Shown: positions 1 to 64,000 of the stretch, in pieces
Numbering within the stretch: position 1 is the stretch's first letter
Layout of the letters: each line of letters begins with the position of its first letter
Assembly (NCBI GenBank): GCA_032622095.1
Contig: CP136064.1
Coordinates: 125,537,605-125,601,604 of the forward strand
Length of the DNA stretch: 64,000 nt
Reading direction: 5' to 3'
Source of the DNA: Siphonodentalium dalli
Lineage: Eukaryota > Mollusca > Scaphopoda > Gadilida > Siphonodentaliidae
The notes under the pieces: generated by a model
Told to the model about the DNA's origin: nothing
The model's input: the letters and a program-made list of their open reading frames with translations, nothing else
Database searches by the model: none
Translations under genes and position numbers: made by a program

Positions 1-232
1 CAACACCAGACCCCTAAAACTGAGTGAAAATGGGGCCTGAACATGACTGGTGGTGGAAAATTGTGCCTTTTTGATGAATAATTTGTTAAAGGGGGTGGGG
101 TTAAATTGTGTGTGATAAATAAAGAACCATAGGGGTGATATTGTTTTTGAACACATTTTTTCCATTGATGGGCAATTCTGAAGAAATGTAGGGAGTTACA
201 ATTATTCCGCGAAAAAGCGGGCTATCGCTTTA

Positions 233-683
233 GGTTACACTGGTGTAAATACTATAGGCAGCTCCCCCTGCGGTTGCGGGAGGAGTATAGAGTTTCACAG
301 TTAAAACACTCTGGGCTGTGATTGGTTGCATGAATTAAATGTAAACTGTTGACAAAAATTCAAGGAATCATTCTCCCACAAACTTCATTTGCCAAGAGGC
401 CCATTCATTAAAGGTGAAGTCTGTTGTGGCTGTTTAGAAATTTTAAGTGTGATTGAAAAAATGACAATATTTTTTTAGTGCGGAACTGACCCTAGTCATG
501 AAAAAACGAAAATTTGAAGTGGATTCCCTGCTAGACGGTGTTGATTTTTTTATTGGGAAAGTTTCCACAGATGTCAAGCTCACATAATCCGAAGGCAGTT
601 TGAACAGTTTCCATTTGACCTCTGATGCAGATCAACAAACGTTAACACTGAAGCCTATGGGAAATATTTACACCAGTGTAACC
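233..683. mobile_element. Tc1/mariner-like MITE, copy 1 (reference)
   Basis: 451-bp non-autonomous element. The ends are perfect 19-bp inverted repeats, GGTTACACTGGTGTAAATA and its complement, flanked by TA at 231-232 and 684-685. Its removal with one TA gives the 900-bp junction GCTTTAAAGGG seen in other units, so the insertion boundary is directly defined by filled and empty copies. The end motif contains an inner near-palindrome, TTACAC-TG-GTGTAA. A GC-rich hairpin (CTCCC ... GGGAG) lies about 30 bases inside the left end. There is no transposase frame; the only sensible ATG frame is 29 codons (498-587). Assignment to Tc1/mariner rests on the TA duplication and a TTAGGTT-type end, reminiscent of mariner MITEs. 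Movement would need a transposase supplied from elsewhere. Confidence 0.88.
498..587 (+). other. 29-codon open frame inside the MITE
   Basis: ATG to TAA frame starting MKKRKFEV and ending DVKLT; the frame is open for about 12 further codons upstream of the ATG. It recurs unchanged in the other MITE copies because the copies are identical. It may be a remnant of a larger ancestral gene or chance. No domain can be assigned at this length. Confidence 0.2.
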
Positions 684-1585
684 TAAAGGGAAAAAATAGC
701 TTTTTATCATTTTTGATTCCTGGGAGTCACTTTAAAGCTTTTTAATGCATTTTACAGAGCCTGGTCTTTCAGTCCAATGAATATCTCATGCTTAGTGTGG
801 CTATTCTTGCTGCTGATGTCTTCTTTCACTTACATCAGCCAAAAAAATAGTAAGATTTTTCATAAAAAATGCCAATTTTTCAAGGTATTTTCAAAAAAAT
901 TCAAGGTGGTAATAGTCACATGATAATGCAAATGACCCATAACATGAGCATGTCAACGACACATATATCAATTGTTATAAGAACCTAATCTAACAAGTAT
1001 TTTGGATTTTATAGCCAGTGATATACAGATATATATCATAAAAGTGTGTCATTTCCACTGGTGGGTATGGTCATTTGAAGGTTAATAGCACTAAAACTTG
1101 GACACATTTAAGAAAATGCTTCAGCAATTCAAAGAGAGCATATCTTTATTCAACTAATTCAATATACACCCACATCCAGTTATCTTGGATCACCCTTGCA
1201 GACCTGAAAATGTCATATTTTATTCTTCAATGTGCTGATAAAGTCATGCGCTTGATGCTCAGCTGATCAGATCTGGACTCAATGACCTCACATCACCAGA
1301 AGTTCTCTCATGGAAAGAATATTGTACAGTCTTCCATAGCTGATCCAAGTTTGCAACACCAGACCCCTAAAACTGAGTGAAAATGGGGCCTGAACATGAC
1401 TGGTGGTGGAAAATTGTGCCTTTTTGATGAATAATTTGTTAAAGGGGGTGGGGTTAAATTGTGTGTGATAAATAAAGAACCATAGGGGTGATATTGTTTT
1501 TGAACACATTTTTTCCATTGATGGGCAATTCTGAAGAAATGTAGGGAGTTACAATTATTCCGCGAAAAAGCGGGCTATCGCTTTA

Positions 1586-2036
1586 GGTTACACTGGTGTA
1601 AATACTATAGGCAGCTCCCCCTGCGGTTGCGGGAGGAGTATAGAGTTTCACAGTTAAAACACTCTGGGCTGTGATTGGTTGCATGAATTAAATGTAAACT
1701 GTTGACAAAAATTCAAGGAATCATTCTCCCACAAACTTCATTTGCCAAGAGGCCCATTCATTAAAGGTGAAGTCTGTTGTGGCTGTTTAGAAATTTTAAG
1801 TGTGATTGAAAAAATGACAATATTTTTTTAGTGCGGAACTGACCCTAGTCATGAAAAAACGAAAATTTGAAGTGGATTCCCTGCTAGACGGTGTTGATTT
1901 TTTTATTGGGAAAGTTTCCACAGATGTCAAGCTCACATAATCCGAAGGCAGTTTGAACAGTTTCCATTTGACCTCTGATGCAGATCAACAAACGTTAACA
2001 CTGAAGCCTATGGGAAATATTTACACCAGTGTAACC
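1586..2036. mobile_element. MITE copy 2
   Basis: Standard flanks (GCTTTA left, TAAAGGG right). The following unit is empty. Confidence 0.88.
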
Positions 2037-2427
2037 TAAAGGGAAAAAATAGCTTTTTATCATTTTTGATTCCTGGGAGTCACTTTAAAGCTTTTTAATG
2101 CATTTTACAGAGCCTGGTCTTTCAGTCCAATGAATATCTCATGCTTAGTGTGGCTATTCTTGCTGCTGATGTCTTCTTTCACTTACATCAGCCAAAAAAA
2201 TAGTAAGATTTTTCATAAAAAATGCCAATTTTTCAAGGTATTTTCAAAAAAATTCAAGGTGGTAATAGTCACATGATAATGCAAATGACCCATAACATGA
2301 GCATGTCAACGACACATATATCAATTGTTATAAGAACCTAATCTAACAAGTATTTTGGATTTTATAGCCAGTGATATACAGATATATATCATAAAAGTGT
2401 GTCATTTCCACTGGTGGGTATGGTCAT

Positions 2428-3327
2428 TTGAAGGTTAATAGCACTAAAACTTGGACACATTTAAGAAAATGCTTCAGCAATTCAAAGAGAGCATATCTTT
2501 ATTCAACTAATTCAATATACACCCACATCCAGTTATCTTGGATCACCCTTGCAGACCTGAAAATGTCATATTTTATTCTTCAATGTGCTGATAAAGTCAT
2601 GCGCTTGATGCTCAGCTGATCAGATCTGGACTCAATGACCTCACATCACCAGAAGTTCTCTCATGGAAAGAATATTGTACAGTCTTCCATAGCTGATCCA
2701 AGTTTGCAACACCAGACCCCTAAAACTGAGTGAAAATGGGGCCTGAACATGACTGGTGGTGGAAAATTGTGCCTTTTTGATGAATAATTTGTTAAAGGGG
2801 GTGGGGTTAAATTGTGTGTGATAAATAAAGAACCATAGGGGTGATATTGTTTTTGAACACATTTTTTCCATTGATGGGCAATTCTGAAGAAATGTAGGGA
2901 GTTACAATTATTCCGCGAAAAAGCGGGCTATCGCTTTAAAGGGAAAAAATAGCTTTTTATCATTTTTGATTCCTGGGAGTCACTTTAAAGCTTTTTAATG
3001 CATTTTACAGAGCCTGGTCTTTCAGTCCAATGAATATCTCATGCTTAGTGTGGCTATTCTTGCTGCTGATGTCTTCTTTCACTTACATCAGCCAAAAAAA
3101 TAGTAAGATTTTTCATAAAAAATGCCAATTTTTCAAGGTATTTTCAAAAAAATTCAAGGTGGTAATAGTCACATGATAATGCAAATGACCCATAACATGA
3201 GCATGTCAACGACACATATATCAATTGTTATAAGAACCTAATCTAACAAGTATTTTGGATTTTATAGCCAGTGATATACAGATATATATCATAAAAGTGT
3301 GTCATTTCCACTGGTGGGTATGGTCAT
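2428..3327. repeat. Reference 900-bp monomer without MITE
   Basis: A representative short unit, given in the phase of the landmark. It is AT-rich with long A and T runs, contains a near-duplicate TTCAAGGT motif pair about 24 bases apart, and has a small hairpin (CCGC, loop GAAAAA, GCGG) about 10 bases before the MITE junction. It includes AATAAA motifs but no intron or coding signature. A 231-bp ATG frame on the minus strand and a 192-bp TTG-started frame on the plus strand are open in nearly every copy. Because copies are virtually identical, their persistence is not evidence for selection. I do not recognise the monomer as a known transposon. Confidence 0.9.
2933..2943. other. Empty MITE site, class GCTTTAAAGGG
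   Basis: Eleven-base junction equal to the filled site minus the element and one TA. It contains the 8-base palindrome CTTTAAAG centred on TA. This is the 900-bp, apparently precise, class. Confidence 0.85.
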
Positions 3328-3838
3328 TTGAAGGTTAATAGCACTAAAACTTGGACACATTTAAGAAAATGCTTCAGCAATTCAAAGAGAGCATATCTTT
3401 ATTCAACTAATTCAATATACACCCACATCCAGTTATCTTGGATCACCCTTGCAGACCTGAAAATGTCATATTTTATTCTTCAATGTGCTGATAAAGTCAT
3501 GCGCTTGATGCTCAGCTGATCAGATCTGGACTCAATGACCTCACATCACCAGAAGTTCTCTCATGGAAAGAATATTGTACAGTCTTCCATAGCTGATCCA
3601 AGTTTGCAACACCAGACCCCTAAAACTGAGTGAAAATGGGGCCTGAACATGACTGGTGGTGGAAAATTGTGCCTTTTTGATGAATAATTTGTTAAAGGGG
3701 GTGGGGTTAAATTGTGTGTGATAAATAAAGAACCATAGGGGTGATATTGTTTTTGAACACATTTTTTCCATTGATGGGCAATTCTGAAGAAATGTAGGGA
3801 GTTACAATTATTCCGCGAAAAAGCGGGCTATCGCTTTA

Positions 3839-4289
3839 GGTTACACTGGTGTAAATACTATAGGCAGCTCCCCCTGCGGTTGCGGGAGGAGTATAGAGTT
3901 TCACAGTTAAAACACTCTGGGCTGTGATTGGTTGCATGAATTAAATGTAAACTGTTGACAAAAATTCAAGGAATCATTCTCCCACAAACTTCATTTGCCA
4001 AGAGGCCCATTCATTAAAGGTGAAGTCTGTTGTGGCTGTTTAGAAATTTTAAGTGTGATTGAAAAAATGACAATATTTTTTTAGTGCGGAACTGACCCTA
4101 GTCATGAAAAAACGAAAATTTGAAGTGGATTCCCTGCTAGACGGTGTTGATTTTTTTATTGGGAAAGTTTCCACAGATGTCAAGCTCACATAATCCGAAG
4201 GCAGTTTGAACAGTTTCCATTTGACCTCTGATGCAGATCAACAAACGTTAACACTGAAGCCTATGGGAAATATTTACACCAGTGTAACC
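3839..4289. mobile_element. MITE copy 3
   Basis: Standard flanks; first of five consecutive filled units. Confidence 0.88.
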
Positions 4290-5191
4290 TAAAGGGAAAA
4301 AATAGCTTTTTATCATTTTTGATTCCTGGGAGTCACTTTAAAGCTTTTTAATGCATTTTACAGAGCCTGGTCTTTCAGTCCAATGAATATCTCATGCTTA
4401 GTGTGGCTATTCTTGCTGCTGATGTCTTCTTTCACTTACATCAGCCAAAAAAATAGTAAGATTTTTCATAAAAAATGCCAATTTTTCAAGGTATTTTCAA
4501 AAAAATTCAAGGTGGTAATAGTCACATGATAATGCAAATGACCCATAACATGAGCATGTCAACGACACATATATCAATTGTTATAAGAACCTAATCTAAC
4601 AAGTATTTTGGATTTTATAGCCAGTGATATACAGATATATATCATAAAAGTGTGTCATTTCCACTGGTGGGTATGGTCATTTGAAGGTTAATAGCACTAA
4701 AACTTGGACACATTTAAGAAAATGCTTCAGCAATTCAAAGAGAGCATATCTTTATTCAACTAATTCAATATACACCCACATCCAGTTATCTTGGATCACC
4801 CTTGCAGACCTGAAAATGTCATATTTTATTCTTCAATGTGCTGATAAAGTCATGCGCTTGATGCTCAGCTGATCAGATCTGGACTCAATGACCTCACATC
4901 ACCAGAAGTTCTCTCATGGAAAGAATATTGTACAGTCTTCCATAGCTGATCCAAGTTTGCAACACCAGACCCCTAAAACTGAGTGAAAATGGGGCCTGAA
5001 CATGACTGGTGGTGGAAAATTGTGCCTTTTTGATGAATAATTTGTTAAAGGGGGTGGGGTTAAATTGTGTGTGATAAATAAAGAACCATAGGGGTGATAT
5101 TGTTTTTGAACACATTTTTTCCATTGATGGGCAATTCTGAAGAAATGTAGGGAGTTACAATTATTCCGCGAAAAAGCGGGCTATCGCTTTA

Positions 5192-5642
5192 GGTTACACT
5201 GGTGTAAATACTATAGGCAGCTCCCCCTGCGGTTGCGGGAGGAGTATAGAGTTTCACAGTTAAAACACTCTGGGCTGTGATTGGTTGCATGAATTAAATG
5301 TAAACTGTTGACAAAAATTCAAGGAATCATTCTCCCACAAACTTCATTTGCCAAGAGGCCCATTCATTAAAGGTGAAGTCTGTTGTGGCTGTTTAGAAAT
5401 TTTAAGTGTGATTGAAAAAATGACAATATTTTTTTAGTGCGGAACTGACCCTAGTCATGAAAAAACGAAAATTTGAAGTGGATTCCCTGCTAGACGGTGT
5501 TGATTTTTTTATTGGGAAAGTTTCCACAGATGTCAAGCTCACATAATCCGAAGGCAGTTTGAACAGTTTCCATTTGACCTCTGATGCAGATCAACAAACG
5601 TTAACACTGAAGCCTATGGGAAATATTTACACCAGTGTAACC
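5192..5642. mobile_element. MITE copy 4
   Basis: Standard flanks on both sides. Confidence 0.88.
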
Positions 5643-6547
5643 TAAAGGGAAAAAATAGCTTTTTATCATTTTTGATTCCTGGGAGTCACTTTAAAGCTTT
5701 TTAATGCATTTTACAGAGCCTGGTCTTTCAGTCCAATGAATATCTCATGCTTAGTGTGGCTATTCTTGCTGCTGATGTCTTCTTTCACTTACATCAGCCA
5801 AAAAAATAGTAAGATTTTTCATAAAAAATGCCAATTTTTCAAGGTATTTTCAAAAAAATTCAAGGTGGTAATAGTCACATGATAATGCAAATGACCCATA
5901 ACATGAGCATGTCAACGACACATATATCAATTGTTATAAGAACCTAATCTAACAAGTATTTTGGATTTTATAGCCAGTGATATACAGATATATATCATAA
6001 AAGTGTGTCATTTCCACTGGTGGGTATGGTCATTTGAAGGTTAATAGCACTAAAACTTGGACACATTTAAGAAAATGCTTCAGCAATTCAAAGAGAGCAT
6101 ATCTTTATTCAACTAATTCAATATACACCCACATCCAGTTATCTTGGATCACCCTTGCAGACCTGAAAATGTCATATTTTATTCTTCAATGTGCTGATAA
6201 AGTCATGCGCTTGATGCTCAGCTGATCAGATCTGGACTCAATGACCTCACATCACCAGAAGTTCTCTCATGGAAAGAATATTGTACAGTCTTCCATAGCT
6301 GATCCAAGTTTGCAACACCAGACCCCTAAAACTGAGTGAAAATGGGGCCTGAACATGACTGGTGGTGGAAAATTGTGCCTTTTTGATGAATAATTTGTTA
6401 AAGGGGGTGGGGTTAAATTGTGTGTGATAAATAAAGAACCATAGGGGTGATATTGTTTTTGAACACATTTTTTCCATTGATGGGCAATTCTGAAGAAATG
6501 TAGGGAGTTACAATTATTCCGCGAAAAAGCGGGCTATCGCTTTAAAA

Positions 6548-6998
6548 GGTTACACTGGTGTAAATACTATAGGCAGCTCCCCCTGCGGTTGCGGGAGGAG
6601 TATAGAGTTTCACAGTTAAAACACTCTGGGCTGTGATTGGTTGCATGAATTAAATGTAAACTGTTGACAAAAATTCAAGGAATCATTCTCCCACAAACTT
6701 CATTTGCCAAGAGGCCCATTCATTAAAGGTGAAGTCTGTTGTGGCTGTTTAGAAATTTTAAGTGTGATTGAAAAAATGACAATATTTTTTTAGTGCGGAA
6801 CTGACCCTAGTCATGAAAAAACGAAAATTTGAAGTGGATTCCCTGCTAGACGGTGTTGATTTTTTTATTGGGAAAGTTTCCACAGATGTCAAGCTCACAT
6901 AATCCGAAGGCAGTTTGAACAGTTTCCATTTGACCTCTGATGCAGATCAACAAACGTTAACACTGAAGCCTATGGGAAATATTTACACCAGTGTAACC
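6548..6998. mobile_element. MITE copy 5, with 3 extra bases on the left flank
   Basis: The left flank reads GCTTTAAAA before GGTTACAC instead of GCTTTA; the right flank is standard. The unit is 1356 bp. The extra bases look like the TAAA of copies 17 and 19 minus one T. The element itself is intact. Confidence 0.88.
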
Positions 6999-7900
6999 TA
7001 AAGGGAAAAAATAGCTTTTTATCATTTTTGATTCCTGGGAGTCACTTTAAAGCTTTTTAATGCATTTTACAGAGCCTGGTCTTTCAGTCCAATGAATATC
7101 TCATGCTTAGTGTGGCTATTCTTGCTGCTGATGTCTTCTTTCACTTACATCAGCCAAAAAAATAGTAAGATTTTTCATAAAAAATGCCAATTTTTCAAGG
7201 TATTTTCAAAAAAATTCAAGGTGGTAATAGTCACATGATAATGCAAATGACCCATAACATGAGCATGTCAACGACACATATATCAATTGTTATAAGAACC
7301 TAATCTAACAAGTATTTTGGATTTTATAGCCAGTGATATACAGATATATATCATAAAAGTGTGTCATTTCCACTGGTGGGTATGGTCATTTGAAGGTTAA
7401 TAGCACTAAAACTTGGACACATTTAAGAAAATGCTTCAGCAATTCAAAGAGAGCATATCTTTATTCAACTAATTCAATATACACCCACATCCAGTTATCT
7501 TGGATCACCCTTGCAGACCTGAAAATGTCATATTTTATTCTTCAATGTGCTGATAAAGTCATGCGCTTGATGCTCAGCTGATCAGATCTGGACTCAATGA
7601 CCTCACATCACCAGAAGTTCTCTCATGGAAAGAATATTGTACAGTCTTCCATAGCTGATCCAAGTTTTCAACACCAGACCCCTAAAACTGAGTGAAAATG
7701 GGGCCTGAACATGACTGGTGGTGGAAAATTGTGCCTTTTTGATGAATAATTTGTTAAAGGGGGTGGGGTTAAATTGTGTGTGATAAATAAAGAACCATAG
7801 GGGTGATATTGTTTTTGAACACATTTTTTCCATTGATGGGCAATTCTGAAGAAATGTAGGGAGTTACAATTATTCCGCGAAAAAGCGGGCTATCGCTTTA

Positions 7901-8351
7901 GGTTACACTGGTGTAAATACTATAGGCAGCTCCCCCTGCGGTTGCGGGAGGAGTATAGAGTTTCACAGTTAAAACACTCTGGGCTGTGATTGGTTGCATG
8001 AATTAAATGTAAACTGTTGACAAAAATTCAAGGAATCATTCTCCCACAAACTTCATTTGCCAAGAGGCCCATTCATTAAAGGTGAAGTCTGTTGTGGCTG
8101 TTTAGAAATTTTAAGTGTGATTGAAAAAATGACAATATTTTTTTAGTGCGGAACTGACCCTAGTCATGAAAAAACGAAAATTTGAAGTGGATTCCCTGCT
8201 AGACGGTGTTGATTTTTTTATTGGGAAAGTTTCCACAGATGTCAAGCTCACATAATCCGAAGGCAGTTTGAACAGTTTCCATTTGACCTCTGATGCAGAT
8301 CAACAAACGTTAACACTGAAGCCTATGGGAAATATTTACACCAGTGTAACC
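7901..8351. mobile_element. MITE copy 6
   Basis: Standard flanks. The private G>T change at 7668 lies upstream in the same unit. Confidence 0.88.
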
Positions 8352-9253
8352 TAAAGGGAAAAAATAGCTTTTTATCATTTTTGATTCCTGGGAGTCACTT
8401 TAAAGCTTTTTAATGCATTTTACAGAGCCTGGTCTTTCAGTCCAATGAATATCTCATGCTTAGTGTGGCTATTCTTGCTGCTGATGTCTTCTTTCACTTA
8501 CATCAGCCAAAAAAATAGTAAGATTTTTCATAAAAAATGCCAATTTTTCAAGGTATTTTCAAAAAAATTCAAGGTGGTAATAGTCACATGATAATGCAAA
8601 TGACCCATAACATGAGCATGTCAACGACACATATATCAATTGTTATAAGAACCTAATCTAACAAGTATTTTGGATTTTATAGCCAGTGATATACAGATAT
8701 ATATCATAAAAGTGTGTCATTTCCACTGGTGGGTATGGTCATTTGAAGGTTAATAGCACTAAAACTTGGACACATTTAAGAAAATGCTTCAGCAATTCAA
8801 AGAGAGCATATCTTTATTCAACTAATTCAATATACACCCACATCCAGTTATCTTGGATCACCCTTGCAGACCTGAAAATGTCATATTTTATTCTTCAATG
8901 TGCTGATAAAGTCATGCGCTTGATGCTCAGCTGATCAGATCTGGACTCAATGACCTCACATCACCAGAAGTTCTCTCATGGAAAGAATATTGTACAGTCT
9001 TCCATAGCTGATCCAAGTTTGCAACACCAGACCCCTAAAACTGAGTGAAAATGGGGCCTGAACATGACTGGTGGTGGAAAATTGTGCCTTTTTGATGAAT
9101 AATTTGTTAAAGGGGGTGGGGTTAAATTGTGTGTGATAAATAAAGAACCATAGGGGTGATATTGTTTTTGAACACATTTTTTCCATTGATGGGCAATTCT
9201 GAAGAAATGTAGGGAGTTACAATTATTCCGCGAAAAAGCGGGCTATCGCTTTA

Positions 9254-9704
9254 GGTTACACTGGTGTAAATACTATAGGCAGCTCCCCCTGCGGTTGCGG
9301 GAGGAGTATAGAGTTTCACAGTTAAAACACTCTGGGCTGTGATTGGTTGCATGAATTAAATGTAAACTGTTGACAAAAATTCAAGGAATCATTCTCCCAC
9401 AAACTTCATTTGCCAAGAGGCCCATTCATTAAAGGTGAAGTCTGTTGTGGCTGTTTAGAAATTTTAAGTGTGATTGAAAAAATGACAATATTTTTTTAGT
9501 GCGGAACTGACCCTAGTCATGAAAAAACGAAAATTTGAAGTGGATTCCCTGCTAGACGGTGTTGATTTTTTTATTGGGAAAGTTTCCACAGATGTCAAGC
9601 TCACATAATCCGAAGGCAGTTTGAACAGTTTCCATTTGACCTCTGATGCAGATCAGCAAACGTTAACACTGAAGCCTATGGGAAATATTTACACCAGTGT
9701 AACC
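9254..9704. mobile_element. MITE copy 7, internal A>G
   Basis: Standard flanks. The only internal difference noticed is A>G at 9656 (GATCAGCAAA). The next two units are empty. Confidence 0.88.
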
Positions 9705-10600
9705 TAAAGGGAAAAAATAGCTTTTTATCATTTTTGATTCCTGGGAGTCACTTTAAAGCTTTTTAATGCATTTTACAGAGCCTGGTCTTTCAGTCCAATG
9801 AATATCTCATGCTTAGTGTGGCTATTCTTGCTGCTGATGTCTTCTTTCACTTACATCAGCCAAAAAAATAGTAAGATTTTTCATAAAAAATGCCAATTTT
9901 TCAAGGTATTTTCAAAAAAATTCAAGGTGGTAATAGTCACATGATAATGCAAATGACCCATAACATGAGCATGTCAACGACACATATATCAATTGTTATA
10001 AGAACCTAATCTAACAAGTATTTTGGATTTTATAGCCAGTGATATACAGATATATATCATAAAAGTGTGTCATTTCCACTGGTGGGTATGGTCATTTGAA
10101 GGTTAATAGCACTAAAACTTGGACACATTTAAGAAAATGCTTCAGCAATTCAAAGAGAGCATATCTTTATTCAACTAATTCAATATACACCCACATCCAG
10201 TTATCTTGGATCACCCTTGCAGACCTGAAAATGTCATATTTTATTCTTCAATGTGCTGATAAAGTCATGCGCTTGATGCTCAGCTGATCAGATCTGGACT
10301 CAATGACCTCACATCACCAGAAGTTCTCTCATGGAAAGAATATTGTACAGTCTTCCATAGCTGATCCAAGTTTGCAACACCAGACCCCTAAAACTGAGTG
10401 AAAATGGGGCCTGAACATGACTGGTGGTGGAAAATTGTGCCTTTTTGATGAATAATTTGTTAAAGGGGGTGGGGTTAAATTGTGTGTGATAAATAAAGAA
10501 CCATAGGGGTGATATTGTTTTTGAACACATTTTTTCCATTGATGGGCAATTCTGAAGAAATGTAGGGAGTTACAATTATTCCGCGAAAAAGCGGGCTATC

Positions 10601-10611
10601 GCTTTAAAGGG
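10601..10611. other. Empty MITE site, class GCTTTAAAGGG
   Basis: Precise-class junction; immediately followed by a unit with a different empty junction at 11501. Confidence 0.85.
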
Positions 10612-11500
10612 AAAAAATAGCTTTTTATCATTTTTGATTCCTGGGAGTCACTTTAAAGCTTTTTAATGCATTTTACAGAGCCTGGTCTTTCAGTCCAATG
10701 AATATCTCATGCTTAGTGTGGCTATTCTTGCTGCTGATGTCTTCTTTCACTTACATCAGCCAAAAAAATAGTAAGATTTTTCATAAAAAATGCCAATTTT
10801 TCAAGGTATTTTCAAAAAAATTCAAGGTGGTAATAGTCACATGATAATGCAAATGACCCATAACATGAGCATGTCAACGACACATATATCAATTGTTATA
10901 AGAACCTAATCTAACAAGTATTTTGGATTTTATAGCCAGTGATATACAGATATATATCATAAAAGTGTGTCATTTCCACTGGTGGGTATGGTCATTTGAA
11001 GGTTAATAGCACTAAAACTTGGACACATTTAAGAAAATGCTTCAGCAATTCAAAGAGAGCATATCTTTATTCAACTAATTCAATATACACCCACATCCAG
11101 TTATCTTGGATCACCCTTGCAGACCTGAAAATGTCATATTTTATTCTTCAATGTGCTGATAAAGTCATGCGCTTGATGCTCAGCTGATCAGATCTGGACT
11201 CAATGACCTCACATCACCAGAAGTTCTCTCATGGAAAGAATATTGTACAGTCTTCCATAGCTGATCCAAGTTTGCAACACCAGACCCCTAAAACTGAGTG
11301 AAAATGGGGCCTGAACATGACTGGTGGTGGAAAATTGTGCCTTTTTGATGAATAATTTGTTAAAGGGGGTGGGGTTAAATTGTGTGTGATAAATAAAGAA
11401 CCATAGGGGTGATATTGTTTTTGAACACATTTTTTCCATTGATGGGCAATTCTGAAGAAATGTAGGGAGTTACAATTATTCCGCGAAAAAGCGGGCTATC

Positions 11501-11510
11501 GCTTAAAGGG
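11501..11510. other. Empty MITE site, class GCTTAAAGGG
   Basis: One T fewer than the precise class, giving an 899-bp unit. The same class reappears only at 56419, in the other marker domain. Confidence 0.85.
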
Positions 11511-12405
11511 AAAAAATAGCTTTTTATCATTTTTGATTCCTGGGAGTCACTTTAAAGCTTTTTAATGCATTTTACAGAGCCTGGTCTTTCAGTCCAATGA
11601 ATATCTCATGCTTAGTGTGGCTATTCTTGCTGCTGATGTCTTCTTTCACTTACATCAGCCAAAAAAATAGTAAGATTTTTCATAAAAAATGCCAATTTTT
11701 CAAGGTATTTTCAAAAAAATTCAAGGTGGTAATAGTCACATGATAATGCAAATGACCCATAACATGAGCATGTCAACGACACATATATCAATTGTTATAA
11801 GAACCTAATCTAACAAGTATTTTGGATTTTATAGCCAGTGATATACAGATATATATCATAAAAGTGTGTCATTTCCACTGGTGGGTATGGTCATTTGAAG
11901 GTTAATAGCACTAAAACTTGGACACATTTAAGAAAATGCTTCAGCAATTCAAAGAGAGCATATCTTTATTCAACTAATTCAATATACACCCACATCCAGT
12001 TATCTTGGATCACCCTTGCAGACCTGAAAATGTCATATTTTATTCTTCAATGTGCTGATAAAGTCATGCGCTTGATGCTCAGCTGATCAGATCTGGACTC
12101 AATGACCTCACATCACCAGAAGTTCTCTCATGGAAAGAATATTGTACAGTCTTCCATAGCTGATCCAAGTTTGCAACACCAGACCCCTAAAACTGAGTGA
12201 AAATGGGGCCTGAACATGACTGGTGGTGGAAAATTGTGCCTTTTTGATGAATAATTTGTTAAAGGGGGTGGGGTTAAATTGTGTGTGATAAATAAAGAAC
12301 CATAGGGGTGATATTGTTTTTGAACACATTTTTTCCATTGATGGGCAATTCTGAAGAAATGTAGGGAGTTACAATTATTCCGCGAAAAAGCGGGCTATCG
12401 CTTTA

Positions 12406-12856
12406 GGTTACACTGGTGTAAATACTATAGGCAGCTCCCCCTGCGGTTGCGGGAGGAGTATAGAGTTTCACAGTTAAAACACTCTGGGCTGTGATTGGTT
12501 GCATGAATTAAATGTAAACTGTTGACAAAAATTCAAGGAATCATTCTCCCACAAACTTCATTTGCCAAGAGGCCCATTCATTAAAGGTGAAGTCTGTTGT
12601 GGCTGTTTAGAAATTTTAAGTGTGATTGAAAAAATGACAATATTTTTTTAGTGCGGAACTGACCCTAGTCATGAAAAAACGAAAATTTGAAGTGGATTCC
12701 CTGCTAGACGGTGTTGATTTTTTTATTGGGAAAGTTTCCACAGATGTCAAGCTCACATAATCCGAAGGCAGTTTGAACAGTTTCCATTTGACCTCTGATG
12801 CAGATCAACAAACGTTAACACTGAAGCCTATGGGAAATATTTACACCAGTGTAACC
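12406..12856. mobile_element. MITE copy 8
   Basis: Standard flanks; follows two adjacent empty units. Confidence 0.88.
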
Positions 12857-13758
12857 TAAAGGGAAAAAATAGCTTTTTATCATTTTTGATTCCTGGGAGT
12901 CACTTTAAAGCTTTTTAATGCATTTTACAGAGCCTGGTCTTTCAGTCCAATGAATATCTCATGCTTAGTGTGGCTATTCTTGCTGCTGATGTCTTCTTTC
13001 ACTTACATCAGCCAAAAAAATAGTAAGATTTTTCATAAAAAATGCCAATTTTTCAAGGTATTTTCAAAAAAATTCAAGGTGGTAATAGTCACATGATAAT
13101 GCAAATGACCCATAACATGAGCATGTCAACGACACATATATCAATTGTTATAAGAACCTAATCTAACAAGTATTTTGGATTTTATAGCCAGTGATATACA
13201 GATATATATCATAAAAGTGTGTCATTTCCACTGGTGGGTATGGTCATTTGAAGGTTAATAGCACTAAAACTTGGACACATTTAAGAAAATGCTTCAGCAA
13301 TTCAAAGAGAGCATATCTTTATTCAACTAATTCAATATACACCCACATCCAGTTATCTTGGATCACCCTTGCAGACCTGAAAATGTCATATTTTATTCTT
13401 CAATGTGCTGATAAAGTCATGCGCTTGATGCTCAGCTGATCAGATCTGGACTCAATGACCTCACATCACCAGAAGTTCTCTCATGGAAAGAATATTGTAC
13501 AGTCTTCCATAGCTGATCCAAGTTTGCAACACCAGACCCCTAAAACTGAGTGAAAATGGGGCCTGAACATGACTGGTGGTGGAAAATTGTGCCTTTTTGA
13601 TGAATAATTTGTTAAAGGGGGTGGGGTTAAATTGTGTGTGATAAATAAAGAACCATAGGGGTGATATTGTTTTTGAACACATTTTTTCCATTGATGGGCA
13701 ATTCTGAAGAAATGTAGGGAGTTACAATTATTCCGCGAAAAAGCGGGCTATCGCTTTA

Positions 13759-14209
13759 GGTTACACTGGTGTAAATACTATAGGCAGCTCCCCCTGCGGT
13801 TGCGGGAGGAGTATAGAGTTTCACAGTTAAAACACTCTGGGCTGTGATTGGTTGCATGAATTAAATGTAAACTGTTGACAAAAATTCAAGGAATCATTCT
13901 CCCACAAACTTCATTTGCCAAGAGGCCCATTCATTAAAGGTGAAGTCTGTTGTGGCTGTTTAGAAATTTTAAGTGTGATTGAAAAAATGACAATATTTTT
14001 TTAGTGCGGAACTGACCCTAGTCATGAAAAAACGAAAATTTGAAGTGGATTCCCTGCTAGACGGTGTTGATTTTTTTATTGGGAAAGTTTCCACAGATGT
14101 CAAGCTCACATAATCCGAAGGCAGTTTGAACAGTTTCCATTTGACCTCTGATGCAGATCAACAAACGTTAACACTGAAGCCTATGGGAAATATTTACACC
14201 AGTGTAACC
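13759..14209. mobile_element. MITE copy 9
   Basis: Standard flanks; the last MITE followed by an A-marker unit (A at 14320). Confidence 0.88.
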
Positions 14210-15111
14210 TAAAGGGAAAAAATAGCTTTTTATCATTTTTGATTCCTGGGAGTCACTTTAAAGCTTTTTAATGCATTTTACAGAGCCTGGTCTTTCAGTC
14301 CAATGAATATCTCATGCTTAGTGTGGCTATTCTTGCTGCTGATGTCTTCTTTCACTTACATCAGCCAAAAAAATAGTAAGATTTTTCATAAAAAATGCCA
14401 ATTTTTCAAGGTATTTTCAAAAAAATTCAAGGTGGTAATAGTCACATGATAATGCAAATGACCCATAACATGAGCATGTCAACGACACATATATCAATTG
14501 TTATAAGAACCTAATCTAACAAGTATTTTGGATTTTATAGCCAGTGATATACAGATATATATCATAAAAGTGTGTCATTTCCACTGGTGGGTATGGTCAT
14601 TTGAAGGTTAATAGCACTAAAACTTGGACACATTTAAGAAAATGCTTCAGCAATTCAAAGAGAGCATATCTTTATTCAACTAATTCAATATACACCCACA
14701 TCCAGTTATCTTGGATCACCCTTGCAGACCTGAAAATGTCATATTTTATTCTTCAATGTGCTGATAAAGTCATGCGCTTGATGCTCAGCTGATCAGATCT
14801 GGACTCAATGACCTCACATCACCAGAAGTTCTCTCATGGAAAGAATATTGTACAGTCTTCCATAGCTGATCCAAGTTTGCAACACCAGACCCCTAAAACT
14901 GAGTGAAAATGGGGCCTGAACATGACTGGTGGTGGAAAATTGTGCCTTTTTGATGAATAATTTGTTAAAGGGGGTGGGGTTAAATTGTGTGTGATAAATA
15001 AAGAACCATAGGGGTGATATTGTTTTTGAACACATTTTTTCCATTGATGGGCAATTCTGAAGAAATGTAGGGAGTTACAATTATTCCGCGAAAAAGCGGG
15101 CTATCGCTTTA

Positions 15112-15562
15112 GGTTACACTGGTGTAAATGCTATAGGCAGCTCCCCCTGCGGTTGCGGGAGGAGTATAGAGTTTCACAGTTAAAACACTCTGGGCTGTGA
15201 TTGGTTGCATGAATTAAATGTAAACTGTTGACAAAAATTCAAGGAATCATTCTCCCACAAACTTCATTTGCCAAGAGGCCCATTCATTAAAGGTGAAGTC
15301 TGTTGTGGCTGTTTAGAAATTTTAAGTGTGATTGAAAAAATGACAATATTTTTTTAGTGCGGAACTGACCCTAGTCATGAAAAAACGAAAATTTGAAGTG
15401 GATTCCCTGCTAGACGGTGTTGATTTTTTTATTGGGAAAGTTTCCACAGATGTCAAGCTCACATAATCCGAAGGCAGTTTGAACAGTTTCCATTTGACCT
15501 CTGATGCAGATCAACAAACGTTAACACTGAAGCCTATGGGAAATATTTACACCAGTGTAACC
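15112..15562. mobile_element. MITE copy 10, changed at TIR position 19
   Basis: A>G at 15130 changes the last base of the left inverted repeat, so the perfect match shortens to 18 bases. The G marker begins just downstream at 15673. Confidence 0.88.
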
Positions 15563-16307
15563 TAAAGGGAAAAAATAGCTTTTTATCATTTTTGATTCCT
15601 GGGAGTCACTTTAAAGCTTTTTAATGCATTTTACAGAGCCTGGTCTTTCAGTCCAATGAATATCTCATGCTTGGTGTGGCTATTCTTGCTGCTGATGTCT
15701 TCTTTCACTTACATCAGCCAAAAAAATAGTAAGATTTTTCATAAAAAATGCCAATTTTTCAAGGTATTTTCAAAAAAATTCAAGGTGGTAATAGTCACAT
15801 GATAATGCAAATGACCCATAACATGAGCATGTCAACGACACATATATCAATTGTTATAAGAACCTAATCTAACAAGTATTTTGGATTTTATAGCCAGTGA
15901 TATACAGATATATATCATAAAAGTGTGTCATTTCCACTGGTGGGTATGGTCATTTGAAGGTTAATAGCACTAAAACTTGGACACATTTAAGAAAATGCTT
16001 CAGCAATTCAAAGAGAGCATATCTTTATTCAACTAATTCAATATACACCCACATCCAGTTATCTTGGATCACCCTTGCAGACCTGAAAATGTCATATTTT
16101 ATTCTTCAATGTGCTGATAAAGTCATGCGCTTGATGCTCAGCTGATCAGATCTGGACTCAATGACCTCACATCACCAGAAGTTCTCTCATGGAAAGAATA
16201 TTGTACAGTCTTCCATAGCTGATCCAAGTTTGCAACACCAGACCCCTAAAACTGAGTGAAAATGGGGCCTGAACATGACTGCCCTTACCAAAACCGAACG
16301 CCATTAT

Positions 16308-16647
16308 TTAGCGTTTGCTTAGCGATTACCCTTAGCGTTTTCTTAGCGTTTCCTTAGCGTTCAAATGCATAAAATAAACGCTAAGATGAATGGGGCAAAC
16401 AAATGTTAAGCTTAGCGTTCAAACGCTATCTTAGCGTTTGGTTAGCGTTTGGTTAGCGTGTATATAGGGTGAAATATTTATGAGCTTAGCGTTCGAACGC
16501 TAAGCTTAGCGTTTGAACGCTTACCTCATTTGCATATTGTTGGTATGTTGGCAAATATACTGTTGCAATTCCTTAGCGTTTCCTTATTCCTTAGCGTTTC
16601 CTTAGCGTTTCCTAAGCGTTTTTCTTAGCGTTTCCTTAGCGTTCAAA
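16308..16647 (+). repeat. Left subterminal TTAGCG repeat array
   Basis: By my count there are 16 forward copies of TTAGCG, mostly in the 11-base context TTAGCGTTTCC or TTAGCGTTTGG, with a few inverse copies (AACGCTAAG). A perfect 24-base palindrome is centred at 16494/16495. Such arrays usually serve as transposase-binding sites in DNA transposons; that role is inferred here. Confidence 0.85.
16483..16506. repeat. Perfect 24-base palindrome in the left array
   Basis: The half-site AGCTTAGCGTTC is followed directly by its complement with no spacer. It is made of two head-to-head subterminal repeats and could extrude as a cruciform. Confidence 0.9.
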
Positions 16648-17347
16648 TATAATCATTTAAACGTTAATATTAACCCTCAAGTTACTGAATGGTACAGTCT
16701 TCTGGTTATAATGACTTAAAAGGCTGCTTAGAAATGCCTCTCCGTTTGCTCACACATATTTAGAATATGCATTTTTTTAAATGTTACAGTACCTTTAATA
16801 CATTCTTTTCCTAAAGATTCACTAACTCATTCACTGATTGTTGACTCTCCCAAAATATTCCTTCCTCATGGTGGAATTATGAACTGTTGGCTACTCCAAT
16901 TTCAGAATCAATAGAATTTATTCAAATATAATCAAATGATCTTAGCCTGATTTTCCTCTCATCTTCATATGCTATAATTACTGGGTGAAGGACAGTGTGA
17001 AATTCATCAAAACCTGGTGGTGTGCTATAAAAGATTGAGTGAAACATATATAGCAGGGTTTTGAAGTTTTTTAACTCTGTCTTTCACTCGGTCACAATAA
17101 CATGTGAAGGCCAGAGGAAATTCAGGCTATAACAAAACAATAATTAATATATAACATTCTATCCTGATCGAGTTCTTTTCTTTACTTTAGTGATTCATTT
17201 CTGAAAACAATAAAAGAAAAAATTAAGATTTCCAAGAATCATTGATGAAATTTCCTTCAATTTAACACAATTAAGCAACTTTACTCTGCATGCTTTCTTT
17301 GTTTTATGCAAAATGGTCCCCCACAGTTGTATTTGACAAACTAATTT
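16648..17347. other. AT-rich non-coding part of the insert
   Basis: Between the left repeat array and the stop codon of the last exon-like segment. No open frame of interest, splice pattern or repeat was found. On the minus strand this would be the 3' untranslated or downstream region of the gene-like fragment. Confidence 0.5.
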
Positions 17348-17432
17348 TCAAGGACATCCCTTGCGATCACGCCGATCAGGCACAATCACCTGCAGGTCTT
17401 CTGATGGAGTTACTTTACACAAAATTATTTGT
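17348..17432 (-). pseudogene. Exon-like segment D (terminal), unrecognised protein
   Basis: Read on the minus strand, an AG at 17434-17433 is followed by one base and then 27 codons beginning QIILCKVTPSEDLQ and ending DRRDRKGCP before TGA at 17350-17348. The one-base lead fits the two bases left at the end of segment C, giving a Gly codon at the join. The acceptor lacks a good pyrimidine tract. The frame is also open upstream to about 17455 (VYDRTAR), so the start of the exon is uncertain. The composition is charged and protein-like. No family recognised. Confidence 0.4.
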
Positions 17433-17575
17433 CTAGCTGTGCGGTCATAAACTTGGCATTAATATATACTTACACAATGTACCAAACAATGTTGCACATT
17501 CTTATGATGCATGAAAAGGTATGATATCATACATGCTGGACAGTATGACATCCATATGAGACAAGAATAACTTAC

Positions 17576-17714
17576 CCTTCATTAGTCTTGAAATTATCAT
17601 ACGAAATCTTCATCCGACTTCTGTCATTTGTACACTTTGAGCATATTTTAGCATTAACGTCAGTCTCCTTCATGATGTCCCACATCTCTTTTTTGGAGAC
17701 CGAAATTATGAATT
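17576..17714 (-). pseudogene. Exon-like segment C (internal), CxxC-containing
   Basis: This is the best exon candidate in the window. On the minus strand it follows a pyrimidine-rich acceptor (CTTCAATTTTCAG) and ends GAAGG with donor GTAAGT. It begins with two bases that complete a Glu codon with the single G left by segment A. It then encodes 45 residues without a stop, starting FIISVSKKEMWDIMKETD, with a C-S-K-C motif near the middle (ICSKCTNDRSRMK). A paired-cysteine motif suggests metal binding, but one pair is not enough to assign a zinc finger. A decayed relative of this segment lies at 18379-18525. It is typed as a pseudogene because no intact start-to-stop gene can be assembled. Confidence 0.5.
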
Positions 17715-18378
17715 CTGAAAATTGAAGAATTAATATAATGATAACTATTTAAAGGCTTCGTACATGTATCACCTGATTATTGATCAATTTCATGATTGGC
17801 TTATTTATTACAACTGTAATGCATAGCATGACATATTTCCTGATTTGCAGTTTGGAAAGGGTGCACTAGTGCTGAAAGTTTGAATGGATGTTAATTAATG
17901 GATGAAATAGTTTGTATGTGGATATCCTTCTTCCCATGCTGGTATATTATAGTAGTACCAAAGGACATTACAATCCAATAATTGGTACTGAAGCTACATT
18001 CATACAATGCAGAATATCTGTACAGGGTTACAAGCTGAGCATATATCTGTTTCCAAAGTCAAACATAGGGCATATGTTCTTCTTATTAGGTGCACTACAG
18101 CCAACTTATAGAATATATGTGTTTTATGTGTATTGTCAAACCATGAAATATTATCTGCTGAGAACATTTATAACTCATAAATTCTGCTGTTAAGTTAATT
18201 TTGTTGGTAATACCCAAAATTTAATATGGAGTTCATATATTCATTATAAGTAGAAATCCCATTCAACAAAGCATATAAATGACAGATAAATGTTTAGCAC
18301 AATGGAAAATCTATATTGAGGGGACCTGGTAAATTAACCTATTAATTGTACTGTATTTAAAGTATGAAGCTTAATTAC
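17715..18378. other. Intron-like region between segments C and B
   Basis: AT-rich with no supported gene. A 93-codon frame on the plus strand (17912-18193) begins with TTG, has no homology I recognise and no splice context, and is treated as chance. Confidence 0.45.
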
Positions 18379-18525
18379 CCTTCTAATATTGCCATCTTTA
18401 CTTTGACAGAGGGAATTGTTTTGACTCCTTGCACTGGTACATTTCAAGTAGATTTCCTTACTGTAGTCATGCAGTTTCTTCTCAAATCTTCTGTGACTGT
18501 TTCTTTGAAAAAGAAATTGTGATCT
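18379..18525 (-). pseudogene. Segment B: decayed duplicate of exon-like segment C
   Basis: On the minus strand it lies between a good acceptor (TATTTCAATTTCAG) and GG with donor GTAATT, matching the 2-base lead and GG end of segment C. In the phase that would follow segment A it reads EITISFSKKQSQKI and then a stop. This aligns with EFIISVSKKEMWDI of segment C. A second frame later reads YLKCTSARSQ, aligning with ICSKCTNDRSR. The segment is 147 bases against 139, so it appears to be a frameshifted paralogous exon. If it were included in a transcript it would terminate translation; skipping it keeps A to C in frame. Confidence 0.5.
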
Positions 18526-18706
18526 CTGAAATTGAAATAGAATAAGTCATAGTTATAAAGCTATGCTGGTGTTATTCAAGCCATATTTTTATTTTAAAAA
18601 TTGTAGGTAGAAATTTAATTAGCACTTCAAAGTTAATTCTCATGCATGGGCATCATGCATATATATATACACCCATAGTAAGTTTCATTTAAATATTGCA
18701 ATATAT

Positions 18707-18784
18707 CAGGGGTGGCATCAGCATTTCCCCCAATGCAGGGGCTACTTTATAATACAATTGACCCCTCCCCTGATTCCACCCCTA
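18707..18784. mobile_element. 78-bp hAT-like MITE nested in the insert
   Basis: Ends CAGGGGTGGCATCAG and CTGATTCCACCCCTA are inverted repeats with few mismatches. They are flanked by a perfect 8-bp direct duplication CAATATAT (18699-18706 and 18785-18792). YAGGGGTG ends with an 8-bp duplication are typical of the hAT superfamily. It sits in the intron-like gap between segments B and A. Confidence 0.8.
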
Positions 18785-18904
18785 CAATATATTAATATGT
18801 AGATTAAACCCTGGAGATGTGAGTCATTTGTTTTTATTCAAATTGGTTTATCCTTATGAGATTGATATATTAAATCCCATTTATACAGGGTTGTGCATGG
18901 TTTA

Positions 18905-19020
18905 AAGGGAATCCAAAAATCTGTGAGAGAGTAGTTGAATTGTGGAGGGCCTTAAGCTAGCTTGTAATGGTTCGATCCCTGTAGCTAAGATTTAATATTG
19001 CCTTTGTGTGTGACTGCATG
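18905..19020 (+). repeat. Possible tRNA-derived SINE remnant
   Basis: GGTTCGATCCC at 18969-18979 matches the RNA polymerase III B-box consensus. A weak A-box-like stretch (GAGAGAGTAGTTGAA) lies about 45 bases upstream. No clear tRNA fold, tail or target duplication was found, so this is only a candidate. Confidence 0.3.
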
Positions 19021-19138
19021 AAAGATGATCATGCCAATATTAATTGTACTGTACATTCTCTCTATATAAAATATCATATTTTGAAGTTTCATGAGGCTAT
19101 AAGCAACATAAATTAATTTGAATTATGAAAGTACTTAC

Positions 19139-19260
19139 CAGAGACACAAATAATGGTTTCCCGGCCATTCAGGTGCTGTTGATTCTGTGAGACTTCATAA
19201 ATTAATCCATCAAAAACACAGAAAAATGATCTCTTTTCACATTGCTTTTTAGAACAAAAT
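19139..19260 (-). pseudogene. Exon-like segment A, cysteine-containing
   Basis: Minus strand, between an acceptor ending TATACTCAG and a strong donor G|GTAAGTAC at 19138. One lead base, then 40 codons without a stop (starting FCSKKQCEKRSFFCVFDG and ending GRETIICVS), then one trailing G. It contains C-x4-C and two further Cys. The trailing G joins the AA lead of segment C in frame. It needs an upstream exon supplying two bases, which I could not find. The product is not recognised. It could be a captured host gene fragment or part of the element's own protein. Confidence 0.45.
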
Positions 19261-20070
19261 CTGAGTATAAAGCTGCATAAACATGTACATCATTCATCAG
19301 TGAGAGACAAACTGGCCAAAACATAAAGAGTCAACACTGGGCCACACATCTGTTACATATAGTTTAAGAAGTATCAAATTCCAAGCTTATGGGCCAGTTC
19401 TCCCAACTTAACAACTTTAAATTACCCCCAGGGGATTGTCATGCAGACTCAATGATTGCATAAGGCAGTGATTTAATTTTATGTATAGGCATTATCTGGT
19501 TCTTAGAATATTTTAGGGGATGAAGAGAACTATAGCAAGTACAGTGAGACAAATTCATTACTTGAATTAGTTAAGCAAATATTCTCTCACTTTAGAATTT
19601 AGAATTGGGGTAGTTTCAATTCATATTAATTATACAATTTTAAATGTATCTAAAATAGCCGCATTTTCTGTCCCTATTCAGAGAGGGTAATTAAAGAAAA
19701 ATATTTTCAAGTGATAGAAACTCATATTGACTGGTCTGTCTGACTTTAAATATAATTATTATTTTATATATAAAAAAAAAAAAAAAAATTAATAATGTTC
19801 ATAAAATCACTTCTTTTGATAATGTATAAAGCACAGATGAGCCAATATTTCTTACAACCATAGATTTCCCCCCCCCACACTTTTTCCTTGAAATAGTTGT
19901 TGAACATGGACTTAATTAGTTTAATTAAAAGAGATTCTCTGCTTGCACTGGCTTGCATGAAAGAAACAAAATTCTGTATTCTGTGCACTATACATTAAAT
20001 ATTAGTGTTTGAAAAAAATCCCATAAACATATTACACTTATTTAGTGATTTTTTTTAAAGAAAGGGTATA
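19261..20070. other. AT-rich non-coding region with A and C runs
   Basis: Contains a 17-base A run (about 19772-19788) and a short C run near 19869. A 74-codon minus-strand frame (19764-19988) is low-complexity at its end, where the A run encodes poly-Phe, and is not supported as a gene. If segments A, C and D form a gene, its missing upstream exon would lie in or beyond this region. Confidence 0.4.
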
Positions 20071-20316
20071 CAGTGGTACATGTATGGTACAATGTACATG
20101 TAAAACCTGCCAGACATGTCAAATATTTATCTCTTGTTCAGTTAAATGTGTGGAGTTTTCAAAGTATTTCCAAGACAACAAAATGTACTCAATATATGTA
20201 TTGTAAAAAAAATATTTTTTGAATTCTGCATCATTGTTCAGTTTAACTAATTCTGGCCATTCTCATAGGTAGATTAAATTGTCAAAAACATTAGTCACAT
20301 ATATAGGAGATATGAA
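20071..20316. repeat. Diverged direct repeat, copy 1
   Basis: Shares an ordered series of blocks with 20364-20617, including ACCTGCCAGA, TGTTCAGTTAAATGT, TATTTCCAAG, GAATTCT and GTCACATATATAG. The copies are diverged with indels, so the duplication is much older than the satellite copies. Confidence 0.75.
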
Positions 20317-20363
20317 AACAAAAAGAAACAAATTACCAGGTACTTGTTGTTGGAAGATATTAG

Positions 20364-20617
20364 ACAGTAGTACATGTACAGGTACAGGTACATATGTCAT
20401 ACCTGCCAGAATTGTCAAATATTATCGCTTGTTCAGTTAAATGTACATGTCTGGAGTATTCAAATTATTTCCAAGGCAAACTACCAGTACATGAACCTAT
20501 TAAAAATGTATTTAAAAAAATATTTTCAGAATTCTACATCATTTTCTAGTGTAAAGAATTCTGGTCATTCTCGTATGTAGATTGTCAAAAACAAGTCACA
20601 TATATAGAAGATATGAA
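20364..20617. repeat. Diverged direct repeat, copy 2
   Basis: Second copy of the block above, separated from it by about 47 bases. It begins with a GTACATGTACAGGTACAGGTA microsatellite-like stretch. Confidence 0.75.
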
Positions 20618-20644
20618 GTTTTGATAAATTTTTCCATAAAATTT

Positions 20645-20690
20645 ACCTGAACTCGACTTAGTTTATTTCTGAATTGATAATGGTAGCCTC
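20645..20690 (-). other. Candidate upstream splice donor
   Basis: On the minus strand TTCAG|GTAAAT has the exon edge at 20647. Frames leading to it contain early stops, so any exon here would be 5' untranslated or carry only a 13-codon frame. Listed because it lies just inside the right repeat array, where a promoter-proximal exon of the insert's minus-strand gene would be expected. Confidence 0.2.
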
Positions 20691-20712
20691 AAATGCACGG
20701 TCATGCAAGAAA

Positions 20713-21080
20713 CACTAAGAACCATTTACTAGCGTTTATGAAAGGCTGAAAATCGCTAAGGAATACAAAGAAACGTTCAGATCTATCAATGCTTATAATA
20801 ACAGAGAAGAGATGTTAGCGTTTTTCTTAGCGTTTAACTTTCTAAACGCTATGGAATAAGAAAATCGCAAATATATTAACGTTTTTCTTAGCGTTTAACT
20901 TTCTAAACGCTAAGGAATAAAAAAAATCGCTAAGGATCATCGATGCTTAACATTCAAACGCTAACAGAAGCGTTTTCTTAGCGTTCAAACGCTAAGAAAT
21001 GTCTTCTCATAACGTTCAAACGCTAACAAATTGCCCCAAACGCTAAGGAAACGCTAAGAAAACGCTTAATAAGCGATTAT
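20713..21080 (-). repeat. Right subterminal TTAGCG repeat array
   Basis: Carries AAACGCTAAG copies, the inverse of the left array, mixed with forward TTAGCGTTT copies. Forward and inverse copies pair into hairpins. Two adjacent near-identical hairpin blocks of about 60 bases contain TTAGCGTTTAACTTTCTAAA (about 20817-20863 and 20880-20922). The terminal stretch near 21040-21080 is entirely inverse. Confidence 0.85.
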
Positions 21081-21272
21081 GTTCGGTAAAGGGTGGTGGT
21101 GGAAAATTGTGCCTTTTTGATGAATAATTTGTTAAAGGGGGTGGGGTTAAATTGTGTGTGATAAATAAAGAACCATAGGGGTGATATTGTTTTTGAACAC
21201 ATTTTTTCCATTGATGGGCAATTCTGAAGAAATGTAGGGAGTTACAATTATTCCGCGAAAAAGCGGGCTATC

Positions 21273-21282
21273 GCTTTAAGGG
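21273..21282. other. Empty MITE site, class GCTTTAAGGG
   Basis: One A fewer than the precise class. This is the monomer that the 4.8-kb insert interrupts, so that insertion is in an empty unit. Confidence 0.85.
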
Positions 21283-22177
21283 AAAAAATAGCTTTTTATC
21301 ATTTTTGATTCCTGGGAGTCACTTTAAAGCTTTTTAATGCATTTTACAGAGCCTGGTCTTTCAGTCCAATGAATATCTCATGCTTGGTGTGGCTATTCTT
21401 GCTGCTGATGTCTTCTTTCACTTACATCAGCCAAAAAAATAGTAAGATTTTTCATAAAAAATGCCAATTTTTCAAGGTATTTTCAAAAAAATTCAAGGTG
21501 GTAATAGTCACATGATAATGCAAATGACCCATAACATGAGCATGTCAACGACACATATATCAATTGTTATAAGAACCTAATCTAACAAGTATTTTGGATT
21601 TTATAGCCAGTGATATACAGATATATATCATAAAAGTGTGTCATTTCCACTGGTGGGTATGGTCATTTGAAGGTTAATAGCACTAAAACTTGGACACATT
21701 TAAGAAAATGCTTCAGCAATTCAAAGAGAGCATATCTTTATTCAACTAATTCAATATACACCCACATCCAGTTATCTTGGATCACCCTTGCAGACCTGAA
21801 AATGTCATATTTTATTCTTCAATGTGCTGATAAAGTCATGCGCTTGATGCTCAGCTGATCAGATCTGGACTCAATGACCTCACATCACCAGAAGTTCTCT
21901 CATGGAAAGAATATTGTACAGTCTTCCATAGCTGATCCAAGTTTGCAACACCAGACCCCTAAAACTGAGTGAAAATGGGGCCTGAACATGACTGGTGGTG
22001 GAAAATTGTGCCTTTTTGATGAATAATTTGTTAAAGGGGGTGGGGTTAAATTGTGTGTGATAAATAAAGAACCATAGGGGTGATATTGTTTTTGAACACA
22101 TTTTTTCCATTGATGGGCAATTCTGAAGAAATGTAGGGAGTTACAATTATTCCGCGAAAAAGCGGGCTATCGCTTTA

Positions 22178-22628
22178 GGTTACACTGGTGTAAATACTAT
22201 AGGCAGCTCCCCCTGCGGTTGCGGGAGGAGTATAGAGTTTCACAGTTAAAACACTCTGGGCTGTGATTGGTTGCATGAATTAAATGTAAACTGTTGACAA
22301 AAATTCAAGGAATCATTCTCCCACAAACTTCATTTGCCAAGAGGCCCATTCATTAAAGGTGAAGTCTGTTGTGGCTGTTTAGAAATTTTAAGTGTGATTG
22401 AAAAAATGACAATATTTTTTTAGTGCGGAACTGACCCTAGTCATGAAAAAACGAAAATTTGAAGTGGATTCCCTGCTAGACGGTGTTGATTTTTTTATTG
22501 GGAAAGTTTCCACAGATGTCAAGCTCACATAATCCGAAGGCAGTTTGAACAGTTTCCATTTGACCTCTGATGCAGATCAACAAACGTTAACACTGAAGCC
22601 TATGGGAAATATTTACACCAGTGTAACC
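22178..22628. mobile_element. MITE copy 11
   Basis: Standard flanks; first filled unit to the right of the insert. Confidence 0.88.
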
Positions 22629-23524
22629 TAAAGGGAAAAAATAGCTTTTTATCATTTTTGATTCCTGGGAGTCACTTTAAAGCTTTTTAATGCATTTTAC
22701 AGAGCCTGGTCTTTCAGTCCAATGAATATCTCATGCTTGGTGTGGCTATTCTTGCTGCTGATGTCTTCTTTCACTTACATCAGCCAAAAAAATAGTAAGA
22801 TTTTTCATAAAAAATGCCAATTTTTCAAGGTATTTTCAAAAAAATTCAAGGTGGTAATAGTCACATGATAATGCAAATGACCCATAACATGAGCATGTCA
22901 ACGACACATATATCAATTGTTATAAGAACCTAATCTAACAAGTATTTTGGATTTTATAGCCAGTGATATACAGATATATATCATAAAAGTGTGTCATTTC
23001 CACTGGTGGGTATGGTCATTTGAAGGTTAATAGCACTAAAACTTGGACACATTTAAGAAAATGCTTCAGCAATTCAAAGAGAGCATATCTTTATTCAACT
23101 AATTCAATATACACCCACATCCAGTTATCTTGGATCACCCTTGCAGACCTGAAAATGTCATATTTTATTCTTCAATGTGCTGATAAAGTCATGCGCTTGA
23201 TGCTCAGCTGATCAGATCTGGACTCAATGACCTCACATCACCAGAAGTTCTCTCATGGAAAGAATATTGTACAGTCTTCCATAGCTGATCCAAGTTTGCA
23301 ACACCAGACCCCTAAAACTGAGTGAAAATGGGGCCTGAACATGACTGGTGGTGGAAAATTGTGCCTTTTTGATGAATAATTTGTTAAAGGGGGTGGGGTT
23401 AAATTGTGTGTGATAAATAAAGAACCATAGGGGTGATATTGTTTTTGAACACATTTTTTCCATTGATGGGCAATTCTGAAGAAATGTAGGGAGTTACAAT
23501 TATTCCGCGAAAAAGCGGGCTATC

Positions 23525-23532
23525 GCTTTGGG
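23525..23532. other. Empty MITE site, class GCTTTGGG
   Basis: The shortest junction. All three A bases of the precise class are lost, including the A of the TA, giving an 897-bp unit. Unique in the window. Confidence 0.85.
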
Positions 23533-24421
23533 AAAAAATAGCTTTTTATCATTTTTGATTCCTGGGAGTCACTTTAAAGCTTTTTAATGCATTTTACAGA
23601 GCCTGGTCTTTCAGTCCAATGAATATCTCATGCTTGGTGTGGCTATTCTTGCTGCTGATGTCTTCTTTCACTTACATCAGCCAAAAAAATAGTAAGATTT
23701 TTCATAAAAAATGCCAATTTTTCAAGGTATTTTCAAAAAAATTCAAGGTGGTAATAGTCACATGATAATGCAAATGACCCATAACATGAGCATGTCAACG
23801 ACACATATATCAATTGTTATAAGAACCTAATCTAACAAGTATTTTGGATTTTATAGCCAGTGATATACAGATATATATCATAAAAGTGTGTCATTTCCAC
23901 TGGTGGGTATGGTCATTTGAAGGTTAATAGCACTAAAACTTGGACACATTTAAGAAAATGCTTCAGCAATTCAAAGAGAGCATATCTTTATTCAACTAAT
24001 TCAATATACACCCACATCCAGTTATCTTGGATCACCCTTGCAGACCTGAAAATGTCATATTTTATTCTTCAATGTGCTGATAAAGTCATGCGCTTGATGC
24101 TCAGCTGATCAGATCTGGACTCAATGACCTCACATCACCAGAAGTTCTCTCATGGAAAGAATATTGTACAGTCTTCCATAGCTGATCCAAGTTTGCAACA
24201 CCAGACCCCTAAAACTGAGTGAAAATGGGGCCTGAACATGACTGGTGGTGGAAAATTGTGCCTTTTTGATGAATAATTTGTTAAAGGGGGTGGGGTTAAA
24301 TTGTGTGTGATAAATAAAGAACCATAGGGGTGATATTGTTTTTGAACACATTTTTTCCATTGATGGGCAATTCTGAAGAAATGTAGGGAGTTACAATTAT
24401 TCCGCGAAAAAGCGGGCTATC

Positions 24422-24430
24422 GCTAAAGGG
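24422..24430. other. Empty MITE site, class GCTAAAGGG
   Basis: Two T bases fewer than the precise class, the loss being on the left side. Unique in the window and directly adjacent to the GCTTTGGG unit. Confidence 0.85.
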
Positions 24431-25325
24431 AAAAAATAGCTTTTTATCATTTTTGATTCCTGGGAGTCACTTTAAAGCTTTTTAATGCATTTTACAGAGC
24501 CTGGTCTTTCAGTCCAATGAATATCTCATGCTTGGTGTGGCTATTCTTGCTGCTGATGTCTTCTTTCACTTACATCAGCCAAAAAAATAGTAAGATTTTT
24601 CATAAAAAATGCCAATTTTTCAAGGTATTTTCAAAAAAATTCAAGGTGGTAATAGTCACATGATAATGCAAATGACCCATAACATGAGCATGTCAACGAC
24701 ACATATATCAATTGTTATAAGAACCTAATCTAACAAGTATTTTGGATTTTATAGCCAGTGATATACAGATATATATCATAAAAGTGTGTCATTTCCACTG
24801 GTGGGTATGGTCATTTGAAGGTTAATAGCACTAAAACTTGGACACATTTAAGAAAATGCTTCAGCAATTCAAAGAGAGCATATCTTTATTCAACTAATTC
24901 AATATACACCCACATCCAGTTATCTTGGATCACCCTTGCAGACCTGAAAATGTCATATTTTATTCTTCAATGTGCTGATAAAGTCATGCGCTTGATGCTC
25001 AGCTGATCAGATCTGGACTCAATGACCTCACATCACCAGAAGTTCTCTCATGGAAAGAATATTGTACAGTCTTCCATAGCTGATCCAAGTTTGCAACACC
25101 AGACCCCTAAAACTGAGTGAAAATGGGGCCTGAACATGACTGGTGGTGGAAAATTGTGCCTTTTTGATGAATAATTTGTTAAAGGGGGTGGGGTTAAATT
25201 GTGTGTGATAAATAAAGAACCATAGGGGTGATATTGTTTTTGAACACATTTTTTCCATTGATGGGCAATTCTGAAGAAATGTAGGGAGTTACAATTATTC
25301 CGCGAAAAAGCGGGCTATCGCTTTA

Positions 25326-25776
25326 GGTTACACTGGTGTAAATACTATAGGCAGCTCCCCCTGCGGTTGCGGGAGGAGTATAGAGTTTCACAGTTAAAAC
25401 ACTCTGGGCTGTGATTGGTTGCATGAATTAAATGTAAACTGTTGACAAAAATTCAAGGAATCATTCTCCCACAAACTTCATTTGCCAAGAGGCCCATTCA
25501 TTAAAGGTGAAGTCTGTTGTGGCTGTTTAGAAATTTTAAGTGTGATTGAAAAAATGACAATATTTTTTTAGTGCGGAACTGACCCTAGTCATGAAAAAAC
25601 GAAAATTTGAAGTGGATTCCCTGCTAGACGGTGTTGATTTTTTTATTGGGAAAGTTTCCACAGATGTCAAGCTCACATAATCCGAAGGCAGTTTGAACAG
25701 TTTCCATTTGACCTCTGATGCAGATCAACAAACGTTAACACTGAAGCCTATGGGAAATATTTACACCAGTGTAACC
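25326..25776. mobile_element. MITE copy 12
   Basis: Standard flanks; isolated filled unit with two empty units on each side. Confidence 0.88.
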
Positions 25777-26672
25777 TAAAGGGAAAAAATAGCTTTTTAT
25801 CATTTTTGATTCCTGGGAGTCACTTTAAAGCTTTTTAATGCATTTTACAGAGCCTGGTCTTTCAGTCCAATGAATATCTCATGCTTGGTGTGGCTATTCT
25901 TGCTGCTGATGTCTTCTTTCACTTACATCAGCCAAAAAAATAGTAAGATTTTTCATAAAAAATGCCAATTTTTCAAGGTATTTTCAAAAAAATTCAAGGT
26001 GGTAATAGTCACATGATAATGCAAATGACCCATAACATGAGCATGTCAACGACACATATATCAATTGTTATAAGAACCTAATCTAACAAGTATTTTGGAT
26101 TTTATAGCCAGTGATATACAGATATATATCATAAAAGTGTGTCATTTCCACTGGTGGGTATGGTCATTTGAAGGTTAATAGCACTAAAACTTGGACACAT
26201 TTAAGAAAATGCTTCAGCAATTCAAAGAGAGCATATCTTTATTCAACTAATTCAATATACACCCACATCCAGTTATCTTGGATCACCCTTGCAGACCTGA
26301 AAATGTCATATTTTATTCTTCAATGTGCTGATAAAGTCATGCGCTTGATGCTCAGCTGATCAGATCTGGACTCAATGACCTCACATCACCAGAAGTTCTC
26401 TCATGGAAAGAATATTGTACAGTCTTCCATAGCTGATCCAAGTTTGCAACACCAGACCCCTAAAACTGAGTGAAAATGGGGCCTGAACATGACTGGTGGT
26501 GGAAAATTGTGCCTTTTTGATGAATAATTTGTTAAAGGGGGTGGGGTTAAATTGTGTGTGATAAATAAAGAACCATAGGGGTGATATTGTTTTTGAACAC
26601 ATTTTTTCCATTGATGGGCAATTCTGAAGAAATGTAGGGAGTTACAATTATTCCGCGAAAAAGCGGGCTATC

Positions 26673-26681
26673 GCTTTAGGG
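26673..26681. other. Empty MITE site, class GCTTTAGGG
   Basis: Two A bases fewer than the precise class, giving an 898-bp unit. Confidence 0.85.
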
Positions 26682-27570
26682 AAAAAATAGCTTTTTATCA
26701 TTTTTGATTCCTGGGAGTCACTTTAAAGCTTTTTAATGCATTTTACAGAGCCTGGTCTTTCAGTCCAATGAATATCTCATGCTTGGTGTGGCTATTCTTG
26801 CTGCTGATGTCTTCTTTCACTTACATCAGCCAAAAAAATAGTAAGATTTTTCATAAAAAATGCCAATTTTTCAAGGTATTTTCAAAAAAATTCAAGGTGG
26901 TAATAGTCACATGATAATGCAAATGACCCATAACATGAGCATGTCAACGACACATATATCAATTGTTATAAGAACCTAATCTAACAAGTATTTTGGATTT
27001 TATAGCCAGTGATATACAGATATATATCATAAAAGTGTGTCATTTCCACTGGTGGGTATGGTCATTTGAAGGTTAATAGCACTAAAACTTGGACACATTT
27101 AAGAAAATGCTTCAGCAATTCAAAGAGAGCATATCTTTATTCAACTAATTCAATATACACCCACATCCAGTTATCTTGGATCACCCTTGCAGACCTGAAA
27201 ATGTCATATTTTATTCTTCAATGTGCTGATAAAGTCATGCGCTTGATGCTCAGCTGATCAGATCTGGACTCAATGACCTCACATCACCAGAAGTTCTCTC
27301 ATGGAAAGAATATTGTACAGTCTTCCATAGCTGATCCAAGTTTGCAACACCAGACCCCTAAAACTGAGTGAAAATGGGGCCTGAACATGACTGGTGGTGG
27401 AAAATTGTGCCTTTTTGATGAATAATTTGTTAAAGGGGGTGGGGTTAAATTGTGTGTGATAAATAAAGAACCATAGGGGTGATATTGTTTTTGAACACAT
27501 TTTTTCCATTGATGGGCAATTCTGAAGAAATGTAGGGAGTTACAATTATTCCGCGAAAAAGCGGGCTATC

Positions 27571-27579
27571 GCTTTAGGG
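27571..27579. other. Empty MITE site, class GCTTTAGGG
   Basis: Same class as its left neighbour, so this pair may be one event copied by local duplication. Confidence 0.85.
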
Positions 27580-28474
27580 AAAAAATAGCTTTTTATCATT
27601 TTTGATTCCTGGGAGTCACTTTAAAGCTTTTTAATGCATTTTACAGAGCCTGGTCTTTCAGTCCAATGAATATCTCATGCTTGGTGTGGCTATTCTTGCT
27701 GCTGATGTCTTCTTTCACTTACATCAGCCAAAAAAATAGTAAGATTTTTCATAAAAAATGCCAATTTTTCAAGGTATTTTCAAAAAAATTCAAGGTGGTA
27801 ATAGTCACATGATAATGCAAATGACCCATAACATGAGCATGTCAACGACACATATATCAATTGTTATAAGAACCTAATCTAACAAGTATTTTGGATTTTA
27901 TAGCCAGTGATATACAGATATATATCATAAAAGTGTGTCATTTCCACTGGTGGGTATGGTCATTTGAAGGTTAATAGCACTAAAACTTGGACACATTTAA
28001 GAAAATGCTTCAGCAATTCAAAGAGAGCATATCTTTATTCAACTAATTCAATATACACCCACATCCAGTTATCTTGGATCACCCTTGCAGACCTGAAAAT
28101 GTCATATTTTATTCTTCAATGTGCTGATAAAGTCATGCGCTTGATGCTCAGCTGATCAGATCTGGACTCAATGACCTCACATCACCAGAAGTTCTCTCAT
28201 GGAAAGAATATTGTACAGTCTTCCATAGCTGATCCAAGTTTGCAACACCAGACCCCTAAAACTGAGTGAAAATGGGGCCTGAACATGACTGGTGGTGGAA
28301 AATTGTGCCTTTTTGATGAATAATTTGTTAAAGGGGGTGGGGTTAAATTGTGTGTGATAAATAAAGAACCATAGGGGTGATATTGTTTTTGAACACATTT
28401 TTTCCATTGATGGGCAATTCTGAAGAAATGTAGGGAGTTACAATTATTCCGCGAAAAAGCGGGCTATCGCTTTA

Positions 28475-28925
28475 GGTTACACTGGTGTAAATACTATAGG
28501 CAGCTCCCCCTGCGGTTGCGGGAGGAGTATAGAGTTTCACAGTTAAAACACTCTGGGCTGTGATTGGTTGCATGAATTAAATGTAAACTGTTGACAAAAA
28601 TTCAAGGAATCATTCTCCCACAAACTTCATTTGCCAAGAGGCCCATTCATTAAAGGTGAAGTCTGTTGTGGCTGTTTAGAAATTTTAAGTGTGATTGAAA
28701 AAATGACAATATTTTTTTAGTGCGGAACTGACCCTAGTCATGAAAAAACGAAAATTTGAAGTGGATTCCCTGCTAGACGGTGTTGATTTTTTTATTGGGA
28801 AAGTTTCCACAGATGTCAAGCTCACATAATCCGAAGGCAGTTTGAACAGTTTCCATTTGACCTCTGATGCAGATCAACAAACGTTAACACTGAAGCCTAT
28901 GGGAAATATTTACACCAGTGTAACC
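28475..28925. mobile_element. MITE copy 13
   Basis: Standard flanks. Confidence 0.88.
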
Positions 28926-29827
28926 TAAAGGGAAAAAATAGCTTTTTATCATTTTTGATTCCTGGGAGTCACTTTAAAGCTTTTTAATGCATTTTACAGA
29001 GCCTGGTCTTTCAGTCCAATGAATATCTCATGCTTGGTGTGGCTATTCTTGCTGCTGATGTCTTCTTTCACTTACATCAGCCAAAAAAATAGTAAGATTT
29101 TTCATAAAAAATGCCAATTTTTCAAGGTATTTTCAAAAAAATTCAAGGTGGTAATAGTCACATGATAATGCAAATGACCCATAACATGAGCATGTCAACG
29201 ACACATATATCAATTGTTATAAGAACCTAATCTAACAAGTATTTTGGATTTTATAGCCAGTGATATACAGATATATATCATAAAAGTGTGTCATTTCCAC
29301 TGGTGGGTATGGTCATTTGAAGGTTAATAGCACTAAAACTTGGACACATTTAAGAAAATGCTTCAGCAATTCAAAGAGAGCATATCTTTATTCAACTAAT
29401 TCAATATACACCCACATCCAGTTATCTTGGATCACCCTTGCAGACCTGAAAATGTCATATTTTATTCTTCAATGTGCTGATAAAGTCATGCGCTTGATGC
29501 TCAGCTGATCAGATCTGGACTCAATGACCTCACATCACCAGAAGTTCTCTCATGGAAAGAATATTGTACAGTCTTCCATAGCTGATCCAAGTTTGCAACA
29601 CCAGACCCCTAAAACTGAGTGAAAATGGGGCCTGAACATGACTGGTGGTGGAAAATTGTGCCTTTTTGATGAATAATTTGTTAAAGGGGGTGGGGTTAAA
29701 TTGTGTGTGATAAATAAAGAACCATAGGGGTGATATTGTTTTTGAACACATTTTTTCCATTGATGGGCAATTCTGAAGAAATGTAGGGAGTTACAATTAT
29801 TCCGCGAAAAAGCGGGCTATCGCTTTA

Positions 29828-30278
29828 GGTTACACTGGTGTAAATACTATAGGCAGCTCCCCCTGCGGTTGCGGGAGGAGTATAGAGTTTCACAGTTAAA
29901 ACACTCTGGGCTGTGATTGGTTGCATGAATTAAATGTAAACTGTTGACAAAAATTCAAGGAATCATTCTCCCACAAACTTCATTTGCCAAGAGGCCCATT
30001 CATTAAAGGTGAAGTCTGTTGTGGCTGTTTAGAAATTTTAAGTGTGATTGAAAAAATGACAATATTTTTTTAGTGCGGAACTGACCCTAGTCATGAAAAA
30101 ACGAAAATTTGAAGTGGATTCCCTGCTAGACGGTGTTGATTTTTTTATTGGGAAAGTTTCCACAGATGTCAAGCTCACATAATCCGAAGGCAGTTTGAAC
30201 AGTTTCCATTTGACCTCTGATGCAGATCAACAAACGTTAACACTGAAGCCTATGGGAAATATTTACACCAGTGTAACC
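29828..30278. mobile_element. MITE copy 14
   Basis: Standard flanks; followed by an empty unit. Confidence 0.88.
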
Positions 30279-31174
30279 TAAAGGGAAAAAATAGCTTTTT
30301 ATCATTTTTGATTCCTGGGAGTCACTTTAAAGCTTTTTAATGCATTTTACAGAGCCTGGTCTTTCAGTCCAATGAATATCTCATGCTTGGTGTGGCTATT
30401 CTTGCTGCTGATGTCTTCTTTCACTTACATCAGCCAAAAAAATAGTAAGATTTTTCATAAAAAATGCCAATTTTTCAAGGTATTTTCAAAAAAATTCAAG
30501 GTGGTAATAGTCACATGATAATGCAAATGACCCATAACATGAGCATGTCAACGACACATATATCAATTGTTATAAGAACCTAATCTAACAAGTATTTTGG
30601 ATTTTATAGCCAGTGATATACAGATATATATCATAAAAGTGTGTCATTTCCACTGGTGGGTATGGTCATTTGAAGGTTAATAGCACTAAAACTTGGACAC
30701 ATTTAAGAAAATGCTTCAGCAATTCAAAGAGAGCATATCTTTATTCAACTAATTCAATATACACCCACATCCAGTTATCTTGGATCACCCTTGCAGACCT
30801 GAAAATGTCATATTTTATTCTTCAATGTGCTGATAAAGTCATGCGCTTGATGCTCAGCTGATCAGATCTGGACTCAATGACCTCACATCACCAGAAGTTC
30901 TCTCATGGAAAGAATATTGTACAGTCTTCCATAGCTGATCCAAGTTTGCAACACCAGACCCCTAAAACTGAGTGAAAATGGGGCCTGAACATGACTGGTG
31001 GTGGAAAATTGTGCCTTTTTGATGAATAATTTGTTAAAGGGGGTGGGGTTAAATTGTGTGTGATAAATAAAGAACCATAGGGGTGATATTGTTTTTGAAC
31101 ACATTTTTTCCATTGATGGGCAATTCTGAAGAAATGTAGGGAGTTACAATTATTCCGCGAAAAAGCGGGCTATC

Positions 31175-31185
31175 GCTTTAAAGGG
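31175..31185. other. Empty MITE site, class GCTTTAAAGGG
   Basis: Precise class, in the G-marker domain. Confidence 0.85.
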
Positions 31186-32080
31186 AAAAAATAGCTTTTT
31201 ATCATTTTTGATTCCTGGGAGTCACTTTAAAGCTTTTTAATGCATTTTACAGAGCCTGGTCTTTCAGTCCAATGAATATCTCATGCTTGGTGTGGCTATT
31301 CTTGCTGCTGATGTCTTCTTTCACTTACATCAGCCAAAAAAATAGTAAGATTTTTCATAAAAAATGCCAATTTTTCAAGGTATTTTCAAAAAAATTCAAG
31401 GTGGTAATAGTCACATGATAATGCAAATGACCCATAACATGAGCATGTCAACGACACATATATCAATTGTTATAAGAACCTAATCTAACAAGTATTTTGG
31501 ATTTTATAGCCAGTGATATACAGATATATATCATAAAAGTGTGTCATTTCCACTGGTGGGTATGGTCATTTGAAGGTTAATAGCACTAAAACTTGGACAC
31601 ATTTAAGAAAATGCTTCAGCAATTCAAAGAGAGCATATCTTTATTCAACTAATTCAATATACACCCACATCCAGTTATCTTGGATCACCCTTGCAGACCT
31701 GAAAATGTCATATTTTATTCTTCAATGTGCTGATAAAGTCATGCGCTTGATGCTCAGCTGATCAGATCTGGACTCAATGACCTCACATCACCAGAAGTTC
31801 TCTCATGGAAAGAATATTGTACAGTCTTCCATAGCTGATCCAAGTTTGCAACACCAGACCCCTAAAACTGAGTGAAAATGGGGCCTGAACATGACTGGTG
31901 GTGGAAAATTGTGCCTTTTTGATGAATAATTTGTTAAAGGGGGTGGGGTTAAATTGTGTGTGATAAATAAAGAACCATAGGGGTGATATTGTTTTTGAAC
32001 ATATTTTTTCCATTGATGGGCAATTCTGAAGAAATGTAGGGAGTTACAATTATTCCGCGAAAAAGCGGGCTATCGCTTTA

Positions 32081-32531
32081 GGTTACACTGGTGTAAATAC
32101 TATAGGCAGCTCCCCCTGCGGTTGCGGGAGGAGTATAGAGTTTCACAGTTAAAACACTCTGGGCTGTGATTGGTTGCATGAATTAAATGTAAACTGTTGA
32201 CAAAAATTCAAGGAATCATTCTCCCACAAACTTCATTTGCCAAGAGGCCCATTCATTAAAGGTGAAGTCTGTTGTGGCTGTTTAGAAATTTTAAGTGTGA
32301 TTGAAAAAATGACAATATTTTTTTAGTGCGGAACTGACCCTAGTCATGAAAAAACGAAAATTTGAAGTGGATTCCCTGCTAGACGGTGTTGATTTTTTTA
32401 TTGGGAAAGTTTCCACAGATGTCAAGCTCACATAATCCGAAGGCAGTTTGAACAGTTTCCATTTGACCTCTGATGCAGATCAACAAACGTTAACACTGAA
32501 GCCTATGGGAAATATTTACACCAGTGTAACC
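32081..32531. mobile_element. MITE copy 15
   Basis: Standard flanks. The private C>T at 32002 is just upstream in the monomer. Confidence 0.88.
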
Positions 32532-33427
32532 TAAAGGGAAAAAATAGCTTTTTATCATTTTTGATTCCTGGGAGTCACTTTAAAGCTTTTTAATGCATTT
32601 TACAGAGCCTGGTCTTTCAGTCCAATGAATATCTCATGCTTGGTGTGGCTATTCTTGCTGCTGATGTCTTCTTTCACTTACATCAGCCAAAAAAATAGTA
32701 AGATTTTTCATAAAAAATGCCAATTTTTCAAGGTATTTTCAAAAAAATTCAAGGTGGTAATAGTCACATGATAATGCAAATGACCCATAACATGAGCATG
32801 TCAACGACACATATATCAATTGTTATAAGAACCTAATCTAACAAGTATTTTGGATTTTATAGCCAGTGATATACAGATATATATCATAAAAGTGTGTCAT
32901 TTCCACTGGTGGGTATGGTCATTTGAAGGTTAATAGCACTAAAACTTGGACACATTTAAGAAAATGCTTCAGCAATTCAAAGAGAGCATATCTTTATTCA
33001 ACTAATTCAATATACACCCACATCCAGTTATCTTGGATCACCCTTGCAGACCTGAAAATGTCATATTTTATTCTTCAATGTGCTGATAAAGTCATGCGCT
33101 TGATGCTCAGCTGATCAGATCTGGACTCAATGACCTCACATCACCAGAAGTTCTCTCATGGAAAGAATATTGTACAGTCTTCCATAGCTGATCCAAGTTT
33201 GCAACACCAGACCCCTAAAACTGAGTGAAAATGGGGCCTGAACATGACTGGTGGTGGAAAATTGTGCCTTTTTGATGAATAATTTGTTAAAGGGGGTGGG
33301 GTTAAATTGTGTGTGATAAATAAAGAACCATAGGGGTGATATTGTTTTTGAACACATTTTTTCCATTGATGGGCAATTCTGAAGAAATGTAGGGAGTTAC
33401 AATTATTCCGCGAAAAAGCGGGCTATC

Positions 33428-33437
33428 GCTTTAAGGG
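33428..33437. other. Empty MITE site, class GCTTTAAGGG
   Basis: Lies just before the duplicated 3609-bp block and shares that block's empty-site class. Confidence 0.85.
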
Positions 33438-34332
33438 AAAAAATAGCTTTTTATCATTTTTGATTCCTGGGAGTCACTTTAAAGCTTTTTAATGCATTTT
33501 ACAGAGCCTGGTCTTTCAGTCCAATGAATATCTCATGCTTGGTGTGGCTATTCTTGCTGCTGATGTCTTCTTTCACTTACATCAGCCAAAAAAATAGTAA
33601 GATTTTTCATAAAAAATGCCAATTTTTCAAGGTATTTTCAAAAAAATTCAAGGTGGTAATAGTCACATGATAATGCAAATGACCCATAACATGAGCATGT
33701 CAACGACACATATATCAATTGTTATAAGAACCTAATCTAACAAGTATTTTGGATTTTATAGCCAGTGATATACAGATATATATCATAAAAGTGTGTCATT
33801 TCCACTGGTGGGTATGGTCATTTGAAGGTTAATAGCACTAAAACTTGGACACATTTAAGAAAATGCTTCAGCAATTCAAAGAGAGCATATCTTTATTCAA
33901 CTAATTCAATATACACCCACATCCAGTTATCTTGGATCACCCTTGCAGACCTGAAAATGTCATATTTTATTCTTCAATGTGCTGATAAAGTCATGCGCTT
34001 GATGCTCAGCTGATCAGATCTGGACTCAATGACCTCACATCACCAGAAGTTCTCTCATGGAAAGAATATTGTACAGTCTTCCATAGCTGATCCAAGTTTG
34101 CAACACCAGACCCCTAAAACTGAGTGAAAATGGGGCCTGAACATGACTGGTGGTGGAAAATTGTGCCTTTTTGATGAATAATTTGTTAAAGGGGGTGGGG
34201 TTAAATTGTGTGTGATAAATAAAGAACCATAGGGGTGATATTGTTTTTGAACACATTTTTTCCATTGATGGGCAATTCTGAAGAAATGTAGGGAGTTACA
34301 ATTATTCCGCGAAAAAGCGGGCTATCGCTTTA

Positions 34333-34783
34333 GGTTACACTGGTGTAAATACTATAGGCAGCTCCCCCTGCGGTTGCGGGAGGAGTATAGAGTTTCACAG
34401 TTAAAACACTCTGGGCTGTGATTGGTTGCATGAATTAAATGTAAACTGTTGACAAAAATTCAAGGAATCATTCTCCCACAAACTTCATTTGCCAAGAGGC
34501 CCATTCATTAAAGGTGAAGTCTGTTGTGGCTGTTTAGAAATTTTAAGTGTGATTGAAAAAATGACAATATTTTTTTAGTGCGGAACTGACCCTAGTCATG
34601 AAAAAACGAAAATTTGAAGTGGATTCCCTGCTAGACGGTGTTGATTTTTTTATTGGGAAAGTTTCCACAGATGTCAAGCTCACATAATCCGAAGGCAGTT
34701 TGAACAGTTTCCATTTGACCTCTGATGCAGATCAACAAACGTTAACACTGAAGCCTATGGGAAATATTTACACCAGTGTAACC
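34333..34783. mobile_element. MITE copy 16
   Basis: Standard flanks; first MITE of higher-order copy 1. Confidence 0.88.
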
Positions 34784-35689
34784 TAAAGGGAAAAAATAGC
34801 TTTTTATCATTTTTGATTCCTGGGAGTCACTTTAAAGCTTTTTAATGCATTTTACAGAGCCTGGTCTTTCAGTCCAATGAATATCTCATGCTTGGTGTGG
34901 CTATTCTTGCTGCTGATGTCTTCTTTCACTTACATCAGCCAAAAAAATAGTAAGATTTTTCATAAAAAATGCCAATTTTTCAAGGTATTTTCAAAAAAAT
35001 TCAAGGTGGTAATAGTCACATGATAATGCAAATGACCCATAACATGAGCATGTCAACGACACATATATCAATTGTTATAAGAACCTAATCTAACAAGTAT
35101 TTTGGATTTTATAGCCAGTGATATACAGATATATATCATAAAAGTGTGTCATTTCCACTGGTGGGTATGGTCATTTGAAGGTTAATAGCACTAAAACTTG
35201 GACACATTTAAGAAAATGCTTCAGCAATTCAAAGAGAGCATATCTTTATTCAACTAATTCAATATACACCCACATCCAGTTATCTTGGATCACCCTTGCA
35301 GACCTGAAAATGTCATATTTTATTCTTCAATGTGCTGATAAAGTCATGCGCTTGATGCTCAGCTGATCAGATCTGGACTCAATGACCTCACATCACCAGA
35401 AGTTCTCTCATGGAAAGAATATTGTACAGTCTTCCATAGCTGATCCAAGTTTGCAACACCAGACCCCTAAAACTGAGTGAAAATGGGGCCTGAACATGAC
35501 TGGTGGTGGAAAATTGTGCCTTTTTGATGAATAATTTGTTAAAGGGGGTGGGGTTAAATTGTGTGTGATAAATAAAGAACCATAGGGGTGATATTGTTTT
35601 TGAACACATTTTTTCCATTGATGGGCAATTCTGAAGAAATGTAGGGAGTTACAATTATTCCGCGAAAAAGCGGGCTATCGCTTTATAAA

Positions 35690-36140
35690 GGTTACACTGG
35701 TGTAAATACTATAGGCAGCTCCCCCTGCGGTTGCGGGAGGAGTATAGAGTTTCACAGTTAAAACACTCTGGGCTGTGATTGGTTGCATGAATTAAATGTA
35801 AACTGTTGACAAAAATTCAAGGAATCATTCTCCCACAAACTTCATTTGCCAAGAGGCCCATTCATTAAAGGTGAAGTCTGTTGTGGCTGTTTAGAAATTT
35901 TAAGTGTGATTGAAAAAATGACAATATTTTTTTAGTGCGGAACTGACCCTAGTCATGAAAAAACGAAAATTTGAAGTGGATTCCCTGCTAGACGGTGTTG
36001 ATTTTTTTATTGGGAAAGTTTCCACAGATGTCAAGCTCACATAATCCGAAGGCAGTTTGAACAGTTTCCATTTGACCTCTGATGCAGATCAACAAACGTT
36101 AACACTGAAGCCTATGGGAAATATTTACACCAGTGTAACC
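35690..36140. mobile_element. MITE copy 17, with extra TAAA on the left flank
   Basis: The left flank reads GCTTTATAAA before GGTTACAC; the right flank is standard TAAAGGG. The four bases before and after the element are therefore identical (TAAA). The unit is 1357 bp. Confidence 0.88.
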
Positions 36141-37036
36141 TAAAGGGAAAAAATAGCTTTTTATCATTTTTGATTCCTGGGAGTCACTTTAAAGCTTTTT
36201 AATGCATTTTACAGAGCCTGGTCTTTCAGTCCAATGAATATCTCATGCTTGGTGTGGCTATTCTTGCTGCTGATGTCTTCTTTCACTTACATCAGCCAAA
36301 AAAATAGTAAGATTTTTCATAAAAAATGCCAATTTTTCAAGGTATTTTCAAAAAAATTCAAGGTGGTAATAGTCACATGATAATGCAAATGACCCATAAC
36401 ATGAGCATGTCAACGACACATATATCAATTGTTATAAGAACCTAATCTAACAAGTATTTTGGATTTTATAGCCAGTGATATACAGATATATATCATAAAA
36501 GTGTGTCATTTCCACTGGTGGGTATGGTCATTTGAAGGTTAATAGCACTAAAACTTGGACACATTTAAGAAAATGCTTCAGCAATTCAAAGAGAGCATAT
36601 CTTTATTCAACTAATTCAATATACACCCACATCCAGTTATCTTGGATCACCCTTGCAGACCTGAAAATGTCATATTTTATTCTTCAATGTGCTGATAAAG
36701 TCATGCGCTTGATGCTCAGCTGATCAGATCTGGACTCAATGACCTCACATCACCAGAAGTTCTCTCATGGAAAGAATATTGTACAGTCTTCCATAGCTGA
36801 TCCAAGTTTGCAACACCAGACCCCTAAAACTGAGTGAAAATGGGGCCTGAACATGACTGGTGGTGGAAAATTGTGCCTTTTTGATGAATAATTTGTTAAA
36901 GGGGGTGGGGTTAAATTGTGTGTGATAAATAAAGAACCATAGGGGTGATATTGTTTTTGAACACATTTTTTCCATTGATGGGCAATTCTGAAGAAATGTA
37001 GGGAGTTACAATTATTCCGCGAAAAAGCGGGCTATC

Positions 37037-37046
37037 GCTTTAAGGG
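37037..37046. other. Empty MITE site, class GCTTTAAGGG
   Basis: Empty unit of higher-order copy 1. Confidence 0.85.
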
Positions 37047-37941
37047 AAAAAATAGCTTTTTATCATTTTTGATTCCTGGGAGTCACTTTAAAGCTTTTTA
37101 ATGCATTTTACAGAGCCTGGTCTTTCAGTCCAATGAATATCTCATGCTTGGTGTGGCTATTCTTGCTGCTGATGTCTTCTTTCACTTACATCAGCCAAAA
37201 AAATAGTAAGATTTTTCATAAAAAATGCCAATTTTTCAAGGTATTTTCAAAAAAATTCAAGGTGGTAATAGTCACATGATAATGCAAATGACCCATAACA
37301 TGAGCATGTCAACGACACATATATCAATTGTTATAAGAACCTAATCTAACAAGTATTTTGGATTTTATAGCCAGTGATATACAGATATATATCATAAAAG
37401 TGTGTCATTTCCACTGGTGGGTATGGTCATTTGAAGGTTAATAGCACTAAAACTTGGACACATTTAAGAAAATGCTTCAGCAATTCAAAGAGAGCATATC
37501 TTTATTCAACTAATTCAATATACACCCACATCCAGTTATCTTGGATCACCCTTGCAGACCTGAAAATGTCATATTTTATTCTTCAATGTGCTGATAAAGT
37601 CATGCGCTTGATGCTCAGCTGATCAGATCTGGACTCAATGACCTCACATCACCAGAAGTTCTCTCATGGAAAGAATATTGTACAGTCTTCCATAGCTGAT
37701 CCAAGTTTGCAACACCAGACCCCTAAAACTGAGTGAAAATGGGGCCTGAACATGACTGGTGGTGGAAAATTGTGCCTTTTTGATGAATAATTTGTTAAAG
37801 GGGGTGGGGTTAAATTGTGTGTGATAAATAAAGAACCATAGGGGTGATATTGTTTTTGAACACATTTTTTCCATTGATGGGCAATTCTGAAGAAATGTAG
37901 GGAGTTACAATTATTCCGCGAAAAAGCGGGCTATCGCTTTA

Positions 37942-38392
37942 GGTTACACTGGTGTAAATACTATAGGCAGCTCCCCCTGCGGTTGCGGGAGGAGTATAGA
38001 GTTTCACAGTTAAAACACTCTGGGCTGTGATTGGTTGCATGAATTAAATGTAAACTGTTGACAAAAATTCAAGGAATCATTCTCCCACAAACTTCATTTG
38101 CCAAGAGGCCCATTCATTAAAGGTGAAGTCTGTTGTGGCTGTTTAGAAATTTTAAGTGTGATTGAAAAAATGACAATATTTTTTTAGTGCGGAACTGACC
38201 CTAGTCATGAAAAAACGAAAATTTGAAGTGGATTCCCTGCTAGACGGTGTTGATTTTTTTATTGGGAAAGTTTCCACAGATGTCAAGCTCACATAATCCG
38301 AAGGCAGTTTGAACAGTTTCCATTTGACCTCTGATGCAGATCAACAAACGTTAACACTGAAGCCTATGGGAAATATTTACACCAGTGTAACC
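37942..38392. mobile_element. MITE copy 18
   Basis: Standard flanks; counterpart of copy 16 in higher-order copy 2. Confidence 0.88.
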
Positions 38393-39298
38393 TAAAGGGA
38401 AAAAATAGCTTTTTATCATTTTTGATTCCTGGGAGTCACTTTAAAGCTTTTTAATGCATTTTACAGAGCCTGGTCTTTCAGTCCAATGAATATCTCATGC
38501 TTGGTGTGGCTATTCTTGCTGCTGATGTCTTCTTTCACTTACATCAGCCAAAAAAATAGTAAGATTTTTCATAAAAAATGCCAATTTTTCAAGGTATTTT
38601 CAAAAAAATTCAAGGTGGTAATAGTCACATGATAATGCAAATGACCCATAACATGAGCATGTCAACGACACATATATCAATTGTTATAAGAACCTAATCT
38701 AACAAGTATTTTGGATTTTATAGCCAGTGATATACAGATATATATCATAAAAGTGTGTCATTTCCACTGGTGGGTATGGTCATTTGAAGGTTAATAGCAC
38801 TAAAACTTGGACACATTTAAGAAAATGCTTCAGCAATTCAAAGAGAGCATATCTTTATTCAACTAATTCAATATACACCCACATCCAGTTATCTTGGATC
38901 ACCCTTGCAGACCTGAAAATGTCATATTTTATTCTTCAATGTGCTGATAAAGTCATGCGCTTGATGCTCAGCTGATCAGATCTGGACTCAATGACCTCAC
39001 ATCACCAGAAGTTCTCTCATGGAAAGAATATTGTACAGTCTTCCATAGCTGATCCAAGTTTGCAACACCAGACCCCTAAAACTGAGTGAAAATGGGGCCT
39101 GAACATGACTGGTGGTGGAAAATTGTGCCTTTTTGATGAATAATTTGTTAAAGGGGGTGGGGTTAAATTGTGTGTGATAAATAAAGAACCATAGGGGTGA
39201 TATTGTTTTTGAACACATTTTTTCCATTGATGGGCAATTCTGAAGAAATGTAGGGAGTTACAATTATTCCGCGAAAAAGCGGGCTATCGCTTTATAAA

Positions 39299-39749
39299 GG
39301 TTACACTGGTGTAAATACTATAGGCAGCTCCCCCTGCGGTTGCGGGAGGAGTATAGAGTTTCACAGTTAAAACACTCTGGGCTGTGATTGGTTGCATGAA
39401 TTAAATGTAAACTGTTGACAAAAATTCAAGGAATCATTCTCCCACAAACTTCATTTGCCAAGAGGCCCATTCATTAAAGGTGAAGTCTGTTGTGGCTGTT
39501 TAGAAATTTTAAGTGTGATTGAAAAAATGACAATATTTTTTTAGTGCGGAACTGACCCTAGTCATGAAAAAACGAAAATTTGAAGTGGATTCCCTGCTAG
39601 ACGGTGTTGATTTTTTTATTGGGAAAGTTTCCACAGATGTCAAGCTCACATAATCCGAAGGCAGTTTGAACAGTTTCCATTTGACCTCTGATGCAGATCA
39701 ACAAACGTTAACACTGAAGCCTATGGGAAATATTTACACCAGTGTAACC
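39299..39749. mobile_element. MITE copy 19, with extra TAAA on the left flank
   Basis: Same four-base addition as copy 17, inherited with the 3609-bp duplication rather than independent. Confidence 0.88.
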
Positions 39750-40645
39750 TAAAGGGAAAAAATAGCTTTTTATCATTTTTGATTCCTGGGAGTCACTTTA
39801 AAGCTTTTTAATGCATTTTACAGAGCCTGGTCTTTCAGTCCAATGAATATCTCATGCTTGGTGTGGCTATTCTTGCTGCTGATGTCTTCTTTCACTTACA
39901 TCAGCCAAAAAAATAGTAAGATTTTTCATAAAAAATGCCAATTTTTCAAGGTATTTTCAAAAAAATTCAAGGTGGTAATAGTCACATGATAATGCAAATG
40001 ACCCATAACATGAGCATGTCAACGACACATATATCAATTGTTATAAGAACCTAATCTAACAAGTATTTTGGATTTTATAGCCAGTGATATACAGATATAT
40101 ATCATAAAAGTGTGTCATTTCCACTGGTGGGTATGGTCATTTGAAGGTTAATAGCACTAAAACTTGGACACATTTAAGAAAATGCTTCAGCAATTCAAAG
40201 AGAGCATATCTTTATTCAACTAATTCAATATACACCCACATCCAGTTATCTTGGATCACCCTTGCAGACCTGAAAATGTCATATTTTATTCTTCAATGTG
40301 CTGATAAAGTCATGCGCTTGATGCTCAGCTGATCAGATCTGGACTCAATGACCTCACATCACCAGAAGTTCTCTCATGGAAAGAATATTGTACAGTCTTC
40401 CATAGCTGATCCAAGTTTGCAACACCAGACCCCTAAAACTGAGTGAAAATGGGGCCTGAACATGACTGGTGGTGGAAAATTGTGCCTTTTTGATGAATAA
40501 TTTGTTAAAGGGGGTGGGGTTAAATTGTGTGTGATAAATAAAGAACCATAGGGGTGATATTGTTTTTGAACACATTTTTTCCATTGATGGGCAATTCTGA
40601 AGAAATGTAGGGAGTTACAATTATTCCGCGAAAAAGCGGGCTATC

Positions 40646-40655
40646 GCTTTAAGGG
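40646..40655. other. Empty MITE site, class GCTTTAAGGG
   Basis: Empty unit of higher-order copy 2. Confidence 0.85.
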
Positions 40656-41550
40656 AAAAAATAGCTTTTTATCATTTTTGATTCCTGGGAGTCACTTTAA
40701 AGCTTTTTAATGCATTTTACAGAGCCTGGTCTTTCAGTCCAATGAATATCTCATGCTTGGTGTGGCTATTCTTGCTGCTGATGTCTTCTTTCACTTACAT
40801 CAGCCAAAAAAATAGTAAGATTTTTCATAAAAAATGCCAATTTTTCAAGGTATTTTCAAAAAAATTCAAGGTGGTAATAGTCACATGATAATGCAAATGA
40901 CCCATAACATGAGCATGTCAACGACACATATATCAATTGTTATAAGAACCTAATCTAACAAGTATTTTGGATTTTATAGCCAGTGATATACAGATATATA
41001 TCATAAAAGTGTGTCATTTCCACTGGTGGGTATGGTCATTTGAAGGTTAATAGCACTAAAACTTGGACACATTTAAGAAAATGCTTCAGCAATTCAAAGA
41101 GAGCATATCTTTATTCAACTAATTCAATATACACCCACATCCAGTTATCTTGGATCACCCTTGCAGACCTGAAAATGTCATATTTTATTCTTCAATGTGC
41201 TGATAAAGTCATGCGCTTGATGCTCAGCTGATCAGATCTGGACTCAATGACCTCACATCACCAGAAGTTCTCTCATGGAAAGAATATTGTACAGTCTTCC
41301 ATAGCTGATCCAAGTTTGCAACACCAGACCCCTAAAACTGAGTGAAAATGGGGCCTGAACATGACTGGTGGTGGAAAATTGTGCCTTTTTGATGAATAAT
41401 TTGTTAAAGGGGGTGGGGTTAAATTGTGTGTGATAAATAAAGAACCATAGGGGTGATATTGTTTTTGAACACATTTTTTCCATTGATGGGCAATTCTGAA
41501 GAAATGTAGGGAGTTACAATTATTCCGCGAAAAAGCGGGCTATCGCTTTA

Positions 41551-42001
41551 GGTTACACTGGTGTAAATACTATAGGCAGCTCCCCCTGCGGTTGCGGGAG
41601 GAGTATAGAGTTTCACAGTTAAAACACTCTGGGCTGTGATTGGTTGCATGAATTAAATGTAAACTGTTGACAAAAATTCAAGGAATCATTCTCCCACAAA
41701 CTTCATTTGCCAAGAGGCCCATTCATTAAAGGTGAAGTCTGTTGTGGCTGTTTAGAAATTTTAAGTGTGATTGAAAAAATGACAATATTTTTTTAGTGCG
41801 GAACTGACCCTAGTCATGAAAAAACGAAAATTTGAAGTGGATTCCCTGCTAGACGGTGTTGATTTTTTTATTGGGAAAGTTTCCACAGATGTCAAGCTCA
41901 CATAATCCGAAGGCAGTTTGAACAGTTTCCATTTGACCTCTGATGCAGATCAACAAACGTTAACACTGAAGCCTATGGGAAATATTTACACCAGTGTAAC
42001 C
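41551..42001. mobile_element. MITE copy 20
   Basis: Standard flanks. Confidence 0.88.
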
Positions 42002-42903
42002 TAAAGGGAAAAAATAGCTTTTTATCATTTTTGATTCCTGGGAGTCACTTTAAAGCTTTTTAATGCATTTTACAGAGCCTGGTCTTTCAGTCCAATGAAT
42101 ATCTCATGCTTGGTGTGGCTATTCTTGCTGCTGATGTCTTCTTTCACTTACATCAGCCAAAAAAATAGTAAGATTTTTCATAAAAAATGCCAATTTTTCA
42201 AGGTATTTTCAAAAAAATTCAAGGTGGTAATAGTCACATGATAATGCAAATGACCCATAACATGAGCATGTCAACGACACATATATCAATTGTTATAAGA
42301 ACCTAATCTAACAAGTATTTTGGATTTTATAGCCAGTGATATACAGATATATATCATAAAAGTGTGTCATTTCCACTGGTGGGTATGGTCATTTGAAGGT
42401 TAATAGCACTAAAACTTGGACACATTTAAGAAAATGCTTCAGCAATTCAAAGAGAGCATATCTTTATTCAACTAATTCAATATACACCCACATCCAGTTA
42501 TCTTGGATCACCCTTGCAGACCTGAAAATGTCATATTTTATTCTTCAATGTGCTGATAAAGTCATGCGCTTGATGCTCAGCTGATCAGATCTGGACTCAA
42601 TGACCTCACATCACCAGAAGTTCTCTCATGGAAAGAATATTGTACAGTCTTCCATAGCTGATCCAAGTTTGCAACACCAGACCCCTAAAACTGAGTGAAA
42701 ATGGGGCCTGAACATGACTGGTGGTGGAAAATTGTGCCTTTTTGATGAATAATTTGTTAAAGGGGGTGGGGTTAAATTGTGTGTGATAAATAAAGAACCA
42801 TAGGGGTGATATTGTTTTTGAACACATTTTTTCCATTGATGGGCAATTCTGAAGAAATGTAGGGAGTTACAATTATTCCGCGAAAAAGCGGGCTATCGCT
42901 TTA

Positions 42904-43354
42904 GGTTACACTGGTGTAAATACTATAGGCAGCTCCCCCTGCGGTTGCGGGAGGAGTATAGAGTTTCACAGTTAAAACACTCTGGGCTGTGATTGGTTGC
43001 ATGAATTAAATGTAAACTGTTGACAAAAATTCAAGGAATCATTCTCCCACAAACTTCATTTGCCAAGAGGCCCATTCATTAAAGGTGAAGTCTGTTGTGG
43101 CTGTTTAGAAATTTTAAGTGTGATTGAAAAAATGACAATATTTTTTTAGTGCGGAACTGACCCTAGTCATGAAAAAACGAAAATTTGAAGTGGATTCCCT
43201 GCTAGACGGTGTTGATTTTTTTATTGGGAAAGTTTCCACAGATGTCAAGCTCACATAATCCGAAGGCAGTTTGAACAGTTTCCATTTGACCTCTGATGCA
43301 GATCAACAAACGTTAACACTGAAGCCTATGGGAAATATTTACACCAGTGTAACC
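42904..43354. mobile_element. MITE copy 21
   Basis: Standard flanks; occupies the position of copies 17 and 19 in the next three-unit block but lacks their extra TAAA. Confidence 0.88.
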
Positions 43355-44250
43355 TAAAGGGAAAAAATAGCTTTTTATCATTTTTGATTCCTGGGAGTCA
43401 CTTTAAAGCTTTTTAATGCATTTTACAGAGCCTGGTCTTTCAGTCCAATGAATATCTCATGCTTGGTGTGGCTATTCTTGCTGCTGATGTCTTCTTTCAC
43501 TTACATCAGCCAAAAAAATAGTAAGATTTTTCATAAAAAATGCCAATTTTTCAAGGTATTTTCAAAAAAATTCAAGGTGGTAATAGTCACATGATAATGC
43601 AAATGACCCATAACATGAGCATGTCAACGACACATATATCAATTGTTATAAGAACCTAATCTAACAAGTATTTTGGATTTTATAGCCAGTGATATACAGA
43701 TATATATCATAAAAGTGTGTCATTTCCACTGGTGGGTATGGTCATTTGAAGGTTAATAGCACTAAAACTTGGACACATTTAAGAAAATGCTTCAGCAATT
43801 CAAAGAGAGCATATCTTTATTCAACTAATTCAATATACACCCACATCCAGTTATCTTGGATCACCCTTGCAGACCTGAAAATGTCATATTTTATTCTTCA
43901 ATGTGCTGATAAAGTCATGCGCTTGATGCTCAGCTGATCAGATCTGGACTCAATGACCTCACATCACCAGAAGTTCTCTCATGGAAAGAATATTGTACAG
44001 TCTTCCATAGCTGATCCAAGTTTGCAACACCAGACCCCTAAAACTGAGTGAAAATGGGGCCTGAACATGACTGGTGGTGGAAAATTGTGCCTTTTTGATG
44101 AATAATTTGTTAAAGGGGGTGGGGTTAAATTGTGTGTGATAAATAAAGAACCATAGGGGTGATATTGTTTTTGAACACATTTTTTCCATTGATGGGCAAT
44201 TCTGAAGAAATGTAGGGAGTTACAATTATTCCGCGAAAAAGCGGGCTATC

Positions 44251-44260
44251 GCTTTAAGGG
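44251..44260. other. Empty MITE site, class GCTTTAAGGG
   Basis: Third in-order repeat of the filled, filled, empty pattern. Confidence 0.85.
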
Positions 44261-45155
44261 AAAAAATAGCTTTTTATCATTTTTGATTCCTGGGAGTCAC
44301 TTTAAAGCTTTTTAATGCATTTTACAGAGCCTGGTCTTTCAGTCCAATGAATATCTCATGCTTGGTGTGGCTATTCTTGCTGCTGATGTCTTCTTTCACT
44401 TACATCAGCCAAAAAAATAGTAAGATTTTTCATAAAAAATGCCAATTTTTCAAGGTATTTTCAAAAAAATTCAAGGTGGTAATAGTCACATGATAATGCA
44501 AATGACCCATAACATGAGCATGTCAACGACACATATATCAATTGTTATAAGAACCTAATCTAACAAGTATTTTGGATTTTATAGCCAGTGATATACAGAT
44601 ATATATCATAAAAGTGTGTCATTTCCACTGGTGGGTATGGTCATTTGAAGGTTAATAGCACTAAAACTTGGACACATTTAAGAAAATGCTTCAGCAATTC
44701 AAAGAGAGCATATCTTTATTCAACTAATTCAATATACACCCACATCCAGTTATCTTGGATCACCCTTGCAGACCTGAAAATGTCATATTTTATTCTTCAA
44801 TGTGCTGATAAAGTCATGCGCTTGATGCTCAGCTGATCAGATCTGGACTCAATGACCTCACATCACCAGAAGTTCTCTCATGGAAAGAATATTGTACAGT
44901 CTTCCATAGCTGATCCAAGTTTGCAACACCAGACCCCTAAAACTGAGTGAAAATGGGGCCTGAACATGACTGGTGGTGGAAAATTGTGCCTTTTTGATGA
45001 ATAATTTGTTAAAGGGGGTGGGGTTAAATTGTGTGTGATAAATAAAGAACCATAGGGGTGATATTGTTTTTGAACACATTTTTTCCATTGATGGGCAATT
45101 CTGAAGAAATGTAGGGAGTTACAATTATTCCGCGAAAAAGCGGGCTATCGCTTTA

Positions 45156-45606
45156 GGTTACACTGGTGTAAATACTATAGGCAGCTCCCCCTGCGGTTGC
45201 GGGAGGAGTATAGAGTTTCACAGTTAAAACACTCTGGGCTGTGATTGGTTGCATGAATTAAATGTAAACTGTTGACAAAAATTCAAGGAATCATTCTCCC
45301 ACAAACTTCATTTGCCAAGAGGCCCATTCATTAAAGGTGAAGTCTGTTGTGGCTGTTTAGAAATTTTAAGTGTGATTGAAAAAATGACAATATTTTTTTA
45401 GTGCGGAACTGACCCTAGTCATGAAAAAACGAAAATTTGAAGTGGATTCCCTGCTAGACGGTGTTGATTTTTTTATTGGGAAAGTTTCCACAGATGTCAA
45501 GCTCACATAATCCGAAGGCAGTTTGAACAGTTTCCATTTGACCTCTGATGCAGATCAACAAACGTTAACACTGAAGCCTATGGGAAATATTTACACCAGT
45601 GTAACC
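45156..45606. mobile_element. MITE copy 22
   Basis: Standard flanks; first of four consecutive filled units. Confidence 0.88.
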
Positions 45607-46508
45607 TAAAGGGAAAAAATAGCTTTTTATCATTTTTGATTCCTGGGAGTCACTTTAAAGCTTTTTAATGCATTTTACAGAGCCTGGTCTTTCAGTCCAA
45701 TGAATATCTCATGCTTGGTGTGGCTATTCTTGCTGCTGATGTCTTCTTTCACTTACATCAGCCAAAAAAATAGTAAGATTTTTCATAAAAAATGCCAATT
45801 TTTCAAGGTATTTTCAAAAAAATTCAAGGTGGTAATAGTCACATGATAATGCAAATGACCCATAACATGAGCATGTCAACGACACATATATCAATTGTTA
45901 TAAGAACCTAATCTAACAAGTATTTTGGATTTTATAGCCAGTGATATACAGATATATATCATAAAAGTGTGTCATTTCCACTGGTGGGTATGGTCATTTG
46001 AAGGTTAATAGCACTAAAACTTGGACACATTTAAGAAAATGCTTCAGCAATTCAAAGAGAGCATATCTTTATTCAACTAATTCAATATACACCCACATCC
46101 AGTTATCTTGGATCACCCTTGCAGACCTGAAAATGTCATATTTTATTCTTCAATGTGCTGATAAAGTCATGCGCTTGATGCTCAGCTGATCAGATCTGGA
46201 CTCAATGACCTCACATCACCAGAAGTTCTCTCATGGAAAGAATATTGTACAGTCTTCCATAGCTGATCCAAGTTTGCAACACCAGACCCCTAAAACTGAG
46301 TGAAAATGGGGCCTGAACATGACTGGTGGTGGAAAATTGTGCCTTTTTGATGAATAATTTGTTAAAGGGGGTGGGGTTAAATTGTGTGTGATAAATAAAG
46401 AACCATAGGGGTGATATTGTTTTTGAACACATTTTTTCCATTGATGGGCAATTCTGAAGAAATGTAGGGAGTTACAATTATTCCGCGAAAAAGCGGGCTA
46501 TCGCTTTA

Positions 46509-46959
46509 GGTTACACTGGTGTAAATACTATAGGCAGCTCCCCCTGCGGTTGCGGGAGGAGTATAGAGTTTCACAGTTAAAACACTCTGGGCTGTGATTG
46601 GTTGCATGAATTAAATGTAAACTGTTGACAAAAATTCAAGGAATCATTCTCCCACAAACTTCATTTGCCAAGAGGCCCATTCATTAAAGGTGAAGTCTGT
46701 TGTGGCTGTTTAGAAATTTTAAGTGTGATTGAAAAAATGACAATATTTTTTTAGTGCGGAACTGACCCTAGTCATGAAAAAACGAAAATTTGAAGTGGAT
46801 TCCCTGCTAGACGGTGTTGATTTTTTTATTGGGAAAGTTTCCACAGATGTCAAGCTCACATAATCCGAAGGCAGTTTGAACAGTTTCCATTTGACCTCTG
46901 ATGCAGATCAACAAACGTTAACACTGAAGCCTATGGGAAATATTTACACCAGTGTAACC
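46509..46959. mobile_element. MITE copy 23
   Basis: Standard flanks. Confidence 0.88.
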
Positions 46960-47861
46960 TAAAGGGAAAAAATAGCTTTTTATCATTTTTGATTCCTGGG
47001 AGTCACTTTAAAGCTTTTTAATGCATTTTACAGAGCCTGGTCTTTCAGTCCAATGAATATCTCATGCTTGGTGTGGCTATTCTTGCTGCTGATGTCTTCT
47101 TTCACTTACATCAGCCAAAAAAATAGTAAGATTTTTCATAAAAAATGCCAATTTTTCAAGGTATTTTCAAAAAAATTCAAGGTGGTAATAGTCACATGAT
47201 AATGCAAATGACCCATAACATGAGCATGTCAACGACACATATATCAATTGTTATAAGAACCTAATCTAACAAGTATTTTGGATTTTATAGCCAGTGATAT
47301 ACAGATATATATCATAAAAGTGTGTCATTTCCACTGGTGGGTATGGTCATTTGAAGGTTAATAGCACTAAAACTTGGACACATTTAAGAAAATGCTTCAG
47401 CAATTCAAAGAGAGCATATCTTTATTCAACTAATTCAATATACACCCACATCCAGTTATCTTGGATCACCCTTGCAGACCTGAAAATGTCATATTTTATT
47501 CTTCAATGTGCTGATAAAGTCATGCGCTTGATGCTCAGCTGATCAGATCTGGACTCAATGACCTCACATCACCAGAAGTTCTCTCATGGAAAGAATATTG
47601 TACAGTCTTCCATAGCTGATCCAAGTTTGCAACACCAGACCCCTAAAACTGAGTGAAAATGGGGCCTGAACATGACTGGTGGTGGAAAATTGTGCCTTTT
47701 TGATGAATAATTTGTTAAAGGGGGTGGGGTTAAATTGTGTGTGATAAATAAAGAACCATAGGGGTGATATTGTTTTTGAACACATTTTTTCCATTGATGG
47801 GCAATTCTGAAGAAATGTAGGGAGTTACAATTATTCCGCGAAAAAGCGGGCTATCGCTTTA

Positions 47862-48312
47862 GGTTACACTGGTGTAAATACTATAGGCAGCTCCCCCTGC
47901 GGTTGCGGGAGGAGTATAGAGTTTCACAGTTAAAACACTCTGGGCTGTGATTGGTTGCATGAATTAAATGTAAACTGTTGACAAAAATTCAAGGAATCAT
48001 TCTCCCACAAACTTCATTTGCCAAGAGGCCCATTCATTAAAGGTGAAGTCTGTTGTGGCTGTTTAGAAATTTTAAGTGTGATTGAAAAAATGACAATATT
48101 TTTTTAGTGCGGAACTGACCCTAGTCATGAAAAAACGAAAATTTGAAGTGGATTCCCTGCTAGACGGTGTTGATTTTTTTATTGGGAAAGTTTCCACAGA
48201 TGTCAAGCTCACATAATCCGAAGGCAGTTTGAACAGTTTCCATTTGACCTCTGATGCAGATCAACAAACGTTAACACTGAAGCCTATGGGAAATATTTAC
48301 ACCAGTGTAACC
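47862..48312. mobile_element. MITE copy 24
   Basis: Standard flanks; the monomer following it carries the private T>C at 48794. Confidence 0.88.
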
Positions 48313-49214
48313 TAAAGGGAAAAAATAGCTTTTTATCATTTTTGATTCCTGGGAGTCACTTTAAAGCTTTTTAATGCATTTTACAGAGCCTGGTCTTTCA
48401 GTCCAATGAATATCTCATGCTTGGTGTGGCTATTCTTGCTGCTGATGTCTTCTTTCACTTACATCAGCCAAAAAAATAGTAAGATTTTTCATAAAAAATG
48501 CCAATTTTTCAAGGTATTTTCAAAAAAATTCAAGGTGGTAATAGTCACATGATAATGCAAATGACCCATAACATGAGCATGTCAACGACACATATATCAA
48601 TTGTTATAAGAACCTAATCTAACAAGTATTTTGGATTTTATAGCCAGTGATATACAGATATATATCATAAAAGTGTGTCATTTCCACTGGTGGGTATGGT
48701 CATTTGAAGGTTAATAGCACTAAAACTTGGACACATTTAAGAAAATGCTTCAGCAATTCAAAGAGAGCATATCTTTATTCAACTAATTCAATACACACCC
48801 ACATCCAGTTATCTTGGATCACCCTTGCAGACCTGAAAATGTCATATTTTATTCTTCAATGTGCTGATAAAGTCATGCGCTTGATGCTCAGCTGATCAGA
48901 TCTGGACTCAATGACCTCACATCACCAGAAGTTCTCTCATGGAAAGAATATTGTACAGTCTTCCATAGCTGATCCAAGTTTGCAACACCAGACCCCTAAA
49001 ACTGAGTGAAAATGGGGCCTGAACATGACTGGTGGTGGAAAATTGTGCCTTTTTGATGAATAATTTGTTAAAGGGGGTGGGGTTAAATTGTGTGTGATAA
49101 ATAAAGAACCATAGGGGTGATATTGTTTTTGAACACATTTTTTCCATTGATGGGCAATTCTGAAGAAATGTAGGGAGTTACAATTATTCTGCGAAAAAGC
49201 GGGCTATCGCTTTA

Positions 49215-49665
49215 GGTTACACTGGTGTAAATACTATAGGCAGCTCCCCCTGCGGTTGCGGGAGGAGTATAGAGTTTCACAGTTAAAACACTCTGGGCTG
49301 TGATTGGTTGCATGAATTAAATGTAAACTGTTGACAAAAATTCAAGGAATCATTCTCCCACAAACTTCATTTGCCAAGAGGCCCATTCATTAAAGGTGAA
49401 GTCTGTTGTGGCTGTTTAGAAATTTTAAGTGTGATTGAAAAAATGACAATATTTTTTTAGTGCGGAACTGACCCTAGTCATGAAAAAACGAAAATTTGAA
49501 GTGGATTCCCTGCTAGACGGTGTTGATTTTTTTATTGGGAAAGTTTCCACAGATGTCAAGCTCACATAATCCGAAGGCAGTTTGAACAGTTTCCATTTGA
49601 CCTCTGATGCAGATCAACAAACGTTAACACTGAAGCCTATGGGAAATATTTACACCAGTGTAACC
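49215..49665. mobile_element. MITE copy 25
   Basis: Standard flanks. C>T at 49190 breaks one pair of the small CCGC/GCGG hairpin just upstream. Confidence 0.88.
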
Positions 49666-50561
49666 TAAAGGGAAAAAATAGCTTTTTATCATTTTTGATT
49701 CCTGGGAGTCACTTTAAAGCTTTTTAATGCATTTTACAGAGCCTGGTCTTTCAGTCCAATGAATATCTCATGCTTGGTGTGGCTATTCTTGCTGCTGATG
49801 TCTTCTTTCACTTACATCAGCCAAAAAAATAGTAAGATTTTTCATAAAAAATGCCAATTTTTCAAGGTATTTTCAAAAAAATTCAAGGTGGTAATAGTCA
49901 CATGATAATGCAAATGACCCATAACATGAGCATGTCAACGACACATATATCAATTGTTATAAGAACCTAATCTAACAAGTATTTTGGATTTTATAGCCAG
50001 TGATATACAGATATATATCATAAAAGTGTGTCATTTCCACTGGTGGGTATGGTCATTTGAAGGTTAATAGCACTAAAACTTGGACACATTTAAGAAAATG
50101 CTTCAGCAATTCAAAGAGAGCATATCTTTATTCAACTAATTCAATATACACCCACATCCAGTTATCTTGGATCACCCTTGCAGACCTGAAAATGTCATAT
50201 TTTATTCTTCAATGTGCTGATAAAGTCATGCGCTTGATGCTCAGCTGATCAGATCTGGACTCAATGACCTCACATCACCAGAAGTTCTCTCATGGAAAGA
50301 ATATTGTACAGTCTTCCATAGCTGATCCAAGTTTGCAACACCAGACCCCTAAAACTGAGTGAAAATGGGGCCTGAACATGACTGGTGGTGGAAAATTGTG
50401 CCTTTTTGATGAATAATTTGTTAAAGGGGGTGGGGTTAAATTGTGTGTGATAAATAAAGAACCATAGGGGTGATATTGTTTTTGAACACATTTTTTCCAT
50501 TGATGGGCAATTCTGAAGAAATGTAGGGAGTTACAATTATTCCGCGAAAAAGCGGGCTATC

Positions 50562-50571
50562 GCTTTAAGGG
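50562..50571. other. Empty MITE site, class GCTTTAAGGG
   Basis: Single empty unit between filled ones. Confidence 0.85.
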
Positions 50572-51466
50572 AAAAAATAGCTTTTTATCATTTTTGATTC
50601 CTGGGAGTCACTTTAAAGCTTTTTAATGCATTTTACAGAGCCTGGTCTTTCAGTCCAATGAATATCTCATGCTTGGTGTGGCTATTCTTGCTGCTGATGT
50701 CTTCTTTCACTTACATCAGCCAAAAAAATAGTAAGATTTTTCATAAAAAATGCCAATTTTTCAAGGTATTTTCAAAAAAATTCAAGGTGGTAATAGTCAC
50801 ATGATAATGCAAATGACCCATAACATGAGCATGTCAACGACACATATATCAATTGTTATAAGAACCTAATCTAACAAGTATTTTGGATTTTATAGCCAGT
50901 GATATACAGATATATATCATAAAAGTGTGTCATTTCCACTGGTGGGTATGGTCATTTGAAGGTTAATAGCACTAAAACTTGGACACATTTAAGAAAATGC
51001 TTCAGCAATTCAAAGAGAGCATATCTTTATTCAACTAATTCAATATACACCCACATCCAGTTATCTTGGATCACCCTTGCAGACCTGAAAATGTCATATT
51101 TTATTCTTCAATGTGCTGATAAAGTCATGCGCTTGATGCTCAGCTGATCAGATCTGGACTCAATGACCTCACATCACCAGAAGTTCTCTCATGGAAAGAA
51201 TATTGTACAGTCTTCCATAGCTGATCCAAGTTTGCAACACCAGACCCCTAAAACTGAGTGAAAATGGGGCCTGAACATGACTGGTGGTGGAAAATTGTGC
51301 CTTTTTGATGAATAATTTGTTAAAGGGGGTGGGGTTAAATTGTGTGTGATAAATAAAGAACCATAGGGGTGATATTGTTTTTGAACACATTTTTTCCATT
51401 GATGGGCAATTCTGAAGAAATGTAGGGAGTTACAATTATTCCGCGAAAAAGCGGGCTATCGCTTTA

Positions 51467-51917
51467 GGTTACACTGGTGTAAATACTATAGGCAGCTCCC
51501 CCTGCGGTTGCGGGAGGAGTATAGAGTTTCACAGTTAAAACACTCTGGGCTGTGATTGGTTGCATGAATTAAATGTAAACTGTTGACAAAAATTCAAGGA
51601 ATCATTCTCCCACAAACTTCATTTGCCAAGAGGCCCATTCATTAAAGGTGAAGTCTGTTGTGGCTGTTTAGAAATTTTAAGTGTGATTGAAAAAATGACA
51701 ATATTTTTTTAGTGCGGAACTGACCCTAGTCATGAAAAAACGAAAATTTGAAGTGGATTCCCTGCTAGACGGTGTTGATTTTTTTATTGGGAAAGTTTCC
51801 ACAGATGTCAAGCTCACATAATCCGAAGGCAGTTTGAACAGTTTCCATTTGACCTCTGATGCAGATCAACAAACGTTAACACTGAAGCCTATGGGAAATA
51901 TTTACACCAGTGTAACC
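51467..51917. mobile_element. MITE copy 26
   Basis: Standard flanks. Confidence 0.88.
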
Positions 51918-52819
51918 TAAAGGGAAAAAATAGCTTTTTATCATTTTTGATTCCTGGGAGTCACTTTAAAGCTTTTTAATGCATTTTACAGAGCCTGGTC
52001 TTTCAGTCCAATGAATATCTCATGCTTGGTGTGGCTATTCTTGCTGCTGATGTCTTCTTTCACTTACATCAGCCAAAAAAATAGTAAGATTTTTCATAAA
52101 AAATGCCAATTTTTCAAGGTATTTTCAAAAAAATTCAAGGTGGTAATAGTCACATGATAATGCAAATGACCCATAACATGAGCATGTCAACGACACATAT
52201 ATCAATTGTTATAAGAACCTAATCTAACAAGTATTTTGGATTTTATAGCCAGTGATATACAGATATATATCATAAAAGTGTGTCATTTCCACTGGTGGGT
52301 ATGGTCATTTGAAGGTTAATAGCACTAAAACTTGGACACATTTAAGAAAATGCTTCAGCAATTCAAAGAGAGCATATCTTTATTCAACTAATTCAATATA
52401 CACCCACATCCAGTTATCTTGGATCACCCTTGCAGACCTGAAAATGTCATATTTTATTCTTCAATGTGCTGATAAAGTCATGCGCTTGATGCTCAGCTGA
52501 TCAGATCTGGACTCAATGACCTCACATCACCAGAAGTTCTCTCATGGAAAGAATATTGTACAGTCTTCCATAGCTGATCCAAGTTTGCAACACCAGACCC
52601 CTAAAACTGAGTGAAAATGGGGCCTGAACATGACTGGTGGTGGAAAATTGTGCCTTTTTGATGAATAATTTGTTAAAGGGGGTGGGGTTAAATTGTGTGT
52701 GATAAATAAAGAACCATAGGGGTGATATTGTTTTTGAACACATTTTTTCCATTGATGGGCAATTCTGAAGAAATGTAGGGAGTTACAATTATTCCGCGAA
52801 AAAGCGGGCTATCGCTTTA

Positions 52820-53270
52820 GGTTACACTGGTGTAAATACTATAGGCAGCTCCCCCTGCGGTTGCGGGAGGAGTATAGAGTTTCACAGTTAAAACACTCTG
52901 GGCTGTGATTGGTTGCATGAATTAAATGTAAACTGTTGACAAAAATTCAAGGAATCATTCTCCCACAAACTTCATTTGCCAAGAGGCCCATTCATTAAAG
53001 GTGAAGTCTGTTGTGGCTGTTTAGAAATTTTAAGTGTGATTGAAAAAATGACAATATTTTTTTAGTGCGGAACTGACCCTAGTCATGAAAAAACGAAAAT
53101 TTGAAGTGGATTCCCTGCTAGACGGTGTTGATTTTTTTATTGGGAAAGTTTCCACAGATGTCAAGCTCACATAATCCGAAGGCAGTTTGAACAGTTTCCA
53201 TTTGACCTCTGATGCAGATCAACAAACGTTAACACTGAAGCCTATGGGAAATATTTACACCAGTGTAACC
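52820..53270. mobile_element. MITE copy 27
   Basis: Standard flanks; followed by an empty unit. Confidence 0.88.
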
Positions 53271-54166
53271 TAAAGGGAAAAAATAGCTTTTTATCATTTT
53301 TGATTCCTGGGAGTCACTTTAAAGCTTTTTAATGCATTTTACAGAGCCTGGTCTTTCAGTCCAATGAATATCTCATGCTTGGTGTGGCTATTCTTGCTGC
53401 TGATGTCTTCTTTCACTTACATCAGCCAAAAAAATAGTAAGATTTTTCATAAAAAATGCCAATTTTTCAAGGTATTTTCAAAAAAATTCAAGGTGGTAAT
53501 AGTCACATGATAATGCAAATGACCCATAACATGAGCATGTCAACGACACATATATCAATTGTTATAAGAACCTAATCTAACAAGTATTTTGGATTTTATA
53601 GCCAGTGATATACAGATATATATCATAAAAGTGTGTCATTTCCACTGGTGGGTATGGTCATTTGAAGGTTAATAGCACTAAAACTTGGACACATTTAAGA
53701 AAATGCTTCAGCAATTCAAAGAGAGCATATCTTTATTCAACTAATTCAATATACACCCACATCCAGTTATCTTGGATCACCCTTGCAGACCTGAAAATGT
53801 CATATTTTATTCTTCAATGTGCTGATAAAGTCATGCGCTTGATGCTCAGCTGATCAGATCTGGACTCAATGACCTCACATCACCAGAAGTTCTCTCATGG
53901 AAAGAATATTGTACAGTCTTCCATAGCTGATCCAAGTTTGCAACACCAGACCCCTAAAACTGAGTGAAAATGGGGCCTGAACATGACTGGTGGTGGAAAA
54001 TTGTGCCTTTTTGATGAATAATTTGTTAAAGGGGGTGGGGTTAAATTGTGTGTGATAAATAAAGAACCATAGGGGTGATATTGTTTTTGAACACATTTTT
54101 TCCATTGATGGGCAATTCTGAAGAAATGTAGGGAGTTACAATTATTCCGCGAAAAAGCGGGCTATC

Positions 54167-54177
54167 GCTTTAAAGGG
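54167..54177. other. Empty MITE site, class GCTTTAAAGGG
   Basis: Precise class. Confidence 0.85.
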
Positions 54178-55072
54178 AAAAAATAGCTTTTTATCATTTT
54201 TGATTCCTGGGAGTCACTTTAAAGCTTTTTAATGCATTTTACAGAGCCTGGTCTTTCAGTCCAATGAATATCTCATGCTTGGTGTGGCTATTCTTGCTGC
54301 TGATGTCTTCTTTCACTTACATCAGCCAAAAAAATAGTAAGATTTTTCATAAAAAATGCCAATTTTTCAAGGTATTTTCAAAAAAATTCAAGGTGGTAAT
54401 AGTCACATGATAATGCAAATGACCCATAACATGAGCATGTCAACGACACATATATCAATTGTTATAAGAACCTAATCTAACAAGTATTTTGGATTTTATA
54501 GCCAGTGATATACAGATATATATCATAAAAGTGTGTCATTTCCACTGGTGGGTATGGTCATTTGAAGGTTAATAGCACTAAAACTTGGACACATTTAAGA
54601 AAATGCTTCAGCAATTCAAAGAGAGCATATCTTTATTCAACTAATTCAATATACACCCACATCCAGTTATCTTGGATCACCCTTGCAGACCTGAAAATGT
54701 CATATTTTATTCTTCAATGTGCTGATAAAGTCATGCGCTTGATGCTCAGCTGATCAGATCTGGACTCAATGACCTCACATCACCAGAAGTTCTCTCATGG
54801 AAAGAATATTGTACAGTCTTCCATAGCTGATCCAAGTTTGCAACACCAGACCCCTAAAACTGAGTGAAAATGGGGCCTGAACATGACTGGTGGTGGAAAA
54901 TTGTGCCTTTTTGATGAATAATTTGTTAAAGGGGGTGGGGTTAAATTGTGTGTGATAAATAAAGAACCATAGGGGTGATATTGTTTTTGAACACATTTTT
55001 TCCATTGATGGGCAATTCTGAAGAAATGTAGGGAGTTACAATTATTCCGCGAAAAAGCGGGCTATCGCTTTA

Positions 55073-55523
55073 GGTTACACTGGTGTAAATACTATAGGCA
55101 GCTCCCCCTGCGGTTGCGGGAGGAGTATAGAGTTTCACAGTTAAAACACTCTGGGCTGTGATTGGTTGCATGAATTAAATGTAAACTGTTGACAAAAATT
55201 CAAGGAATCATTCTCCCACAAACTTCATTTGCCAAGAGGCCCATTCATTAAAGGTGAAGTCTGTTGTGGCTGTTTAGAAATTTTAAGTGTGATTGAAAAA
55301 ATGACAATATTTTTTTAGTGCGGAACTGACCCTAGTCATGAAAAAACGAAAATTTGAAGTGGATTCCCTGCTAGACGGTGTTGATTTTTTTATTGGGAAA
55401 GTTTCCACAGATGTCAAGCTCACATAATCCGAAGGCAGTTTGAACAGTTTCCATTTGACCTCTGATGCAGATCAACAAACGTTAACACTGAAGCCTATGG
55501 GAAATATTTACACCAGTGTAACC
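55073..55523. mobile_element. MITE copy 28
   Basis: Standard flanks. The monomer downstream has the one-base deletion near 55912. Confidence 0.88.
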
Positions 55524-56418
55524 TAAAGGGAAAAAATAGCTTTTTATCATTTTTGATTCCTGGGAGTCACTTTAAAGCTTTTTAATGCATTTTACAGAGC
55601 CTGGTCTTTCAGTCCAATGAATATCTCATGCTTGGTGTGGCTATTCTTGCTGCTGATGTCTTCTTTCACTTACATCAGCCAAAAAAATAGTAAGATTTTT
55701 CATAAAAAATGCCAATTTTTCAAGGTATTTTCAAAAAAATTCAAGGTGGTAATAGTCACATGATAATGCAAATGACCCATAACATGAGCATGTCAACGAC
55801 ACATATATCAATTGTTATAAGAACCTAATCTAACAAGTATTTTGGATTTTATAGCCAGTGATATACAGATATATATCATAAAAGTGTGTCATTTCCACTG
55901 GTGGGTATGGTCTTTGAAGGTTAATAGCACTAAAACTTGGACACATTTAAGAAAATGCTTCAGCAATTCAAAGAGAGCATATCTTTATTCAACTAATTCA
56001 ATATACACCCACATCCAGTTATCTTGGATCACCCTTGCAGACCTGAAAATGTCATATTTTATTCTTCAATGTGCTGATAAAGTCATGCGCTTGATGCTCA
56101 GCTGATCAGATCTGGACTCAATGACCTCACATCACCAGAAGTTCTCTCATGGAAAGAATATTGTACAGTCTTCCATAGCTGATCCAAGTTTGCAACACCA
56201 GACCCCTAAAACTGAGTGAAAATGGGGCCTGAACATGACTGGTGGTGGAAAATTGTGCCTTTTTGATGAATAATTTGTTAAAGGGGGTGGGGTTAAATTG
56301 TGTGTGATAAATAAAGAACCATAGGGGTGATATTGTTTTTGAACACATTTTTTCCATTGATGGGCAATTCTGAAGAAATGTAGGGAGTTACAATTATTCC
56401 GCGAAAAAGCGGGCTATC

Positions 56419-56428
56419 GCTTAAAGGG
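56419..56428. other. Empty MITE site, class GCTTAAAGGG
   Basis: Second occurrence of the class first seen at 11501, about 45 kb away and in the other marker domain. Confidence 0.85.
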
Positions 56429-57323
56429 AAAAAATAGCTTTTTATCATTTTTGATTCCTGGGAGTCACTTTAAAGCTTTTTAATGCATTTTACAGAGCCT
56501 GGTCTTTCAGTCCAATGAATATCTCATGCTTGGTGTGGCTATTCTTGCTGCTGATGTCTTCTTTCACTTACATCAGCCAAAAAAATAGTAAGATTTTTCA
56601 TAAAAAATGCCAATTTTTCAAGGTATTTTCAAAAAAATTCAAGGTGGTAATAGTCACATGATAATGCAAATGACCCATAACATGAGCATGTCAACGACAC
56701 ATATATCAATTGTTATAAGAACCTAATCTAACAAGTATTTTGGATTTTATAGCCAGTGATATACAGATATATATCATAAAAGTGTGTCATTTCCACTGGT
56801 GGGTATGGTCATTTGAAGGTTAATAGCACTAAAACTTGGACACATTTAAGAAAATGCTTCAGCAATTCAAAGAGAGCATATCTTTATTCAACTAATTCAA
56901 TATACACCCACATCCAGTTATCTTGGATCACCCTTGCAGACCTGAAAATGTCATATTTTATTCTTCAATGTGCTGATAAAGTCATGCGCTTGATGCTCAG
57001 CTGATCAGATCTGGACTCAATGACCTCACATCACCAGAAGTTCTCTCATGGAAAGAATATTGTACAGTCTTCCATAGCTGATCCAAGTTTGCAACACCAG
57101 ACCCCTAAAACTGAGTGAAAATGGGGCCTGAACATGACTGGTGGTGGAAAATTGTGCCTTTTTGATGAATAATTTGTTAAAGGGGGTGGGGTTAAATTGT
57201 GTGTGATAAATAAAGAACCATAGGGGTGATATTGTTTTTGAACACATTTTTTCCATTGATGGGCAATTCTGAAGAAATGTAGGGAGTTACAATTATTCCG
57301 CGAAAAAGCGGGCTATCGCTTTA

Positions 57324-57774
57324 GGTTACACTGGTGTAAATACTATAGGCAGCTCCCCCTGCGGTTGCGGGAGGAGTATAGAGTTTCACAGTTAAAACAC
57401 TCTGGGCTGTGATTGGTTGCATGAATTAAATGTAAACTGTTGACAAAAATTCAAGGAATCATTCTCCCACAAACTTCATTTGCCAAGAGGCCCATTCATT
57501 AAAGGTGAAGTCTGTTGTGGCTGTTTAGAAATTTTAAGTGTGATTGAAAAAATGACAATATTTTTTTAGTGCGGAACTGACCCTAGTCATGAAAAAACGA
57601 AAATTTGAAGTGGATTCCCTGCTAGACGGTGTTGATTTTTTTATTGGGAAAGTTTCCACAGATGTCAAGCTCACATAATCCGAAGGCAGTTTGAACAGTT
57701 TCCATTTGACCTCTGATGCAGATCAACAAACGTTAACACTGAAGCCTATGGGAAATATTTACACCAGTGTAACC
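57324..57774. mobile_element. MITE copy 29
   Basis: Standard flanks; followed by three empty units. Confidence 0.88.
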
Positions 57775-58670
57775 TAAAGGGAAAAAATAGCTTTTTATCA
57801 TTTTTGATTCCTGGGAGTCACTTTAAAGCTTTTTAATGCATTTTACAGAGCCTGGTCTTTCAGTCCAATGAATATCTCATGCTTGGTGTGGCTATTCTTG
57901 CTGCTGATGTCTTCTTTCACTTACATCAGCCAAAAAAATAGTAAGATTTTTCATAAAAAATGCCAATTTTTCAAGGTATTTTCAAAAAAATTCAAGGTGG
58001 TAATAGTCACATGATAATGCAAATGACCCATAACATGAGCATGTCAACGACACATATATCAATTGTTATAAGAACCTAATCTAACAAGTATTTTGGATTT
58101 TATAGCCAGTGATATACAGATATATATCATAAAAGTGTGTCATTTCCACTGGTGGGTATGGTCATTTGAAGGTTAATAGCACTAAAACTTGGACACATTT
58201 AAGAAAATGCTTCAGCAATTCAAAGAGAGCATATCTTTATTCAACTAATTCAATATACACCCACATCCAGTTATCTTGGATCACCCTTGCAGACCTGAAA
58301 ATGTCATATTTTATTCTTCAATGTGCTGATAAAGTCATGCGCTTGATGCTCAGCTGATCAGATCTGGACTCAATGACCTCACATCACCAGAAGTTCTCTC
58401 ATGGAAAGAATATTGTACAGTCTTCCATAGCTGATCCAAGTTTGCAACACCAGACCCCTAAAACTGAGTGAAAATGGGGCCTGAACATGACTGGTGGTGG
58501 AAAATTGTGCCTTTTTGATGAATAATTTGTTAAAGGGGGTGGGGTTAAATTGTGTGTGATAAATAAAGAACCATAGGGGTGATATTGTTTTTGAACACAT
58601 TTTTTCCATTGATGGGCAATTCTGAAGAAATGTAGGGAGTTACAATTATTCCGCGAAAAAGCGGGCTATC

Positions 58671-58679
58671 GCTTTAGGG
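58671..58679. other. Empty MITE site, class GCTTTAGGG
   Basis: First of three adjacent empty units that each have a different junction. Confidence 0.85.
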
Positions 58680-59568
58680 AAAAAATAGCTTTTTATCATT
58701 TTTGATTCCTGGGAGTCACTTTAAAGCTTTTTAATGCATTTTACAGAGCCTGGTCTTTCAGTCCAATGAATATCTCATGCTTGGTGTGGCTATTCTTGCT
58801 GCTGATGTCTTCTTTCACTTACATCAGCCAAAAAAATAGTAAGATTTTTCATAAAAAATGCCAATTTTTCAAGGTATTTTCAAAAAAATTCAAGGTGGTA
58901 ATAGTCACATGATAATGCAAATGACCCATAACATGAGCATGTCAACGACACATATATCAATTGTTATAAGAACCTAATCTAACAAGTATTTTGGATTTTA
59001 TAGCCAGTGATATACAGATATATATCATAAAAGTGTGTCATTTCCACTGGTGGGTATGGTCATTTGAAGGTTAATAGCACTAAAACTTGGACACATTTAA
59101 GAAAATGCTTCAGCAATTCAAAGAGAGCATATCTTTATTCAACTAATTCAATATACACCCACATCCAGTTATCTTGGATCACCCTTGCAGACCTGAAAAT
59201 GTCATATTTTATTCTTCAATGTGCTGATAAAGTCATGCGCTTGATGCTCAGCTGATCAGATCTGGACTCAATGACCTCACATCACCAGAAGTTCTCTCAT
59301 GGAAAGAATATTGTACAGTCTTCCATAGCTGATCCAAGTTTGCAACACCAGACCCCTAAAACTGAGTGAAAATGGGGCCTGAACATGACTGGTGGTGGAA
59401 AATTGTGCCTTTTTGATGAATAATTTGTTAAAGGGGGTGGGGTTAAATTGTGTGTGATAAATAAAGAACCATAGGGGTGATATTGTTTTTGAACACATTT
59501 TTTCCATTGATGGGCAATTCTGAAGAAATGTAGGGAGTTACAATTATTCCGCGAAAAAGCGGGCTATC

Positions 59569-59578
59569 GCTTTAAGGG
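59569..59578. other. Empty MITE site, class GCTTTAAGGG
   Basis: Second of the three adjacent different junctions. Confidence 0.85.
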
Positions 59579-60467
59579 AAAAAATAGCTTTTTATCATTT
59601 TTGATTCCTGGGAGTCACTTTAAAGCTTTTTAATGCATTTTACAGAGCCTGGTCTTTCAGTCCAATGAATATCTCATGCTTGGTGTGGCTATTCTTGCTG
59701 CTGATGTCTTCTTTCACTTACATCAGCCAAAAAAATAGTAAGATTTTTCATAAAAAATGCCAATTTTTCAAGGTATTTTCAAAAAAATTCAAGGTGGTAA
59801 TAGTCACATGATAATGCAAATGACCCATAACATGAGCATGTCAACGACACATATATCAATTGTTATAAGAACCTAATCTAACAAGTATTTTGGATTTTAT
59901 AGCCAGTGATATACAGATATATATCATAAAAGTGTGTCATTTCCACTGGTGGGTATGGTCATTTGAAGGTTAATAGCACTAAAACTTGGACACATTTAAG
60001 AAAATGCTTCAGCAATTCAAAGAGAGCATATCTTTATTCAACTAATTCAATATACACCCACATCCAGTTATCTTGGATCACCCTTGCAGACCTGAAAATG
60101 TCATATTTTATTCTTCAATGTGCTGATAAAGTCATGCGCTTGATGCTCAGCTGATCAGATCTGGACTCAATGACCTCACATCACCAGAAGTTCTCTCATG
60201 GAAAGAATATTGTACAGTCTTCCATAGCTGATCCAAGTTTGCAACACCAGACCCCTAAAACTGAGTGAAAATGGGGCCTGAACATGACTGGTGGTGGAAA
60301 ATTGTGCCTTTTTGATGAATAATTTGTTAAAGGGGGTGGGGTTAAATTGTGTGTGATAAATAAAGAACCATAGGGGTGATATTGTTTTTGAACACATTTT
60401 TTCCATTGATGGGCAATTCTGAAGAAATGTAGGGAGTTACAATTATTCCGCGAAAAAGCGGGCTATC

Positions 60468-60478
60468 GCTTTAAAGGG
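60468..60478. other. Empty MITE site, class GCTTTAAAGGG
   Basis: Third of the three adjacent different junctions; precise class. Confidence 0.85.
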
Positions 60479-61373
60479 AAAAAATAGCTTTTTATCATTT
60501 TTGATTCCTGGGAGTCACTTTAAAGCTTTTTAATGCATTTTACAGAGCCTGGTCTTTCAGTCCAATGAATATCTCATGCTTGGTGTGGCTATTCTTGCTG
60601 CTGATGTCTTCTTTCACTTACATCAGCCAAAAAAATAGTAAGATTTTTCATAAAAAATGCCAATTTTTCAAGGTATTTTCAAAAAAATTCAAGGTGGTAA
60701 TAGTCACATGATAATGCAAATGACCCATAACATGAGCATGTCAACGACACATATATCAATTGTTATAAGAACCTAATCTAACAAGTATTTTGGATTTTAT
60801 AGCCAGTGATATACAGATATATATCATAAAAGTGTGTCATTTCCACTGGTGGGTATGGTCATTTGAAGGTTAATAGCACTAAAACTTGGACACATTTAAG
60901 AAAATGCTTCAGCAATTCAAAGAGAGCATATCTTTATTCAACTAATTCAATATACACCCACATCCAGTTATCTTGGATCACCCTTGCAGACCTGAAAATG
61001 TCATATTTTATTCTTCAATGTGCTGATAAAGTCATGCGCTTGATGCTCAGCTGATCAGATCTGGACTCAATGACCTCACATCACCAGAAGTTCTCTCATG
61101 GAAAGAATATTGTACAGTCTTCCATAGCTGATCCAAGTTTGCAACACCAGACCCCTAAAACTGAGTGAAAATGGGGCCTGAACATGACTGGTGGTGGAAA
61201 ATTGTGCCTTTTTGATGAATAATTTGTTAAAGGGGGTGGGGTTAAATTGTGTGTGATAAATAAAGAACCATAGGGGTGATATTGTTTTTGAACACATTTT
61301 TTCCATTGATGGGCAATTCTGAAGAAATGTAGGGAGTTACAATTATTCCGCGAAAAAGCGGGCTATCGCTTTA

Positions 61374-61824
61374 GGTTACACTGGTGTAAATACTATAGGC
61401 AGCTCCCCCTGCGGTTGCGGGAGGAGTATAGAGTTTCACAGTTAAAACACTCTGGGCTGTGATTGGTTGCATGAATTAAATGTAAACTGTTGACAAAAAT
61501 TCAAGGAATCATTCTCCCACAAACTTCATTTGCCAAGAGGCCCATTCATTAAAGGTGAAGTCTGTTGTGGCTGTTTAGAAATTTTAAGTGTGATTGAAAA
61601 AATGACAATATTTTTTTAGTGCGGAACTGACCCTAGTCATGAAAAAACGAAAATTTGAAGTGGATTCCCTGCTAGACGGTGTTGATTTTTTTATTGGGAA
61701 AGTTTCCACAGATGTCAAGCTCACATAATCCGAAGGCAGTTTGAACAGTTTCCATTTGACCTCTGATGCAGATCAACAAACGTTAACACTGAAGCCTATG
61801 GGAAATATTTACACCAGTGTAACC
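61374..61824. mobile_element. MITE copy 30
   Basis: Standard flanks. Confidence 0.88.
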
Positions 61825-62726
61825 TAAAGGGAAAAAATAGCTTTTTATCATTTTTGATTCCTGGGAGTCACTTTAAAGCTTTTTAATGCATTTTACAGAG
61901 CCTGGTCTTTCAGTCCAATGAATATCTCATGCTTGGTGTGGCTATTCTTGCTGCTGATGTCTTCTTTCACTTACATCAGCCAAAAAAATAGTAAGATTTT
62001 TCATAAAAAATGCCAATTTTTCAAGGTATTTTCAAAAAAATTCAAGGTGGTAATAGTCACATGATAATGCAAATGACCCATAACATGAGCATGTCAACGA
62101 CACATATATCAATTGTTATAAGAACCTAATCTAACAAGTATTTTGGATTTTATAGCCAGTGATATACAGATATATATCATAAAAGTGTGTCATTTCCACT
62201 GGTGGGTATGGTCATTTGAAGGTTAATAGCACTAAAACTTGGACACATTTAAGAAAATGCTTCAGCAATTCAAAGAGAGCATATCTTTATTCAACTAATT
62301 CAATATACACCCACATCCAGTTATCTTGGATCACCCTTGCAGACCTGAAAATGTCATATTTTATTCTTCAATGTGCTGATAAAGTCATGCGCTTGATGCT
62401 CAGCTGATCAGATCTGGACTCAATGACCTCACATCACCAGAAGTTCTCTCATGGAAAGAATATTGTACAGTCTTCCATAGCTGATCCAAGTTTGCAACAC
62501 CAGACCCCTAAAACTGAGTGAAAATGGGGCCTGAACATGACTGGTGGTGGAAAATTGTGCCTTTTTGATGAATAATTTGTTAAAGGGGGTGGGGTTAAAT
62601 TGTGTGTGATAAATAAAGAACCATAGGGGTGATATTGTTTTTGAACACATTTTTTCCATTGATGGGCAATTCTGAAGAAATGTAGGGAGTTACAATTATT
62701 CCGCGAAAAAGCGGGCTATCGCTTTA

Positions 62727-63177
62727 GGTTACACTGGTGTAAATACTATAGGCAGCTCCCCCTGCGGTTGCGGGAGGAGTATAGAGTTTCACAGTTAAAA
62801 CACTCTGGGCTGTGATTGGTTGCATGAATTAAATGTAAACTGTTGACAAAAATTCAAGGAATCATTCTCCCACAAACTTCATTTGCCAAGAGGCCCATTC
62901 ATTAAAGGTGAAGTCTGTTGTGGCTGTTTAGAAATTTTAAGTGTGATTGAAAAAATGACAATATTTTTTTAGTGCGGAACTGACCCTAGTCATGAAAAAA
63001 CGAAAATTTGAAGTGGATTCCCTGCTAGACGGTGTTGATTTTTTTATTGGGAAAGTTTCCACAGATGTCAAGCTCACATAATCCGAAGGCAGTTTGAACA
63101 GTTTCCATTTGACCTCTGATGCAGATCAACAAACGTTAACACTGAAGCCTATGGGAAATATTTACACCAGTGTAACC
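62727..63177. mobile_element. MITE copy 31, with extra TTTA on the right flank
   Basis: The left flank is standard GCTTTA; the right flank reads TTTATAAAGGG after GTGTAACC. The four bases before and after the element are therefore identical (TTTA). This is the mirror image of copies 17 and 19. The unit is 1357 bp. Confidence 0.88.
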
Positions 63178-64000
63178 TTTATAAAGGGAAAAAATAGCTT
63201 TTTATCATTTTTGATTCCTGGGAGTCACTTTAAAGCTTTTTAATGCATTTTACAGAGCCTGGTCTTTCAGTCCAATGAATATCTCATGCTTGGTGTGGCT
63301 ATTCTTGCTGCTGATGTCTTCTTTCACTTACATCAGCCAAAAAAATAGTAAGATTTTTCATAAAAAATGCCAATTTTTCAAGGTATTTTCAAAAAAATTC
63401 AAGGTGGTAATAGTCACATGATAATGCAAATGACCCATAACATGAGCATGTCAACGACACATATATCAATTGTTATAAGAACCTAATCTAACAAGTATTT
63501 TGGATTTTATAGCCAGTGATATACAGATATATATCATAAAAGTGTGTCATTTCCACTGGTGGGTATGGTCATTTGAAGGTTAATAGCACTAAAACTTGGA
63601 CACATTTAAGAAAATGCTTCAGCAATTCAAAGAGAGCATATCTTTATTCAACTAATTCAATATACACCCACATCCAGTTATCTTGGATCACCCTTGCAGA
63701 CCTGAAAATGTCATATTTTATTCTTCAATGTGCTGATAAAGTCATGCGCTTGATGCTCAGCTGATCAGATCTGGACTCAATGACCTCACATCACCAGAAG
63801 TTCTCTCATGGAAAGAATATTGTACAGTCTTCCATAGCTGATCCAAGTTTGCAACACCAGACCCCTAAAACTGAGTGAAAATGGGGCCTGAACATGACTG
63901 GTGGTGGAAAATTGTGCCTTTTTGATGAATAATTTGTTAAAGGGGGTGGGGTTAAATTGTGTGTGATAAATAAAGAACCATAGGGGTGATATTGTTTTTG

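Follow-up and report, generated by a model that had tools for sequence, protein, structure and literature searches.

The 64,000-bp stretch of Siphonodentalium dalli DNA analysed here (the window) is built of tandem units, some with and some without a short element bearing inverted ends. Is this a pre-existing satellite in which a MITE has settled, as proposed in the initial annotation, or is the tandem array itself a transposon?

Units and ends of the array

The element, initially described as a MITE, is a long terminal direct repeat (LTDR) of 451 bp. Its first complete copy lies at 233..683 on the + strand and reads GGTTACAC..GTGTAACC. It has perfect 19-bp terminal inverted repeats with termini GG..CC, and 31 copies are present in the window. 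The other component, initially the satellite monomer, is an internal region (INT) of 902 bp that begins with TAAAGGG and ends with GCTTTA (first complete copy at 684..1585, + strand). At the LTDR borders, the INT termini are ..TTTA and TAAA... These edges are the ends of INT and not a TA target duplication. Comparison of the LTDR terminal inverted repeat with viral contigs gave 0 matches (the set may omit records of this genome), no Rfam gathering score was reached in region 14000-23600 of the window and none of five pieces of the 4.8-kb insert matched Pfam (0/5).

The whole window (1..64000, + strand) is a portion of an (LTDR-INT)n-LTDR multimer of 229,162 bp (G000:C4:125400924-125630085). 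This array has an LTDR at each terminus, with a 4-bp target duplication, TCAT, outside. A second array, at C2:93127506-93133813, likewise has an LTDR at either end, with TACC on both sides. The flanks of a third complete array, on C9 (around 211.98 Mb), are TATG and TATA, with 3 of 4 bases alike. An exact 4-bp outer duplication is thus present in two of the three arrays seen at both ends. Around three copies with related LTDRs (L029-L031, ca 70-76% identity over the longest aligned stretch), no exact 4-bp duplication was found.

An ordinary satellite should have neither transposon ends nor a target duplication at its borders, and both ends of the C4 array are LTDR ends with TCAT. Because the array ends with an LTDR and a 4-bp duplication, LTDR and INT both belong to a single transposon insertion, and the idea of a MITE inserted in a pre-existing satellite has to be given up. 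Very probably, the 229-kb array is one nonautonomous KolobokP-type composite transposon that was inserted once and multiplied, and from which LTDRs were lost by excision, leaving scars. It looks like a KolobokP element by its multimer architecture, its target duplication, its nuclease- and transposase-bearing relatives and its scar spectrum, all of which can be read directly in the assembly.

Scars at empty junctions

We defined a junction as the interval between GCTATC and GGGAAAAAATAGC; junctions with changed anchor letters escape this count. Scar classes were read from the assembled sequence and are written without the leading GC. Of the 50 junctions in the window, 31 are filled and 19 are empty, and we recovered the six empty classes of the initial annotation with identical counts. 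All are INT-INT joins read on the + strand. TTTAAA, with 2 bp lost, occurs five times (2935..2940, 10603-10608, 31177-31182, 54169-54174 and 60470-60475). TTTAA, with 3 bp lost, is found seven times (21275..21279, 33430-33434, 37039-37043, 40648-40652, 44253-44257, 50564-50568 and 59571-59575) and TTTA, with 4 bp lost, three times (26675..26678, 27573-27576 and 58673-58676). Losses on the other side give two TTAAA scars (3 bp; 11503..11507 and 56421-56425) and one TAAA scar (4 bp; 24424..24427). Finally, TTT (5 bp lost; 23527..23529) is the sole scar needing a two-sided loss.

The same six classes account for the whole C4 array, where 127 of the 171 junctions are filled and 44 are empty (TTTAAA 16, TTTAA 12, TTTA 8, TTAAA 3, TAAA 4, TTT 1). 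One-sided loss of 2-4 bp from the INT ends TTTA/TAAA is compatible with 43 of these 44 scars. None of the 44 requires element bases, in agreement with the initial claim that none are left behind; the GG of the LTDR could be masked by the GGG of the flank. A genome-wide tally of empty junctions with both anchors intact, covering scars of TTT or longer, gave 417. Among the 100 listed, all on C1, the classes are TTTAA (21), TTTA (9), TTTAAA (3), TTAAA (4) and TAAA (63). A separate genome-wide search for scars longer than TTTAAA, again with intact anchors, found two, both TTTAAAA. TTT (1/44) and TTTAAAA (2/417) do not fit a one-sided loss of 2-4 bp.

A one-sided loss model described the classes with a logL of -67.2 (5 free parameters, 2% reserved for TTT; counts not fully independent), versus -72.0 for independent two-sided trimming (8 parameters). 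Microhomology was discarded as a separate argument: nearly every join with a total loss of 2-4 bp is compatible with it, and the class list by itself is no proof of it. Hairpin-end joining of the INT ends, of the hAT or RAG-like kind, was also rejected. It predicts scars with full abutment, TTTATAAA, yet there are none among the 417 empty junctions.

Recurrent loss of the LTDR

Outside the junctions, the window shows 7 private changes, 6 substitutions and one 1-bp deletion. Together with site 107 of the unit body, which varies by block, this is close to the eight private differences first reported. Site 107 is A in the first 12 units and G in the remaining bodies compared, 2 of the 50 having been left out owing to their length. 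In the C4 array, 50 of the 171 junctions are noncanonical, versus 31 variant types (3 indels) in the 203,467 bp compared outside. Per base, variation at the junction is ca 77-fold (16 events, estimated) to 240-fold (all 50) above that of the outside sequence. The concentration first noticed in the window is not due to chance.

Might all excision be old, a few early scars having been spread solely through gene conversion or unequal exchange? Some copying is visible. The window contains a recurring 3.6-kb pattern, a 12.9-kb block is duplicated within C4:125.49-125.51 Mb and TAAA, the class of 63 among the 100 listed junctions (all C1), comes in long runs at C1:275.645-275.735 Mb. Given the repeated pattern and the TAAA runs, not every scar stands for an event of its own. 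Mild clustering of empty C4 units (16 adjacent pairs versus 11.1 expected, p 0.037) also hints at some local copying. However, five C4 scar classes, all but TTT, are found in both the A block and the G block defined by site 107, and successive empty C4 junctions are of equal class in 11 of 43 cases, compared with 10.1 in shuffles (p 0.43). Since one G-type unit (125486801) lies within the A block, the two blocks are not completely free of mutual exchange, and a scar could also be carried from one unit to another by short gene conversion. Moreover, scar sets differ among the smaller arrays on C1:187.7, C2, C6 and C9. Spread of old scars as the sole explanation is therefore unlikely. Recurrent LTDR excision on C4 is well supported. 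Several events rather than one empty ancestor, as first argued, gave rise to the empty units; that excision is recurrent stands, and that it is ongoing was not borne out. For C1, the data support a single scar class multiplied mostly through copying.

LTDR loss by replication slippage or by structure-driven deletion at the inverted ends, with no transposon enzyme involved, appears much less likely still. The 19-bp inverted ends of the LTDR could form a hairpin. Slippage, however, tends to leave some of the inverted-end sequence behind, and in all 44 C4 deletions the breakpoints lie no more than 4 bp from either LTDR edge, though these edges share only a 2-bp direct repeat. At the genome-wide level, with intact anchors, no scar longer than TTTAAAA was found. 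Assembly or polishing errors at the short T and A runs of the junction are a very improbable source of the classes read from the assembly, since only 3 indel types occur in the 203,467 bp outside the junction despite longer A/T runs there, and identical classes recur in the C1, C2, C6 and C9 arrays.

Altered edges of retained LTDRs

In 4 of the 31 filled junctions of the window, the LTDR is kept and its edge is also variant. The left edge is TTTAAAA for TTTA at 6541..6547 (junction listed at 6533) and TTTATAAA at 35682..35689 and 39291-39298 (junctions listed at 35674 and 39283), all on the + strand. The latter two belong to the repeated 3.6-kb pattern and are probably one event. The right edge is TTTATAAA for TAAA at 63178..63185 (+ strand, junction listed at 62715). 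The C4 array contains six altered-edge units, corresponding to about five events. LTDR re-insertion with a 4-bp duplication (TTTA[TAAA]LTDR[TAAA]) fits the letters, as it would produce the TTTATAAA edges. On the other hand, there are only five LTDR variant types in the C4 array, so that none of the altered-edge LTDRs is reversed. Were orientation random, the standard one would be expected in all of these events with a probability of about 1 in 32.

Related elements with a nuclease and a transposase

LTDRs that adjoin His-Me nuclease ORFs are 98.5% identical to that of the window in L032 and L033, which are neighbours in a single array, and 98.9% identical in L034. The L032 LTDR has 453 bp and is bordered by CCCTTTA and TAAAGG, as in the window; no match was found between the window INT and L032. 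The nuclease, of I-PpoI type, is at L032:1411-1815 on the + strand (PF05551, E=1.8e-14), and its nearest solved relative is I-PpoI (E=0.003). A Mutator-like transposase is on the opposite, - strand at L032:1839-3293 (PF20700, E=1.8e-33). By eye, its translation contains the motifs ADG.., a CCHC-like stretch, TDPDA, DSAH and KAEAF. A further piece of PF20700 transposase is present in L035 (E=2.3e-6). With 150 of 390 candidates scored, PF05551 has at least 149 matches in this genome, many of them in tandem at 4.0-4.5 kb, and none in 14 control genomes (0/14).

Two other leads were abandoned. An autonomous array at C8:164.87-164.90 Mb, with a unit 454 bp shorter than that on C2, had been considered LTDR-less; all 9 junctions examined have an LTDR end. 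The LTDR edge agrees with the I-PpoI target at 10 of 15 bases, and 200 shuffles gave 10 in 126 cases and at least 11 in 33, so this likeness carries no weight.

These relatives also bear on the Tc1/mariner origin suggested initially. A TA-targeting MITE, of Tc1/mariner or of a TA-duplicating group near Harbinger/ISL2EU, would have inserted once in a satellite, been homogenised with it and now be excising. The TTTA and TAAA edges would be consistent with a TTTAAA target whose TA was duplicated, and element bases are needed by no scar. Tc1/mariner footprints comprise 2-3 terminal element bases; footprints of this type were not found in C4 scars. The array borders consist of an LTDR and 4-bp TCAT, with no satellite sequence, and the outer duplications are TCAT on C4 and TACC on C2, not TA. 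Furthermore, LTDRs 98-99% identical lie beside PF20700 and His-Me genes, with TTTA/TAAA edges kept around an INT unmatched by that of the window. Harbinger-related transposons with TA duplications do exist, according to the accessible part of PMC12730594. Overall, a TA-targeting MITE is very improbable here.

A proposed mechanism

A KolobokP-type composite transposon would have entered one site, duplicating TCAT, and then expanded to (LTDR-INT)n-LTDR, presumably through unequal exchange. The 451-bp LTDR, with its own inverted ends, would be excised independently; autonomous relatives in this genome presumably supply the enzymes in trans. Either the transposase or the nuclease may cut the LTDR, probably ca 4 nt out in the flank, with a 4-nt overhang or a circle as the likely chemistry. 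The remaining INT ends (..TTTA, TAAA..) would then be rejoined with 2-4 bp lost, mostly explicable from one side, each class being a scar. Suppose that a staggered cut left each INT end with a 3' overhang TTTA: the terminal A of one overhang could then pair with the first, second or third T of the opposite one. This pairing predicts exactly TTTAAA, TTTAA, TTTA, TTAAA and TAAA. An LTDR circle taking 2-4 bp of one flank would yield the same scar set. Losses assignable to a side are 20 right versus 7 left (p 0.019, raw counts, copies included), an asymmetry that counts against simple overhang pairing, which predicts none.

More speculatively, the array might be a self-made satellite, in which 4-nt staggered cuts at the LTDR edge by its nuclease or transposase lead to LTDR loss with one of the five overhang-pairing scars, to in-place repair with an altered edge or to unequal exchange up to hundreds of kb. 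We propose this only tentatively. If true, scar variation, altered-edge variation (TTTATAAA, TTTAAAA) and copy-number variation would be three outcomes of one enzyme activity.

The origins of satellites and the growth of transposon multimers are open questions that bear on the 229-kb array. The units are nearly identical, so that their joins can serve as a natural assay for excision of KolobokP: this array alone holds 44 scars, and 417 empty junctions were counted in the genome. The question left open in the accessible text on KolobokP, whether a circle forms and what the nuclease does, becomes testable in vitro with short DNA.

Comparison with known systems

The comparison with KolobokP refers to the accessible part of the founding paper (Kojima and Bao 2022, PMC9587614). 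LTDRs are described there as about 450 or 660 bp long, with their own TIRs of 11-18 bp and 5'-RR..YY-3' ends. Here, they have 451 bp in the window and 453 bp in L032, ends GG..CC and a 19-bp TIR, one base beyond the published range. The LTDR-INT-LTDR or (LTDR-INT)n-LTDR architecture with 3-5 bp TSDs outside is that of the C4 (TCAT) and C2:93127506-93133813 (TACC) arrays. Autonomous KolobokP elements carry an I-PpoI-type His-Me nuclease and, on the opposite strand, a DDE transposase with C/DxxH and two zinc fingers. Here, the nuclease is at L032:1411-1815 and the transposase, in which DSAH and one CCHC-like stretch were read by eye, at L032:1839-3293. The closest kin by likeness are the nonautonomous KolobokP-4N1_CorFlu and the INT-INT multimers of KolobokP-1_MeMe (PMC9587614).

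Multimers and LTDR excision are on record for KolobokP, with INT-INT joins 3-4 bp short, one-sided losses of 1-5 bp overall and 6 footprints in the legend to Fig. 2B (PMC9587614). Short one-sided joins are also the rule here (43/44 C4 scars), with losses of 2-5 bp. In size, a single insertion of 171 junctions and 229 kb contrasts with four abutted INTs, and trimers or above, in that paper, whose accessible text yielded no description of altered edges with the LTDR retained.

Bacterial composite transposons and IS3/IS256 circles (cited via PMC9587614) likewise have end elements mobile alone and circles carrying flank bp; here, the host is a eukaryote and an LTDR circle is only hypothetical. As far as the accessible sources go, the Mboumar mariner of ant satellite DNA (PMC2581405) is also a transposon within tandem repeats but a guest there, whereas in the present case satellite and transposon are one. 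Tetris and Helentron-derived satellites (PMC4079207, PMC7492417) also tie satellite repeats to transposon parts, of other transposon kinds. Our literature search on composite transposons within satellites found no paper matching all terms. Relative to the accessible KolobokP literature, the present array adds the scale of a satellite, a larger scar spectrum and the altered edges of retained LTDRs.

The array as a KolobokP-type transposon

The window (G000:C4:125537605-125601604; the assembly comprises 2.23 Gb in 9 contigs) belongs to a larger array, the extent of which was read from C4:125400001-125540000 and C4:125600001-125660000 merged with the window. The C4 array spans C4:125400924-125630085 (229,162 bp). 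Its first unit opens with a 451-bp long terminal direct repeat (LTDR) preceded by ..GTGTCAT, and its last unit closes with an LTDR followed by TCATGGAAG... Therefore, a 4-bp duplication, TCAT, brackets the whole array. This is the mark of a single transposon insertion and not of a MITE-invaded satellite. The pre-existing satellite of the initial annotation is not supported, with an LTDR at both array ends and TCAT on each side. A second array (C2:93127506-93133813) also starts and ends with an LTDR and is flanked by TACC and TACC. The flanks of a third, at C9 ~211.98 Mb, are TATG and TATA, alike at 3 of 4 bases.

KolobokP elements are described as composite-like animal transposons with ~450-bp LTDRs, each of which has TIRs of its own and RR..YY ends. 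The LTDRs are separated by an internal region (INT), (LTDR-INT)n-LTDR multimers occur and outer TSDs measure 3-5 bp (PMC9587614). The 'MITE' of the window is an LTDR and its 902-bp 'monomer' is an INT.

The C4 array also contains a 12.9-kb internal duplication and an inverted block (C4:125464053-125485252, 17 junctions). One INT carries a 4,812-bp insert (window 16282-21093) with ends CCCTTACC..GGTAAAGGG, a 2-bp duplication TG and subterminal TTAGCGTTT repeats; none of the five pieces tested had a Pfam match. A 4,780-bp relative, 97% identical, occupies a different INT position at C4:125493556 and 125506456, one copy per half of a duplicated block. At INT body site 445, A and C alternate from unit to unit in C4:125402265-125456369, where all bodies with C (28 of 165) are found, as if frequent exchange were confined to this stretch.

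Scars left by LTDR loss

The initial junction table was reproduced exactly: 50 junctions in the window, 31 filled (LTDR present) and 19 empty, the latter in six classes (TTTAAA 5, TTTAA 7, TTTA 3, TTAAA 2, TAAA 1, TTT 1). As initially described, the body between window junctions is almost without variation. The observation holds; its interpretation was partly right, and the identity of the element is revised.

The whole C4 array has 171 junctions, 127 filled and 44 empty (TTTAAA 16, TTTAA 12, TTTA 8, TAAA 4, TTAAA 3, TTT 1). If the INT ends abutted in full, the join would read TTTA+TAAA; measured against this, 2 bp are lost in 16 scars, 3 bp in 15, 4 bp in 12 and 5 bp in one. One-sided loss suffices for 43 of the 44. 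The two-sided joins TTAA, TTA, TAA and TA are absent from these scars, TTT being the sole two-sided exception. A one-sided model (5 parameters, 2% reserved for TTT) reaches a log-likelihood of -67.2 versus -72.0 for independent trimming (8 parameters), on scar counts that are not fully independent. Losses assignable to a side fall on the right in 20 cases and on the left in 7 (p 0.019). In KolobokP, LTDR excision is reported to remove 1-5 bp from one side, and INT-INT joins to be 3 or 4 bp short (PMC9587614).

Genome-wide, 417 empty junctions have intact anchors (fixed INT letters on either side). The 100 listed, all on C1, show the five main classes only (TAAA 63, TTTAA 21, TTTA 9, TTAAA 4, TTTAAA 3). 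The genome-wide search for scars longer than TTTAAA found two, both TTTAAAA, and no full abutment.

Repeated excision and copying

By the base at body site 107, the C4 array falls into two blocks, one with A and one with G; the only departure is a single G-type unit of the A block, which lies beside the edge of the inverted block. Five scar classes occur in each block; TTT is confined to the G block. So at least 11 losses are required, provided that each block goes back to a single founder unit and that scars were not moved by gene conversion. Merging adjacent identical scars leaves 41 of 44. Consecutive empty junctions are of like class in 11 of 43 cases (10.1 in shuffles, p 0.43), and empty units show mild clustering, with 16 adjacent pairs versus 11.1 (p 0.037). 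Small array stretches each have their own scar set: TTAAA x2 on C2, TTTA and TTTAAA x2 at C9:211.98, TTTAA x5 at C1:187.7, TTTAAA x3 and TTAAA at C6:146.38, TTTAAA and TTAAA at C9:142.96.

The repeated excision proposed initially finds support in the five classes of each C4 block. At C1:275.645-275.735 Mb, the TAAA class continues over many units, a sign that copying dominates there. Excision and copying both contribute, in proportions that vary among arrays. A second large run of the window's INT (C1:275547930-275735484), mostly without LTDRs and with TAAA runs at ~898 bp, is an INT-only satellite in the making.

Altered edges of retained LTDRs

Four filled junctions of the window, unmentioned initially, have a changed LTDR edge: left edges TTTAAAA (window 6533) and TTTATAAA (35674 and 39283, within a repeated 3.6-kb pattern), and a right edge TTTATAAA (62715). 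Genome-wide, 124 retained LTDRs have left edges exceeding TTTA. Among the 100 of these 124 matches listed, TTTATAAA is found at C3:113.34, C3:113.48, C4:103.38, C5:87.5, in the C4 array and in many copies at C6:128.37-128.55 Mb; the others are TTTAAAA, TTTAAA, TTTAA, TTAAA and a few more. Most long left edges look like INT-INT joins placed against an LTDR. Longer right edges number 16. In 12 of them a run of G differs in length (one has a substitution as well), and the other 4 have added bases: TTTA in the window, TTTAA in two cases that share an array at C4:198.96, and TAAGGC next to a different LTDR at C1:238.45. At this last locus (C1:238451560-238452090), TAAGGC connects the window's INT start with a 451-bp LTDR of another family, ~71% identical.

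Two origins fit the TTTATAAA edge: the LTDR may have re-inserted and duplicated 4 bp, or a cut at only one of its ends may have been repaired. LTDR orientation is standard in all six altered-edge units of the C4 array, which leans toward repair. In a large array at C6:128373215-128548251, many units have TTTATAAA as their left edge and are frequently spaced 1,357 bp apart; the unit from which this array was amplified apparently already had the altered edge.

Autonomous relatives

Scoring 150 of 390 candidates in the S. dalli genome gave at least 149 matches to the His-Me finger nuclease family PF05551, against none in 14 control genomes. A large number of the matches are in tandem, spaced 4.0-4.5 kb apart. 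Two adjacent units of one array (L032 and L033) and a third locus (L034) carry LTDRs 98.5% and 98.9% identical, respectively, to that of the window; the window's INT matched in none of the three. The LTDR edges of L032 are CCCTTTA|GG..CC|TAAAGG, the inner edges being identical to the window's. A nuclease ORF adjoins this LTDR (PF05551, E=1.8e-14; best solved relative I-PpoI, E=0.003), and a transposase lies on the opposite strand (PF20700, E=1.8e-33). A further transposase piece is present in locus L035 (PF20700, E=2.3e-6). The motifs reported for KolobokP transposase, D, CCHC finger, D, DxxH and E (PMC9587614), are legible, by eye only, in the translation. Tandem nuclease-bearing arrays at C2:178174277-178206035 (8 units at 4,495 bp) and C8:164865782-164898396 (9 units at ~4,041 bp) are apparently made of autonomous units.

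The genome contains 576 + 602 occurrences of a 19-base LTDR-end pattern (the 18-bp end preceded by any base but A), counting related LTDR families such as those at L029-L031; the reversed-pattern control gave 0 and 0. Along the longest stretch that aligns, the LTDRs of these three loci are ~70-76% identical; no exact 4-bp duplication was found there.

Excision mechanism

Tentatively, the scars may arise by overhang pairing. A 4-nt staggered cut would leave a 3' overhang TTTA on both INT ends, and pairing of the last A of one overhang with each T of the other would give exactly the five main classes. This stagger would equal the length of the target duplication (4 bp). Excision of the LTDR as a circle taking 2-4 bp of one flank, a route raised for KolobokP by analogy with IS3 and IS256 (PMC9587614), predicts the same set of scars.

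The C4 array is a further member of the known KolobokP kind, noteworthy for having grown to the size of a satellite and for scars that can help settle the mode of KolobokP excision. I-PpoI cuts leave four-base 3' overhangs (PMC9587614); likeness between the LTDR edge and the I-PpoI site is not above chance. In KolobokP-1_MeMe, the INT ends are TATA and TATA and INT-INT joins show a single TATA (PMC9587614), which self-pairing overhangs would also produce.
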